58,785 nucleotides of DNA, taken from assembly GCA_903908495.1 (NCBI GenBank), contig CAIVSK010000252.1:1-58785 (forward strand), in the 5' to 3' direction. The notes under the pieces were generated by a model, which did not search any database, was not told the origin of the DNA, and worked only from the letters and a program-made list of their open reading frames with translations. How positions within the stretch are numbered: the first letter of the stretch is position 1; each line of letters opens with the position of its first letter. The translations under genes and the position numbers were made by a program. This document shows positions 1-58,785 of this stretch, in pieces. This DNA comes from Akkermansiaceae bacterium (GTDB lineage Bacteria; Verrucomicrobiota; Verrucomicrobiia; Verrucomicrobiales; Akkermansiaceae).

Positions 1-2
1 AG

Positions 3-125
3 GCGCTGGTGACGGGCAATCCAAGCCGTGGCAAACATGCCTGGATCACCCACGAGGTTGCCAAAGGCGCATCTCTCGCCCCCCGCCCGCTGAGGGCAAC
101 CGCCCTGCCATGGGCCGCATTGTAG
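3..125 (+). other. possible C-terminal end of a gene entering from the left
   Basis: One plus-strand frame is open from base 3 to a TAG at 123-125 and reads ALVTGNPSRGKHAWITHEV followed by about 20 further residues. It has no start inside the window, so at most it is the tail of a gene whose body lies to the left. I recognise no family. The stop falls inside the palindromic element that starts near 117, which is where genes in this window tend to end. An open frame this short is also expected by chance in GC-rich DNA. Confidence 0.2.
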
Positions 126-198
126 CGGCGCTCTGTGAGCGCCGAGGCGCATGGGACCGCGCCTACCCAGCGACGGTCACAGACCGCCGCTACAATGC
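117..198. repeat. dispersed palindromic element, copy 1
   Basis: A perfect 14-bp inverted repeat (117-130 with 185-198) encloses further hairpins. The left arm folds as GGCGCT-CTGTG-AGCGCC (127-143), the centre as AGGCGC/GCGCCT (145-150 with 159-164), and the right arm as CGGT-CACAG-ACCG (174-186). It ends 18 bp beyond the stop codon of the beta-strand protein at 216. Related copies lie at 5705-5776 and 16558-16620. Arm sequences differ between copies while base pairing is kept. REP-like element, and probably the transcription terminator of the neighbouring gene. Confidence 0.75.
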
Positions 199-215
199 CA
201 GCGCGGACCACTGGC

Positions 216-3200
216 TCACGGGGTGGCGACGACCTTGAGACGGGCGAAAAGGCTGGACGCACCGTCGGGGGCGGGGATGGTGACGACGATGGTTTCGGTG
301 CTGCCGTGGTCCACCGGGCTGGCGAACATCTCCGGAGTGGCTGGCGTCCAAGTGCCGGTGAGGGATTGCGAATATTCGACGCCGGTGGCGTAGCCGGCAG
401 CGATGGCGGACTTGTCACGGGTGAAGGTGAAAATGACACCGTTGGGGCCCCGCACGGCGGTGGGCAAATTCGCTTGCGTCCCATCGGCGGGACTGGTACC
501 CAGCACGTATTCGATCAGATTGGGCAGCCCGTCCTGGTCGGGGTCGGCACCGGGCAACCGTTGGAGGGGATCGGTGATGGCGGTGAACCTTGCGATCCAC
601 GTTTCGTAGGGCGTGGCGTTGGCGGCCTGCAGCGTGACGAAATGCCCGGCTCCCCCGAGGGTATCGTTGTAATTGACCACAAAGCGGTTCACCCCGACGG
701 TGATGACGGCGCCGTCGGCGATGTCGGCGAAGGTGCCACTGAGGGTGGCTCCAGAGTGGTCGAGCAAGGTGAGCTTGGTGCCATTGGCGAGCGCCACAGG
801 GGTGGCCGCGTCATCGACGACCCTGAGAATGGCGGCGTTCAGATTGAGGGTGCCGCTGAGGGTGCAATTGCCGAGCACCGGCGTGCCCGCGCTGCTGTCG
901 AAGTGGGACGCAAGCACAGTGGTTGAGCTCATGGCGGCAGCGAAACCACCGCTGGTGATCAGGCTGCGCGAGGCGGCGGCGGCGGGCAGTGTCAGAGTGA
1001 CGCCCGATAGAGTTAGATCGGCACCGGCAAGGTTGCCGAGGGTGCCGGCGTTGAGATTGATGATTGCATTGGCGGCGGCCTGGCCGCTAACCGCAGTGGC
1101 AAGCAGCGTGGCCCCACTATTGAGATTGACGATGGCCGTTCCCATCGCGCCGCCGCTGTCCTGCACCATCGTCAGAGTTTCCACCTTGAGGGTGCCGCCG
1201 TTGGTGGTCAGCGTGCCGTTGGCGGTCTTGCTGTTGACCGTGGCGGCCGCGGCCATCACGACATTGATGGCATCAAGCGTGCCGGTGTTGAAGGCAATGC
1301 TGCCGGACGTCGCGTTGTTGAAGTTGCCGGCACCGGAGTCATGCTTGCCAATGATCACGGTGCCGAGCATGGCGTCGAGCGTGGTGCCCGCAGCGGTAAA
1401 ATCCACCGCGGCCGAGCCACCGGCATAGTCCGACGAGTTCTTGTAACCGACAGTCATGTTGGCCCGGCTGGAGCCGCCGCTGCTGCCGCGAATGCTCACC
1501 GCCGCGTCGGTGACGCCAGCGTCGATTTGCAGGGTCGAGACACCGGTTTGCGCGCCGTTGCTACCCACGCTGATCGAGTCCGCCTGGATGACATTGCTCA
1601 GGCCGAGATTGACGCTGGCGGTGGCACTACTGCCGTTGCCGGCAGGCCCGTTCAATCCGACCGAGAAAGTGGCGGCGGTGATGGTGTTGCTCAAGCTTGC
1701 CAGGACGGTCGTGGCGCTGCCTCCGCTGGTGACCACCGCCGTGCTGAAGCTGCCGGTGGCGTTGTTATAAACGAAGTGGTCGACGCCGGTGAGAGTGAGC
1801 CTGCCCTCGTTGACGAGAATGTTGCCCGCTCCGCCCACCGTCAGCGTCTTACCGGCGGCGGCCACCACCGTGGCCGCGGCAGCAGGCCCCTTGGTCAGCG
1901 AGCTGAGACTGAGATCCAGATCGGAAAAATCCAGGATGCCGTTGCCGGAGAACGTGAAGCCGGTGGCTGCGGGAAGCGTCGAACCGGCGCTGTCAAGCAA
2001 CAGGGTGCCGTTGCCGGCGACGACGGTGCCGCCGGTATAGCTGTTAACCCCGGTCAGGCGCAAGGTGCTGGTGCCCGCGTGGGTGACCACACCGCTGCCG
2101 GAGATATTTTTGGCGAAGGCCAAGTCGTCGGAGCGTTTGATGATCAGGTTGCCATTGTCAACAATGGCGGGGGCGACCACCGAGCCCAGCGTGCCTTCGC
2201 TGCCAAGTTGCAGGGTACCGCCGTTGATGGTGGTTGCTCCCGAGTAGGTCATATCGTTGTCGAGGATCAGGGTGCCGGGACCGCTTTGCACCAGGCTGCC
2301 GCTGCCGCTGATGTCCAGGCTGATGGTTTGCGAACCGCTGCGGTTGAACACGAGCCTGCCGTTGTTGACGATGGCCGAAGTGCTGCCGAGCGAGCCGGTG
2401 GCGGCGCCATTGCCGACCTGCAGGGTACCGGCGTTGATGGTGGTGACTCCGCTATAACTGTTATCGGCGGCGAGGATGGTGGTGCCGCCAACACCGGATT
2501 GGCTGAGGCTGCCGCTGCCGGAAATGGCGGCCAGGCTGAGAGTGTTGGAACGGTTGATGACGAGGCTGCCATCATTGACGATGGCACCGCTGCCGGGCGA
2601 ACCGGTGGTGCCGCCGGCGCCGGCTTGCAGCGTGCCGGCGGTGATGGTGGTGGTGCCGGTATAGCTGTTATCGGTGGCGAGAATCACTCTGCCGCTGCCA
2701 GACTTGGTCAGCGTGCCGCCACCACCGATGCCTCCGCTGCCGGTGATCGCATAGGTTTTCGTGCTGTTGTCAAAACTGACCGAGAGCGGCGTGACGGCGG
2801 CATTGAGGACGACGCTGGTGGTGGCGGCGCTATCGTCGAAGCTCGCACGGTCATTGATGGCAGCGGTGCTGGCAGTGGCACCGTTCAACCAGTTGGCGGT
2901 GGTGGCAAGGTCCCAGTTGCCGTCAACCGCGCCGCTCCAGGTGAGGCTGACGGCAGGAGGCAGCGAGAACGTGACGGTGATGGCGGAATTGCTACCCGTG
3001 CCGTAGTCCACGGTCTTGATGATGGGCGCGGTGCCAAAGCCCGAGAAATTGACGACCGGGGCACCGCTCAGACTGCCGGTGTAGGTGACGAGGGTATATG
3101 TGGACGGCAGCGACGGCAGTGCCGCGGCGGTCACTTCGATGCTGCCGCCGCTGTAGGCATAATCCCCGGTCACGGCCAGGCGGTCATTGGTTGAAGCCGT

Positions 3201-4358
3201 TAGATCCAGTTCAATGGCGCTGCTGCCCCCCTGCGTCAGGCCGGCCAAGGCGCTGGTCTGGATGTTGCCCACCCCGTTGCCGATGCGGACGCGGCCTGCG
3301 CCGGCGAGGGTCAGGGCGCTGCGGGCGATGCTGCCACCATAAAGGTTGAGACTGCCGGCAGTGACGCTGGTGGGACCGCTGTAGGTATTGGTGTTATATA
3401 GAGTCTCGGACTTGGTGGTATCCTTGAAGTTGATGCTGAGCCCCAGCCGGTTGGTGGCACCATCCGCGAGCACTCCGGCGAAGCTGCCGGCGTTTTCGAC
3501 CCGGCCGGTATTGGTGCCCAGCCCGACGGTCAGCACGCAATCGGTGCCACCGGCGTTGGTGACCACGCCCGCGATGGGACCCGTTAGAGAGGCGATCGTC
3601 TGATTCAAGCCATTGAGGTCGAGGGTGCCGGCGACTCCCGTGACGCCCGCCTGATACGAATATGACGTACTCCCGAGCAAGGTGGCAATGGTGCTGCTGC
3701 CGGTGAACTTGACGGTGGCACCGGCGGCGATGCCTGCGATGCCATTGACGGCGTTGCCGCCGCCGGAGTTGAAACCCAGCACGGTGATGCCCGCCTGGGC
3801 ATTGAGTGAAAGGTACTGCGAGATGCCATTGACCCCGGTTGCATCGCCGAGTTTGAGCGTTCCAGCGCCGGTTTTGTTCAAATTCCCGCCGGTGACCCCG
3901 CTCTTGGCACCGAAGCAGTTCTTGACGACGAGGGTGCCGCCGCTGCCGATGTTCCAAGTGGTGGCCGCCAACGGCATGGTACCGGAGTTGCTTTGGGCCG
4001 CGTTCTTGGCGATGTTGAGGGTGTAGCTGAACCCGTCGGTCACGCTCAGGGCCCCGACATACAGTTCGTTGACGGAGGCCGAGGTGATTTCCAGGTTCGC
4101 GCCATGGCTGAAGTTGAGACCAATACTGGTGCCGGTATCCTGATAGGATGCATTCAGCGTGATGGCCGTCGAGGCGGTGTTGGCGGTGAAATTGACCGTG
4201 TCGCCGGCGACCGGAACCACTGCCGTGCTCCAGTTGCCGGGAGTATTCCACGCATCGGTGGCCGCCCCGCGGCTCCAATTCGGCGACGCCGCATGGACGG
4301 TGGACGCGAACGCGATGAACTGGGTGGAAACGAGCAAGCGGAGGAATTTAGGTTTCAT
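216..4358 (-). CDS. secreted autotransporter-associated beta-strand repeat protein
   Basis: Predicted exported surface protein of 1,380 residues. It starts with a signal peptide (MKPKFLRLLVS..., cleavage likely after STVHA) and continues as Gly/Thr/Ser/Ala-rich beta-helix repeats of the PATR type (TIGR02601/PF12951), for example 'GGTLTKSGSGRVIL' followed by 'NSYTGTTTITAGTLQAG', which recurs several times in the middle third. There is no recognisable C-terminal autotransporter barrel. Instead the last ~130 residues carry 'DPDQDGLPNLIEYVLGT' and end in 'LFARLKVVATP', a tail shared with three other large proteins here. An upstream in-frame ATG at 4403 would add 15 residues before the signal peptide, so I take 4358. 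The regulator at 4520 is divergent. The exact role (adhesion, surface layer or polysaccharide binding) cannot be read from sequence. Confidence 0.85.
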   Translation of the reverse strand: MKPKFLRLLVSTQFIAFASTVHAASPNWSRGAATDAWNTPGNWSTAVVPVAGDTVNFTANTASTAITLNASYQDTGTSIGLNFSHGANLEITSASVNELYVGALSVTDGFSYTLNIAKNAAQSNSGTMPLAATTWNIGSGGTLVVKNCFGAKSGVTGGNLNKTGAGTLKLGDATGVNGISQYLSLNAQAGITVLGFNSGGGNAVNGIAGIAAGATVKFTGSSTIATLLGSTSYSYQAGVTGVAGTLDLNGLNQTIASLTGPIAGVVTNAGGTDCVLTVGLGTNTGRVENAGSFAGVLADGATNRLGLSINFKDTTKSETLYNTNTYSGPTSVTAGSLNLYGGSIARSALTLAGAGRVRIGNGVGNIQTSALAGLTQGGSSAIELDLTASTNDRLAVTGDYAYSGGSIEVTAAALPSLPSTYTLVTYTGSLSGAPVVNFSGFGTAPIIKTVDYGTGSNSAITVTFSLPPAVSLTWSGAVDGNWDLATTANWLNGATASTAAINDRASFDDSAATTSVVLNAAVTPLSVSFDNSTKTYAITGSGGIGGGGTLTKSGSGRVILATDNSYTGTTTITAGTLQAGAGGTTGSPGSGAIVNDGSLVINRSNTLSLAAISGSGSLSQSGVGGTTILAADNSYSGVTTINAGTLQVGNGAATGSLGSTSAIVNNGRLVFNRSGSQTISLDISGSGSLVQSGPGTLILDNDMTYSGATTINGGTLQLGSEGTLGSVVAPAIVDNGNLIIKRSDDLAFAKNISGSGVVTHAGTSTLRLTGVNSYTGGTVVAGNGTLLLDSAGSTLPAATGFTFSGNGILDFSDLDLSLSSLTKGPAAAATVVAAAGKTLTVGGAGNILVNEGRLTLTGVDHFVYNNATGSFSTAVVTSGGSATTVLASLSNTITAATFSVGLNGPAGNGSSATASVNLGLSNVIQADSISVGSNGAQTGVSTLQIDAGVTDAAVSIRGSSGGSSRANMTVGYKNSSDYAGGSAAVDFTAAGTTLDAMLGTVIIGKHDSGAGNFNNATSGSIAFNTGTLDAINVVMAAAATVNSKTANGTLTTNGGTLKVETLTMVQDSGGAMGTAIVNLNSGATLLATAVSGQAAANAIINLNAGTLGNLAGADLTLSGVTLTLPAAAASRSLITSGGFAAAMSSTTVLASHFDSSAGTPVLGNCTLSGTLNLNAAILRVVDDAATPVALANGTKLTLLDHSGATLSGTFADIADGAVITVGVNRFVVNYNDTLGGAGHFVTLQAANATPYETWIARFTAITDPLQRLPGADPDQDGLPNLIEYVLGTSPADGTQANLPTAVRGPNGVIFTFTRDKSAIAAGYATGVEYSQSLTGTWTPATPEMFASPVDHGSTETIVVTIPAPDGASSLFARLKVVATP

Positions 4359-4519
4359 GAGCAAATCAGTTTGGAGGTCAACAATGCCAAGCGGCTGCAT
4401 CAACCACTAGGATGGCACCCGGCGCAAGCCAGCGTTTTTTAAACATTTGCCAAAAAGAATTGCGCAGATGCCGCAGTTTCGAATTGGCAAGCGGCCACCT
4501 TCGGGCGACAAGACCAGAC
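4359..4519. promoter_or_regulatory. divergent intergenic region with a spaced inverted repeat
   Basis: This 161-bp region separates the minus-strand beta-strand protein from the plus-strand regulator, so promoters in both directions are expected. It holds an AT-rich patch near 4435-4447 and a 7-bp inverted repeat, TTGCCAA (4447-4453) and TTGGCAA (4484-4490), with centres 37 bp apart. The repeats could be half-sites for the adjacent GntR/LacI-type regulator. I see no convincing -35/-10 pair. Confidence 0.3.
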
Positions 4520-5680
4520 GTGAAACGCATCATCAAAACCTGCGCGATGGATTTGGTGGTCGCCGCATTGCGGACGGAACTCGCCGCCGGACGCTGGGAC
4601 GTGCGCCTGCCCGGGACGCGGGTGCTGGCCCAGCATCTGGGGGCCAGCGCGCCCACGGTGGCAGCGGCGTTGGCGCGACTGGCCGCAGACGGATTGCTGC
4701 AGGGAGGCGGAGCGCGGCGGGCATACCGGGTGGTGGGCGGGCGTTGCGCGTTGCCAGACCCGCGTACCGCAGCCACACCCAAGCGCCTGCTGCTGCTCAC
4801 CCACGAGGACCTGGGACAGCTACCGGAACTTTCCCGCAGCCTGCTGGAACTACTGCGCGATCGGGCGGCAAGCAAAGGCTGGCTGGTGGACTCACAAGTG
4901 GTGGATTTCGTTCATGTGAAACACCTCCAGCGGTCATGGGACCAAAAAATCCGCGTGGATGCCGGCACCTCGATCATCGCGCTTTACGGCAGGCCGCCGC
5001 TGGCAGAATGGGCAATCCGCCGCCAGCTTCGGATATTTTTTCTCGGCGGCTCGCTCGACGGATTGCCGGTACCGATGGTGGCGGTGAAGTCCTCACAGAT
5101 GGCGGTGACCGCACTGGCCAAGCTAACCGCACAGGGCCACTGGCGCATCATCATTCCCCTGTGCGACCGCACCGAGTCGTTCAAAGTGGGAATGCGGCAA
5201 GCCACGCAAGCGGCGATCGAGGCGGCGGGCCACACCTACAGCCAGGCCTATCACAATCCGGAAAGTCCGTTTTTGAAGCCGGACGTGACGTGGCGGATTC
5301 TCGAGGCCGCCTTCGCCAAGACACCGCCGACGGCGATGGTGTTTCTGGATTGGCGGGAGTTGGTGACGGCCCAGTGTTTCCTGGCCCGGCTGGAGTTGAC
5401 GATTCCCGCGGACGTCTCGGTGATACTGCTCAGTACCTCAGTGGACGCGGAATGGTTCTATCCGCCACTGTCCTGCTTCCGGTTTCCGATCCGCCGCCTG
5501 CTCGCTACCACGCTGCGATGGCTGGAGGATGGAGCGGGAGATGCCCACCCCATCACCCTGCCCCACGACTTCGTCGAAGGTGCCACCATCGGCCCGGCAA
5601 GGACCTCCAGAGTCGACGATTCACCCGTTCTCATCCACGGCAAGCGGTCGACGATCAGCGCGCGGACGCAGTGCCCGTGA
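4520..5680 (+). CDS. GntR-type HTH / LacI-type ligand-binding transcriptional regulator
   Basis: Predicted cytoplasmic DNA-binding regulator. The first ~70 residues form a winged-helix GntR-like domain ('ALRTELAAGRWDVRLPGTRV' followed by 'LAQHLGASAPTVAAALARLA'). The rest (from 'KRLLLLTHEDL') resembles a LacI/periplasmic-binding-protein sugar sensor, including 'GMRQATQAAIEAAG' and a late 'MVFLDWRELVTAQCFLARL' segment. This GntR-plus-LacI layout (XylR/AraR style) usually controls carbohydrate genes. The frame is open back to 4412, but the upstream 36 residues do not look like protein and GTG at 4520 ('VKRIIKTCAMDLVVAALR') starts just before the HTH. It lies between two beta-strand surface proteins and near a secreted glycoside hydrolase, which makes these its likely targets (inference). 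Confidence 0.8.
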   Translation: MKRIIKTCAMDLVVAALRTELAAGRWDVRLPGTRVLAQHLGASAPTVAAALARLAADGLLQGGGARRAYRVVGGRCALPDPRTAATPKRLLLLTHEDLGQLPELSRSLLELLRDRAASKGWLVDSQVVDFVHVKHLQRSWDQKIRVDAGTSIIALYGRPPLAEWAIRRQLRIFFLGGSLDGLPVPMVAVKSSQMAVTALAKLTAQGHWRIIIPLCDRTESFKVGMRQATQAAIEAAGHTYSQAYHNPESPFLKPDVTWRILEAAFAKTPPTAMVFLDWRELVTAQCFLARLELTIPADVSVILLSTSVDAEWFYPPLSCFRFPIRRLLATTLRWLEDGAGDAHPITLPHDFVEGATIGPARTSRVDDSPVLIHGKRSTISARTQCP

Positions 5681-5704
5681 GCGCCGCTGCCGATGGGACC
5701 GCGC

Positions 5705-5776
5705 TTGTAGCGGCGCCCTGTGAGCGTCGCTGCCCATGGGTCCGAGCTGCCCGGCGACGGTGGCAAACCGCCGCTA
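5705..5776. repeat. dispersed palindromic element, copy 2
   Basis: Outer arms TAGCGGCG (5708-5715) and CGCCGCTA (5769-5776) enclose a left hairpin whose stem (5711-5716 with 5724-5729) is kept by a G-U wobble, and a right hairpin CGGT-GGCAA-ACCG (5758-5770). As in copy 1, it ends about 17 bp beyond the stop codon of a beta-strand protein (5794). It fills the convergent gap between the regulator and that protein and may serve as a bidirectional terminator. Confidence 0.7.
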
Positions 5777-5793
5777 CTATCCTTGCAACTGGC

Positions 5794-8700
5794 TCACGGG
5801 GTGCCGACGACTTTGAGGCGGGCGAATTTCATCACGGCACCATTTCTGGGAATCGTTACCGTGACGGTGTCCGGGGTGGAATCGCCGTCATTGCTGATGA
5901 CCACGGCGGGCGAGGTGGAACCCGCGGTGTCGGCACCGATGACAAAGACTTCCGGCCAGCTGTTCAAATCCGTGCCGGCTTCCACGGTCAGGATGATTCC
6001 CGAGTCGGCGGCCTTCGCACGGTCGTCGCGCTCAAAACGGAACACGAGGTTGTCGCCCTCGCTCGTCGCGGTGGGCAGTTGCGTGGTGTTAGGCAACGCC
6101 GGATTGCCGCCCTTGAGGACAAACTCCAGCCCATTGGCCACCCCGTCGTGATCAGGATCCTGGTTGATGCCGGTCTGACCGCCGAGGGCGAAGCCCGCGA
6201 TCCATCCGGCATAACCGGGGACCTTGCTGAGCACGACCTGGCTGCCGATGTTAGTCACGGCATAGCCGCCCGGTGCGCTGAGCGTGCCGGTCAAGGTGCC
6301 GCTGCATTCGGCGATGACATAAGAGGCCGCAGTGAAACCCGCACCTGATTCGCTGACCGTGATGGCGCCGCCGACGCTCAGATCGCCGGTGACCGCAAGC
6401 TTGTCCGCGGTGGCATTGACCTCGATGGCGAGGATGCCGCTAAGACTGGTATTCCCGTTGACCGTGAGGGTGCCGACGCCCACCCCCGGGGCGATGGTGC
6501 CTGCCGCGGTGAGCGGCGCGGCCACGGTGCCATTGCCCTTGAGGGTGGCACCAGCCGCCACCGCGACCGAGGAACCGCCCATTGAAGCGGCAGCGTCGAT
6601 AATGAGGGTGCCGTTGTTGACCGTCGTCGCGCCACTGTGGGTGGCGGTGCCGGTGTAGGTCAGGATCTGGGTGGTGGTATCGCCAAAGCCGTTCGCCAGC
6701 GGAATGCCGACCCGCAGCGCGCCCGTGCCGGAAATGGCATTGGTCACGGTGTGCGCGTCGGTCCGCGAGAACGTCAGCGTGCCGTTGTCAACCACCGTCG
6801 CCGTGCCGAGTGAACCGAAGGCATCGGCACCGGATTGGGTCACGTCCGTGTTGCCCGGCACACCTCCCACGCGGACCGGCACGCCGGCGGCAATGGTCAG
6901 AGTGCCACTCAAGGTGTTGGTGCCCGTCAGGATGAAGCCGCGGTCGATGTTTTGCATTCCCAGCGCCGGATCCTCGAAGGATAGGGCACCGGAGCCGGAG
7001 ATCACTCCTTGGATTTTGAGCGTGCGGGGGCTGTTCAACGAGCGGTTGAGAATTTTGTTAGCCGAACCCACCAAGCTGATGTTATTCGTCCATGTCCAGT
7101 TGCCTTCAATCTGCGAGAGGATGCCGCTGGTGGTGGCGTCGCCGAGAATCACGCTGCCGGAGCCCATGGCGGTGGCACCGTTGCGGATCGTGCGGAATTC
7201 GCTCCCGCCCTTGACCGTTAGATTGCCGGACAGGCCGGCCCAGGATCCGCTTTCGCCGAAGCCGACGCCGGTGCCGGGGTAGTTGAACAGGACGGCACCA
7301 CCATCGAGCACCACATCCCCCGCACCACCCACCTTGCGCAGTCGAGGGTTGGTCTTATAGTCAAGCAAGTCGCTGCGATTGATGCGCAGGGTGGCTCCGG
7401 CTAACAAACTCACCGGGCCCGGGCCGACTTCACCGATGGTGGCGCCATCGCCGAAGGTGAGCGTACCCTCGTCGATGAAAGTGGTACCGGTGTAGCTCGT
7501 CGCGGAGGTGATGGTTGCGGTGCCGGATCCCTGCTTGGTGAGATTGCTGGTGCCGCCGAGGGTGCCGCCGCTGAGCGTGTAGGCCAGCGTGCTGTTACTG
7601 ATCGTAACGGCAGCCGCAGCCTGGGTGCCGACCAGAACCACGTTGCCGGTCGTGGCGGTGTCGTCAAAGACCGCCTCATCGCCGGTCAGGAAATGGGTCG
7701 GGCTCCCGCCGAGATCCCAGTTGGCCGTGGTGTCAAGATCCCATTGGCTAGACACATTGCCTTTCCAAGTGACGGCACCGCCGGTGTAGGTCAGGTCAAT
7801 GGTGGTATCGACCAGATTGTTTGACAGAGTGAAGCGTGACCCCGGTGCGAGCGAGAGATTGGCATAACCGCCGCCGCCCAGCGTGCCGGAGTAGTCGATG
7901 ATCGGCACCTTGTCGCCGGGCACCAGGCCGCCGTTAGAAACTGCGGTGATGACGTGAGGGCCATTGATGACGAGCCCACCGGCGTCATTGACCACCAGTT
8001 GGTCGAAGGCGATGCCCGCGCGGAAAGTCGACCCGGAGCCGCTGGCGAGGGTGAGTGATTTGACGAATCCGGTGCCGGCTGCAGACTGGCTGCCAGCGCC
8101 GATGGCGCCGCCGCTCTGCACCGTCACGTCGCTGCTGTCGAGGTGATTGCCGATGCGCAAGACCCCCTGATTGACGGTGGTGGCACCGGTGTAATTGCTG
8201 GCACCGGTCAGGGCGACGAGTCCGAGGCCTTGCTTGGTGAGGGTACCGGCACCGCTGATGACGTTGGCGAGGCCGACGTTGGCGGCGGCACCATAATTGA
8301 GCACGAGCGCGGTGTTATTGGTTACCGTGCCGGTGCCCATGTTGCCGGTAGTGCCACCATTGCCAACCTGCAGAGTGCCCGCGTTGATGGTGGTGGCACC
8401 GGTGTAGGTGTTGGTGCCGGCGAGCACCATCGTTCCCGCGCCGAGTTTATTGATGCCGCCCGCCAGGCCGCCGGCGGTCCCCTGGGAACCGAGAATCATG
8501 CTGACGATCAAATCAGGATCGCTGTTGGCGGTTACGTCGGCCACGTCGAAGTTTTGCACCCCTGCCAAATGGATGCCAGTGGCACCGTTCATCGTGGAAA
8601 CTCCCGTCCCGCTTACTGTCACCGTCGCCGGGCCCGCAGTGGTATCAGAAAGCAACGCATCATAACTGTTCAGCGCCCGGTTGCAGGTCCAGGTAGCCCC

Positions 8701-11238
8701 GTTCACCAGCGATACATTGCCGAAGCGGGCCTCAAAGTTGCTATTCATCAACAGTGTGCCGCCATTGACCGTGAGCACCCGACTGGCGGCCATCGCCGTC
8801 CCGTGACCGGATACAAACACATTGGTGTAGCCGACTTCGAGCGTGGCACCGGTGCCCACATTGAAGCCCGCTGAATTAAGCAAGGTGCTGGTGACCACCA
8901 GTCTGCCGGTGTCGGACACACTGGTGGCGCCTGAGTAACTGTTAGCGGCGCTGAAGGTCAGGGTGCCGGCACCGGATTTCAGCACGGAACCGATACCGCT
9001 GATGGCACCCGAGTAGGTCGAGGCGTCACTGCGGTTGAAGACCAGGGCACCGGCATTGGCCACATTGCCAATGGTGCCCGCAGCGCTCCCGGCACCGATT
9101 TGGAGAGTGGCCCCCGCGGCAATCGTGGCGGCAATGGGGTTGGTTCCTGCAAGAATCAAAGTGCCCCCGGCAGTGGCATAACTCAGGGAGGAACCCGTAA
9201 CATTGCCGCCGATGCCACCGGTGCCGGTGATGGCACCACCACCGAGAACCACCGCGTTGCCAATCAACTGGCCGTTCATGGCAAGCGTGCCGGCGTTCAG
9301 CGCGACGCTGCCCGAGCCCAGAGCGGTGGCCGAGCCCAGAGTGATGGTGCCGCCGCCAAGTGTGGCACCGCCGGCGAAGCTGTTAGCGGTGTTGATGGTT
9401 AGGCCCCCTGCGCCGGTCTTGAAAAGTGAACCGCTTGTGATGCCGTGGGATCCCTGGATCGTGTAGCTCTGGGCGGCGTTGCTGAACAGCATGCTCGCCG
9501 GAGCCACGTCGGCGACGCTGAGATCAAGCGTGGTGGTGATGGCGCTGTCATCAAACATCACTACATCTCCCGCAAGATAGTCGGTCGCGGTGCTACTGCC
9601 TTGGAGTTTCCAGTTGCTGGAACCCCCGATGACGTTGGTGCTCCACTCGCTGCTTTGGGCACCACTCCAGATCGGGCTGGCACCCGCCACCACCCAGTTG
9701 AGGGCGCTGCCGGTGTCCACCAGTGCCTGCGACTGACGACCGCCGACGGTCGGTTTGGTGCCGAGCACAAAGGCCGACGCGCCCGTGCCGCCAATGCTGC
9801 CGCCGGTGTAGCTCAGAAGTGGATAGGTGCCGCTGACTGCGCTCGCGCCACCCAGATTGATGGTCACCACGCCGCTGGTTATTAGTGCGCCAGCCGCGAT
9901 GGCCGGGGCCGTGGTGTAGCCGGTGTAAGCGCCCAGCGTGATCGTGCTGGTGCCGGAGAAAGCCAGATTGCCGGTGGTCAATTTGCCTGCGCCAGCCGTA
10001 CCCGGAGCTAACAAGCCGCCGGATGCCACTGTGGTCGCGCCGACCGTGCCGGTGCCGCCGAGAGTTGCCGTGCTGGCGACTGACACCGCGCTGCCCGATA
10101 GACTGCCGGTGACCGCGAGCGTGCCGGCATTGATCGAGGTCCCGCCAGTGTAGGTATTGGTGCCTGAGAGCGTCAGCGTGCCGCTGCCGATCTTGGTGAC
10201 GGCGCCGCCGCTGCCGGAAATCGCCCCGGCGTAGGCGGCGGGGCTGGTGTTAGAGGCACCGATCGTCAGGGTGTTTGCGCCGAGGGCAATATTGCCGCCG
10301 GTCGCTCCGCCGCCGGTCAACGAACCGATCTGGGTATTGAAGCCGGTGATATCGAGGCCGGCGCCCGCCACATTCGCCAGGGTCACTGCCGAGTTATTGC
10401 CCAAGGCGCCATTGACCCCTGCGGTGGAAGCCACGCCCGCCTTCAAGGTACCGGCGCTGATGGTGGTGGCACCGGTGAAGGTGTTTGCGCCGGCGAGGGT
10501 GACTGTGCCGGTGCCCTGCTTGATCATCTGCGCACCCCCGGAGATCACCCCAGTGGACTTCATATTGGCATTGCCGGTGCAATAGACGCTGTAGCGCGAA
10601 TTGATGTTGTTAGTCGCCACCAAGTAGTCGTAGCTGGCGTCTGTCGCGTAGTTGAAAACCACTTGGTTGATGGCCCCGGTGCCATCGCCGAGGGCACCGG
10701 TGCCCGCCACGGAGTTGATGATTCGATCGGGACTGGGGCCGGTGATCGTCCCCAATGCCACCGTGCCACCGGCAGTGGTGCCACCGAATTGGATGATGTT
10801 GCTCGCGTTATTGGCGAGGGCGTTGGTCACCCCGGTCCGGTCAGCCATGCGCATGGCACCGGAGTAGCCCTGCATGTTGCCAGCGAACACAAAGTCCTGC
10901 GCGAGGCCAGCGGTAATCAGGACGACGTTACCCGCACCTGTCACGGTGCCGGTGAAGTTTGTCACGGACGCCCCATTGCCGTTGTTCATCAACAAGCTGG
11001 TGATGAGGACGTTGGCATTGCTGTAGGTGATGGTTGCCGCGCTGACGGTGAAATACCCGGAGGTGGTGTTGAAAATGAGCGGATTGGCCGCGGCCACGTT
11101 GGCATCAGTGGGCATCATCGCGGTTTGGGCACCGACGTAGCCGGTCGTCGCGTTGTACGTCGCCGCCGATGCGGTGTGAGTGAGAGCGGTGAGGGCGAGC
11201 AGTGAGGCGACCGCGAACAGATTGGATTTGCGTTTCAT
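5794..11238 (-). CDS. giant autotransporter-associated beta-strand repeat protein
   Basis: Predicted exported surface protein of 1,814 residues with a clear signal peptide (MKRKSNLFAVASLLALTALT..., cleavage near HTASA). Most of the chain is a beta-helix of PATR repeats such as 'TKIGSGTLTLSGTNTYTGGT' and 'INAGTLQVGNGGTTGN', at least eight by eye. As in the paralogue at 216-4358 there is no outer-membrane barrel. The C-terminus has 'DPDHDGVANGLEFVLKGGNP' and ends 'MKFARLKVVGTP'. The last ~35 coding bases and the stop context are nearly identical to those of the paralogue, which suggests duplication or gene conversion of the 3' end. It is convergent with the regulator and divergent from the glycoside hydrolase. 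Confidence 0.85.
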   Translation of the reverse strand: MKRKSNLFAVASLLALTALTHTASAATYNATTGYVGAQTAMMPTDANVAAANPLIFNTTSGYFTVSAATITYSNANVLITSLLMNNGNGASVTNFTGTVTGAGNVVLITAGLAQDFVFAGNMQGYSGAMRMADRTGVTNALANNASNIIQFGGTTAGGTVALGTITGPSPDRIINSVAGTGALGDGTGAINQVVFNYATDASYDYLVATNNINSRYSVYCTGNANMKSTGVISGGAQMIKQGTGTVTLAGANTFTGATTISAGTLKAGVASTAGVNGALGNNSAVTLANVAGAGLDITGFNTQIGSLTGGGATGGNIALGANTLTIGASNTSPAAYAGAISGSGGAVTKIGSGTLTLSGTNTYTGGTSINAGTLAVTGSLSGSAVSVASTATLGGTGTVGATTVASGGLLAPGTAGAGKLTTGNLAFSGTSTITLGAYTGYTTAPAIAAGALITSGVVTINLGGASAVSGTYPLLSYTGGSIGGTGASAFVLGTKPTVGGRQSQALVDTGSALNWVVAGASPIWSGAQSSEWSTNVIGGSSNWKLQGSSTATDYLAGDVVMFDDSAITTTLDLSVADVAPASMLFSNAAQSYTIQGSHGITSGSLFKTGAGGLTINTANSFAGGATLGGGTITLGSATALGSGSVALNAGTLAMNGQLIGNAVVLGGGAITGTGGIGGNVTGSSLSYATAGGTLILAGTNPIAATIAAGATLQIGAGSAAGTIGNVANAGALVFNRSDASTYSGAISGIGSVLKSGAGTLTFSAANSYSGATSVSDTGRLVVTSTLLNSAGFNVGTGATLEVGYTNVFVSGHGTAMAASRVLTVNGGTLLMNSNFEARFGNVSLVNGATWTCNRALNSYDALLSDTTAGPATVTVSGTGVSTMNGATGIHLAGVQNFDVADVTANSDPDLIVSMILGSQGTAGGLAGGINKLGAGTMVLAGTNTYTGATTINAGTLQVGNGGTTGNMGTGTVTNNTALVLNYGAAANVGLANVISGAGTLTKQGLGLVALTGASNYTGATTVNQGVLRIGNHLDSSDVTVQSGGAIGAGSQSAAGTGFVKSLTLASGSGSTFRAGIAFDQLVVNDAGGLVINGPHVITAVSNGGLVPGDKVPIIDYSGTLGGGGYANLSLAPGSRFTLSNNLVDTTIDLTYTGGAVTWKGNVSSQWDLDTTANWDLGGSPTHFLTGDEAVFDDTATTGNVVLVGTQAAAAVTISNSTLAYTLSGGTLGGTSNLTKQGSGTATITSATSYTGTTFIDEGTLTFGDGATIGEVGPGPVSLLAGATLRINRSDLLDYKTNPRLRKVGGAGDVVLDGGAVLFNYPGTGVGFGESGSWAGLSGNLTVKGGSEFRTIRNGATAMGSGSVILGDATTSGILSQIEGNWTWTNNISLVGSANKILNRSLNSPRTLKIQGVISGSGALSFEDPALGMQNIDRGFILTGTNTLSGTLTIAAGVPVRVGGVPGNTDVTQSGADAFGSLGTATVVDNGTLTFSRTDAHTVTNAISGTGALRVGIPLANGFGDTTTQILTYTGTATHSGATTVNNGTLIIDAAASMGGSSVAVAAGATLKGNGTVAAPLTAAGTIAPGVGVGTLTVNGNTSLSGILAIEVNATADKLAVTGDLSVGGAITVSESGAGFTAASYVIAECSGTLTGTLSAPGGYAVTNIGSQVVLSKVPGYAGWIAGFALGGQTGINQDPDHDGVANGLEFVLKGGNPALPNTTQLPTATSEGDNLVFRFERDDRAKAADSGIILTVEAGTDLNSWPEVFVIGADTAGSTSPAVVISNDGDSTPDTVTVTIPRNGAVMKFARLKVVGTP

Positions 11239-11426
11239 CAGGGGCTAATCTTGCCCGTCGGAAAGTTTCCGCAAGGGCTGAATAATGGTCTTGCAAACAA
11301 ACCAGTCATCCCTTCTGCAGCCGCACTGCAGGCGGGCATGCGATCATTCCGCCCGCTTCTCAGCCATGAAAATTGCAAACAACAGTCTTGATCCCGCTTG
11401 AAACCGCGCCCACGCTGGTTAGACAA
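11239..11426. promoter_or_regulatory. divergent intergenic region with TTGCAAACAA direct repeats
   Basis: This 188-bp spacer lies between the divergent beta-strand protein and the glycoside hydrolase. It contains the 10-mer TTGCAAACAA twice in direct orientation (11291-11300 and 11373-11382), each followed within a few bases by CAGTC and 82 bp apart, close to eight helical turns. Between them is a small inverted repeat, TGCAG-CCGCA-CTGCA, near 11316-11330. These could be operator sites for coordinated control of the two genes. Confidence 0.35.
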
Positions 11427-14234
11427 ATGACACGTCAACCCCACTGCCGGTTTCTCGCGCTCGGCTTGCTCGGCCTCGGTTTGCCTGTCGCGGCCATGGC
11501 TGCGGACGAAGCGCAACCCGGCAATCCAACCGTCAGCCTGTCGGCGGATGGCGTGGCCCTTGCCTGCGGCAGCATGGGAACCTTCACCCTGGCCTATCCT
11601 CAACTCGATTTGGGCGACGACAAGAAACACGAACCGGTTGAGAAGCGCGTGCAGGGTGCCTCCGCCACGCTGACCTATGCAGGCGGCGGCAGCATCGTGG
11701 TGGCGGCCGCAGCCGGCAAGATCTCACTGACCTTCGAGGCCATGCCCGCCGCGACCAAGGCGTTCACCGCGGAGATGTTGATAGCACCCAACTACAGCGA
11801 TGGCGGGCGCTGGAGCGTCGGCGATGCCGCCGGAGCGTTTCCCAAGGACAAGCCGGCGAAACCCCACCTCTTCCAAGGCCACTCGCGCTCGTTCGATCTG
11901 GCTAATATCAACAACAAGCGCCTCAGCTTCGCGCTGCCGGAATTCACCTACGTGCAGATTCAGGACAACCGCGAATGGGGGTGGAACACGTTCTGGGTCC
12001 AATTCAAAGTCCCCTTCGCTCCCGAGCGCAAAACCTGTGAGATAGGCATCGCCTTGGACGCCAGCGCGGCCCAACGCGTCGTGTTGGTCGACCGCTTCGG
12101 CCAAACCACCCAGCGCGATTTTGCCGGCAAGCTCAAGGCGGAATCAGACCTGAAATCCGATACCGCAAGCGAAGCAGCCTACTACGCCAGCCTCACCCCG
12201 CCGGTGCGTAACACCTACGGCGGGCTGCCCGGCAGTGGAACCCAGTTGGGATTGAAAAAGACCGGGTTTTTCCACGTCGAAGCGAAACCGAGCGGCGCGG
12301 GTGAGCGCTGGATACTCACAGACCCGGCCGGAGACGCCTATTTTCACCTCGGCGTGTGCTCGTTTGGTCCGGGCGAGGACTACACATCCATCGAGGGCCG
12401 CAGCGAGGTCTTCGAGTGGCTGCCGCCGCATAGCGACGCCCAGGCCGCCGCCTGGCACACGGACTCGTGGTGGAACCCGCGCGCCGTGTCGTTCTACAAG
12501 GCCAACGTGATCCGCAAGTACGGTGCCTACGACGAGGCAGCCCACCTCGGCCGCCTTGTCGACCGCGTGCGGCAGGTCGGCTTCAACTCGGTGGGAGCGT
12601 TCTCGGCCGACTCTCCGGTGTTTGCGGCGAAGGGATTTCCGCGGGTCGGATTCCTGCCGCTCAATGCGTGGACTCTCGGCGCACCGGTGCCCGGCGTGCG
12701 GGGTGTCTTCGACCCGTTCGACGCGGCGAACCTCGCCAAAATGGACAGCTTGTTCGCCAAGGAAATCGCCGCGAGCGCCGCCGACCCGTTGCTCATCGGC
12801 TACTTCCTCGACAACGAGCAAGCCTTCGAGGACATCCCCCGCGCCGTCCCGGCCCTGCCCGGCAAACACGCCTGCAAGCGCGAACTCGTCGCCCTGCTGC
12901 AGGCCAAGTACCAGCAAATTGCCGCCTTCAACACCGCCTGGGGCTGCGACGCCGCCTCGTTCGAGGCCCTCGCCGAGCGCGGCCTGGCGCTGACCACGCC
13001 GGCGGCTTTCGCCGACATGCAAGTGTTCACCGAGCGCTTCCTGGAAGCGTACTATATGTCCATCGCCACCACTTTCCACAAGTACGACAAGAACCACATG
13101 CTCATCGGCAACCGCTGGCAGCCCGGCACCGCCAACAGCGAGGTGCTGTGCCGCGTGGCCGGCAAGTACCTCGACGTCATCAGCATCAACTACTACGCCT
13201 GCGCCATCGACGCCGCCTTCATCAAACGCCTCTACCAATGGAGCGGCCACAAGCCACAGCTATGGAGCGAGTTCTATTTCACTGCCACCAAGGAAAGCAA
13301 CGTCGCCGCTAACAACAGCGACATGGCCACCCAGCGCGAGCGCGGCCTGGCCTACCGCAACTACGTCGAGGGGGCCGCAGCCCTCGGCTTTGTCGTCGGC
13401 ATCGAATGGTTCACCCTGCTGGACCAGGCGGTCAGCGGCCGCTTCTTCGAGGGCATCAATGGCGAGCGCGCCAACACCGGCCTCTTCAACGTGGCCGACC
13501 GACCTTACCGCGACCTGTTCGCCGAAATGGCCAAAACCCACAGCGCCATCTACGACGTGTGGCTCAACGGCAAGCCGCCCTATCGGCTAGACAGCCCGCG
13601 CTTCAACGGCGCGGCGGGCGGCGCCACACGCAGCATTGCGGCCGGGCGGCCGACCGGGCCGATGGTCATCGACGGCCTGCTGTCCGGCTGGCCGGGCCGC
13701 CCGCCCGAGCGCATCGGTGCCGAGCGGCTGGTCATTGGCCGCGACAGCGGTGGGGTGGAAGCCGCCTTCAAAGTTTGCTGGGACGACACCCACCTCTATC
13801 TGCTAGCAAACGTCACCGACCCCACGCCCATGAAAAACGAGCACTCCGGCGAGCAACTCTGGAACGGCGACGCCATCGAGCTTTTCATCGGCAGCGAGAA
13901 AATCGACCAGGGCGGCAGCTGGCTTTTCACCGACCACCAGGTATTGCTCGGGGCCGGCAAGAACCACCAGACCCACGTCGTCAACGCGGCCACGCAACCT
14001 GTGATAGGCACCTCGGTGACCCCCGCCGTGGACGGCAAGGGATACACGCTGGAGGCGGCCATCCCGTGGGCCGCGCTCAACGTCACGCCGCATGCCGGCC
14101 AGACGCTGCTCTTCGACCTCGCGCTCGGCAACAGCACCGACGGCACGAGCCGCTCCAGCCAACTCGTCTGGAATGGCGGCGCGCGCAACTCGTCGGACCG
14201 CAGTGCCTGGGGCCGCCTCACTCTGGTGCCGTAA
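11427..14234 (+). CDS. secreted glycoside hydrolase (clan GH-A-like) with C-terminal CBM9-like domain
   Basis: Predicted exported polysaccharide hydrolase of 935 residues. The start is set at the ATG opening a signal peptide (MTRQPHCRFLALGLL..., cleavage near PVAAMA). After ~250 residues of beta-rich N-terminal domain comes a TIM-barrel region beginning 'LKKTGFFHVEAKPSGAGERW' with 'FHLGVCSFGPGEDY', resembling beta-agarase and GH42/GH50-like enzymes. Candidate catalytic acids are E464 in 'GYFLDNEQAF' and E615 in 'QLWSEFYF'. The last ~190 residues ('DDTHLYLLANVTD', 'WNGDAIELFIG') match a CBM9-like carbohydrate-binding domain. The substrate cannot be fixed; agar-like or other galactans are possible. 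It probably works with the nearby surface proteins and regulator (inference). Confidence 0.8.
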   Translation: MTRQPHCRFLALGLLGLGLPVAAMAADEAQPGNPTVSLSADGVALACGSMGTFTLAYPQLDLGDDKKHEPVEKRVQGASATLTYAGGGSIVVAAAAGKISLTFEAMPAATKAFTAEMLIAPNYSDGGRWSVGDAAGAFPKDKPAKPHLFQGHSRSFDLANINNKRLSFALPEFTYVQIQDNREWGWNTFWVQFKVPFAPERKTCEIGIALDASAAQRVVLVDRFGQTTQRDFAGKLKAESDLKSDTASEAAYYASLTPPVRNTYGGLPGSGTQLGLKKTGFFHVEAKPSGAGERWILTDPAGDAYFHLGVCSFGPGEDYTSIEGRSEVFEWLPPHSDAQAAAWHTDSWWNPRAVSFYKANVIRKYGAYDEAAHLGRLVDRVRQVGFNSVGAFSADSPVFAAKGFPRVGFLPLNAWTLGAPVPGVRGVFDPFDAANLAKMDSLFAKEIAASAADPLLIGYFLDNEQAFEDIPRAVPALPGKHACKRELVALLQAKYQQIAAFNTAWGCDAASFEALAERGLALTTPAAFADMQVFTERFLEAYYMSIATTFHKYDKNHMLIGNRWQPGTANSEVLCRVAGKYLDVISINYYACAIDAAFIKRLYQWSGHKPQLWSEFYFTATKESNVAANNSDMATQRERGLAYRNYVEGAAALGFVVGIEWFTLLDQAVSGRFFEGINGERANTGLFNVADRPYRDLFAEMAKTHSAIYDVWLNGKPPYRLDSPRFNGAAGGATRSIAAGRPTGPMVIDGLLSGWPGRPPERIGAERLVIGRDSGGVEAAFKVCWDDTHLYLLANVTDPTPMKNEHSGEQLWNGDAIELFIGSEKIDQGGSWLFTDHQVLLGAGKNHQTHVVNAATQPVIGTSVTPAVDGKGYTLEAAIPWAALNVTPHAGQTLLFDLALGNSTDGTSRSSQLVWNGGARNSSDRSAWGRLTLVP

Positions 14235-14252
14235 CCGGCGTGCCGTTGCGGC

Positions 14253-15353
14253 TCAGCCGTTGAGTTTCGCGAGTGTCTTGGGCAGGAAGATGCCGTCCTT
14301 GCGGATGAGTTTGCCGTCGAAACGGATCTCGCCGCCGCCGTAGTCCTTGCGCTGGATGTTGACCATGTCCCAGTGGACTTGCGAGCGGTTGCCGTTATCG
14401 GCGTCCTCGTAGGCCTGACCCGGGGTGAAGTGGAACGAGCCGGCGATTTTCTCATCAAACAGGATATCGCGCATCGGTTCGAGGATGAGCGGATGCACGC
14501 CCAGCGCGAATTCACCGATGTAGCGCGCGCCCTCATCGGTATCGAGAATCTTATTGAGCGCCTGGGTCTTGGAACCCGCCTCCGCCTTGACCACCCTGCC
14601 TTTGGAGAATTCCAACCGGATGCCGTCAAATGCGATGCCTTGATAGATCGTCGGCGCGTTATGGGTGACATAGCCCTCGACCGAATCGCGGACCGGGGCG
14701 GTGAACACCTCGCCATCCGGCACGTTGAAACAGCCACCGCAGACGATGGCAGGAATGTCCTTGATGGAAAACTTCAGGTCGGTGCCCGGTCCGGTGATTT
14801 CCACCCGGTCGGTCTTGTCCATGAGTTTGCGCAGCGCGTTCATCGCCGGTATCAACGCCTTGTAATCTAGCAAGCACACCTTGAAATAGAAATCTTCGAA
14901 TGCTTCGGTGCTCATGCCGGCTTGTTGGGCCATCGAGGGGCTCGGCCAGCGCAGCACACTCCACTTGGTTTTCTTCACCCGGTAATCCAGCACCGGCCGC
15001 AGATGCTTCATTGCGAGCTGCATGCGTTCCGCCGGCACGTCGGAGGTTTCCGCGATGTTGGTGCCGCCGCGAATGGCGATGTAGGCATCCATGTCCCGCA
15101 TTTCCGCCAGCAGGTGCTTGCTCATGATGGCATATTGCCCGTCCTCCGCGCCTTTCAACAACTCGCGGGTGAGCCGAGCCTGATGGACCCGCACAAACGG
15201 CAGTGCGCCCTTGGCCCGCGCCGCGCGGATCAGCGCCAAACCCATGGCATCGGGTACGTCAAACAGATCGATGAGGACTTTCTCGCCTTTCTTCAGCGAG
15301 GTGGAATAACTGACCAATTGGCGGGCCAGCGCGTCGATGCGGGTGTCGTGCAT
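14253..15353 (-). CDS. aminopeptidase, M29 family (AmpS/PepS type)
   Basis: Cytoplasmic metalloaminopeptidase of 366 residues, slightly shorter than typical M29 enzymes (~370-410). The N-terminus '[20 protein letters not shown]' is typical of the family. Candidate metal-binding segments are '[20 protein letters not shown]', '[11 protein letters not shown]', '[11 protein letters not shown]' and 'SQVHWDMV'. M29 enzymes release N-terminal residues using two Zn, Co or Mn ions. It is convergent with the glycoside hydrolase (18 bp between stops) and divergent from the amidohydrolase at 15544. Confidence 0.88.
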
Positions 15354-15543
15354 GGCCCGAGCCTAGCCATGGCCGCAGCGGGTTCCAAGCCCGATCTGCA
15401 ATTTCTCGCTACGGGTTAGCCGCCGCCGGATTGACGGCGAGCGCAAGCCCGTTCAAATGAAAAACTCTAACACCTCCCCAGCCCGCCTGATCGAACGGTA
15501 TTGGGCGTCGACGACGGGCCGCCGGTATGCTAAGGATAGCCTC

Positions 15544-16530
15544 ATGCTAGAGGCCGCACCGCGCAAAATCGACTGTCACGTCCATCTCCTCGGCGACGGC
15601 AGTTCCGGCAGCGGTTGCTGGCTGCGGCTCAAATCCATTGCCCAGCGGCTGCAGGCGCAAGTCATGGTGCGCGCCGCCGGCATCCCCGCCGCAGCCCTCC
15701 GCGGCGGCCTCGATGTGCAGGTGGAAGCCAGCCTCGCCGGGTTGTTGGGCGGCTCGTCGCTGGACGCGGTGGTGTTGCTGGCGCAGGACATTCCGCACCG
15801 CGACGATGGCACGCCGCTGCCGGACAAGGGCGCGTTTTTCGTGCCGAACAACTATCTGCTGGAGGTGTGCGCGCGGCATCCCGGCCGGTTCATTCCGGCG
15901 GTGTCGATCCACCCGGCGCGGCACGACGCGCTGGAGGAACTCGAGCGCTGCCTGCAAGCAGGGGCACGGGTGCTCAAGTTGTTGCCCAATTGCCTCAACG
16001 TTGATTACGGGGCGCCGCAGCATCGCCCGTTCTGGGAGAAGATGGCCGCTGCCAACATGGTTCTGCTATCTCACACCGGAGGTGAATTCTCGTTGCCGGT
16101 GTTGTGCCGCCGCTTCGCCGATCCGCGGTTGCTGCGCTATCCGCTGGAGTGCGGCGTGACGGTCATCGCCGCCCATTGCGGCGGCCGTTCCGGACTGTGG
16201 GATCCGGATTACACGGCGATCCTGCTGGCCATGTTCGAGCGGTGGCCACGCCTGTTCGGCGACAACTCGGCGCTGTGCACCCCGCTGCGCTGCCGCACCC
16301 TGCCGCTAATCCTTCCCGATAATGTTAGAAGGAGGATCGTCCACGGCAGCGATTTCCCCATCCCCGTCAATGGCTTCGGCCCGTGGCGCATGGGGCTCAT
16401 CGACCGCGACATCTGGCGCCGGTCCAGCCAGCAACCCAACGTGTTGGAACGCGATGTGATGCTCAAGCGCGCCATCGGGTTCGACGAGGCCAACCTCACG
16501 CTGATGGATGAGTTGTTAGGACACCGATGA
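15544..16530 (+). CDS. amidohydrolase-2 family metal-dependent hydrolase
   Basis: A TIM-barrel metal-dependent hydrolase of 328 residues (PF04909 type). It shows the N-terminal HxH metal motif in 'KIDCHVHLLGDG' (H12, H14), 'LLSHTGGEFSL', 'VIAAHCGGRSGLWD', 'FGDNSAL' and the late 'HGSDFPIP' with D270. The frame is open upstream to an ATG at 15457, but AAGGA followed by a 7-base gap precedes the ATG at 15544 and the HxH motif normally lies near the N-terminus, so 15544 is preferred. The family hydrolyses or decarboxylates small carboxylates and aromatic acids; the substrate is unknown. Confidence 0.82.
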   Translation: MLEAAPRKIDCHVHLLGDGSSGSGCWLRLKSIAQRLQAQVMVRAAGIPAAALRGGLDVQVEASLAGLLGGSSLDAVVLLAQDIPHRDDGTPLPDKGAFFVPNNYLLEVCARHPGRFIPAVSIHPARHDALEELERCLQAGARVLKLLPNCLNVDYGAPQHRPFWEKMAAANMVLLSHTGGEFSLPVLCRRFADPRLLRYPLECGVTVIAAHCGGRSGLWDPDYTAILLAMFERWPRLFGDNSALCTPLRCRTLPLILPDNVRRRIVHGSDFPIPVNGFGPWRMGLIDRDIWRRSSQQPNVLERDVMLKRAIGFDEANLTLMDELLGHR

Positions 16531-16557
16531 GCTGGCGCAGTGTTTGGGACTCGCGCT

Positions 16558-16620
16558 GGCGGCGGCTGTGACCGTCGCAGGCTACAGCACGGCCTTGTAG
16601 CGGCGGTCTGTGACCGTCGC
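16558..16620. repeat. dispersed palindromic element, copy 3 (two direct half-units)
   Basis: Two related half-units run in the same direction. The first is GGCGGCTGTGACCGTCGC (about 16561-16578). The second begins TTGTAGCGGCG at 16595 and folds as CGGT-CTGTG-ACCG (16604-16616). The element sits in the convergent gap between the amidohydrolase and thioredoxin genes, so all three copies in the window are at gene 3' ends. The stem sequence here matches the right arms of copies 1 and 2, while the loop matches the left arms. Confidence 0.65.
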
Positions 16621-16680
16621 GGGCGAAAGATTAAGCATTCCATCGTCTCGCGACGCTCACACAGGGTGCAGCCGCCGAGC

Positions 16681-17001
16681 TCAAGCCAGAGCGAGCAACT
16701 TGGCCTTGATCTGCTCCTTGGTGACGTTGGCGCCGACGATCTGGTCCTTGACCTCGCCATTTTTGAAGAACAGCAGCAAGGGAATGGAGCGCACGTTGTA
16801 TTTCGCGGCCAGTTCGGTCGAGTCGTCGACGTTGAGCTTGCCAACCTTGGCCTGCCCTTCCAGATCGGTGGCGACTTGATCGAGCACGGGGCCGATCATT
16901 TTGCACGGGCCACACCACTCGGCCCAGAAATCGACCAGGACGGGCAGTTCGGAATTGATGACTTCGGCTTGGAAGTTGGCGTCGGTAAGTTTCAAGGACA
17001 T
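16681..17001 (-). CDS. trxA: thioredoxin
   Basis: Classic 106-residue cytosolic thioredoxin that reduces protein disulfides. The active site 'WCGPC' has C30 and C33, the fold core 'VLVDFWAEWC' is present, and the cis-proline loop is 'RSIPLLLFF' with P74. The start is set at the ATG before 'SLKLTDANF'; a possible upstream start would add seven residues unusual for the family. A perfect 10-bp stem-loop lies 33-69 bp upstream, and TTGACG next to it may be a -35 box. Convergent with the amidohydrolase. Confidence 0.95.
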   Translation of the reverse strand: MSLKLTDANFQAEVINSELPVLVDFWAEWCGPCKMIGPVLDQVATDLEGQAKVGKLNVDDSTELAAKYNVRSIPLLLFFKNGEVKDQIVGANVTKEQIKAKLLALA

Positions 17002-17033
17002 GGGCGGAGCATGGACGAGCAACCCGCATACGT

Positions 17034-17070
17034 CAAGAGCCGTCCCGCCAAATTGGCAGAACGGCTCTTG
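17034..17070. promoter_or_regulatory. nested hairpin between the small ORF and trxA
   Basis: A perfect 10-bp inverted repeat, CAAGAGCCGT (17034-17043) and ACGGCTCTTG (17061-17070), encloses a second palindrome GCCAA-A-TTGGC (17047-17057). There is no T-run on either strand, so it is not a textbook Rho-independent terminator. On the minus strand its end runs into TTGACG, a plausible -35 box for trxA. It could terminate the upstream transcript, act as an operator, or do both. Confidence 0.5.
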
Positions 17071-17094
17071 GGAAATCCAGCTGAGCGGGAAAAA

Positions 17095-17172
17095 TCAGCT
17101 CAGATGGCAGGCGGCATACATGAGGTAGAACACGCCGCCGGCGATGAGGAAATTAATGATAGGCAATACCAT
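17095..17172 (-). CDS. possible 25-residue single-span membrane peptide
   Basis: A short minus-strand frame starts at ATG 17170-17172 and encodes MVLPIINFLIAGGVFYLMYA plus five residues (ACHLS), a near-perfect hydrophobic helix. It begins about 38 bp after the stop of the Pro-rich single-TM protein (17211) and ends 25 bp before the hairpin at 17070, so both would be on one transcript. No good ribosome-binding site is visible. Real small membrane proteins look like this, but so do chance frames. Confidence 0.4.
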   Translation of the reverse strand: MVLPIINFLIAGGVFYLMYAACHLS

Positions 17173-17210
17173 GGGATGAGTGGGTTGGGAGTTGGCAATG
17201 AGGATAAGGC

Positions 17211-17894
17211 TCAGGAACCCAGTTGCGATGAATTGGGATCCTGTTCGAGCAACTGCATGAAGTCACCCTTGGTCGCCGGATTGCCGTCCTCGGCATTGAT
17301 CCAAGTGTTGCTGATCTCATACTGGAAGTAGAGCACCACACACGCGGCCAGGAACCCGACGATCGAAAGCACCTTGAGCAAACCGCCGCCGCCTTCTTCT
17401 TCTTCTTCGTCGTCGATGTTGATCGTGGCCATCTGGCCGCCGGTCATGGTACCGGCACTCAGCGGTTGGGTCGGCGCTTGCAGCTGCACCGTGGCCTTCG
17501 GCAGGGAAGGAGTGGAGCCTCCCAGCGGCTGGGTGGCGGTCTTGAGGGCGATGGTGCGTGCGCCGCCGGGTTGGGTCGGGGCCGCGCTGGTGGCAAGGCG
17601 GATGGTGGGTGCGGGAGCGGGGATGCCGCCGCCGCCGGCCGGTTTGAGAGCGATCGTGGGAGCCGGCGCAAATGGCCGCGGGGCACCAGCCACTGGAGGA
17701 GCGCTGGGCACTGGCGGTGGCGGGGGTTCCGACGGAGTGGGCGGGCGCACCGGGGGGGCACCTGGCACAGTGGCGACCGGCGAGGCCGGGGGTGCGTCTG
17801 CGGCCTTGAGGGTCACACGGACGGTTTCCTTTTTCAATGGGACGCTCGATGTCTGCTTGGACGGAGCCTGGGGTTGTTTTTCGTTTTCGCTCAT
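17211..17894 (-). CDS. Pro/Ala-rich protein with acidic patch and one C-terminal membrane helix
   Basis: I do not recognise a family. The 227-residue protein has a long disordered N-terminal part with Pro runs (residues 33-75) and a spaced motif of the form TxxLK: 'VRVTLK', 'TIALKP', 'TIRLAT', 'TIALKT', 'TVQLQ' and 'TINID' at roughly 15-30 residue intervals. An acidic run DDEEEEE (161-167) and a Gly patch precede a single membrane helix, about residues 172-192. The last ~35 residues ('ISNTWINAEDGNPATKGDFM') would be extracytoplasmic. The TxxLK units could be short linear binding or phosphorylation sites (inference). It lies between peptide deformylase and trxA on the same strand. Confidence 0.75.
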   Translation of the reverse strand: MSENEKQPQAPSKQTSSVPLKKETVRVTLKAADAPPASPVATVPGAPPVRPPTPSEPPPPPVPSAPPVAGAPRPFAPAPTIALKPAGGGGIPAPAPTIRLATSAAPTQPGGARTIALKTATQPLGGSTPSLPKATVQLQAPTQPLSAGTMTGGQMATINIDDEEEEEGGGGLLKVLSIVGFLAACVVLYFQYEISNTWINAEDGNPATKGDFMQLLEQDPNSSQLGS

Positions 17895-17993
17895 GCGCGC
17901 TCGGAGTTACGGTGAGGGGGGGCGAAAGAAATAAGCCGATTTTCGCCAGCTCTGTCAAACACCCAATCGAAAATTATTTCAGACAAGGAAAAT

Positions 17994-18014
17994 AACCGGC
18001 GGCGGCAGGCGGTT
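17994..18014. terminator. weak stem-loop downstream of def
   Basis: AACCG (17994-17998) pairs with CGGTT (18010-18014) around a GC-rich loop. On the plus strand the arm continues into TTTTT (18013-18017); on the minus strand, the direction of def, it is followed by TATTTT. The stem is only 5 bp, so the call is weak. Confidence 0.35.
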
Positions 18015-18037
18015 TTTCCGGGCAAACGCGGGCGATT

Positions 18038-18595
18038 TCACTCGGAGCCATTTGCCGCGGCGAGCAACTTGAGCCGGTTGCGCATGGCCACCTTGGTCAC
18101 CGCCGGCAGCCGGTCGACAAAAAGCACGCCGTTGAGGTGGTCGATTTCGTGCTGCAAGGCGCGGGCGAGCAGGCCGTCGGTTTCCACCACCAGCACCGAG
18201 CCATCGAGCTGGGGCAAGGTGGCTTTCACGTCGGCGGGTCGGCGCACCTCGGCGCGGATTTCGCGGATGCTGAGGCAGCCTTCGACGCCATATTCCTTGG
18301 GCTGGCCGAATTCCAATTCCGGATTGATGAAAACCAGCGGCATGATTGATTCCAGATCCACCTCCTGGCCGTTGACCTTGAGGTAGGACACGCATTCCGG
18401 GTCGTGGGCCACGTCGATGACGGCCAGGCGGATGGGCACGCCCACTTGCGGAGCGGCGAGGCCGACGCCATGGGCCTCGACCATGGTATCGAGCATATCG
18501 CCGATCAACTGGATGAGTTCTTCGTCCACCTCAGTGACTTTGCGGCAACGCTGGCGGAGGACGGGATGGCCGTATTGGACAATTTCGAGGATCAT
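18038..18595 (-). CDS. def: peptide deformylase
   Basis: Removes the formyl group from the N-terminal Met of nascent proteins. All three diagnostic motifs are present: 'GVGLAAPQVG' (residues 43-52), 'EGCLS' (105-109, metal ligand C107) and 'HEIDH' (149-153, ligands H149 and H153, catalytic E150). Length 185 is normal for the family. It is transcribed divergently from hisD, with ~120 bp between the starts, and followed by the Pro-rich membrane protein gene on the same strand. Confidence 0.96.
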   Translation of the reverse strand: MILEIVQYGHPVLRQRCRKVTEVDEELIQLIGDMLDTMVEAHGVGLAAPQVGVPIRLAVIDVAHDPECVSYLKVNGQEVDLESIMPLVFINPELEFGQPKEYGVEGCLSIREIRAEVRRPADVKATLPQLDGSVLVVETDGLLARALQHEIDHLNGVLFVDRLPAVTKVAMRNRLKLLAAANGSE

Positions 18596-18716
18596 GGGGC
18601 AGCCCGAGCGATGTACGCGAGATTGCCGTGAGCGTCAACCCGCAGCGTCATTTTCTTTGTGGATCTGGCTTGGCGCAGAGGGATTTCGGGTACATCCTCC
18701 GCGGCCGTCTGCCATT

Positions 18717-20003
18717 ATGATCATCCTCAGCCACCGCGATTCCGCCTACCCTGCATTCGTCCGCCGCTTGAACCGCCGCGCCCTGCCCGAGCCCGGCGTG
18801 CGCGACCTCGTCAGCGAAATCATCGCGGAAGTGGCCGCCAGTGGCGACCAAGCGCTGCTTGCCTACACCAAACGGTTCGACGGGGCCGAGCTCAAGCTCA
18901 AGGAGATTTTTGTGAGCGCGGCGGAGTTTGCGGCCGCCGAGCAGTCGGTGAGTGAGGCGACCAAGACCGCGGTGGCGCGGAGTCTGAAGAACATCCATGC
19001 CTTTGCCAAACGCAGCCTGCGCAAGGATTGGTCCGCCCGCAACGCGGAAGGCGCCATCGTCGGCGAGCGGTTCTTCCCGTACCAACGGGTGGGCGTTTAC
19101 GTCCCCGGCGGCAAGGCACCCTTGGTGTCCACCGCACTCATGACCGCCGGCTTTGCCCAAGCGGCCGGGGTGCCCGAAATCCTCGCCGCCACCCCGTGCG
19201 GGGTCGATGGCACGGTCAATCCCGCCCTGCTTTATGCGCTCAAGGCCGCCGGCGTCACGGAGGCGATCAAGGTGGGCGGCGCCCAAGGCATCGCCGCGAT
19301 GGCCATCGGCACCCGCACGATCCGCCCGGTAGACCGGATCTTCGGCCCGGGCAACCGCTTCGTCGTCGAGGCCAAACGCCAACTCGTCGGCGCGGTGTCC
19401 ATCGACCTGCTGCCCGGCCCGAGCGAGCTTTTCGTGCTCGCCGACAAGACCGGCAACCCCAAGTTCATCGCGGCCGACCTGCTGGCGCAAGCCGAACATG
19501 GAGGCGACAGCGTGGTGGGCTTTGCCACCGATTCCAAGGTGCTGCTGGGCAAGGTGGTCAAGGCGCTGGAAAAGCAAGTTGCCAGTTTATCGCGCGCCAA
19601 GATCATTCGCGAGGTGCTCAAACGCGGCACCTTTCTGCTGCATCTCAAATCATTTGCCGAGGGGGTGGCCATCACCAATACCTTCGCCCCCGAACACCTC
19701 TCGCTCATCACCGCCGACGAGGACCGCTGGCTGCCGCAAATCCACAGCGCCGGCGCGATCTATCTGGGCAATGACTCGCCGGTGGCCGTCGGCGATTTCC
19801 TCGCCGGGCCCAGCCACACGCTGCCCACAGGGGGTGCCGGCCGCTCGTATTCCGGCCTGCGCGCCGATCAATTCCAGCGCCGCACCAGCATCGTCAAAAT
19901 GGACCGGCAGGCGGTGGCCAAATCGCTCTCGGTCATCGAGGAATTCGCCCGCCTCGAAGGTCTCGATGCCCACGGCCGCTCGACGTCCATCCGGCTGACA
20001 TAG
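18717..20003 (+). CDS. hisD: histidinol dehydrogenase
   Basis: Catalyses the last two steps of histidine synthesis (L-histidinol to L-histidine, NAD- and Zn-dependent). The 428-residue length is normal. Signatures are 'LLPGPSELFVLADKTGNPKF', 'LAQAEHGGDS' (Zn ligands Q and H), 'FAPEHLSL' (catalytic E-H) and 'GPSHTLPTGGAGRSYSG'. The frame is open upstream to 18417, but that part is antisense to def; the ATG at 18717 opens a normal N-terminus (MIILSHRDSAYPAFVRRLNR). No other his genes are in the window. It heads a plus-strand run with murJ, bioD and the opg genes. Confidence 0.96.
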   Translation: MIILSHRDSAYPAFVRRLNRRALPEPGVRDLVSEIIAEVAASGDQALLAYTKRFDGAELKLKEIFVSAAEFAAAEQSVSEATKTAVARSLKNIHAFAKRSLRKDWSARNAEGAIVGERFFPYQRVGVYVPGGKAPLVSTALMTAGFAQAAGVPEILAATPCGVDGTVNPALLYALKAAGVTEAIKVGGAQGIAAMAIGTRTIRPVDRIFGPGNRFVVEAKRQLVGAVSIDLLPGPSELFVLADKTGNPKFIAADLLAQAEHGGDSVVGFATDSKVLLGKVVKALEKQVASLSRAKIIREVLKRGTFLLHLKSFAEGVAITNTFAPEHLSLITADEDRWLPQIHSAGAIYLGNDSPVAVGDFLAGPSHTLPTGGAGRSYSGLRADQFQRRTSIVKMDRQAVAKSLSVIEEFARLEGLDAHGRSTSIRLT

Positions 20004-20010
20004 TTTTCAC

Positions 20011-21606
20011 ATGTCTGCCAAAGCCACTGGAAAAGTAAGTGCCGCCGTGATGGCCAGCCGCGTGCTCGGGCTGGCGCGTGAGATGATGTTTGCGGCTCTG
20101 TTCGGCGGCAGCCGTTGGATGGATTGCTTCAACCTCGCGTTCCGGGTGCCCAACCTGCTGCGCGATTTGTTTGCCGAAGGCGCCTTGTCGCAGGCGTTTG
20201 TGACCACCTTCTCCAAAAAGCTCAAATCCGAGGGCGAGGAAAGCGCCTGGCTGCTAGCCAACAAGATGATGACCCTCGCCGCCGTGTTCATGAGCGGCGT
20301 CACCCTGCTGGGCATCCTCACAGCACCGTGGATGGTGGATATTCTAACGGCGTTGGCGCGCAGCGGCGCGGCACGCCGCAATTACAACCTGGATGAGGTG
20401 GCCCTCACCGTGACCATGGTGCGGGTGATGTACCCGTTCATTTTGTTAGTATCGCTGGCCGCGCTGGTCATGGGCATGCTCAATGCCCGCAACATCTTCG
20501 GCATGCCCGCCCTGGCGTCGTGCTTCTTCAATATCGGCTCGATGTTAGGCGGTGCCGCCATCGGCTACTGGCTGGATCCGGCCTGGGGCCCGCGCAGCTT
20601 GATCGGTTTCTCCATCGGCGTGGTCATCGGCGGACTGGCCCAGCTGACCTGCCAGTTTCCAGCGTTGCGGCGGGCCGGCTATCGCTTCAGCAGCAACTTC
20701 CACTGGCGCGATCCGGGCGTGCGCCAAATCCTCCATCTGATGGCCCCGGCGGTCATTGCCGCCTCAGTGGTGCAAATCAATGTGGTGGTCAATTCCATGT
20801 TCGCCTATTCCGTGTGCGAAGGCGCGGTGAGTTGGCTCAGCTTTGCCTTTCGCCTGATGCAACTGCCCATCGGGGTGTTTGGTGTGGCAGTGGCCACGGT
20901 GACCTTGCCGGCGCTCTCGCGAGCGTCCATCGGCGGGATTTCCCCGGACTTCAAGCCCACCCTGACCAAAGGACTGCGGCTGGTGGCATTTCTAGTACTG
21001 CCCTCCACCCTCGGGCTCATCGTGCTGGCCGAGCCGATTGTCAGCCTGCTCTATGAGCGCGGCCGTTTTGATGCGCACGGCCGCATCCAAACCGCCATCG
21101 CGCTGCGGGCGTACGGCTACGGGCTGTTGTTTTATGCCTGGCTCAAGGTCTTGCAACCGGCGTTCTATGCCATCGACAAGCGCTGGTTCCCCATGGCTGT
21201 GAGCCTCTTCGCTCTCGGCGTCAATCTCGGCTGCAACTATCTCTTTGTCATGAAATTCCACTGGGGCCACCAATCGCTGGCGCTGACCACCAGCATCACC
21301 GCTTGCCTCAATTTCCTCATCCTCTTCGCCATGATGCGCCGCTTCACCGGCGGACTCGACACCGCCAACCTGCTGGGCATGCTGGCCAAACTGCTGCTGG
21401 CCGGCGCGGTGCTGGCCGCCGTCTGCCTCGCCGCCAACACGTTCCTGTTGCACGATCCCGGCCGCCTCCCGCTGCTGTTACGCGGCGGCTGGCTCGCCCT
21501 CACCGTCGGCGTCGCGGCGGCCGCCTATTTTCTAACAGCCAAGCTGCTGCGCGTCCCGGAAGCTGACGAGGCCCTCGCCATGCTGCTGCGCAAACTGCGG
21601 AGATAG
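20011..21606 (+). CDS. murJ: lipid II flippase MurJ (MviN)
   Basis: Polytopic inner-membrane protein of 531 residues in the MOP superfamily, which flips lipid II for peptidoglycan synthesis. The N-terminal 'SRVLGLAREMMFAALFGGSRWMD' region and 'FRVPNLLRDLFAEGALSQAF' are characteristic MurJ motifs, followed by the expected series of hydrophobic helices to the C-terminus. It begins 7 bp after the hisD stop, so it is very likely co-transcribed, and is followed after 10 bp by bioD. Confidence 0.94.
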   Translation: MSAKATGKVSAAVMASRVLGLAREMMFAALFGGSRWMDCFNLAFRVPNLLRDLFAEGALSQAFVTTFSKKLKSEGEESAWLLANKMMTLAAVFMSGVTLLGILTAPWMVDILTALARSGAARRNYNLDEVALTVTMVRVMYPFILLVSLAALVMGMLNARNIFGMPALASCFFNIGSMLGGAAIGYWLDPAWGPRSLIGFSIGVVIGGLAQLTCQFPALRRAGYRFSSNFHWRDPGVRQILHLMAPAVIAASVVQINVVVNSMFAYSVCEGAVSWLSFAFRLMQLPIGVFGVAVATVTLPALSRASIGGISPDFKPTLTKGLRLVAFLVLPSTLGLIVLAEPIVSLLYERGRFDAHGRIQTAIALRAYGYGLLFYAWLKVLQPAFYAIDKRWFPMAVSLFALGVNLGCNYLFVMKFHWGHQSLALTTSITACLNFLILFAMMRRFTGGLDTANLLGMLAKLLLAGAVLAAVCLAANTFLLHDPGRLPLLLRGGWLALTVGVAAAAYFLTAKLLRVPEADEALAMLLRKLRR

Positions 21607-21616
21607 AGGCTCTACA

Positions 21617-22288
21617 ATGCTTGACCACGGGCGCAAGTTCGGCCACGGCTTGGCGGTGAGCGCATTTATTACCGGCACCGACACCGACGTGGGCAAAACC
21701 TACGTCACCCGCTTGATTCTGGAAACCCTGCGCAATGCGGGCATCGACGCCGTTGGCTACAAACCGGTGGCCTGCGGCAATCGAGCCGACGCCACCATCC
21801 TCGCCGCGGCCTCAGGCAATTTACCGCGCGATGAAGTCAACCCGGTGTTTTTGAAGCCCGCGCTCGCCCCGCTCGTCGCCGGCATGTTAGAGAACCGCAC
21901 CATCACCCTCGCCGAATTGGTCCACGGCTATGAGCACCTTGCGGCCCGCCACGCCAGCGTACTGGTGGAAGGGGTGGGCGGCTGGGAAGTGCCGCTGGCT
22001 CCCGGCTTGCGGGTGGCGGATCTGGCGGTGGCGCTCGCCCTGCCCGTCATCGTGGTGGCCGCCAACCGCCTCGGCTGCCTCAACCATGCGTTGCTAACGG
22101 TCAACGCCATCCGCGCCCGCGGGCTGACCTGCGCCGGCATCATCCTCAACCAGTTGGAAGACGAGATGGATACCGCCATGATCACCAACAATGGCGTGCT
22201 CGAGGAACTGGCCGGCGTGCCGCTGCTGGCACACCTGATCTACCAACAGGATTTCCTCGATGTGGACGCGCTGCGTCAATTTGCATGA
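21617..22288 (+). CDS. bioD: dethiobiotin synthetase
   Basis: ATP-dependent enzyme closing the ureido ring of dethiobiotin in biotin synthesis. The P-loop variant 'GTDTDVGKT' (residues 20-28) and 'YKPVACG' are diagnostic. 'LVEGVGGWEVPL' and 'ILNQLED' follow in the expected order. A GAGG seven bases before the ATG at 21617 supports this start; an internal GTG at 21656 would also give a normal N-terminus. 223 residues is typical. No other biotin gene is present here. Confidence 0.92.
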   Translation: MLDHGRKFGHGLAVSAFITGTDTDVGKTYVTRLILETLRNAGIDAVGYKPVACGNRADATILAAASGNLPRDEVNPVFLKPALAPLVAGMLENRTITLAELVHGYEHLAARHASVLVEGVGGWEVPLAPGLRVADLAVALALPVIVVAANRLGCLNHALLTVNAIRARGLTCAGIILNQLEDEMDTAMITNNGVLEELAGVPLLAHLIYQQDFLDVDALRQFA

Positions 22289-22342
22289 GAATCGCACTGG
22301 GGATGCTTGACGCGGCGGGCATCGCCAGCTATCCATCTGGCT

Positions 22343-23887
22343 ATGCCAAGACCCACTCCCCTCCTGATCGTCGTCGCTGCGCTAACCACTTGCGCGCTGT
22401 GCCAGACTTGGGAACGCGAAGTCATTGATTTTCCCGCCATCCAAAGCCGCGCCAAGGATTTGGCCAACAAACCCTACGCCGCCCCAGACCGCGAGGCTCT
22501 GCCGGAGTGGATGAAAAACCTGACTTACGACCAGTACCGCGACATCCGCTTCAATCCCGACCAAGCGCTGTGGGCGGCCGACAAACTGCCATTCCGGACG
22601 ATGTTTTTCCACCCCGGCTACCTGTTTCGCGAACCGGTCTCGCTCAACGAATTCACCGCCACCCACCAGCAGCGGATCCGCCCGTCCGAAGATATCTTCG
22701 ACTACGGCAAACTGGTCCCGGCACGCGGCGAATTCCCCGTGTCCAGCGGCTTCGCCGGCTTCAAACTCGCCTACCACCTCAATTCCCCCAGCGTCTTCGA
22801 CGAGGTCATCGTCTTCCAGGGCGCCAGCTACTGGCGCGCCCTCGGCAAAAGCCAACGCTACGGACTCTCCGCCCGCGGCCTCGCCATCGATACCGGCTCC
22901 GACGGCACCAAGGAGGAATTCCCCGCGTTCCGCGAGTTCTGGCTCGGCAAGCCCGACGCCGCGGACACCGCCGCGAGCTTCTACGCGTTGTTAGACAGCC
23001 CCTCCTACACCGGAGCCTACGCCTTCAAGCTGGTGCCCGGCGAAGACACCGTCGTGAATGTGCAAGCCGTGCTGTTTGCCCGCAAGGCGGTCCAGCGCCT
23101 CGGCATCGCCCCCATGTCGAGCATGTTCTGGTTCGGCGAAAACTCGCGCCGCCGCTTCGACGACTTCCGCCCGGAAGTCCACGACTCCGACGGCCTGGCC
23201 ATCCGCAACGCCAACGGCGAGCGGCTGTGGCGCCCCCTCTCTAACGACACCAACCGGCTCGAGTTCAGCTTCTTCAACCTGGACAAGTGCGCCGGCTTCG
23301 GCTTGGTCCAGCGCGACCGCCGCTTCGCCGCCTACGAGGATGGCGAGGCCGCCTATCACCTCCGGCCGTCGCTATGGATTGAGCCCACCTCCGATTGGGG
23401 CGCGGGCCGCGTGGTGCTGATGGAAATCCCCACCGCCAACGAACTCGCCGACAACGCGGTGGCCCTGTGGGAACCGGCCACCACCCCGCAACCCGGCGAC
23501 CGCGTTGAATTTTCCTACAAGCAACATTGGACGATGGCGGAAGACCCGGCCCAAGCCGGCGGCCACGTGGTAGCCACCCGCACCGGCGTGCACGAGTGGC
23601 AGGCGGAACAACGCACCATGATCATCGAGTTTGCCGGCGGGGCCCTGGAAAAATCCGGTGACAAGGATCCCGAGCCGTTTATCCAGGTGCTCGGCGATGC
23701 CGCCGCCAAAGTCAAAATCCAAGGTGCCGCGGTCCAGTTGATGAGTCCCGGCCAATGGCGACTGGGTTTCCAAATCACCCCGGCCGCCGGCAAGCTGGCC
23801 GACATCGGACCCATCGAACTGCGCGCCTGCCTCAAGCGCGGTGAGGATTTCCTAACTGAAACATGGGCCTACCGCATCATCCCTTAG
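22343..23887 (+). CDS. opgG: periplasmic glucan biosynthesis protein OpgG/MdoG
   Basis: Periplasmic protein of 514 residues needed for synthesis of osmoregulated periplasmic glucans, probably in branching or backbone processing. The start is the ATG of a signal sequence (MPRPTPLLIVVAALTTCALC); an upstream TTG would precede it by 12 residues without a signal-like start. Family hallmarks are 'FPAIQSRAKDLANKPY', 'LTYDQYRDIRFNP', 'FGENSRRRFDDFRPEVHDSD' and 'LERDRR'-like 'VQRDRRFAAYED'. Its 3' end overlaps the next gene by 25 bp, and opgH follows, confirming an opg operon. Confidence 0.92.
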   Translation: MPRPTPLLIVVAALTTCALCQTWEREVIDFPAIQSRAKDLANKPYAAPDREALPEWMKNLTYDQYRDIRFNPDQALWAADKLPFRTMFFHPGYLFREPVSLNEFTATHQQRIRPSEDIFDYGKLVPARGEFPVSSGFAGFKLAYHLNSPSVFDEVIVFQGASYWRALGKSQRYGLSARGLAIDTGSDGTKEEFPAFREFWLGKPDAADTAASFYALLDSPSYTGAYAFKLVPGEDTVVNVQAVLFARKAVQRLGIAPMSSMFWFGENSRRRFDDFRPEVHDSDGLAIRNANGERLWRPLSNDTNRLEFSFFNLDKCAGFGLVQRDRRFAAYEDGEAAYHLRPSLWIEPTSDWGAGRVVLMEIPTANELADNAVALWEPATTPQPGDRVEFSYKQHWTMAEDPAQAGGHVVATRTGVHEWQAEQRTMIIEFAGGALEKSGDKDPEPFIQVLGDAAAKVKIQGAAVQLMSPGQWRLGFQITPAAGKLADIGPIELRACLKRGEDFLTETWAYRIIP

Positions 23888-24453
23888 AAACTCTCAATCC
23901 GCTCAACGAAGCGGAACTCAATGAGTGGGAAGAGGCCTACGCCGCAGTGGAGGCCTATTTCCAGGCCCTGCGCCTGCGCAACCGGCTGCTCGTCGCCGAA
24001 CTGGTGCGCCGCGTGCTGTGGCGCGCCTCCACCCGCAAGGTCAATGAACCCGACAAACCCGCCCGCGTGCTCGCCATGGAGGAAGCACTGGCGGAAATTT
24101 CCGCCTGGACCCAGGACGTGCTGGCCGAACCCCTCGAAAACAGCCGCCTCGCCGCCCGCGGCCGCCTCGCCCTGCTGCTCACCGGCATGCCGGACCAATG
24201 GCAGAGCGTGTTTCTAACCCCCCCGCCGTGGCCGATCGCGTTCGTGGCGGCCATGCGCAGTTCCTATCTGGCCGCCGGGCCGAATTTCGCCGGCCTGCCG
24301 ATGGTGGCCAAGCCCCTCGAGCTCAACGCATTTGGCAACAGTGCCGCGCAATGGTGGGACACCATGGACCGCCGTCCGATTATCCGCATGATGTTCGTCG
24401 GCCTTGTGCTGGGCCTCATTTCCGCAACCCTGTGGTTCATTTTCTTTGATTGA
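23863..24453 (+). CDS. uncharacterised membrane-anchored protein between opgG and opgH
   Basis: I do not recognise a family. The 196-residue protein starts 25 bp inside the end of opgG and its stop shares one base with the opgH start (TGATG), so the three genes are translationally coupled. The N-terminal ~90 residues are charged and helical ('LNEWEEAYAAVEAYFQALRL', 'RRVLWRASTRKV'). The middle has 'LLLTGMPDQW' and 'LTPPPWPIAFVAAMRSSYLA', and the last ~25 residues form one membrane helix ('MMFVGLVLGLISATLWFIFF'). Position suggests an accessory subunit of periplasmic glucan synthesis or OpgH assembly (inference). Confidence 0.8.
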   Translation: MGLPHHPLETLNPLNEAELNEWEEAYAAVEAYFQALRLRNRLLVAELVRRVLWRASTRKVNEPDKPARVLAMEEALAEISAWTQDVLAEPLENSRLAARGRLALLLTGMPDQWQSVFLTPPPWPIAFVAAMRSSYLAAGPNFAGLPMVAKPLELNAFGNSAAQWWDTMDRRPIIRMMFVGLVLGLISATLWFIFFD

Positions 24454-26585
24454 TGGATTCTCCCCCGCCAACTCCACGTGATGCCAAACGGCCGTTTTTC
24501 GGCCACTTCCGCCGCTTTGTGCGTCGGTTGGTGTTCTTCACCAGCGTCTTGCTAGTCAATCTCGCGGCCTGCTTCTGGATGGGCGACCTGTTCTGGCGGA
24601 TGGGCTTCCAACGCGGCCACTTCATGCTGCTGGCGGTGTTTTTCGTGCTCAACGGCCTGCTCGTGCTCGGCTCGTTCCACGCCTTGTTCGGTGCCTACGC
24701 CATCCTCTGCGGCCGCCGCCGCGCAGTGCGCATCACCCGCCTCGCCGACGGCCAGAGTTTCCCCCTCGCCAAGCGCTTCGCCATCGTCATGCCAGTCTAC
24801 AACGAGGACTGCGTGCGCGTCTGCGGCCGCATCGAGGCGATCCACCGCTCGATCCAAGCCACCGGCCAGCTCGCCGCCTTCGATTTTTTCATCCTCAGTG
24901 ATACCCGCGACCTCAACCTGTGGGTGCTGGAGGAAACCGCCTGGACCAACCTGTGCCGCCGCCTCGATGGCTTCGGCCGCATCTACTACCGCCGTCGTAA
25001 AACCAACGAGAACCGCAAAGCCGGCAATATCGGCGATTTCGTCCGCTCGTGGGGCGGTGCCTACGAAGGCATGTTGGTGCTGGATGCCGACAGTCTGATG
25101 GACGGGGCGGACATTTTGAAGATGGCGCGGGTGATGGAGCTCTATCCGCGCCTCGGCATCCTGCAGACCCCGCCGCGGCTCATCCGCGGAGCCTCGGTGT
25201 TCACCCGCCTGCAACAATTTGCGATGCGCCTCTACGGTCCGCTGTTTCTGCGCGGACTCAATTATTGGCAACTTGATGGCGGCAGCTATTGGGGCCACAA
25301 CGCGCTGATCCGCCTGCAACCGTTTTCCGAGTGCTGCGAGCTGCCCGCCCTCCCCGGCCGCGAACCCTTCGGCGGCCGCATCCTCAGCCATGACTTCGTC
25401 GAGGCCGCCCTGATGGTGCGCGCCGGCTGGGAAGTCTGGCTCGCCTGGGACATCGAAGGCACCTACGAGGAAGCCCCGCCCACCCTCATCGATCACCTCA
25501 AGCGCGACCGCCGCTGGTGCCAGGGCAATCTGCAACACCTTTGGCTCATCTTCGCCCGCAAACTGCCCTTCGCCGCCCGCGTCCAATTGTTCATGGGCAT
25601 CATGGCCTATCTGGCCTGCCCGATCTGGTTCCTGTTCCTGCTGCAAAGCACTTGGCTGGCCTGGGACCGGCGCTTCAGCGGCCTCAGCAATCTAACCATC
25701 CCCGGCTACATGGGAAAATGGTTTCACATCACCGCCCTGACCCAGAGCCTGATTCTCGCGGTGGCCATCCTGGTGCTGCTTTTCCTCCCCAAAATCCTCG
25801 CCCTCGGCGGCGCCATCCTCGCCCCCAAGGTCCGCCGCTCCTTCGGCGGTGCCTTGCCGCTGCTCGCCGGAGTCATCCTCGAAACCCTCGTGTCCATGCT
25901 CCTGGCACCCTGCGTCATGGTCGCCCAAACCCTCATGGTCCTCAGCATCGTGCTCGGCCGCTCGGTCGGCTGGGGCACCCAAAACCGCGAAGCCGATGGC
26001 ACCGCCTGGCCCGATGCCATCCGCTTCCATGCCCTGCCCACCGTGCTCGGCATCGCCTGGACGGCCGTGGCCATCCACATCAACTTCGCATTTGCCGCTT
26101 GGATGTCCCCCATCCTTCTCGGCCTTGTGCTCTCGATCCCGGTCTCGGTGTGGACCAGCCGCGGCCGCTACGGCCGTGCCATGGCCGCCCGCAACATCCT
26201 TTCCACCCCGGAAGAACTCAACCCGCCCGAGGTCATCCGGCTCGCGGATGCCGCCACCGCGGCCGTCGATCCCGCCCTCAGCGCCACCCATGAGGGCCGC
26301 CAGGGCATCATCGCCGCGGTCGTGGACCCCTACGTCAACGGAGTCCACGTATCACTCTTAGAACCGGCGCAGATGTCCGAACCTGAACTCGACCTCGCCG
26401 AGCGCTGTCTCAGCGAAGGGCCCCAAGCCATGAGCGGGCACGATCTCACCGAGTTGTTGTATCTGGCACCCGCCATGCTGCACATGCACCGCTCCGTGTG
26501 GTTGCGCCCGGCCGAAACCATCCACCCACTTTGGACCCACGCGGTGGAAAGTTATCGCCGCCGCCTTGAGATCGCTGCGCCGTGA
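24453..26585 (+). CDS. opgH: glucans biosynthesis glucosyltransferase OpgH/MdoH
   Basis: Inner-membrane glucosyltransferase of 710 residues that makes the linear glucan backbone from UDP-glucose. Two N-terminal membrane helices are followed by a GT-A type catalytic domain: 'IVMPVYNED' (residues 111-119), 'VLDADSLMDG' (D211, D213), 'SHDFVEAAL' with general-base candidate D314, and 'RRWCQGN' (353-359). Further membrane helices follow. It is shorter than the E. coli protein (847 residues), mainly at the termini. The start ATG overlaps the preceding stop by one base. Confidence 0.93.
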   Translation: MDSPPPTPRDAKRPFFGHFRRFVRRLVFFTSVLLVNLAACFWMGDLFWRMGFQRGHFMLLAVFFVLNGLLVLGSFHALFGAYAILCGRRRAVRITRLADGQSFPLAKRFAIVMPVYNEDCVRVCGRIEAIHRSIQATGQLAAFDFFILSDTRDLNLWVLEETAWTNLCRRLDGFGRIYYRRRKTNENRKAGNIGDFVRSWGGAYEGMLVLDADSLMDGADILKMARVMELYPRLGILQTPPRLIRGASVFTRLQQFAMRLYGPLFLRGLNYWQLDGGSYWGHNALIRLQPFSECCELPALPGREPFGGRILSHDFVEAALMVRAGWEVWLAWDIEGTYEEAPPTLIDHLKRDRRWCQGNLQHLWLIFARKLPFAARVQLFMGIMAYLACPIWFLFLLQSTWLAWDRRFSGLSNLTIPGYMGKWFHITALTQSLILAVAILVLLFLPKILALGGAILAPKVRRSFGGALPLLAGVILETLVSMLLAPCVMVAQTLMVLSIVLGRSVGWGTQNREADGTAWPDAIRFHALPTVLGIAWTAVAIHINFAFAAWMSPILLGLVLSIPVSVWTSRGRYGRAMAARNILSTPEELNPPEVIRLADAATAAVDPALSATHEGRQGIIAAVVDPYVNGVHVSLLEPAQMSEPELDLAERCLSEGPQAMSGHDLTELLYLAPAMLHMHRSVWLRPAETIHPLWTHAVESYRRRLEIAAP

Positions 26586-26611
26586 CGCGCGACGGGCTTC
26601 CCGCATCATCG

Positions 26612-26628
26612 GCGGCCAGACCGGCCGC
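26612..26628. terminator. stem-loop in the convergent opgH/purT gap
   Basis: GCGGCC (26612-26617) and GGCCGC (26623-26628) form a perfect 6-bp stem with loop AGACC. It lies in the 49-bp gap between two convergent stop codons, where it could stop transcription from both sides. No T-run follows. Confidence 0.4.
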
Positions 26629-26634
26629 ACCCCG

Positions 26635-27846
26635 TTAGAGAATGACCGGCTGCACCAGGGCTGCGACCTGGTGGGCGCGGGCGCGGGCCTCCGTGGTGTC
26701 GGTGCCGGTGGCCAGCGCCACGCCCATGCGGCGGCGGACGAACGATTCGGGCTTACCAAAGAGGCGCAGGTCGCTGCCGGGCACGCGCAAGGCCTCGGCC
26801 ACCCCTGTGAAGGCGATGCCGTGTTCGGCGTGTTGACCATAGATCACTGCGGAGGCACCCGGCGTGCGCAACGCGGTGTCAACCGGCAAGCCGAGGATGG
26901 CGCGGGCGTGCAGGTCGAACTCGGTCTGCGCCTGGGTGCACAGGGTGACCATGCCGGTATCGTGCGGGCGCGGGCTGACCTCGCTGAACCACACCTCATC
27001 GCCGGTGACAAAGAGCTCGACGCCGAAGAGGCCCAGTCCGCCCAGGTTTTGCGTGATGGTGGCCGCGATGTCGTGGGCGCGTTGCAATGCGAGCGGCGAC
27101 ATGACCTGGGGTTGCCAGCTTTCCACGTAGTCGCCATGGACTTGCACATGGCCGATGGGCTCGCAAAAATGGGTGACGGTGCTGCCATCGGCGGCCAATG
27201 CCCGCACGGTGAGGAGGGTGATTTCGTAATCGAAGCGCACCAACCCCTCGACGATAACGCTGCCCTGCGAGACGCGGCCACCGCTGGCGGCGTAATTCCA
27301 CGCCGCCTCGACCTGCCCGGACGAGTCGACCCTGGATTGCCCCTTGCCGGACGAGGACATCACCGGCTTGATGATGCACGGGTAGCCGAGTTGATCGATG
27401 GCGGCGCGCATTTGTTGCAGACTGTAGGCAAACTGATAAGGGGAGGTCGGCAGGCCGAGGGTTTCCGCGGCCAGGCGGCGGATGCCCTCGCGATTCATGG
27501 TCAGCCGCGCGGCGCGTGCCGTGGGAATGACCTGCGCCAGCCCCTCGCGCTCAATCTCCTCGAGCATGTCGGTGGCGATCGCCTCAATCTCCGGCACGAT
27601 CAAATCGGGCTGCTCCAACTCGACCACGGCGCGCAAGGCCTCCCCGTCGGTCATATTGACGACGTGGGAGCGATGGGCGACTTGGTGGCCGGGGGCGTTG
27701 GCATAGCGGTCGACGGCAATGGTTTCGATACCGAGACGTTGCAAGGCGATGATGACTTCCTTGCCCAGCTCGCCGCTGCCTAACAACATGACGCGGGTGG
27801 CGGTGGGACTCAGCGGGGTGCCGATAATGGGTGAATGGGCGGACAT
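26635..27846 (-). CDS. purT: formate-dependent phosphoribosylglycinamide formyltransferase 2
   Basis: ATP-grasp enzyme that formylates GAR with formate and ATP in purine synthesis. 403 residues versus ~392 for E. coli PurT. Recognisable segments include '[20 protein letters not shown]', '[20 protein letters not shown]', '[20 protein letters not shown]', '[14 protein letters not shown]', '[10 protein letters not shown]'-like '[14 protein letters not shown]' and '[17 protein letters not shown]'. The start is the ATG at 27846 ([12 protein letters not shown]); an upstream extension is low-complexity. It is convergent with opgH and divergent from the antiporter. Confidence 0.95.
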
Positions 27847-27993
27847 AGGGATAGAGGCGGGACTTGAGGGGGGAGCGGGCGGCATCCGGCGCGGCGACTG
27901 GCATGGGTTATCCGCGCGGGACAGTGAGGGTTTTGCCCGGCCCTGAGAATAGCCATCCGTGACGCTCTGCCAAGCCATCGTTTTTAAAATTAT

Positions 27994-28075
27994 GGGGCTG
28001 CGGGATCAGCCCCCCCCAGGCTCCAGCGTCGGCTCACCCGCCGCAAAAATACTCGCTTGCCAAATCGAGCGGGTG
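27994..28075 (+). promoter_or_regulatory. structured leader upstream of the antiporter
   Basis: Two hairpins precede the antiporter start. The first is GGGGCTG-CGGGAT-CAGCCCC (27994-28013). The second is CACCCGC (28035-28041) with GCGGGTG (28069-28075), enclosing an inner CTCG/CGAG pairing. The second ends 19 bases before the ATG. This could be a cis-acting regulatory leader or simply terminator and operator elements. I do not recognise a known riboswitch class. Confidence 0.3.
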
Positions 28076-28094
28076 TCACAATGGTCCGCCGCCC

Positions 28095-29579
28095 ATGGAT
28101 TTCATCCCAACCGATGCCGGTGACACCGGAAATGCCGGCGACGGTGGCGGCAAACCGCTGCCTGCCGCAATTCGCCCGCGGTGGCATCCCAAAGCGATGA
28201 TCTACACCGTGCTGGTGATGGCACCGGTGGCGGCATTTTTGTGGATTGTGCTTTCCGGGGCATCGATGCCCGCAGCGGTGGGGATTGCGGCCGCGCCGGG
28301 TGCCGCCGCGGCGGCAGCGCCGGCCTATCTGAATCTCTCGCTGTTGTTGGCCCAGATTACCGTGATCATCGCGGTGGCGCGGGTGCTTGGCATCCTGTTG
28401 AAGCGGCTTGGCCAACCGCAGGTGGTGGGCGAAATGATCGCCGGCCTCGCGCTGGGCCCATCACTGCTGGGTTGGGTGTGGCCGGACGCCTCGGCCTGGC
28501 TGTTTCCAGCCGGCACGGTGCGCTACATCGGCGTGCTCAGCCAACTCGGCATCGTGCTGTTCATGTTTCTGGTGGGGCTGGAGCTCGATTTATCCAGCCT
28601 GCGGGCGCGCGGCCGCCACATTCTGATCATCAGCCACGGCGGCATGGCCCTGCCGATGCTTGGCGGCGGGCTGCTCGCGCTGTTGCTTTACCATGACTAC
28701 TCGACGGCCAAGACGAGCTTCATGGGTTTCTCGCTGTTCCTGGGTTGCGCCATGAGCGTGACCGCGTTTCCCGTCCTCGCCCGCATCATCGCCGAACGCG
28801 GCCTGGGCGCCACGAGCCTGGGTGCCACCGCCATGGCTTGCGCCGCCGTCGCCGACGTGAGCGCGTGGGCCTTGCTGGCCGTGAGCGTGTCGCTGGAGCG
28901 CGGCACGGGGGGTGTTTGCGCGATCCTGCTGCGGATGGGGCTTGGCGCTGCGGCGTTCCTCGGCGTCATGTTCTTCGGCGTGCGGCACCTGCTCGCGTGG
29001 TATTGGCGCAAGGCCGGCACCGACGGTAAGGGCTTTAATACCAACGGGTTCTCGCTCATTCTGCTGGTGGTTTTGCTGGCGGCTCTCGCCACCGAACTGC
29101 TCAATGCGCACGCCATTTTCGGCGCGTTTGTCGCCGGGGTGGCGATGCCGCGCGACGCCAAGTTGGGAGCTGCGATCAAGGCGCGGATGGAGGATTTGCT
29201 GGTGGTGCTGTTGCTGCCGCTGTTCTTTGCCTTTACCGGCCTGCGCACCAACGTCGGCTTGCTCAGCACCAGCCGGGACTGGTGGTTGGCGGGATTGATT
29301 CTTGCCGTCGCGGTGGCCGGTAAACTTGGTGGATCCGCGCTGGGTGCGCGCGCCAGCGGCATCTGCTGGCGTGAGGCCGGTGCGCTGGGGGTGCTGATGA
29401 ATGCCCGCGGTTTGATGGAACTGGTGTTGCTGACCATCGGTCTGCAAGACGGCGTCATCACTCCGGCGTTGTTCGCGATGATGGTGATCATGGCGGTGGT
29501 CACCACCATGATCACCTCGCCGGTGCTCGCCCGCCTGGTGCCGGTGCCAGCACTGCGGGGACACGCCCCGCCTGAGTAA
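28095..29579 (+). CDS. cation:proton antiporter (CPA2 / Kef-NapA type)
   Basis: Polytopic inner-membrane antiporter of 494 residues with about 12-13 hydrophobic helices. Features of the Na+/H+ exchanger fold are 'VVGEMIAGLALGPSLLGWVW', 'LGIVLFMFLVGLELDLSSLR', 'AMSVTAFPVLARIIAERGL', 'AVADVSAWALLA' and 'LMNARGLMELVLL'. No C-terminal TrkA/RCK domain follows, so it is not a full-length KefB/C. The ion (Na+ or K+) cannot be decided. The start may be here or at a downstream ATG near 28198 (MIYTVLVMAPVAAF); the first ~34 residues are Gly-rich and unusual. Confidence 0.88.
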   Translation: MDFIPTDAGDTGNAGDGGGKPLPAAIRPRWHPKAMIYTVLVMAPVAAFLWIVLSGASMPAAVGIAAAPGAAAAAAPAYLNLSLLLAQITVIIAVARVLGILLKRLGQPQVVGEMIAGLALGPSLLGWVWPDASAWLFPAGTVRYIGVLSQLGIVLFMFLVGLELDLSSLRARGRHILIISHGGMALPMLGGGLLALLLYHDYSTAKTSFMGFSLFLGCAMSVTAFPVLARIIAERGLGATSLGATAMACAAVADVSAWALLAVSVSLERGTGGVCAILLRMGLGAAAFLGVMFFGVRHLLAWYWRKAGTDGKGFNTNGFSLILLVVLLAALATELLNAHAIFGAFVAGVAMPRDAKLGAAIKARMEDLLVVLLLPLFFAFTGLRTNVGLLSTSRDWWLAGLILAVAVAGKLGGSALGARASGICWREAGALGVLMNARGLMELVLLTIGLQDGVITPALFAMMVIMAVVTTMITSPVLARLVPVPALRGHAPPE

Positions 29580-29955
29580 TCCAGCTCATCAAACCCGCCT
29601 GGGCCGGCCGCCATCGAGCGCCGCCTGAGACGTTGCGATCCGTTGGGCGAGTCGCCAAGCCACCGCGGGTTGCGGATTTTCGCGGCCCTGCACGGGCATG
29701 CCCCAACCGCATAACTCACCGGCCACGGCGCTCTTCCGGCACCGCCACCCCTTCAACATCCCTAACCATGATGTTCATAGACTATACACCTCGCAGCGCT
29801 AACTTCCGACTTTTCTCCTGCCTGATTCTACTCTTACTTCGTGCTCGGCACAGCCCATTCAGCCCGTCCCCACCCAACACATCCTGATTTTGTGCCACTT
29901 CCGCCCGCCTCAAACGTCCAGACTCCGCAATCAAAAAACAAACCGATACTCATAC
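29580..29955. other. 376-bp intergenic region without a recognisable gene
   Basis: Between the antiporter stop and the PKD-repeat protein. Near 29660-29712 an imperfect inverted repeat (GCGGGTTGCGG with CCCCAACCGC, plus an inner GCCC-TGCA-CGGGC) could form the antiporter terminator. The right half is pyrimidine-rich and less GC-rich than its surroundings, with TATACA at about 29783-29788 as a possible -10 box for the downstream gene; no clear -35 box is seen. No tRNA, small RNA or coding frame is convincing. Confidence 0.5.
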
Positions 29956-32900
29956 ATGAACCCCCTGCTTAGAAAATCATCACCCACGTCCATCGCCGCT
30001 GCCGCGTTGCTGGCCGTCGGCTTGGCGAGCACCGCTTTGGCGACACCGGTCGTGGTGTTCCAGGCGGACCTCAATGGTAACCGTGGCACTGCCAATACAG
30101 GCCCCGTTGAGTCTGGCTGGACCGGAATCTCGGGCACCAATACGGCTGCTCCATGGACGAATTCGTATTCTATCAATGGAATCGCGATCAGTTTGGCGGC
30201 GGCGAGCGGCAACACAGGTTGGCGCAATGATCGCGCCCAGTTGACCGTAGCAAACGTCGGCGCACTGGCCCCCATGTTTAATTCCAGCGTGTTCGCAGCC
30301 GGTGGTTTCGATGTCAAAATGACCGGACTCACCGCGGGAGCTACCTATCAATTCAAACTCTACGCAACCGATACCGGCAACAACGTGGGTGATGTTCACT
30401 GGCAGTACAGCCTGGCGGGCGACAAGACCAGCCCACAGGATGCCGGATGGGTGAATCAACCGGGCAGCACCGCGTTTACCCCAGCGGCAAACACAGGCAT
30501 CACCCAGGCCACCAAGGGTATAGCCATGCTCTCGACCACCTTCATCGCCACCGGAACGGCAGTGGATTTCTTCTCCATAGCGGGCACGGTTGCAGTGCTT
30601 AGCGGCTTCGAACTCTATTCGGTAGGGGCCTCCGCCCTGGCGGCCGACGCCGGGGCGGACAAGTCCGTCAGCCCGAGTGTTCCCGGCATCGCAATTGGAG
30701 CCAACCCGGTGGCCAGTGGCGGCACCGGGCCTTACACCTACAGTTGGTCCCCGGCGACCGGCCTGAGCAGCACCACGGTTTCCAATCCGACCGCCTCACC
30801 CGCCGCCACCACCACCTACACGGTGACGGTGACCGACTCGCTGAGCGCGACGGCGAGCGACTCGGTGGTCGTAGCCTATCCGCTGGCGGCCTTGGCCGGA
30901 GCGGCCAAAGTCGTCAACCCGGCGAGCCCGTCGACCACGATTGGCGGCAGCCCGACCGCCAATGGCGGCAGCGGCCCATACAGCTACAGTTGGTCGCCCG
31001 CCACGGGCTTGAATGATGCCACGCTGGCCAACCCGACGGCTTCGCCCACCACTACGACGAGTTACACGGTGACGGTGACCGATGCCCACAGTGCGACGGC
31101 CACCGCCACGGTGGTGGTGACCTACGCGATCCCGGATCCGAATCTAATCAGCGTGGACTTTGTCTATTCGAGCGGCAGCACGCCAGTGTCTGGCAACACC
31201 GTCCTGACCAGTCCGGCCAATCCCGCCACCGATCCGAACATCAAGAATGCAGCCGGTCTCATCTACACCGGACAAGTGGGATCCTGGAATACGATCAACA
31301 CCGGCGGCAACAACGTCAATAACTCAAGCGCCTCCCAGTCGAACCTTTTCAATGGCGCCGGCACCGCCACCACGGTTGCCTTCAAAATGGGCACCGCGAC
31401 CAGCGCGGGTTCTTCCGGCGGCGGCTGGCGCAACAACGGCTTGGGCACCATCATCCCCGGCAGCCTGCGCCAGGAGCAAGCCTATGTCTATTACCCGGCA
31501 CTGACCGCCAGTCACTACAACTGGCAACTCACCGGCCTGGATCCCGGCGCGCACTATCAACTGACCCTGTTCAGTGACGCCAGCTCCAACTACACCAACG
31601 CCGCCAACTCGGTCACTCCGTCACGGGATTCCGAAGGCGACTGGAACTGGGCGGACATCGCCGCCGACAGCGCGGGCAGCATCCTGGGCGATTTCGTCAC
31701 CACCGGCACCAACGACGTGCGTGGGCTCTACGGCTTGCAAATCCTCAAACTGGCAATGCCCCTGGCCGCCAGCGCGGGCCCCGGCAAGGCGGTCTCCGCC
31801 GGGCTTCCCTCGGTCCAAATTGGTGGCAGCCCGACCGCTGTCGGCGGCAACACCCCATACACCTACAGTTGGTCGCCAGCCACCGGCTTGGATGATGCGA
31901 CGCTGGCCAATCCGACCGCCGCCCCTGCCGCCACCACGCTGTACACGGTGACGGTGACCGATGCGCTCAGTGCCACCGCGCAAGCCTCGGTGACGGTCAC
32001 CTACACCACGCCGCCCCTGGCTGCCGATGCCGGACCCGATAAATCGCTGACCCCGGCCGCGCCTTCAGTCCAACTGGGTGGCACCACCGGCAGCGCCATC
32101 GGCGGCTTCCCGTCCTACACCTACAGCTGGACGCCGACCACCGGATTGAGCGATCCGACGGTTGCCGATCCCGTCGCATCTCCCACCGTTCCCACGACCT
32201 ACACCCTGACGGTGACCGATGCCCACAGCACCATCGCCACTGACACGGTGACGGTGGCCTACCCGTTGGTGGTCGATGCCGGTGCGGATCAAATCGTCAC
32301 CCCGGACTCACCCACAGTGCAACTCGGCGGCAACCCGGCCACCTATGGCGGCACCGAGCCACTGAGCTACAGTTGGAATCCGGCCACCGGCTTGGATGCA
32401 AGCAATGTCGCCTATCCCAATGCCTCGCCCACCACCACCACCATTTACACACTCACTGTGACCGACGCGCTCAACGTGGTGGTTAGCGACTCGGTGACAA
32501 TCACCCACACGGTGCCCAACCCGAAGCTGATCAGCTTGGACTTTGTGTACACGGTTTCCGGCAGTGTTCCGTATTCGGGCAACACCACGTTGACGGGCAC
32601 GGTGAACAAGAATGCCGCGGGCGAAATCTACAGCGGCCAGGTGGGACCATGGAATGCGATCAGAACCGGTGGCAACAACGCCAACAACGGCAGCGCCTCC
32701 GCCACCAACCTGCTCAACGGTGCCGGCGCCGCCACCACGATTGCCTTCAAAATGGGCACCGCCGCCACTGGAGGTAGCGGCGGCTGGCGCAACAACTATG
32801 TGCCGTCGTTCGCCTCCGGCAACCTGCGCCAGGAACAAACCTATATCTACACCGATATCACGCCCAACCACTTCTCGTGGGAACTTGCCGGCCTGACTCC

Positions 32901-33447
32901 ATATGCCCATTACCGGTTGACGCTCTTCGGCGACGGCGGTGCCAGCTACACCAACACCGCCAACTCCGTGCCCGCTGTGGTCGACGCCGAAGGCGACTGG
33001 AACTGGACGGATATCACCGCCGACGCGGCCGGCGTCATCGAGGGCAACTATGCCACCTCCGCTAGCAACCAAATCAAGGGGCTCTATGGCCTCCAACTCG
33101 AATTCGTCTCGGCGTCCACGGGCACCGGCTATGATAACTGGGCAAGCCTCCACGCCGGCGGCCAGACTGCATCCGAGGACTTCAACCATGACGGGGTGCA
33201 AAACGGCATCGCCTATTTCATGGGCATCAACGGCCTCGCCTCCAATCCGGCCGTGGTCAACGGCAAGGTCACCTGGCCTCACGTCGGAGCGGTCAGCGCC
33301 TTCGAGGTGCAGGTGTCCGACGATCTGGTCACATGGGTGCCGGCCGCCCCCGCCGACGTGGATACCGCCACCGATCCGGCCCAGGTGGTTTACACCCTGC
33401 CCACCGGCGCATCGCAAAAATTCTGCCGCCTGCTCGTCACGCCGTAA
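29956..33447 (+). CDS. secreted multidomain protein with five PKD-like repeats and two LIS-DFV modules
   Basis: Predicted exported protein of 1,163 residues starting with a signal peptide (MNPLLRKSSPTSIAAAALLA..., cleavage near ALA-TP). Order: a beta-sandwich-like N-terminal domain (to ~30640); two PKD-like repeats ('PYTYSWSPATGLSS' ... 'TYTVTVTDSLSATA'); an unrecognised module of about 200 residues beginning 'LISVDFVYSSG' (31138-31752); three more PKD-like repeats; a second copy of the module (32518-33118); and a C-terminal tail with 'NHDGVQNGIAYFMG' ending 'KFCRLLVTP'. No catalytic motif is seen, so it is probably structural or carbohydrate-binding. The frame is open further upstream, but only the ATG at 29956 gives a signal peptide at the N-terminus. 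Confidence 0.82.
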   Translation: MNPLLRKSSPTSIAAAALLAVGLASTALATPVVVFQADLNGNRGTANTGPVESGWTGISGTNTAAPWTNSYSINGIAISLAAASGNTGWRNDRAQLTVANVGALAPMFNSSVFAAGGFDVKMTGLTAGATYQFKLYATDTGNNVGDVHWQYSLAGDKTSPQDAGWVNQPGSTAFTPAANTGITQATKGIAMLSTTFIATGTAVDFFSIAGTVAVLSGFELYSVGASALAADAGADKSVSPSVPGIAIGANPVASGGTGPYTYSWSPATGLSSTTVSNPTASPAATTTYTVTVTDSLSATASDSVVVAYPLAALAGAAKVVNPASPSTTIGGSPTANGGSGPYSYSWSPATGLNDATLANPTASPTTTTSYTVTVTDAHSATATATVVVTYAIPDPNLISVDFVYSSGSTPVSGNTVLTSPANPATDPNIKNAAGLIYTGQVGSWNTINTGGNNVNNSSASQSNLFNGAGTATTVAFKMGTATSAGSSGGGWRNNGLGTIIPGSLRQEQAYVYYPALTASHYNWQLTGLDPGAHYQLTLFSDASSNYTNAANSVTPSRDSEGDWNWADIAADSAGSILGDFVTTGTNDVRGLYGLQILKLAMPLAASAGPGKAVSAGLPSVQIGGSPTAVGGNTPYTYSWSPATGLDDATLANPTAAPAATTLYTVTVTDALSATAQASVTVTYTTPPLAADAGPDKSLTPAAPSVQLGGTTGSAIGGFPSYTYSWTPTTGLSDPTVADPVASPTVPTTYTLTVTDAHSTIATDTVTVAYPLVVDAGADQIVTPDSPTVQLGGNPATYGGTEPLSYSWNPATGLDASNVAYPNASPTTTTIYTLTVTDALNVVVSDSVTITHTVPNPKLISLDFVYTVSGSVPYSGNTTLTGTVNKNAAGEIYSGQVGPWNAIRTGGNNANNGSASATNLLNGAGAATTIAFKMGTAATGGSGGWRNNYVPSFASGNLRQEQTYIYTDITPNHFSWELAGLTPYAHYRLTLFGDGGASYTNTANSVPAVVDAEGDWNWTDITADAAGVIEGNYATSASNQIKGLYGLQLEFVSASTGTGYDNWASLHAGGQTASEDFNHDGVQNGIAYFMGINGLASNPAVVNGKVTWPHVGAVSAFEVQVSDDLVTWVPAAPADVDTATDPAQVVYTLPTGASQKFCRLLVTP

Positions 33448-33723
33448 GCGCCAGAGGCACGGCACCTGCCCGGCGGCGTGCCTCCCCAAAAACCGTTAGT
33501 CACAATCCCCCGTTTCACACGCACGCCAAGCTTGGTTTCACCGGGCTTGGCGTGCGTCATATATGAGAGATGGCCAGCGGCCACAACCGCCTTGCATGTC
33601 CAACCCCTGGACATCGCTCTGTTGCGCATTCAGCATTTGCAGGCTGCCCCCAACGCCCTAGATTCCACGGCAGCGCCGTTGCACTTTTCCACGGCAGCAT
33701 CTAACAGACAAAACCCCACCTCC
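33448..33723 (+). promoter_or_regulatory. 276-bp intergenic region with terminator, palindromes and a direct repeat
   Basis: A perfect 13-bp stem (33519-33531 with 33545-33557, loop TTGGTTTCACCGG) follows the PKD-repeat gene and is probably its terminator, though no T-run follows. Next come a palindrome TGGCC-AGC-GGCCA (33571-33583) and an operator-like inverted repeat ATGTCCA-ACCCC-TGGACAT (33596-33614). A 12-bp direct repeat TTCCACGGCAGC occurs at 33663-33674 and 33687-33698 (24-bp period), just before the next start codon. The region probably controls the giant hexosaminidase gene. Confidence 0.5.
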
Positions 33724-36700
33724 ATGATACAACCCTGGCTTTCCCGAGCACGCGCCGCATCCGCCCTGGCACTCCACCAGCACTCTGCGACCTGCAAACC
33801 ACCAACGGGCAGCCGCTGGCTCGCCGCTCTGCTGTGCGCCGCCACCACCGCCACCACCGCCCTTATCACCCACGCGGCGGGCAACGCCGAGCTCATCAGC
33901 GTGGACTTTGTGGTGGGTGGCAGCGGCGGCGATGGCTCGGGCCAAACCGCCCCCTGCTCCGGCGATACCCTCGTCACCGGCACCACCATGAACAATGCCG
34001 CCGGCAACCAGTACTCCGGCCAACTCGGCGCCTGGAATGCCATGAGCATCGGCACCTATAACCAAACCACCGCCACCAGCAATTTTCTAACAAATGGAAG
34101 CGGTGCCGTGACCACCGCCAAAATGGTGCTCGGCCAGGCCACCGGCATGAGCAGCACGCTGGCCGGCGGTTGGCGCTGTTCACCCAATGAAGGCACCCCG
34201 GGCACCCTTCAGCAACTGCGCTCAACCGAAGCCTACCTGTACAACGGCGTGATCACCGGCGATCATTTCGCCTGGGGCTTCACCGGCCTCATCCCTAACG
34301 GAACCTACCGGCTCACCCTGTTCGGTGACGGCGGCAGTGCCACAGCGGCCACCAACCTCGCCGGCGGCGTGACCGGCAACCGCGACTCCGAGGGCGACTG
34401 GAACTGGGCCAGCCTAACTGCCGACAGCAGCGGCACCGTCACCGGCACCTTCACCGCCCCCAATCCGACCCTCGGCCTCTACGGCGCACAAATCGAACAC
34501 CTGCCGCGCACTACCCCGCCACTCAACCCGCCGGCCACGCCGCAACCCGCCGACGGCACCACCAACGTGGCCACCGTCACCACACTGAACTGGACCACCA
34601 GCGTAGGCGCGGAAACCTACGATGTCTACCTGTGGCCCAGCTCCGGCGCCAAACCGGCCACGCCCACCGCCAGCGTGACGGTGGGCCAATACACGCCGCC
34701 GGGCTTTCTGCCGGCCCTCACCCGTTTCACCTGGCAAGTGGTCGCACGCAACCCGGCCGGCGGGTTGACCGGCCCGCAGTGGTCGTTCACCACCGATGAC
34801 GGCCGCCCGCTGGCACCCGCCACCCCGACGCCCGCCGCCGCCGCCACCAACGTGCTGGTGGAAACCCAGCTCGACTGGGGCGATAGCCTGGGCGCCACTT
34901 CCTATCAGGTCTACCTGTGGCTCGCCAGCGACACCAAACCGAGCACCCCGACCGCCACGCTGACCTCCAGCACCTATCTGCTCACCCAGCCGCTGCTGGG
35001 CAACTCGCTCTACGATTGGCAGGTGGTGGCCATCAATGCCAATGGTGCCACCACCGGCGCGGTATGGACGTTGACCACCGGCGACCGCTATCCCGGCTAC
35101 CTCATCCCCTGGCCCAAATCCGTAACCATGGGCAGCGGCGATTTCGCGCTGAGCGCGGCCACCCGCATCGTCGCCGAAGATGCTCTGCTGCTGCCCCTTG
35201 CGCAGGTCATGGCCAAAGACCTGTTCATGGCTTCGGGGTTGACACTCACCACCCTGCAAGGCACCGCGCAAACCGGCGACATCGCCCTGCGTTTCAACCC
35301 CATCCTCACCGGTGAGGCCTATGCCCTGGATGCCAACGCATCTAACATCATCCTGTCAGGCCAGAACTATCAAGCCGTCGCGTGGGCATCGGTCACCTTG
35401 CTGCAGGCCCTCGATACCAGCACCACCCCGGCCAAAGTCCCGCAGATGGTCATCGCAGACCAACCGGCCTCGCCGTTGCGCACCGTGATGTGGGACATCG
35501 GGCGCTTCTTCCATCCGCTCGAGACGCTTTACGAATTCGTCGACCTGCACCGCATGTACAAGGTCACCTACATGCATCTGTACATGAGCGCCGACGGCTT
35601 GTTCACCTTCGGCTCGACCGCCTTTCCCGGACTGGCCAAAACCAACGACGGCAGCGCCGCCTACAGCGGGTCACCCGGCTTCTATCTGCCACCAACCGGC
35701 TCGCGCCTGTATTACACCAAGGCCGAACTCACCGCCCTGGTCCAGTATGCCAAGGACCGCGGAGTGGTCATTGTGCCCGAAATCGACACACCCAACTGGG
35801 CGGCCTACATGACCGGCACGCTGCCGGCCACGTTTTGTTCGACGGGCGGCACCACCGCCACCCATTATATCAACATCAACTATCCCACCGCCGTGGCCGC
35901 GGTAAAAACCCTCCTCGACGAGCTGGCCGCGGTGTTCTCCACTTCGCCCTACATCCATATCGGCGCCGACGAGGTATCCACCACGGATTTCGAGACTTAT
36001 CCATACTATGCGACCAGCAAGGTGACTAACAATTACGCCAGCGGTGGCGAGGCCATGCTCTGGTTCATGACTCAACTCAACACCAAGGTGGCCGCCACCA
36101 GCAACCCGCCCAATGGCATTCCCCGCAGCTCCTGGTCGTGGAGCGCGCCCGGCACCGTCGGCAAGGGCTATGACATGCCAACCAACATGGTGTACACCGC
36201 ATGGGGCTACGACGACGGTCAGAACGCCTCGCAAGCAGGCTACTCGGTGATGCGCGCCGCCGGCGGCCACGTCGCCGGCATGGGCCAGGCCAACCGCGCC
36301 CCCCCCTACAACCGCTGCGTGCTGTACCGGCCCGCTCAGGGGATCTACAACCGGCTCACCCCGCTGGCACGCTACATCGGCGCACCGGATAACATCTACA
36401 CCGACCTCACACCCAGCTTCCTGCCGCTCACCGGCCGCGAAAACAAGATCATCGGTGCCCACATCATGGAGTGGGAAACGCCGTACGAGGCTGAGGTGCC
36501 CGCGTTCCGCCTGTCGATGCCGGCCCTCGGCGAGCCAACCTGGAACCAGGAAGTCTCGACGCGCCGCAACTGGGACAATTTCCTGATGCGCCAGAAACAA
36601 ACCGACAAGCTCTATCAACGCGTGATGCGGCCGGTCAACCTGAGTGTGACCACCCAGGTGGACCCCAAGGACGCGTGTTTCGTGGCCGGCGGCATGGTGA

Positions 36701-39700
36701 CCATGACCACCCCCGTGGCGGGCACCATCCGCTACACCGTGGGCACCGACTACAAGAACAGTTGGTATAACTTCCCGACCAACACCTCCAGCGCCTATAC
36801 CGCGCCGTTTGCCATCACCCAGTCCTCGGTCATCAGCGCGCGCCTGTTCGACGCGGCGGGAAACCCGCTGGGCAACCCGGTGACCCGCGGATTCTATCTG
36901 ATCACCCTGAAAACCCACTACCAATACTTCTTCACCGGCAACTCCCCCGCCGCCGGCTTCGAGAAAGGCACCCCGATTGTCAGCAGCGCGATGGGCATGA
37001 TGGTGGGCGACGCACCGCAGGAAGACATGCGCTTCGGCGATACCGAACACCGCACGATTTTCTCCGGAGCACTCAACATCGTCAGCGCCGGCGCCTACAC
37101 ATTCAGCGCCAGCTTCGGCGGTACCATCAGCATCGACCGGGTGGCGCTGGCGGACGGCACACCGCTGACCCTCACGGCAGGCGAACACATTTTCAAGATT
37201 ATCACGCCGGCCTCGGGTCTGGACACGCCCTACACCTACAGCGGTCCGGGTGCCAGTGCGGGCACTGATATCAACAACCTCCTCAAAACCCTGAACACCT
37301 GCTCCCAGGTCTTCCCCGCCAGTTATGGCTTCGGCACCCAAAGCCTCAGCTTGGGCGCCACCGCCAAGAAAGAAATCACCATCGTCAACCACAGCATATC
37401 CACCAATCTGACCATCACCAGCGTCCAGTTGGCCGGCGCCAATCCCGGCGACTTCCTCATCGACGGCGATTCCGCCGAGACCGTGCTCGCACCGGGCGCC
37501 GAGCGCATCGTCGCGCTGCGCTTCAATCCCGCCACCGCCGGCACCAAATCCGCCACCCTCCACGTGGTGGCCGCCAACCTGCCCGGCGGCGCTGCCGACT
37601 CAACACTGACCGGCACCGCAGTGGCCGGCACGCTGCCGGCCACCCCCGCCACGCCGGCACCTGCCGACGCCGCCTCGGGCGTGAGCGTCACGCCCACCCT
37701 CGATTGGGCCGACGCCGCCGGTGCCACCAGTTACGACGTCTATCTGTGGCTGGCCAGCGGCAGCAAGCCCGCCACCGCGACCACCACGGTGACCACCAGC
37801 CAATGGACGCCCCCCCCCCTTACCAACGGTGTGAATTACAACTGGCAGGTGGTGGCCATCAACGCCAACGGCTCGGCCAGCGGGCAGCAGTGGGCGTTTC
37901 ACACCGGCACCTCCACCGTGCAATTCAGCAATCTGGCGGATGGCCAGGTGTTCCGCTATTCGATGGTGCTGGTGGACGGCACGTTTGATGGCGGCTCCAC
38001 CCTAACCATCACGGCGGCACCCGTCACCGCCCAGCTTGCCTTCACCAAGTATGGCACCCGCTTCCGCTGTCTGGCGGACCTGCGGCCCGGCACCAATACT
38101 CTAACCGTCACCGACGGTCACGGCTCCGTCGGGCTCAATCTGGTGTTCACGCCGCCTACCGCCACCGACTACCGCTTCCAGGTCTGGTATGTGGTGCCCT
38201 CCGATGAGGCCAATTCGCCGGTGGACCCGAACTACGTCGCTCACTTCAGCCTGCAGGCCAAACTCATGCAAAGCTGGATGGCAGAGGACCAAATGCGGGC
38301 GGGCAACGGCCGTGAGACGTTCTATCCGATCCTGGACGCCTCCAGCAACGTCGATGTCCAGAAACTCGTGGTGAGCCAAACCCGCGCCCAGGCCACGGCG
38401 CTTGGCAGCGGCATGTATGGCGAGGTCTACAACCAGATTCCCGCCGCTTACAAAGACGGCCTCCACAAGAACCTGGCATTCTCGTCGGTCGCCTTCAACG
38501 CGCTTGGCAGCGGCGATTTGTGCTATGTGGGTGCCTACTCCACCGCCAACTTCCACCCCGCCGATGCCACCCAGATGCTGGCCAGGCTGCTGTCCGCCCA
38601 GTTAGGAAATGACAACGCGCTGACCTATTCCACCTACGTCGGCGTGACGCTCCACGAGACCTGCCATTGCCTCCACCAAATCTGGCACGACACATCCCTC
38701 TACAACATCATGAGCGGCAGCGGTTATGATATCTCGCAATATTTCACCCTCACCTACAGCGCGTCCAACCCCGCGCCCCACGGCGAGTCAAGCGCTGGCA
38801 CCCTCGGCAAGCAACGCGATCTGGCCGCCTGGAACCGCTACCTGCTGAGCCCCGATCCACATGTGTATCACAACACCACCGTCGGCGTCACCACCGGACC
38901 CGAGTACCTGACAGCCACCTCGGCCTATCCGCTCGCGGTTTTCCAATACTACATACCGGAGAATCCGGCCGACCAGCACGCCAACCTCGCCGCCTCCAAC
39001 GTTCTGACCTATAGCAAACACGCCGGCCAGGCGCGACTTGAATTGGCAGCCAATCCGTTCAACGTCATGGCGGTGGATACCGAAGGCAACATGAGTTACG
39101 CCTCGTTCACCGGCGCGGTGCCGGTGCTGGCCGTGGCCGACAGTTATACCGTCAGCGCCGGCACCTCGGTCATCGCCGCTCCCGGCGTGCTGGCCAATGA
39201 CGTCAACCCGGGCGGCAGCACGCTCACCGCAGCGGTGGCCGCCAACGTGAGTCACGGCACCCTCGCCCTAAACCCCAATGGCGGCTTCAGCTACACCCCC
39301 ACCGCAGGCTATGCCGGCACCGACTCCTTCACCTACCGCGTCAGCGACGGCGTGTCGAGCGACCAGCAGGCAGTGGTGAGCCTAACCGTCACCGCGGTGC
39401 AGATGACAGTCCCCACCACGCCCCTGCCCGCCAACGGTGCCACCGCCGTGCTCGTCAACACCGCCTTGGACTGGGCGGACGTCACCGGTGCCACCAGTTA
39501 TGACGTGTATCTGTGGGTGACCGGCCAGGCCAAGCCCGCCACGGCCAGCGTCAACGTCGCGGTTAGTAGTTATGTCCCGCCGGCCACCCTGCTAGGGTCC
39601 ACCAATTACAGTTGGCAGGTGCTGGCTAAAAACGCGGATGGCACCGTGGCCGGGCCGACCTGGACGTTTTCCACCGCGGCCCAGGCGAGCGACCCGACCA

Positions 39701-40863
39701 ATCTCATCAGCATCGACTTTGTCTATTCGGTGACGGGAAGCAACCCGTATGCGGGCGACACCATCCTAACAGGAACACTCAACAACAACGCCGCCGGTTT
39801 GAATTTCAGCGGCCAGACCGGGGCATGGAACGGCGTGAATGTGGGCGGCAGCAACGCCAACGTGAGCACCGCGACGCTGGGATCCCTCCACAACGGCGCC
39901 GGCGGAGCGACCACCACTTCGTTCACCATGGGCCACGCCACCACCTCGGGCAGCGCGGGCGGCGACTGGCGCAACAATCCGGTGGGGGCCTACGGCAACC
40001 TGCGCCAGGAACAGCCCTATCTGTACAATGGGGTGATCACCAGCGACCATATGGATTGGGAGTTCGCGGGACTCACCCCCAACGCACATTACAGCATGGT
40101 CGTGTTCGCTTCCAACGGCGGCTTGAGCAACGTCGCCAACGGCGTGGCCGGCGTGCAGGATGCCGAGGGCGATTGGAATTGGGCCGATATCACCGCCACC
40201 GCCGCTGGCCGCATCACCGGCAGATTCACCGATAACACCCCGACCACCACTCCCGGGCTCTACGGCATCCAAATCTACAAGCAGGCGGTTTCCAGCAGCC
40301 TAACGGCCAACGCCGGCAGCGACCAACTCGCCACCCCGGTGACCATCGGCGGCGGCCCCACCGCCAGTGGCGGCACCTCGCCCTACACGTACAGCTGGTC
40401 GCCCGCCGCCGGTCTGAGCAGCGCCACCGCGGCCAATCCCTCCGCCAATCCCGCCACCACCACCATCTACACCGTGACGGTGACCGACTTTGTCGGCAAC
40501 ACGGCGAGCGACTCGATGTGGGTCGCCGTTGGGGGCTCGACGGTCACAACGCTGTCATCCATTCCGGCCGCCACCGGCCCGTATGGCACGGCGGTGACCC
40601 TCACCGCGACGGTGTCTCCGGCGGCACCCGGCTCGGTGGTCTTCAAAGACGGCACCACGTCCCTGGGGAGTGCCACCTTGAGTTCGGGCGTGGCGACCTT
40701 CACCCCCAGTGCCGCCGCGCTCGCCATCGGTGCCCCATGCCCTCACCGCCAATTACGCCGGCAGCGGCTCGTTCACCGCCAGCGCCTCCGCCGCTGCCAG
40801 TTATTCGGTCACCGCCAAGCCGGTGACCATCACCGGTGTGACGGCAGCTGGGAAAATCTATGA
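33724..40863 (+). CDS. giant secreted GH20 hexosaminidase / metallopeptidase-like protein, N-terminal part of a frameshifted gene
   Basis: Exported multidomain protein (start ATG 33724, signal-like stretch 'WLAALLCAATTATTALITHA'). Order by base: LIS-DFV module (33886-34510); two Fn3-like domains; GH20 beta-N-acetylhexosaminidase (35095-36620) with 'HIGADEV' carrying the catalytic pair D749-E750; chitobiase C-terminal-like domain; PA14-like; ASH-like beta domain; Fn3-like; a metallopeptidase-like domain with 'HETCHCLHQIWHD' (H1644, E1645, H1648) and 'NIMSGSG'; a cadherin/Ig-like domain; Fn3-like; second LIS-DFV module (39693-40290); PKD-like; and an Ig-like domain broken off at 40733. The last ~43 residues after the shift are out of frame and not genuine. 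The GH20 active site suggests attack on GlcNAc/GalNAc glycans, possibly mucin-like or chitin-derived; the peptidase could act on glycoproteins (inference). Confidence 0.8.
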   Translation: MIQPWLSRARAASALALHQHSATCKPPTGSRWLAALLCAATTATTALITHAAGNAELISVDFVVGGSGGDGSGQTAPCSGDTLVTGTTMNNAAGNQYSGQLGAWNAMSIGTYNQTTATSNFLTNGSGAVTTAKMVLGQATGMSSTLAGGWRCSPNEGTPGTLQQLRSTEAYLYNGVITGDHFAWGFTGLIPNGTYRLTLFGDGGSATAATNLAGGVTGNRDSEGDWNWASLTADSSGTVTGTFTAPNPTLGLYGAQIEHLPRTTPPLNPPATPQPADGTTNVATVTTLNWTTSVGAETYDVYLWPSSGAKPATPTASVTVGQYTPPGFLPALTRFTWQVVARNPAGGLTGPQWSFTTDDGRPLAPATPTPAAAATNVLVETQLDWGDSLGATSYQVYLWLASDTKPSTPTATLTSSTYLLTQPLLGNSLYDWQVVAINANGATTGAVWTLTTGDRYPGYLIPWPKSVTMGSGDFALSAATRIVAEDALLLPLAQVMAKDLFMASGLTLTTLQGTAQTGDIALRFNPILTGEAYALDANASNIILSGQNYQAVAWASVTLLQALDTSTTPAKVPQMVIADQPASPLRTVMWDIGRFFHPLETLYEFVDLHRMYKVTYMHLYMSADGLFTFGSTAFPGLAKTNDGSAAYSGSPGFYLPPTGSRLYYTKAELTALVQYAKDRGVVIVPEIDTPNWAAYMTGTLPATFCSTGGTTATHYININYPTAVAAVKTLLDELAAVFSTSPYIHIGADEVSTTDFETYPYYATSKVTNNYASGGEAMLWFMTQLNTKVAATSNPPNGIPRSSWSWSAPGTVGKGYDMPTNMVYTAWGYDDGQNASQAGYSVMRAAGGHVAGMGQANRAPPYNRCVLYRPAQGIYNRLTPLARYIGAPDNIYTDLTPSFLPLTGRENKIIGAHIMEWETPYEAEVPAFRLSMPALGEPTWNQEVSTRRNWDNFLMRQKQTDKLYQRVMRPVNLSVTTQVDPKDACFVAGGMVTMTTPVAGTIRYTVGTDYKNSWYNFPTNTSSAYTAPFAITQSSVISARLFDAAGNPLGNPVTRGFYLITLKTHYQYFFTGNSPAAGFEKGTPIVSSAMGMMVGDAPQEDMRFGDTEHRTIFSGALNIVSAGAYTFSASFGGTISIDRVALADGTPLTLTAGEHIFKIITPASGLDTPYTYSGPGASAGTDINNLLKTLNTCSQVFPASYGFGTQSLSLGATAKKEITIVNHSISTNLTITSVQLAGANPGDFLIDGDSAETVLAPGAERIVALRFNPATAGTKSATLHVVAANLPGGAADSTLTGTAVAGTLPATPATPAPADAASGVSVTPTLDWADAAGATSYDVYLWLASGSKPATATTTVTTSQWTPPPLTNGVNYNWQVVAINANGSASGQQWAFHTGTSTVQFSNLADGQVFRYSMVLVDGTFDGGSTLTITAAPVTAQLAFTKYGTRFRCLADLRPGTNTLTVTDGHGSVGLNLVFTPPTATDYRFQVWYVVPSDEANSPVDPNYVAHFSLQAKLMQSWMAEDQMRAGNGRETFYPILDASSNVDVQKLVVSQTRAQATALGSGMYGEVYNQIPAAYKDGLHKNLAFSSVAFNALGSGDLCYVGAYSTANFHPADATQMLARLLSAQLGNDNALTYSTYVGVTLHETCHCLHQIWHDTSLYNIMSGSGYDISQYFTLTYSASNPAPHGESSAGTLGKQRDLAAWNRYLLSPDPHVYHNTTVGVTTGPEYLTATSAYPLAVFQYYIPENPADQHANLAASNVLTYSKHAGQARLELAANPFNVMAVDTEGNMSYASFTGAVPVLAVADSYTVSAGTSVIAAPGVLANDVNPGGSTLTAAVAANVSHGTLALNPNGGFSYTPTAGYAGTDSFTYRVSDGVSSDQQAVVSLTVTAVQMTVPTTPLPANGATAVLVNTALDWADVTGATSYDVYLWVTGQAKPATASVNVAVSSYVPPATLLGSTNYSWQVLAKNADGTVAGPTWTFSTAAQASDPTNLISIDFVYSVTGSNPYAGDTILTGTLNNNAAGLNFSGQTGAWNGVNVGGSNANVSTATLGSLHNGAGGATTTSFTMGHATTSGSAGGDWRNNPVGAYGNLRQEQPYLYNGVITSDHMDWEFAGLTPNAHYSMVVFASNGGLSNVANGVAGVQDAEGDWNWADITATAAGRITGRFTDNTPTTTPGLYGIQIYKQAVSSSLTANAGSDQLATPVTIGGGPTASGGTSPYTYSWSPAAGLSSATAANPSANPATTTIYTVTVTDFVGNTASDSMWVAVGGSTVTTLSSIPAATGPYGTAVTLTATVSPAAPGSVVFKDGTTSLGSATLSSGVATFTPSAAALAIGAPCPHRQLRRQRLVHRQRLRRCQLFGHRQAGDHHRCDGSWENL

Positions 40864-43800
40864 TAAAACGACCGCAGTTATCCTAACAGGAGGAGCGGTG
40901 ACAGGTGTTGTCGGCAGCGAGATCGTCAACGTTGGCGCTGGCAGCGGCAGCTTGGCCGGCTCGGACGTCGGCAGCCAGGGGGTGACGGCCACCGGCTACA
41001 CCCTCACCGGTGCTAACAAGGATAACTATGTCTTGTCGGCCCAACCCGCCGTGGCCAACGCCGCGATCACCGCCAAGGCGCTGACGCTCGGCGGCCTCAC
41101 CGCTGCACCCAAGGTGTACGACGGGGCGACCACATCATTGTTAGTCGGGGCGGCGGCGCTGGCCGGTGCCGAACCGGCCGGCAGCGGCACCAGCAGCGAC
41201 GGCAAACCGTACGCCGGTGACGATGTCGCCGCGACTGGCACCCCGGCGGGCACCCTCGAGGCCAAAGACGTCGGCGTGCGCGCGGTGGCGATTGCCGGCG
41301 GCTCGCTCGGCGGCGCACAGGCCGGCAACTACACGCCGACCCAGCAAACCGGCTTGACCCAGATCGTCACCGCCAAAGGCCTGCTGATAAACGGCCTCAC
41401 TCTGCCCGCGAGCAAGCCCTACGACGGCAACACGAGCGCGACGGTGAACGGCACGGCGACCGGCCTGCTGGCAGCGGAGACGGTTGGCAGCGGCGCCACA
41501 TCCGACGGCAAGCCGTACGCGGGCGACGCGCTGGGTGTCAGCGGAGCCTCCACCGGTAGCGGCACCTATAACAGCAAGGATGTGGCCACCGCCGCCACCG
41601 TCACCTACAACGGCTTGAGTCTAACTGGCGCGCAGGCATCCAACTACGCCTTGCAGGCAGCGGCGACGATTGCGCCCAAGCCGCTGGCAGTGGTCGGCAG
41701 TCGCGATTATGACGGCACCACCGCCATTGGCTGCGCCAGTCTGACAATCGCGAACAAGGTAAGCGGCGATGATGTCTCGCTGGCTGCCGGCAGCGCCGTG
41801 TTGGCTGGCCGAAATGCCGGGACGCAGGCCTGCGTCGTGAACAGCGACCCGCTGCCAACCCGCGTCGGCACCTACGCCAGCGGCAGCACCGGCACCAACG
41901 CCGCAACTGCTTTCAGCGTGATAATCCCCCCCCCCGCAACCGGCAACACGCTGGTCGCCTTCATTGCCACCCGCAGCACCAGCACCAATGCCGTGGCCGC
42001 CATCTCCCAAACCGCCGGAGCGGGCTGGACGCGGGCCGCCCAATCCACTGGCACCGCCGGCAGCACCACCGAAATCTGGTTTGCTCCATGCCTCCAGGGT
42101 GCGGGCAGCAGCGTGACCATTCAACTGGCTGCCTCGCTTTTCGCCTCCGCAATCGTCGCCGAATACTCCGGCGTGTTAGGCGCGGCCGCGGTGGATCAGA
42201 CGGCTAACAGCAGCGGCGGCGGCACCTCCGCCGTCACCGGCACCACACCCACCACCGCCCTGGCCAACGAATTGTGGCTCGGCGCCATCGGCCTCGATAG
42301 CAGCACGCCCACGCTGGCCTCGCCCGTCAACGCATTCACCAGTATCGCCAGCGCTCAGTCGGCCAATGCCAGCGCCTCGAACAATGCCAAGGCTTACGCA
42401 TTGGAAAAACTGCCGGCTGCCACCGGCACCGCCGCGTCCGGCGGCGCCATTGCAGGTGCCGTGCCCGCCGCCATCGCCCAGCGCGGCACTGCCACCACCG
42501 CCGCCATCACCACCGCCGGCTCAGTGACCATCAACAAGCCGGCCGGGGTGCTCGCCGGTGACGTGATGATCGCCACCTTGACCAAACTTGGCAGCACCAC
42601 CGCGCTCACCGCGCCAAGTGGCTGGGCGGTGGTCAGCCAGGCCACCCTGCGCACCGGCACGACCACCTATGGTGCTGTGATGTATCGGGTGGCTGACGGC
42701 TCGGATGCGGCGGTGGCCAGCTATACTTTTCCTCTGGGCACCACCACCACCGCGGTGGGCGACGTCGTGGCATTCTCCAATGTGGATGGCACCGGAGGGG
42801 TGAAACAAGACGGTTCGGCGGGTGGCCCGTTTGATGTCACGCCGCTGGCAATGACGGCCAACACAGGCGGCTCAACCTCGGTGACGGCCGCAGCCCTCAC
42901 CACCGCCTCGGCCAATGCCGCGGTGATCATGTGTGGCATGGCCGGCGGCACCGCCACTTGGGCCACATCCGGCACTTGGACCATCGCCAACGGACCCCAA
43001 ACCCTCACCGAAATCGCCGACAACCACCAGTCAACGGCCGCATCGGTCGGCATCGCGTGGGCGACCAAAGCCGCAGCCGGCACCACCGGCGCTGGTGCCG
43101 TTACCTTATCAACATCCCAGCGCAGCGGCGGGATTCTGTTGGCCCTGCGGCCCGCCCCGGCCATCCCGCAGTGGTCCGGCGCCATGGCAACCTTCAAGCC
43201 ACAAGCAGCCTCGCTCAGCGGATCGCTGGCGCTCAGCGGCACCAGCGCCGGCAACTACACGCTGGCCGCTGCCAGCGGCACGGCGACCATCCACCCGCTG
43301 CCGATCACGGTGACCGCCGTGGCCGCGATCAAAACCTATGACGGCACCACCAGCGCCACCGGCACGCCGACTTGCACGCCCGGGCTTGCCAGCAATGATA
43401 TCATCAGCGCGTTGAGCCAGACGTTTCAAACCAAGGATGCGGGCGAGTCCGACAAGGTATTGATCCCCCACATCACCATTGATGATGGCAACAGCGGCGC
43501 CAACTATCAGGTCACCGCGCAGAACTATCCTAACGGCACCATTCACAAGGCGGCGGCGGCCGTCACTCTGGGCAATCTCGCCCAAGCGTACGATGGCCTG
43601 TCCAAAACCGCCTCCGCCACCACCGATCCGGCCGGCCTCGCCGTTGCGATCTCCTATGACGGCGCGCCCGCCGCCCCGCAAGCCGCCGGCACTTACGCGG
43701 TGCTGGCAAGCATTACCGACCCGAACTACTCGGGCACCGCCAGCGACACCCTGGTGATTGCCGCCGAGTCCATCGCCGATTGGCGCAGCGGGCATTTCAC

Positions 43801-44167
43801 GCCTGGTGAAATCACCGCCGGCCTCGCCGCGGACGCCGCAGATGCGGATGGCGACGGACTGACTAATCTAACCGAGTACACGCTCGGCACCGACCCGCGC
43901 GAATCGACCCCGCCACCCCTGGTGCTCACCCGCGCCGCGGACAACTCTATCAGCCTGACTTTCCTCGCCCGCCGCGCAACCGGTGGCGGCTACGCGGGCC
44001 TGACCCGCAAGTATGCCGTGGAAGGCAGCCCCGATCTATCCGGCACGGCGGCGTGGCAGACCGTGCCCGGCCACACCGATATCGTCGGTGCCGACCAGAC
44101 CGTCAGCATCACCTTACCCGTTGCATCACCCCTGCAATTCTATCGCCTCAACGTCCGCCTCGAATAG
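40709..44167 (+). CDS. C-terminal part of the frameshifted giant protein: YDG/MBG repeats and C-terminal tail
   Basis: Continues the gene at 33724 in the next frame. If translated alone it would need the GTG at 40709 or 40730, with no visible ribosome-binding site and no signal peptide, so an independent gene is unlikely. It holds the end of the Ig-like domain, then YDG-type repeats ('GKIYDKTTAVILTGGAVTGV', 'PKVYDGATTSLLVGAA', 'KPYDGNTSATVNGTATG', 'SRDYDGTTAIGCASLTI'). The fourth is interrupted by two beta-rich domains of ~200 residues (41866-43165) and resumes at 'FKPQAASLSGSLALSGTSAG'. Further YDG and MBG-like repeats follow, then the tail 'DADGDGLTNLTEYTLGTDP' ending 'LQFYRLNVRLE'. These domains are typical of long extracellular stalks or adhesins. 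Confidence 0.72.
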   Translation: MPPRSPSVPHALTANYAGSGSFTASASAAASYSVTAKPVTITGVTAAGKIYDKTTAVILTGGAVTGVVGSEIVNVGAGSGSLAGSDVGSQGVTATGYTLTGANKDNYVLSAQPAVANAAITAKALTLGGLTAAPKVYDGATTSLLVGAAALAGAEPAGSGTSSDGKPYAGDDVAATGTPAGTLEAKDVGVRAVAIAGGSLGGAQAGNYTPTQQTGLTQIVTAKGLLINGLTLPASKPYDGNTSATVNGTATGLLAAETVGSGATSDGKPYAGDALGVSGASTGSGTYNSKDVATAATVTYNGLSLTGAQASNYALQAAATIAPKPLAVVGSRDYDGTTAIGCASLTIANKVSGDDVSLAAGSAVLAGRNAGTQACVVNSDPLPTRVGTYASGSTGTNAATAFSVIIPPPATGNTLVAFIATRSTSTNAVAAISQTAGAGWTRAAQSTGTAGSTTEIWFAPCLQGAGSSVTIQLAASLFASAIVAEYSGVLGAAAVDQTANSSGGGTSAVTGTTPTTALANELWLGAIGLDSSTPTLASPVNAFTSIASAQSANASASNNAKAYALEKLPAATGTAASGGAIAGAVPAAIAQRGTATTAAITTAGSVTINKPAGVLAGDVMIATLTKLGSTTALTAPSGWAVVSQATLRTGTTTYGAVMYRVADGSDAAVASYTFPLGTTTTAVGDVVAFSNVDGTGGVKQDGSAGGPFDVTPLAMTANTGGSTSVTAAALTTASANAAVIMCGMAGGTATWATSGTWTIANGPQTLTEIADNHQSTAASVGIAWATKAAAGTTGAGAVTLSTSQRSGGILLALRPAPAIPQWSGAMATFKPQAASLSGSLALSGTSAGNYTLAAASGTATIHPLPITVTAVAAIKTYDGTTSATGTPTCTPGLASNDIISALSQTFQTKDAGESDKVLIPHITIDDGNSGANYQVTAQNYPNGTIHKAAAAVTLGNLAQAYDGLSKTASATTDPAGLAVAISYDGAPAAPQAAGTYAVLASITDPNYSGTASDTLVIAAESIADWRSGHFTPGEITAGLAADAADADGDGLTNLTEYTLGTDPRESTPPPLVLTRAADNSISLTFLARRATGGGYAGLTRKYAVEGSPDLSGTAAWQTVPGHTDIVGADQTVSITLPVASPLQFYRLNVRLE
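40733..40736 (+). other. probable single-base frameshift (CCCC for CCC)
   Basis: The Ig-like domain reads 'SLGSATLSSGVATFTPSAAA' then 'LAIGA' up to this C run, and 'HALTANYAGSGSFTASASA' immediately after it in the +1 frame. Removing one C rejoins them as LAIGAHALTANYAG, the normal continuation of this domain, and gives one frame of 3,481 codons from 33724 to 44167. It is therefore a sequencing or assembly error in a homopolymer, a genuine inactivating or phase-variable insertion, or programmed slippage. Sequence alone cannot separate these. Confidence 0.85.
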
Positions 44168-44259
44168 CCCCGGGACGGCCTACCTCCATGAAGTGCCGAT
44201 ATTGCCGATTTTAACGCCACGCCGGTGGAATTTCGCGCGCAATGGCGGCCTGGAGCCCG

Positions 44260-45018
44260 TCAGGCGAGCCCAAGCGTGTCGCGCAGCACCTGGATGGTAT
44301 GCAGGTGTTTGACGGGGCGGCCCTGGGCCTGGGCGAGGCCGCTGAGGTGCATCAGGCACGACATGTCCACACCGACGAGCAGGTCGGGATTGCTATCGAG
44401 GATATTGTCGAGCTTGAGGGTTCCCATGCGGCCGGAGATATGCGGGAAGGTGACACAGAATGTGCCGCCGAAGCCGCAGCATTGTTCGGATTGACCGAAC
44501 GGGATGACCTCGGCGTTGGCGATGGACGCGAGCAAGCCGCGGGCGGCCGCCCCGGTGTCTGTGCCGCGACTGTGGCAGGAGCGGTGAAAGGCCAAGCGCG
44601 TCGGTTCGGCGAACTTGCCCGGCCAGGTGATGATGCCGAGGCCGTTGTGGATGAAGTCGATGACTTCCCAGGTGCGCGCGCCGAACGAAGCGACGGCCGC
44701 ATCGGGCTGGTCCTCAAACTGGATCGAGTTGCCATGGGAATTCATGGCCGCACACGAACCGGACGGCACAATGATGGGCAACTCGCCGGCAAACACCTTG
44801 GCACAATGGCGCGCCACCTTGCGCGAGGCGTTCCAATCGCCGGAGTTGAACGCGGGCTGGCCACAGCACGTCTGGTCCTCGGGATATTCGACGGTGACGC
44901 CGAGATGCTCAAGGACTTGCACGGTGGCGCGGGCGACGTCGTCGTAAAAGGCATCGCACAGGCAGGTGCCCATCAGTAGCACGCGTTTGCCGACGGGGCG
45001 GAGGATGGTAGAGGACAT
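44260..45018 (-). CDS. lutA: CCG-type Fe-S oxidoreductase subunit (LutA/YkgE-like)
   Basis: A 252-residue protein with two CCG (cysteine-rich) domains: 'MGTCLCDAFYDD' with 'QTCCGQPAFNSGDW' (CCG 51-53), and 'FHRSCHSRG' with 'QCCGFGGTFCVTFPHISGRM' (CCG 180-182). This is the layout of LutA, part of the LutABC L-lactate oxidation complex, and of the glycolate oxidase Fe-S subunit. No lutB or lutC lies next to it here. The 3' gap to the giant gene is 92 bp with nothing notable. Three heptanucleotide repeats abut its start codon. Confidence 0.88.
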   Translation of the reverse strand: MSSTILRPVGKRVLLMGTCLCDAFYDDVARATVQVLEHLGVTVEYPEDQTCCGQPAFNSGDWNASRKVARHCAKVFAGELPIIVPSGSCAAMNSHGNSIQFEDQPDAAVASFGARTWEVIDFIHNGLGIITWPGKFAEPTRLAFHRSCHSRGTDTGAAARGLLASIANAEVIPFGQSEQCCGFGGTFCVTFPHISGRMGTLKLDNILDSNPDLLVGVDMSCLMHLSGLAQAQGRPVKHLHTIQVLRDTLGLA

Positions 45019-45019
45019 G

Positions 45020-45040
45020 GTTATTAGTTGTTAGTTATTC
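45020..45040 (-). repeat. heptanucleotide repeat cluster upstream of lutA
   Basis: Plus-strand GTTATTA-GTTGTTA-GTTATTC, three consecutive heptamers. It occupies the whole spacer between the stop codon of the HtrA-like gene (which it overlaps) and the ATG of lutA, ending one base from the start codon. Related clusters lie at 47397-47424 and 47487-47507. Confidence 0.6.
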
Positions 45041-46534
45041 GGCGCGATAGAGACGCGGGATTCCGCGCTGGAGGAGCTGGGCATCGACGCTGGCGGAACC
45101 GGCCTCATCAAGATAGATGGTGAACTTCTCCTCGTCGAATTCGATGGAGTGGAGTTCGCCGAGGTTGCCTTTGAAGGCCGCGATGAGACCCTTCATGTCG
45201 CGGATATCCTTGCCATTGACCTTGCGCACGATGAGATTGCGCAGCGATTCATAACCGACGGTGGCAGGCGTGGGAATCACCCCGCTGAGAAAAATGACGC
45301 GCTCGGCGCGGTCCTGGTACTTCTCCGGGTTTTGATAGGCATCCAACAGGTTGAGCGGCGCGCGGGCATTCCAGTCCTCGCCGAACGCCTGGAGCATCGG
45401 CAACGAGAGTTCCTGAAAGATGAATCCGCCTTTGACCAGATAGTTCGGAGCCCTGTCGAAGGTGTAGTTGGGCACCAACCGCGCTTGTTCCTCCTCGCGG
45501 GTGAGAGTGGCCTTGACTTCAAGTGAGCGGCCGTCGCGCATCAGCGCGAGACTCACCACATCACCGACCGCGCGTTCCCCGCGGGCGAGGTGGCCCCAGC
45601 CAAGGCTGCCGTACTTGGGGTGTTGAAAGTAACCGCGGCGATCGATCTGATGACCGTCGAAGGCGAGCAGCACATCACCCTTCTTGATGCCGGCGGCCTC
45701 CGCGGCACCGCCCTTGCGCACGGCACTGATATAGACGCCGCCTTGGTCATCAGGCAGTTTGAGCCACTGGCGGAACAAGGGGTCCTCGGTGAAGGCGACC
45801 GCCACGCCGAGACTGGGAAAGCCTATGTATTTACCGGTGGCGGCCGCCTTGATGAAGCGAGCGACGATGTCAGTGGCGCAAACATCGCAGATTTGATCCT
45901 TGGAATTGTAGCTGGAGAGCAGGCCGGCGAGTTTGCCATGCTGCAGCACCGGCACCGTGTAACTGCTGGCGGCACTCTGCATGGAGGCTTTCACCATGTA
46001 AGTCAGGAAGTTATGACCGGGCAGGAACGTGGAGGACACGTCAATGCTTTGCAGCGTGCCACTGGTGCGCAGCGCCACGCCATTGTCCTCGATCTGATAG
46101 ATATCGAGACTCTCGCCGATGGCGGACGGCGGGGCGATTTCGAGTGGAGTGGTGTTGGCGAACAATTTCGCGCCGTCCTCTGCGGAGGCAGGGCCGAGCA
46201 GGGCGAGATTTGCTTCGTAATCCACGGCGATGACCTTGGCCGGGGCGAAGCGGGTGCCATCCGGTGATTCAAATTCCAGATAGGTGGCATCCGCCACCAT
46301 TTCCGAGGTGGTGATGACTTGCTGGGGACCGATGATCGCGGCCAAAGCGCGACGCGTCGAGGGCGGGGATTTTTCCCAGGGTTGGCCCGCACTCCACGCC
46401 TGCAGGGTGGAATTGAGCCGCACCACCGAGGCTTTGAAATCCAACGGCGCGGGGGATGGCGCGGCCGGCTCGTCGGCCAGAGCCGGGTGGCAGGCGGTCA
46501 GAAGGACGGCGGCGGTGAGGAGGCGGCGGAACAT
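45035..46534 (-). CDS. HtrA/Deg-like PDZ protein lacking the serine protease triad
   Basis: Exported protein of 499 residues (signal peptide MFRRLLTAAVLLTACHPALA). Residues ~35-250 resemble a trypsin-like HtrA domain, followed by a PDZ domain ('GVYISAVRKGGAAEAAGIKK' then 'GDVLLAFDGHQI') and a second PDZ-like region ('NLIVRKVNGKDIRDMKGLIA'). Where HtrA has the catalytic His, this has 'VITTSEMVADA' (M79); the Asp site reads 'VDYEANLALL' (N109); the GNSGGP site reads 'SSYTVPVLQHGKLAGLL' (Y192). The alignment is mine by eye. Probably a chaperone, scaffold or regulator rather than a protease. An alternative start at 46654 overlaps the dapB stop (ATGA) and would hide the signal peptide behind 40 residues. 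Confidence 0.82.
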   Translation of the reverse strand: MFRRLLTAAVLLTACHPALADEPAAPSPAPLDFKASVVRLNSTLQAWSAGQPWEKSPPSTRRALAAIIGPQQVITTSEMVADATYLEFESPDGTRFAPAKVIAVDYEANLALLGPASAEDGAKLFANTTPLEIAPPSAIGESLDIYQIEDNGVALRTSGTLQSIDVSSTFLPGHNFLTYMVKASMQSAASSYTVPVLQHGKLAGLLSSYNSKDQICDVCATDIVARFIKAAATGKYIGFPSLGVAVAFTEDPLFRQWLKLPDDQGGVYISAVRKGGAAEAAGIKKGDVLLAFDGHQIDRRGYFQHPKYGSLGWGHLARGERAVGDVVSLALMRDGRSLEVKATLTREEEQARLVPNYTFDRAPNYLVKGGFIFQELSLPMLQAFGEDWNARAPLNLLDAYQNPEKYQDRAERVIFLSGVIPTPATVGYESLRNLIVRKVNGKDIRDMKGLIAAFKGNLGELHSIEFDEEKFTIYLDEAGSASVDAQLLQRGIPRLYRAE

Positions 46535-46650
46535 GGCGAAAGTTGTGGGTTGGCAAGGGGGGAATGCAAGCACACAAGCCGCAAGTCCATGCAAGGAAGT
46601 CAGCCGTGACGTTTCCTCTCTTGCGTCATGCATCTGCCAGTCTTGTGTCT

Positions 46651-47388
46651 TCATTTCAGTCCGAGCACGTCCTGCATGTCGTAGAGGCCTGCGGGTTTGT
46701 TCGCGAGCCAGAGAGCGGCGCGCACGGCCCCGGCCGCGAAGGTGAGGCGGGATGAAGCCTTGTGGGTGAGTTCGACGCGCTCGCCATCGGCGGCAAACAG
46801 GACGGTGTGGTCGCCGACCACATCGCCGCCGCGCAGGCTGTGCATGCCGATTTCGCGGGCCGGCCGCGGGCCGATGTTGCCGACCCGGCCATGAACGACG
46901 TCGGCGGCGTATGACGTGCCGGTGGCCTCGGTGAGTATGTCCAGCAAGGTGCGCGCGGTGCCGGAGGGCGCGTCAATTTTGTGGCGGTGGTGCATTTCGG
47001 TCACCTCGATATCGAAGCGGTCCTGGCCGAGAATGCGGGCGGCCTGGCGGGTGAGCCAGAACAAGGTGTTGACGCCGACGGAGTAGTTGGACGCGTACAC
47101 GATCGGGATTTGGGTGGCGGCGGCGTGGATGGCGGCGCGCTCGGCATCGGTGTGGCCGGTGGTACCGATGACAAGGTGGGTGCCGCGGGCCAGCGCAGCG
47201 GCGAGCAACTGGCAGGTGAATGAGTGGATCGAGAAATCGACGACGCAAGTGGCACCGGCGATGGCTGCCTCAAGGTTTTCACCGGCATCATGGGTGGCGG
47301 CAACGGTGACGGCAGCTTCGGCAGCCGCGGCTAGCAAGACGGCCTGGCCCATTCGGCCAGATTTTCCAGTGACAAGGAGGGGGAGCAT
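46651..47388 (-). CDS. dapB: 4-hydroxy-tetrahydrodipicolinate reductase
   Basis: NAD(P)H-dependent reductase of the diaminopimelate/lysine pathway, supplying peptidoglycan precursors. 245 residues, normal length. The nucleotide-binding 'VTGKSGRMGQAV' is at the N-terminus, 'VIGTTGHT' in the middle, and the diagnostic 'EMHHRHKIDAPSGTA' (E131, H133, H134, K137, D139) follows. The C-terminal 'ALWLANKPAGLYDMQDVLGL' is typical. Four heptanucleotide repeats begin 9 bp upstream of its ATG. No other dap genes are here. Confidence 0.95.
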   Translation of the reverse strand: MLPLLVTGKSGRMGQAVLLAAAAEAAVTVAATHDAGENLEAAIAGATCVVDFSIHSFTCQLLAAALARGTHLVIGTTGHTDAERAAIHAAATQIPIVYASNYSVGVNTLFWLTRQAARILGQDRFDIEVTEMHHRHKIDAPSGTARTLLDILTEATGTSYAADVVHGRVGNIGPRPAREIGMHSLRGGDVVGDHTVLFAADGERVELTHKASSRLTFAAGAVRAALWLANKPAGLYDMQDVLGLK

Positions 47389-47396
47389 GGGGGATG

Positions 47397-47424
47397 GTTA
47401 TTGGTTATTGGTTATTGGTTATTG
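47397..47424 (-). repeat. four tandem GTTATTG heptamers upstream of dapB
   Basis: Four perfect tandem copies of GTTATTG (plus strand), beginning 9 bp from the dapB start codon. In the transcript this is (CAATAAC)4 followed by CATCCCCC and the ATG. Perfect tandem repeats of this kind change copy number by slippage, which would alter leader length. Confidence 0.75.
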
Positions 47425-47486
47425 GGAAGAAGACGCAAGAGAAGAGAAAGAAGTGAGCCGCGCGCGGCGCAAAGGACATTCTGGTG

Positions 47487-47507
47487 CTAATAACTGACAA
47501 CTGATAA
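47487..47507 (+). repeat. heptanucleotide repeat cluster downstream of the helical-repeat gene
   Basis: Plus-strand CTAATAA-CTGACAA-CTGATAA, three degenerate heptamers of the same family as those at 45020 and 47397 but in the opposite orientation. It lies 19 bp beyond the stop codon of the gene at 47526. The rest of the 137-bp spacer (47425-47486) is purine-rich and shows nothing else. Confidence 0.55.
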
Positions 47508-47525
47508 CTTTCTCCATCTTCTGTC

Positions 47526-50087
47526 TCATTCATCTTCCCAGACCATGTGTTTGAGTTGGAGGGCGCGGGCGAGGGCGGCGGCATCCTCAGCGCGGGGGCC
47601 GTTGAAAGAGGCTATTTTTTTAGCGATGGCGATGGCGGGCTGCCAGCGTTGGGCGGTTTCGCAGAGCTGGATGGCTTGGAAGCCGCAGCGCTCAAACCAC
47701 AACCATTCGGCCGGAGGGGCCTTGGCAGCGCTTTCGAGCACGGAATAATAGGCTTCGAGGGCTTCCGCCACCCGTTTGACGGCCGGATTTTTGGGATCGG
47801 GAAGTTGTTCGAGCGTTTGCCCGCGAAGGTATTGCAGGCGGTAACCGGTGGCGGGGTCCACTTTCGGATGGGTCAGCAGTTTCTGATAGAGGGCGAGCAC
47901 CTCGGTGAGTACGGCCGGGTTTTTTTCGGCTTGGGCGGTGAGCGCGTTACCCAGCAGGAATCCGACCGGCAGGCGCAGGGGGTCGTCCTTGGGCAGCGCG
48001 TCGTTCCATTTTCGCAACAGGCTCACGGCGGCGGCGAGGTGGTTGAGGTCGATCAAATGCCTGGCCTTTTCCAAACTGGCGATGGTGCCGAGCGGGCCGT
48101 TGGTGGCGATGGCATGATCAAAGAGCGAAAGCGCCTCCTCGCGGGAGCTCGGGGACGGGACGAGAGCGGCGGCGCGTGCGGCCAGCAGCCATGCGGCTTG
48201 GGCGCGGGTGGGCGATGCGTCGGTAGCGGCGAGTTTTTCAAGGGTCATGCGGGCGGGATTGTAATCGCCGGATTGGAAGAGATTGCGCCCAAGGACCATG
48301 GCAGCATCGGCGGCGGCGGGCTCGGTGGGGAAACTTTCGAGAAATCCGCGGGCGGCGGCAATGGTGGCCTTGGCATCATTGGATAAATCGGTGAAGCGGA
48401 GCCGCGTGAGGGCCAGACGGGCCGCCGGCAACGCCTCGGTGGCGGCTTGGGATGCGGCCAATGCGTCGAGTTGCTCGCGGGCTTGGGCGAGATCCGGCGG
48501 GCTGGCCGAGAGCGCGGCGTCGGCAGCGGCGAGGCGGGCCTCGGGGAGTCGCGGGTGGTCCGGGTGGCCGGCGATGAAAGCGGCGAGGGCGGTTTTGGCG
48601 GCTGCTGGCGGGGTGGCGACGAGTGCCTGTTCGAGCTGGAGGTCGGCGAGGGTACCGGGAGCCAACTGGGATGCCTCGCGGGAGTTGAGGCCAACGAGTT
48701 CGCCTTGCTGGAGGCGGGCGATGGCGGCATTGAGGCGGGCGGTATCGGCGGCCTCGGCGTTGAGGGACTTGGCGGCATCCTCAAACAAGCGGGCAGCTTG
48801 TTTGGCGTCGCCATCGACAAAGGCGGCCTCGGCGGAGAAAAAGGCGGCCTCCCCACCCAGGACCGGCGATCTGGCGGAGTCACGGAGGGCAGCAAGCACG
48901 CCGAGGGCCTGCTTGGTATGCCCTTGGTCAAGGAGCCACCGGCCGGTCTGGAGCAGAGCGCGGGACGCCAGAAAATGCGCCGGATACTCCAATCGGAGCC
49001 GGGTGAGCAGACGGAGTGCTTCGGTATTCGCCTCCGGGCTGGCAAGACGGTGCAAGCCGATGGCGCGGGTGTAGAGGGCGAAGGCGGCGAGGTTGGACGA
49101 CTCGGTAGCCACCGGCCACGCGGCCACGGCACCGCCGATCTGGGTATTGATGGCGCTGGCGGCAGGTGGCGGCAGCGGAGGCAGCCACTGCGCCACTTGT
49201 TCAAGGATCGGATCGGTGGGAGTGGGGGCGGCCGGAAGCCACTGTAGCACCCGTTTGACGAGCGCATCCAACAACGGTGAGTCGGGGTGCTCCTGGAGAA
49301 AACCGAGCAGCGAGCTGGCAGCTGCGGCGGGCGAGCCTTGGGCTGCGAGCGCATCGGCCAAGCCAATGGCGGCGGCGTGATAGCGGGTCAGCGACTGGCC
49401 TTTGGGCTGATCGACCAGGTTGCCGAATGCCAGGATGGCGGCGTCCGGCTTGCCTTCGGCCATCAGCAGGCAAGCCTCCAAAAAGGCGGCTTGGGCGCGC
49501 CCGGCAGGGGCTACGGTGGCCAGGTCGGGCAGGATGGCTCTGGCGCTTTGGGCATCGCCTTGATCAAGCAGGATCTCCGCTTGATGGAGCCGCGCCTCAC
49601 CGGCGGTGGCCGGATCGGAATCTGCGGCGAGGGCTTTGAGCGAGACGAATGCCGCGTCGCCTTGGTTGAGGCAGAGTTGGAGACTGGCACGGGAGAGGAT
49701 GGCTTCCCGGCGGTAAACCGCCTGTGGATTGTCCAGGGCGGGGGCGTAGCTATCCACCGCCTCCGCGAAATGCCCGCCGGCAGCCAGCGCCTGGGCTTTC
49801 CAAAAGTACGCTTCCGGATCTTTCGCGGCAAACGACTGCCGCAGCAGAGTGAGCGCCTCGGCCGGATTGCCGCAGCGGATCCACGCTTCGGCCAGGCGGA
49901 TGGCGACGCGGGGTTTCTGGGCGCTTGGCAAGCCGGGATCCTGGAGCAGCTTGTTGAAACGCAACGCCGCAATGTCCCACAGCCCGGAGGCCAGCGCGGC
50001 TTCCCCCTGCCGGATGGCGGCAGGCACGTCTTCCGCAGCTGCCGCAAGCGGAAAAGCGAGGAGAAAAATGCAAGTTAACAAGCGCAT
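47526..50087 (-). CDS. exported TPR-like alpha-helical repeat protein
   Basis: Predicted periplasmic or outer-membrane-associated protein of 853 residues with a clear signal peptide (MRLLTCIFLLAFPLAAAAED). The whole mature chain is Ala-rich, with TPR-like helical repeats such as 'QGEAALASGLWDIAALRFNK', 'VAIRLAEAWIRCGNPAEALT' and 'GRNLFQSGDYNPARMTLEKL'. TPR scaffolds mediate protein-protein contacts, often in envelope assembly. No enzymatic motif is seen. It lies 89 bp downstream of the sigma-54 regulator gene on the same strand. The specific partner is unknown. Confidence 0.82.
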   Translation of the reverse strand: MRLLTCIFLLAFPLAAAAEDVPAAIRQGEAALASGLWDIAALRFNKLLQDPGLPSAQKPRVAIRLAEAWIRCGNPAEALTLLRQSFAAKDPEAYFWKAQALAAGGHFAEAVDSYAPALDNPQAVYRREAILSRASLQLCLNQGDAAFVSLKALAADSDPATAGEARLHQAEILLDQGDAQSARAILPDLATVAPAGRAQAAFLEACLLMAEGKPDAAILAFGNLVDQPKGQSLTRYHAAAIGLADALAAQGSPAAAASSLLGFLQEHPDSPLLDALVKRVLQWLPAAPTPTDPILEQVAQWLPPLPPPAASAINTQIGGAVAAWPVATESSNLAAFALYTRAIGLHRLASPEANTEALRLLTRLRLEYPAHFLASRALLQTGRWLLDQGHTKQALGVLAALRDSARSPVLGGEAAFFSAEAAFVDGDAKQAARLFEDAAKSLNAEAADTARLNAAIARLQQGELVGLNSREASQLAPGTLADLQLEQALVATPPAAAKTALAAFIAGHPDHPRLPEARLAAADAALSASPPDLAQAREQLDALAASQAATEALPAARLALTRLRFTDLSNDAKATIAAARGFLESFPTEPAAADAAMVLGRNLFQSGDYNPARMTLEKLAATDASPTRAQAAWLLAARAAALVPSPSSREEALSLFDHAIATNGPLGTIASLEKARHLIDLNHLAAAVSLLRKWNDALPKDDPLRLPVGFLLGNALTAQAEKNPAVLTEVLALYQKLLTHPKVDPATGYRLQYLRGQTLEQLPDPKNPAVKRVAEALEAYYSVLESAAKAPPAEWLWFERCGFQAIQLCETAQRWQPAIAIAKKIASFNGPRAEDAAALARALQLKHMVWEDE

Positions 50088-50176
50088 CGGGCTGGGGCGG
50101 CAAGCTTGAGGGGGATCAGATCAAAACGTGAATCCGGCGGCAATATCAGTGGGTGACCGGCAGCACGGAGAAGGTG

Positions 50177-51562
<1,386 letters not shown>

Positions 51563-51894
51563 CGCGCTGGGCACAGTCAATCAGGCTGCCAGCCAATGAC
51601 ACGATAAAAATCGCCGCACCCCGCTGCGCCGGATCGAAGTTCAGCACAATAGGCCCCCCCCTCACAGATCATCGCCCCACCATCGTCCTGCAAGTGGCTT
51701 GGAATGAGCGCACGGCGACGGTTTCGCGGCGGCGTTTTGATTTTTTTCTTGCACCGCGGGCTTAATCTATACAGTTTTATCTGCTTTCCAAAATCCGCCT
51801 TTTGGAAAATGATGGATCAAGCCAACCGGTGGTCTCGACCCGGCTGGGAGAATTGATCTGTTTGTACCGGCGGTCATTCTAACCATTCAATCGC
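51563..51894. other. 332-bp divergent intergenic region
   Basis: Separates the minus-strand response regulator from the plus-strand HTH-EIIA gene. A T-rich stretch (51737-51750) is followed by TATACA at 51768-51773, a plausible -10 box for the plus-strand gene with only a poor -35 match (TTCTTG, 16 bp upstream). That would give a leader of about 115 bases. No ORF, tRNA or repeat is visible. A GG-N10-GC spacing near 51694-51707 resembles sigma-54 promoters superficially but lacks the rest of the consensus. Confidence 0.45.
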
Positions 51895-52653
51895 ATGTCC
51901 CAGAACATCAGCCCTGAAGCCATCCTCCAGCAAGATTACCTCACCATTGGCCAGCTCGCCGCCTATCTCGGTTGGTCCCCCCGCTTCATCGAGGGCTTGG
52001 TGCGTGGCGAGCATCTGCCGGGCCTGGAAATCGACAACCAGTGGCGGTTCCGCCGTGATGACGTGGTCGACTGGCTCGAACAGAAGATCCAGACCCTGGA
52101 CACCGCCCGGGTGTCGGAACTGGAGGCGAAGATGGAGTCGTCACTGCTCACCGACGGAACGTTCCGCAGCCTCCGGACCGACCGCCTGGCATCGCGCCTG
52201 CCACTCAACGGCATCGCACTCGATGGGCCGCAGTCGACGAAGTCGGAAGTGTTGCATTCGATCACAGCACTGGCGGAAGCCACCGGACTGCTGTTTGACA
52301 AGGACTACCTGCTGACCTCGCTGGTGGATCGCGAGTCGCTTTGTAGCACCGCCATGCCGGGCGGTGTGGCCCTCCTTCATCCCCGGCGGCCGATTCCTGC
52401 CGTCATCCAACGGCAGTTTCTGTGTTTCCTGCGCAGCGCCAGGCCGGTGAACTTCGGGGCCGAGGACGGCGAGGGCACTTCGATCTTCTTCTTGCTGTGC
52501 GCCCCGGACGACCGCTCGCACTTGCATGGCTTGGCCCGCCTGGCCCGCATCCTCCACGGCGGCGGCCTTGAGAAACTCAAATCGGCGAATTCAGCCGAGG
52601 ATGTGCTGGCGGCGCTGGCGGCAGCCGAAGCCACCATCGAGGCCAAGGCTTGA
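51895..52653 (+). CDS. HTH (excisionase-type) / PTS EIIA-like fusion protein
   Basis: A 252-residue cytoplasmic protein. Residues ~15-62 form a MerR/excisionase-type DNA-binding domain ('YLTIGQLAAYLGWSPRFIEG' ... 'WRFRRDDVVDWLEQK'). After a linker, residues ~100-245 resemble the fructose/nitrogen-type PTS EIIA domain: 'GPQSTKSEVLHSITALAEAT', 'LLTSLVDRESLCSTAMPGGV' and the expected phospho-histidine H162 in 'GGVALLHPRRP'. No EIIB/C transporter or HPr gene is nearby. It is probably a transcription regulator whose activity depends on EIIA phosphorylation (inference). It lies upstream of the sigma factor/kinase pair and could regulate it. Confidence 0.82.
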   Translation: MSQNISPEAILQQDYLTIGQLAAYLGWSPRFIEGLVRGEHLPGLEIDNQWRFRRDDVVDWLEQKIQTLDTARVSELEAKMESSLLTDGTFRSLRTDRLASRLPLNGIALDGPQSTKSEVLHSITALAEATGLLFDKDYLLTSLVDRESLCSTAMPGGVALLHPRRPIPAVIQRQFLCFLRSARPVNFGAEDGEGTSIFFLLCAPDDRSHLHGLARLARILHGGGLEKLKSANSAEDVLAALAAAEATIEAKA

Positions 52654-52707
52654 GCGTCTGCCAAGCGCCCGCCAGCGGGCCAATCCGGGCGACCGGATCG
52701 CCGCGCC

Positions 52708-52773
52708 GTGGCTTTGCAGTGGCTTTGCCGTGGCTTTGCCGTGGCTTTGCGGTGGTTTGGCCGTTGACAAGCC
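52708..52773 (+). repeat. 11-bp tandem repeat array upstream of the ECF sigma gene
   Basis: Six consecutive 11-bp units: GTGGCTTTGCA, GTGGCTTTGCC (twice), GTGGCTTTGCG, then the degenerate GTGGTTTGGCC and GTTGACAAGCC. The first four are identical except at the last base. The 11-bp period is about one helical turn, so each unit presents the same DNA face. The last unit contains TTGACA, the -35 box of the promoter described next. The array looks like a set of phased binding sites for a regulator of the sigma factor/kinase operon. Confidence 0.8.
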
Positions 52774-52791
52774 GCAGTGGCGTCGTAGATT
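52764..52791 (+). promoter_or_regulatory. sigma-70-type promoter for the ECF sigma/kinase operon
   Basis: Perfect -35 TTGACA (52764-52769), 16-bp spacer and -10 TAGATT (52786-52791, 4 of 6 consensus bases). Transcription would start near 52798. The leader contains a hairpin CGTGAT (52805-52810) / ATCACG (52823-52828), extended by GGG/CCC pairing, ending 8 bases before the ATG at 52837. It could affect translation initiation. Confidence 0.6.
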
Positions 52792-52836
52792 CGTCGGCAC
52801 AAATCGTGATGGGAGCCCCCCGATCACGCCCAACCC

Positions 52837-53367
52837 ATGACATTGCCCACCGCTCCAGACCCGATGCGTTCGGATGAGTTGCAAGCGCCGCTCTACCATG
52901 AGCTGCGCCAACTTGCCGCCTTCCAGATGGCGCGCGAGGCTGCGGGCCAGACGATCCAGGCCACCGAGTTGGTCCACGAAGCGTGGATCCGGCTGTCCGG
53001 CAACGAGCGGTGGCAAGACCCACATCACTTCCTGGCCACCGCAGCGCGCACGATGCGGCGGATCCTGACGGACCGCGCCCGGCGCAAATCCAGGATCAAG
53101 CACGGCGGCGAGTTTGTGCGGGTTGGCATGACCAGCGCGGAAGCCGCCACCTCACTACCGGAGGACCAAGTGCTGCTCATCGACGAGGCGCTCGAACGCT
53201 TTGAACAAATTGATCCGCTGCGGGCTCGTGTGGTCACCCTCAAGTTTTTCGGCGACCTGTCGAATCACGAGGTGGCGGTGGAACTTGGTGTCACCGAGCG
53301 CAGCGTCGAGCGCTATTGGGCGTTTGCCAAGGCCTGGTTGTATCGCGAGGTCAGTCAGCAGGTCTGA
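52837..53367 (+). CDS. ECF-type RNA polymerase sigma factor (TIGR02999-like)
   Basis: A 176-residue sigma-70-family factor. Region 2 appears as 'LYHELRQLAAFQMAREAAGQ' then 'TIQATELVHEAWIRLSGNER' and 'HHFLATAARTMRRILTDRAR'. Region 4 is the HTH 'FGDLSNHEVAVELGVTERSV'. These match the TIGR02999 group found in Acidobacteria, Planctomycetes and Verrucomicrobia, which is typically encoded next to a serine/threonine kinase instead of an anti-sigma factor. Here a kinase gene starts 24 bp downstream, so phosphorylation may control its activity. Confidence 0.9.
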   Translation: MTLPTAPDPMRSDELQAPLYHELRQLAAFQMAREAAGQTIQATELVHEAWIRLSGNERWQDPHHFLATAARTMRRILTDRARRKSRIKHGGEFVRVGMTSAEAATSLPEDQVLLIDEALERFEQIDPLRARVVTLKFFGDLSNHEVAVELGVTERSVERYWAFAKAWLYREVSQQV

Positions 53368-53391
53368 TCCCTGCGCAGCTTCTTCTCGCCC

Positions 53392-55650
53392 ATGACCGAG
53401 ACCCCCTATCAACGCGAACAGCAGCTCTACGACAAAGCCTTGGAAATCGCGCCCGGGCCGGCACGACAGGCGTTCCTTGATGCCGCCTGTGGCGACGATG
53501 CCACACTGCACGCCGCGCTGACCGGGCTGCTGGTGTCCAACGCCGCAGCCGACGCATTTTTTGCCGATGGATCCCACACCCTGGTGCAGCTGGTCACCTC
53601 GATTCCGCCGGACGAGCTCGCCAACGAGGGCAATCCGGCCATCGGCACCAGCATCGGCCCCTATCAAATCGTTGAACTCATCGGCGAGGGCGGTTGCGGC
53701 TCGGTTTTCGTCGCCGAGCAAACCCAGCCGTTGCGGCGGCGCGTGGCCCTCAAGATCATCCGCGTGGGGATGGACACCAAGGCGGTCGTCGCCCGCTTCG
53801 AGGCCGAGCGGCAGGCACTGGCCCTGATGGATCACCCGCACATCGCGCAGGTGCTGGACGCCGGAACCACCCAGACCGGCCTGCCCTACTTCGTCATGGA
53901 ACTGGTGCATGGGTCCTCCATCACCCGCTACTGCGATGAGCACATGCTGACCATCGCCGAGCGCCTCCGGCTGTTGGTACAAGTCTGCAACGCCATCCAA
54001 CACGCCCACCAGAAAGGCGTCATCCACCGCGACATCAAACCGTCCAACATTCTAATCACGCTGCATGACGGCCAGCCGGTGCCCAAGGTCATCGATTTCG
54101 GCATCGCCAAAACCACCAACATCCCGCTCAACGAAATCGCGCTGCTGACGCACGACGCCCAGCTGCTCGGCACCCCGGCCTACATGAGCCCGGAGCAGGC
54201 CGACCGCAACGGCCAGGGCCTCGACACCCGCAGTGATATCTACAGTCTCGGCGTGTTGCTGTACGAACTTCTAACCGGCCGGCCGCCGTTTGATCCGGCC
54301 GAGCTTGCCAGCTCCGGCATGAGCGAACTGCTGCGCACCTTGCGCGAAACCGAGCCGCCGCTGCCCTCGGCGCTGCTTGGGAGCCTCGCGCCGGAGGCCC
54401 TCGCCGACCTCGCCCGCTGCCGAGCCACGGAGGGTTCCGCCCTGCTGGGCGCGGTGCGCGGCGACCTCGATTGGATCACCTCCAAGGCCATGGCCAAGGA
54501 CCGCTCCCGGCGCTACGAGTCGACTCACGGGTTTGCCGCGGATCTCGCGCGCCACCTTGCCCACGAACCCGTCGTCGCGCGTCCGCCGACACGGCGCTAT
54601 GTCCTGCAGAAACTCGTCCACCGCAATCGGGGGCTGTTTGCGTCCGTCGCGGTCATGGTGGCGATTCTGGTCATCGCCACCGGGGTTTCCACCCGCCTTT
54701 ACTGGCGTGAGCGCGAGGCCCGCCAGAGCCTGTCGAAAGCCACCGAACTGCAAACCTCGCTGCGTGAGGAGGCAGACCGCCGGCGCAAGCAAGCCGACCA
54801 ACTGCGGCTGCAGGCGGAAGCCCGTGAAGCCATCACCAAGGCGGTGGTGCTGCTGCGCTGCGGGGATTTTCCGGCGGCCGACGCGCTCGTCAGCGGGGCG
54901 CCGTTGATTCAGCCCACCCCGGAGGGCGCGGACGTGTTCCGGCGCCTCGGCGAGTGGCACGTGGCCCATGGCCGCTGGCGCGCCGCCGCCGCGCGCTTTT
55001 CCTATCTCGTCGAGGTCAACGCCCTCGACGGCAGTGACATCCCGTCGATGGACCACCTGCGGGCCGGACCGGTGTTGATCCAATCCGGCGATGTGACCGG
55101 ATTCGAAAATTTCCGCCGCAAGATGCTCGGCCGCTTTGTCGGCAAGGCGGACGTGATTTGCGCCGAGCGCAGCGTCAAGGTGATGCTGCTGGTACCGGCG
55201 AGTGCCGCATTGATGCGCCAACTCGACCCTCTCATTGAGGCGTCGGTGGCCTCCCTGACCGATTTCGACGTGCATGCGTCCTCCGGCAGTGTGTACGAGT
55301 CCGAGGTGTGGCGGATGGACTCGGTGGCGCTCGGCGAGTACCGCCGCGGCAACTTCGCTCAGGCCGAAAATTGGGCGCGCAAATGCTTGGCGTCCGCCAC
55401 CATCGATGAATCGCGCCAAGCCTGCGCGCGGGTCCTGCTGGTGCTGGCCCTCCACCAACAGGCCCGCCATGACGAGGCTCGCGCGGAACTCGAACCCGTC
55501 AGCCGGTTGATCCTGGCGAAATTCACCCAGGACCAGCGGATTGATGAGAACGCCGGCGGCTGGTGGCCCGACTGGCTCATCGCCCGCATCCTGCTGCGCG
55601 AGGCGGAGACCCTCGTCCTCAGCGAACCGCTCGCCGGCACCGCCCGCTAA
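53392..55650 (+). CDS. transmembrane serine/threonine protein kinase
   Basis: A 752-residue Hanks-type kinase. The kinase domain (~88-395) has a glycine-rich loop 'GEGGCGSV' (98-105), ATP lysine K121 in 'VALKIIRVG', catalytic 'HRDIKPSN' (D214), 'DFG' (D235) and 'APE'-like 'SPEQ'. A membrane helix at ~413-435 ('LFASVAVMVAILVIATGV') leads to a helical or coiled-coil stretch ('SLREEADRRRKQADQLRLQA') and ~280 residues of probably extracytoplasmic helical domain with no sensor family I recognise. It follows the sigma factor by 24 bp and is probably co-transcribed with it. Confidence 0.93.
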   Translation: MTETPYQREQQLYDKALEIAPGPARQAFLDAACGDDATLHAALTGLLVSNAAADAFFADGSHTLVQLVTSIPPDELANEGNPAIGTSIGPYQIVELIGEGGCGSVFVAEQTQPLRRRVALKIIRVGMDTKAVVARFEAERQALALMDHPHIAQVLDAGTTQTGLPYFVMELVHGSSITRYCDEHMLTIAERLRLLVQVCNAIQHAHQKGVIHRDIKPSNILITLHDGQPVPKVIDFGIAKTTNIPLNEIALLTHDAQLLGTPAYMSPEQADRNGQGLDTRSDIYSLGVLLYELLTGRPPFDPAELASSGMSELLRTLRETEPPLPSALLGSLAPEALADLARCRATEGSALLGAVRGDLDWITSKAMAKDRSRRYESTHGFAADLARHLAHEPVVARPPTRRYVLQKLVHRNRGLFASVAVMVAILVIATGVSTRLYWREREARQSLSKATELQTSLREEADRRRKQADQLRLQAEAREAITKAVVLLRCGDFPAADALVSGAPLIQPTPEGADVFRRLGEWHVAHGRWRAAAARFSYLVEVNALDGSDIPSMDHLRAGPVLIQSGDVTGFENFRRKMLGRFVGKADVICAERSVKVMLLVPASAALMRQLDPLIEASVASLTDFDVHASSGSVYESEVWRMDSVALGEYRRGNFAQAENWARKCLASATIDESRQACARVLLVLALHQQARHDEARAELEPVSRLILAKFTQDQRIDENAGGWWPDWLIARILLREAETLVLSEPLAGTAR

Positions 55651-55740
55651 CAAGCACGCCGCACCGTGCAGCCGCACAAATACCCTCTCGCGGGGCTTTA
55701 CGCGGCGGGCAAATCGCCTACCTTTGGGTCCCAATTGATC

Positions 55741-56505
55741 GTGACGACAGAAAAACTCGACACCCAGCAGGCCGTGGAACTCGCGGAAGGCGTGGAAATC
55801 CGCTTGCGGGTGGCCGGGCCGATGTTGCGTGCCGGTGCCTATGCGCTGGATCTGCTGATTCGCGGCGTGGTGATGATCGTGGCGTCCATCGGCATGGGAT
55901 TGTTAGGCATCGCCATCGGCCAGCGCCTGGTCACCGGGGCGTTGCTGCTGGCGTGGTTTTTGCTGGAGTGGTTCTATCCGGTGCTGTTCGAGGCGGGCAA
56001 ACGCGGTGCCACGCCCGGCAAGCGCATCCTCGGGCTGCGGGTCGTGCAGGCCACCGGCTCGCCGATCACCGCCGGCCAGGCAATTGTTAGAAACTTCCTC
56101 CGCTGGGTGGATGGCATGCCGTTTTTCACCTATGGCTGCGGCATGGCGAGTTGCCTGGCGACGCGGCGTTTCCAACGGCTGGGCGATCTGGCGGCTGGCA
56201 CGGTGGTCATTTATGAGCGCGTGACTCCATCACCGGCGCTCGCGGCGCCGCCGCCGATCACTCCGGTCCCCCTGCCGGTGGGACTCAGCGCCGATGAGAC
56301 GCGCGCCTTGGTGCGCTTTCGCGAGCGCGCCGGTCTGTGGTCGGCCGCACGCCGCGAGGAAATCGCCGATCAGGCGAGCGCCCTGAGCGGTGCCAGCGGC
56401 GCGCCGGGTGTCAGCCGCCTGATGGCGATGGCCCACTGGGTGCAGGACAAAAAACAGTCGGCGGGAGCCGGCGGCCGCAACGGGGACCGACCTAACAAAA
56501 AGTGA
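55741..56505 (+). CDS. RDD-family membrane protein
   Basis: A 254-residue inner-membrane protein. The RDD domain begins 'GPMLRAGAYALDLLIRGVVM' (the R...D pair) and has about three hydrophobic helices up to 'TYGCGMASCLATRRFQRLGD'. The C-terminal ~80 residues are soluble and Pro/Ala-rich. GTG at 55741 is chosen because 'VTTEKLDTQQAVELAEGVEI' is the usual N-terminus; the frame is open to a GTG at 55666. RDD proteins often sit with SpoIIM, DUF4129, MoxR ATPase and DUF58 genes; the next two genes fit. Confidence 0.85.
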   Translation: MTTEKLDTQQAVELAEGVEIRLRVAGPMLRAGAYALDLLIRGVVMIVASIGMGLLGIAIGQRLVTGALLLAWFLLEWFYPVLFEAGKRGATPGKRILGLRVVQATGSPITAGQAIVRNFLRWVDGMPFFTYGCGMASCLATRRFQRLGDLAAGTVVIYERVTPSPALAAPPPITPVPLPVGLSADETRALVRFRERAGLWSAARREEIADQASALSGASGAPGVSRLMAMAHWVQDKKQSAGAGGRNGDRPNKK

Positions 56506-56512
56506 CACGCCG

Positions 56513-57487
56513 ATGACTGTTGGGGACTTCGAGGACAAGAACAAGCAGCGCTGGGCCGAGTATGAGCGCTTGGTCGAGGCCATGGAGCGCGGCCGCCCGG
56601 GGCCGGAGGCGGGCCAGTTGCCGCGGCGCTTCCGCGAGCTGTGTGTGGATTTGGCGTTGGCGCAATCGCGGATGTATGGCGAGCGACTCACCGACCGGCT
56701 CAACGCGCAGGTGATCCGCGGCTATGAGATGCTGTATCGGAACCGGCGGGCCGGCTGGGAGAAGTTTGCCGAGTTTGTGGCGGTGGGGTTTCCGCAGGCG
56801 CTGCGGCGGGAATGGCGGCTGTTGTGGTTGTGCAACGCGGTGTTCTGGCTGCCATTTGTGGCGGTGATGGTTTCCGCCCACTTTGACCTCCAATGGGTGC
56901 AGGCGATTCTCGGCAGCGACGGAATGGCCGCCATGGACCGGATGTATGGCGGCAGGGAGGATCAAATCGCACATCTGCGCGAAGAATACGGGTCGAATTT
57001 CATGATGTTCTGCCACTACATCCGCAACAACGTCGGCATCGACTTCCGGACCTTCGCCGGCGGCATGGCAGCGGGGCTGGGCAGCTTGTTTTTCCTGCTG
57101 TTCAACGGCATCTACATGGGCGCGGCCGCCGGCTACGTGAATCACGCGGGCAATCCCGAAGCGTTCTGGACGTTTGTCAGCGGGCACGCCCCGTTTGAAT
57201 TGTTAGGCATGGTGGTGGCAGGCATGGCCGGCATGCGCTTGGGGCTGGCGCTGTTGCGTCCCGGCCGGCTGCCGCGGGTGAGGGCCTTGGCGGAGGCGGC
57301 CAGGCAGGCGTTGCCATTGATTTTGGGGGCGGCGCTGATGACCGGGCTGGCGGCGGTGGTGGAGGGTTTCTGGTCCGCGCAGTTGTTGCCATCCGGCTTG
57401 AAATACGGCGTCGGCATCGCCGGCTGGGTGTTGCTCATCGCCTATTTCAGCCTGGCGGGAAGGAGGGTTGGGGATGCGTCTCGATGA
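56513..57487 (+). CDS. stage II sporulation protein M (SpoIIM)-like membrane protein
   Basis: A 324-residue inner-membrane protein. An N-terminal cytoplasmic helical part (~1-105, 'AEYERLVEAMERGRPGPEAG', 'LALAQSRMYGERLTDRLNAQ') is followed by membrane helices: 'LLWLCNAVFWLPFVAVMVSA', 'AGLGSLFFLLFNGIYMGAAA', 'LLGMVVAGMAGMRLGLALL' and two more. In non-sporulating bacteria this family accompanies RDD, DUF4129 and MoxR-type genes; its role is not established. It starts 7 bp after the RDD gene and overlaps the next gene by 14 bp. Confidence 0.87.
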   Translation: MTVGDFEDKNKQRWAEYERLVEAMERGRPGPEAGQLPRRFRELCVDLALAQSRMYGERLTDRLNAQVIRGYEMLYRNRRAGWEKFAEFVAVGFPQALRREWRLLWLCNAVFWLPFVAVMVSAHFDLQWVQAILGSDGMAAMDRMYGGREDQIAHLREEYGSNFMMFCHYIRNNVGIDFRTFAGGMAAGLGSLFFLLFNGIYMGAAAGYVNHAGNPEAFWTFVSGHAPFELLGMVVAGMAGMRLGLALLRPGRLPRVRALAEAARQALPLILGAALMTGLAAVVEGFWSAQLLPSGLKYGVGIAGWVLLIAYFSLAGRRVGDASR

Positions 57488-58785
57488 AGTGACCGCGGAA
57501 ATCCGCCCGCGCAGTGATTGGGAGTCGGTCGACCTCGGCTTCGCGCTGGTGCGGCGCGACTTTTGGCGCTGCCTGCTGCTGTGGTGGCTGGCGCTCGGCC
57601 CGCTGATGGTAGTGGCCGGGTGGTGGTTGTGGGACTCACCCGTGCTGTTCGTGATGCTGGTCTGGTGGTGCAAGCCGGCCGCCTCGCGGTTGGTGTTGTT
57701 TCAACTCAGCCGGCGCCTCTTCGGCGAGCAACCCGGCTGGGCCGCGATCTGGCGCGAACTGCCGCGGGTCTGGTGGCGGCGGTTTTTCTATCGGTTCGGG
57801 TGGGCCCGCATGTCGCCGTGGCAACCGGTCACCCTGGCGGTGGAGGAACTCGAGGGGCTACGCGGCAGGGCCTACTCCCAACGTGTGGCGCAGGTGGCGC
57901 GGCGCGGTGGAGGGGCGGTGGTATGGACGTATTTGATAGCGGAGGTATCCGCCGGGTGGTTTGGGTTGGCCTTGTTTGCCTTGATCGCGATGTTGGTGCC
58001 CGAGGGCCAGGATGCGCCGTGGACCCGCGCGCTGGAGGAGTGGGACGGCAGTCCGCTGGACGTGCCGCTGCTTTTGTTGCACTGCATCGCCGGCTGCGTG
58101 CTGGTGGCAATGTCCCTCGCGGATGTTTTCCTAACAGGGTCCGGTTTCGGCCTGTACATCAACACCCGGACCTGGATCGAAGGCTGGGATGTGGAGCTGG
58201 CCTTCCGGCGGATGGCCCAGCGCCTGGCCAAGGTGATGACGGTGGTGCTGGTGGCGGGCTGCTGCCTGGTGCCGGCTGCCGGCCGGGCGGATCCGGCGGC
58301 GGAGCCGGAGCCGGTGGCCGAACGCACGCCCCACGCGGTCATCGAGCAGATCAAGGCGCAGCCTGACTTTTTGGTGCACAAGATCAAAGTGCCCGTGGCC
58401 AAGGGCGAGCGCCCATCCGGCGGCTGGGCGACTGGCGCGTTCGGCGGGTTGCTGGCCTGGGTGTTTGGCGTGGCGGCGCTGGCCCTCGTCATCGGCGGCA
58501 TCGGCTGGCTGTGCTGGAAATACCTGGGCCTCTTAGCACTGGGCGGCGGGCGCGCCAAGCCGCCGCGAGCCGTGGCGGCGCGAGTGGTGATGGGCCTGGA
58601 AGTGGCACCGGAATCGCTGCCGCCGGACATTCCCGGCGCGGTGTGGAGCTTGTGGCAAAAGGGGCGGCGGCAGGAGGCGCTGGGCCTGCTCTATCGCGGG
58701 ACAATTTCCCGGGTCATCGAGCACGGCCAGGTCGAAATTCGCCAGGCGGACACCGAAGGCGATTGTCTGCGGCGCGTGGAGCAGG
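57474..58785 (+). CDS. DUF4129 membrane protein (partial, runs off the window)
   Basis: An open frame from ATG 57474 to the window edge (437 codons, no stop), preceded by AGGAGG seven bases upstream, the best ribosome-binding site in the region. It overlaps the SpoIIM-like gene by 14 bp. It begins MRLDEVTAEIRPRSDWESVD, has membrane helices near 'LLLWWLALGPLMVVAGWWLW', 'WFGLALFALIAMLV', 'LLLLHCIAGCVLVAMSLADV' and 'LLAWVFGVAALALVIGGIGW', and then a soluble domain 'VWSLWQKGRRQEALGLLYRG' ... 'VEIRQADTEGDCLRR' that fits DUF4129. In such clusters DUF4350, MoxR ATPase and DUF58 genes usually follow; they would lie to the right of the window. Confidence 0.82.
   Translation, partial: MRLDEVTAEIRPRSDWESVDLGFALVRRDFWRCLLLWWLALGPLMVVAGWWLWDSPVLFVMLVWWCKPAASRLVLFQLSRRLFGEQPGWAAIWRELPRVWWRRFFYRFGWARMSPWQPVTLAVEELEGLRGRAYSQRVAQVARRGGGAVVWTYLIAEVSAGWFGLALFALIAMLVPEGQDAPWTRALEEWDGSPLDVPLLLLHCIAGCVLVAMSLADVFLTGSGFGLYINTRTWIEGWDVELAFRRMAQRLAKVMTVVLVAGCCLVPAAGRADPAAEPEPVAERTPHAVIEQIKAQPDFLVHKIKVPVAKGERPSGGWATGAFGGLLAWVFGVAALALVIGGIGWLCWKYLGLLALGGGRAKPPRAVAARVVMGLEVAPESLPPDIPGAVWSLWQKGRRQEALGLLYRGTISRVIEHGQVEIRQADTEGDCLRRVEQ

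What the first reader, a model, noticed from the sequence alone, without database searches (positions are those of the whole stretch)
117..16620. Three-copy palindromic element with covarying hairpins, always at gene 3' ends
Copies at 117-198, 5705-5776 and 16558-16620 share a TGTAGCGGCG-type core but differ inside the small hairpins: GGCGCT/AGCGCC in one arm, CGGT/ACCG in others, and a wobble-rescued stem in copy 2. Pairing is kept while sequence changes, which points to selection on RNA or DNA structure. All three lie just after stop codons. It resembles REP/BIME elements but matches none I know.
Basis: seen in the sequence. Interest (0 to 1): 0.6.

Follow-up and report, generated by a model that had tools for sequence, protein, structure and literature searches.

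The report
REP palindromes of a Verrucomicrobia transposase family
The three palindromes belong to a roughly hundred-copy family of tiny non-coding mobile DNA repeats (REP elements) in a Verrucomicrobia genome, of a kind already described, and some relatives of the genome carry the transposase gene that goes with them.

Summary
The window copies are pairs of a 23-nt unit (GTAG tag, 8-bp stem, 3-nt loop) facing head to head. The unit has 101 matches in this genome at <=2 mismatches (reversed-pattern control 3). It fits the published GTAG-tagged REP/BIME superfamily, already reported in Verrucomicrobia.

Relatives carry the matching transposase: an IS200-like RAYT flanked by these units. Of 121 RAYT loci examined, 20 have the unit within 200 bp, and these cluster on the RAYT tree (2 label changes, shuffled mean 17.9). 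No cognate RAYT was found in the window's own genome (95.7% complete).

Here 19 of 21 cleanly typed head-to-head pairs join two different stem types. One stem position is mostly G.T on the GTAG strand, hence mismatched on the other strand, which favours selection on single-stranded DNA over RNA. Units favour convergent gaps and gene 3' ends, but not always: 11 of 74 clusters are divergent and 6 lie inside called genes. Copies 1 and 2 follow related genes, and copy 1 has a near-duplicate elsewhere, so they may not be independent insertions.

Verdict: a new member of a known kind.

The parts
119..196 (.). Copy 1: head-to-head REP heterodimer with outer inverted repeat ATTGTAGCGGCG/CGCCGCTACAAT and a 26-nt spacer that can itself pair (AGGCGC/GCGCCT)
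   Evidence: folds as ssDNA with z -6.43 (+) and -7.23 (-), 0 of 200 shuffles as stable
122..144 (+). REP unit, C-type stem, exact to pattern
171..193 (-). REP unit, G-type stem, exact to pattern
123..125 (+). TAG of the GTAG tag, in frame as the stop of the open frame from 3 (gene start beyond the contig edge)
   Evidence: that the frame is a gene is inferred
5704..5780 (.). Copy 2: head-to-head REP heterodimer between convergent genes
   Evidence: z -2.69 on +, -1.85 on -
5707..5729 (+). REP unit, C-type stem, with G.T pair and one C.A mismatch
5755..5777 (-). REP unit, G-type, eroded (3 mismatches)
16559..16577 (+). Eroded G-type unit without its tag, head-to-tail before copy 3
   Evidence: 19 matches in 20 aligned columns, one deletion; 0 of 2000 shuffles
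16597..16619 (+). Copy 3: intact G-type REP unit
16651..16664 (-). Probable eroded C-type head-to-head partner of copy 3 (core only)
   Evidence: 13 of 14 identical to C-type; 4 of 2000 shuffles reach the score; fold of 16594-16680 z -2.78
216..4403 (-). PATR-repeat protein whose 3' end faces copy 1
4412..5680 (+). GntR-type regulator with periplasmic-binding-like domain, 3' end faces copy 2
5794..11238 (-). PATR-repeat protein whose 3' end faces copy 2; C-terminus paralogous to that of 216-4403
15457..16530 (+). Amidohydrolase-family protein, 3' end faces copy 3
16681..17001 (-). Thioredoxin, 3' end faces copy 3

Best explanation
The elements are GTAG-tagged REP units, often in head-to-head pairs (BIMEs/REPINs): non-autonomous mobile DNA spread by a cognate IS200-like RAYT transposase that acts on the GTAG-carrying single strand. 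Shown here: the unit, its copy number, the pairing, the strand asymmetry, the position bias, and the RAYT flanked by the same units in relatives. Inferred from the studied E. coli, Stenotrophomonas and Marinomonas enzymes: that the RAYT binds the GTAG plus hairpin as ssDNA, cuts beside it and moves it. In the window's genome the units are probably leftovers of past mobility, because no cognate RAYT was found. They persist where insertion presumably costs little, with an excess between convergent genes and close behind stop codons.
For: Own genome: 101 matches at <=2 mismatches, reversed-pattern control 3. Census of the fetched stretches: 109 units at <=3 mismatches in 74 clusters; neighbours 26 HH, 2 TT, 7 HT; HH gaps 23-80 nt, 21 of 26 in 23-34. 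RAYT: G011 has a 151-aa RAYT with a unit on each side; NF047646 REP_Tyr_transpos 106.4 bits, cut-off 80; only PDB match 4er8, TnpArep, E 1.5e-10. Of 121 RAYT loci examined 20 have the unit at <=2 mismatches within 200 bp, including the first 17 of the score ranking. On a tree of 106 of these rows, 19 of them flanked, the label needs 2 changes, shuffled mean 17.8-17.9, 0 of 500 shuffles as low. Several other RAYTs have other recurring GTAG hairpins, such as GTAGGGACAAGC.. or GTAGGCCGAC... The 15 genomes with a flanked RAYT that were counted carry 6 to 300 copies at <=1 mismatch. Strand: pair 7/21 is standard in 77 of 85 units on the GTAG strand and 18 of 85 on the other. Single units between co-directional genes: GTAG strand on the coding strand in 6, opposite in 13. 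GTAG supplies the stop codon of a called gene at 6 units. Published: the E. coli enzyme binds ss REP but not its complement, and GTAG is crucial for its activity (PMC8266576, passages).
Against: No cognate RAYT in the window's genome: best match E 5.3e-5. Its 8 Y1_Tnp matches have no unit at <=4 mismatches in the flanks held, cut by contig ends in 4 of the 8. A RAYT of >=69% identity was found in only 3 of 61 genus genomes, while genomes such as G018 and G023 have 54 and 47 unit copies at <=1 mismatch. Elsewhere in the class some unit-rich genomes had no unit beside the RAYT loci that I examined: G146 (160 exact units; L393, L398) and G410 (27 at <=1 mismatch; L300). No empty site was shown: in none of 25 relative amidohydrolase loci does the thioredoxin follow it as in the window. 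The RAYT query was chosen because units flank it, so the association is partly selected. L345 ties in score with the 17th flanked row and lacks the unit. Copy 1 has a 93% identical near-duplicate on C189, next to a gene with a near-identical C-terminus, so some copies spread by gene duplication, not transposition.
Confidence: 0.9

Rival explanations
1. The elements are kept mainly as RNA structures at transcript 3' ends: bidirectional terminators or mRNA stabilisers for convergent gene pairs.
For: Convergent gaps are over-represented: 28 of 66 intergenic clusters against 13 of 99 unit-free gaps in the same stretches (Fisher P 3.6e-5); between co-directional genes 23 of 27 clusters lie nearer the upstream 3' end.
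Against: The G.T pair is paired only on the GTAG strand, and in a head-to-head dimer any transcript has one unit in the wrong sense. Single units between co-directional genes show no coding-strand preference (6 same, 13 opposite). 11 clusters lie between divergent genes and 6 inside called genes. No Rfam family matched at the gathering score. Counting gaps with at least one gene 3' end, clusters are not enriched: 55 of 66 against 77 of 99, P 0.43.
Confidence: 0.06
2. The copies spread mainly by duplication of neighbouring genes, not by their own mobility.
For: Copies 1 and 2 follow paralogous PATR genes, and the C189:26691 copy follows a near-identical gene end, with 93% identity to window 100-210.
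Against: Only 3 of 83 genes ending within 200 bp of a cluster carry that C-terminus; the exact unit form occurs in 70 of 384 genomes of the class.
Confidence: 0.03
3. Chance G+C-rich palindromes or an assembly artefact.
For: The genome is a draft in 432 contigs, and copy 1 begins at base 119 of its contig.
Against: 101 matches against 3 for the control; 0 control matches in every row of the class listing; 3 of 74 clusters lie within 500 bp of a contig end, about 5 expected.
Confidence: 0.01

Closest known systems
GTAG-tagged REP superfamily (Di Nocera, De Gregorio and Rocco 2013, PMC3733652; abstract, sections 5, 14, 15, 16 and passages seen; figures not held)
   Same: Unpaired GTAG tag (GTGG variants), 6-13 bp stem with complementary changes and G.T pairs, often short loop, head-to-head dimers mostly 20-100 bp apart, heterodimers, placement near gene 3' ends with TAG used as stop codon, RAYT genes flanked by the repeat. 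Reported in Opitutus terrae (Verrucomicrobia).
   Different: Consensus strings of the 24 families are in a figure that is not held, so identity to an O. terrae family could not be checked; GTAG-17 and GTAG-19 dimers there have 1-2 bp spacers, unlike the 23-34 nt usual here.
E. coli REP/BIME with TnpAREP (RAYT) (PMC8266576, passages seen)
   Same: Tag plus hairpin, paired units of differing type, IS200-like transposase related in sequence (4er8).
   Different: Stem is 8 bp without the AA-GC bulge of E. coli REPs; a single G.T pair, in most units, sits at stem position 3.
REPINs (Bertels and Rainey 2011, PMC3116915; search listing with start of abstract only)
   Same: REP doublets as a mobile unit (recalled), many copies per genome.
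   Different: In the window's genome the doublets mostly join two stem types; no population analysis was done here.

Membership tests
GTAG-tagged REP | Unpaired GTAG (or GTGG) next to a short G+C-rich hairpin | tested here: met
   109 units at <=3 mismatches; third tag base A in 76, G in 31. The scan pattern itself asks for this shape; the reversed-pattern control gave 3 against 101
GTAG-tagged REP | High copy number, mostly outside genes | tested here: met
   101 matches; 66 of 72 non-edge clusters intergenic against 12.9% of random points (genes called with my own simple caller)
GTAG-tagged REP | Pairing kept through complementary changes | tested here: met
   Pair 10/18, left open by the pattern: G-C 59, C-G 39, other 11 of 109; 52.4 Watson-Crick expected if independent; T-A and A-T forms in relatives G014 and G015
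GTAG-tagged REP | Same repeat flanks a RAYT gene (REPtron) | tested here: met
   20 of 121 RAYT loci in relatives; not found in the window's own genome
BIME (paired REPs) | REPs in alternating orientation at regular spacing | tested here: met
   26 HH, 2 TT, 7 HT neighbours; 21 of 26 HH gaps are 23-34 nt; 45 of 74 clusters are single units
RAYT / TnpAREP | HUH and Y motifs of IS200-like transposase, RAYT family model | tested here: met
   NF047646 106.4 bits over cut-off 80; DHLH, WQ and YVRENP read by eye in the G011 protein, compared with the motif table of PMC6006769 (passages)
Opitutus terrae GTAG-17, -19 or -20 | Published consensus sequence | not testable with these tools
   Consensus is in a figure that is not held
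Active mobile element | Insertion polymorphism at orthologous sites | tested here: inconclusive
   Gene order beside copy 3 not kept in the 25 relative loci examined

The most novel reading that the evidence does not exclude
In this genus the head-to-head heterodimer is the true mobile unit, with two different ends: the RAYT needs one C-type and one G-type hairpin, each marked on its active strand by the G.T pair. The units stay abundant long after the genome loses its own RAYT, by being moved in trans or kept for the host.
Probability: 0.2. Interest if true: 0.5.

Novelty: new member of a known kind. Interest (0 to 1): 0.28.

Why it matters
It gives one REP family, with its RAYT branch, in 33 of 171 sampled genera of the class, so that REP-RAYT matching, persistence of REPs without a visible transposase, and the preference for heterodimers that Di Nocera et al. 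call unexplained could be tested outside the Proteobacteria. The window copies themselves are ordinary.

Tried and rejected
Rfam: no match at the gathering score in the window. With the lax threshold on 1-17000 the best of 6 matches is mir-274 over copy 1 itself (31.9 bits, gathering score 56, E 0.0028), taken as a chance palindrome. No covariance model was built; pattern scans and pair counts were used instead. NF047646 in the own genome gave 10 matches, none over the cut-off. One search used a RAYT query in the wrong frame by my mistake; its rows are not used, and repeats it correctly. L192 has units near a Y1 transposase, but by eye that protein is an ordinary IS200 TnpA, so it was not counted.

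A first score ranking suggested perfect separation (15 of 58 flanked, all at the top). Adding 60 more places broke it: 20 of 121 flanked, L345 unflanked among flanked ones, and two low-scoring copies, L354 and L386, flanked. Rows dropped: L254 and L137 as the same places as L258 and L260; 7 of 58 rows too short for the first tree; 15 of 121 left out of the wider tree for length or score. The loci are the best of each genome only, and of the places listed only the 30 given as loci and the 60 fetched were examined.

The empty-site test failed for lack of synteny: no thioredoxin follows the amidohydrolase in the 25 relative loci; L331 and L332 have a weak thioredoxin-like match far upstream, and L341 has a 1-mismatch unit about 240 bases past the gene end. 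A text search for GTAGCGGCG gave 110 papers; none of the 20 listed looks to be on REPs by title. Searches for such a family in Verrucomicrobia in print were made; of what they listed, only PMC3733652 bears on it as far as I saw. PMC2817692 and PMC8049555 were seen in passages only.
Full report
What is there. The window is contig C252 of a draft genome of 6,185,372 bases in 432 contigs. The three palindromes are made of one 23-nt unit: GTAG, stem CGGCGNNC, loop TGT, stem GANCGNCG. Copy 1 is two exact units facing each other (122-144 +, 171-193 -). Copy 2 is one exact and one eroded unit (5707-5729 +, 5755-5777 -). Copy 3 is one exact unit (16597-16619 +) with an eroded unit before it (16559-16577 +) and a probable eroded opposite partner after it (core 16651-16664 -). 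The window holds 5 matches at <=3 mismatches, 0.11 expected.

Genome-wide. There are 101 matches at <=2 mismatches, against 3 for the pattern read backwards (100 of the 101 places were listed by my count). I fetched stretches around the listed places; with the window and the stretches around the RAYT-like genes they make 285,375 bases in 77 stretches. In these I counted 109 units at <=3 mismatches (third tag base A or G allowed) in 74 clusters: 45 single, 25 double, 3 triple, one of five. Neighbours are 26 head-to-head, 2 tail-to-tail and 7 head-to-tail. Units come in two main stem types that differ by a flip of one base pair (10/18): G-C in 59, C-G in 39, neither in 11. Of the 21 head-to-head pairs with both units of clean type, 19 are mixed, 2 are G-G, none C-C (P 7.6e-5 against random pairing). 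In other families of the class many of the listed pairs are of equal type (capped lists), so the mixed rule is not universal.

Which strand. Stem pair 7/21 is G.T in 59 and G-C in 18 of 85 units at <=1 mismatch, so it pairs in 77 of 85 on the GTAG strand and in 18 of 85 on the other; pair 11/17 leans the other way (67 against 77); over the eight pairs the totals are 635 and 588 of 680. In a head-to-head dimer every transcript carries one unit in the wrong sense. Single units between co-directional genes lie with GTAG on the coding strand in 6 and opposite in 13. This favours selection for a single-stranded DNA substrate over RNA. It fits the studied enzymes, which process the REP strand but not its complement (PMC8266576, passages seen). 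The two bases before the tag are TT in 63 and CT in 28 of 109 units; the E. coli enzyme cuts at CT, so this is compatible but no proof.

Position. With a simple gene caller of my own, trained on the window, clusters fall 28 convergent, 27 co-directional, 11 divergent, 6 inside called genes and 2 at edges. Unit-free gaps in the same stretches are 13 convergent, 64 co-directional and 22 divergent. Convergent gaps are enriched (P 3.6e-5 by gaps, 6e-4 by bases). 'Next to at least one gene 3' end' is not (55 of 66 against 77 of 99, P 0.43). Between co-directional genes 23 of 27 clusters are nearer the upstream 3' end. At 6 units the TAG of GTAG is the stop codon of a called gene, and perhaps also at window 123-125. 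Copies 1 and 2 follow PATR-repeat paralogs. The C189:26691 copy, 93% identical to window 100-210, follows a gene with a near-identical C-terminus, so these copies may have been duplicated with the genes.

The transposase. The own genome has 8 Y1_Tnp matches; none has the unit at <=4 mismatches in the flanks held, which are cut by contig ends in 4 of 8. Among relatives, 20 of 36 other members of the genus have the unit at <=1 mismatch, and 0 of 22 genomes of other genera of the order (control 1 match each in G023 and G045). In G011 a 151-aa RAYT lies between two exact units. It scores 106.4 bits on NF047646 (cut-off 80), and its only PDB match is TnpArep 4er8. Its near relatives in G032 (77% identical) and G076 (69%) are flanked by the same family, G032 by a 2-mismatch form. 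Several more distant RAYTs of the genus are flanked by other recurring GTAG hairpins; for others no such hairpin was found. Across the class, 76 of 384 genomes have a RAYT match at E <= 1e-20. Of the 121 RAYT loci I examined, 20 have the unit at <=2 mismatches within 200 bp, among them the first 17 of the score ranking (the 17th ties with unflanked L345). On a quick tree of 106 rows the label changes twice; the shuffled mean is 17.8-17.9 and 0 of 500 shuffles are as low (many forks unresolved). A smaller careful tree of 51 rows gives 2 changes against 13.3. The exact unit form occurs in 70 of 384 class genomes and 33 of 171 genera, with control 0 in every row listed.

Reading. This is a GTAG REP family with its own RAYT branch; the mechanism is taken from studied RAYTs, not shown here. 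The window's genome has many units and no visible cognate RAYT, as do several other genomes: only 3 of 61 genus members have a close one, and unit-rich G146 and G410 had none beside the RAYT loci examined. Loss after spread, movement in trans, or gaps in draft genomes would each explain it. The family is a new member of a known kind; whether it equals a numbered O. terrae family could not be checked.

Noticed in passing
window 216-4403 and 5794-11238, minus strand: Two large PATR-repeat (autotransporter-passenger-like) proteins with paralogous C-termini ending FARLKVVATP / FARLKVVGTP; a third gene with this C-terminus lies on C189 next to a near-copy of the copy 1 dimer.
   Followed up: partly
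L009-L016 (own genome): Eight Y1_Tnp matches, seven in open frames of 339-398 aa, longer than the 151-aa RAYT, without this REP nearby; what they act on is unknown.
   Followed up: no
L262-L266, L269, L275: Other RAYTs of the same genus are flanked by GTAGGG-type hairpins, different from this REP family.
   Followed up: partly
L111 3492-3905; L260 1132-2277: Clusters of the same unit in relatives: five exact units in one direction in L111, and arrays on both sides of the RAYT in L260.
   Followed up: no
L260 (G076): Genome G076 (12.6 Mb, 580 contigs, contamination listed as 6) carries 300 units at <=1 mismatch; at that size it may be a mixed bin.
   Followed up: no
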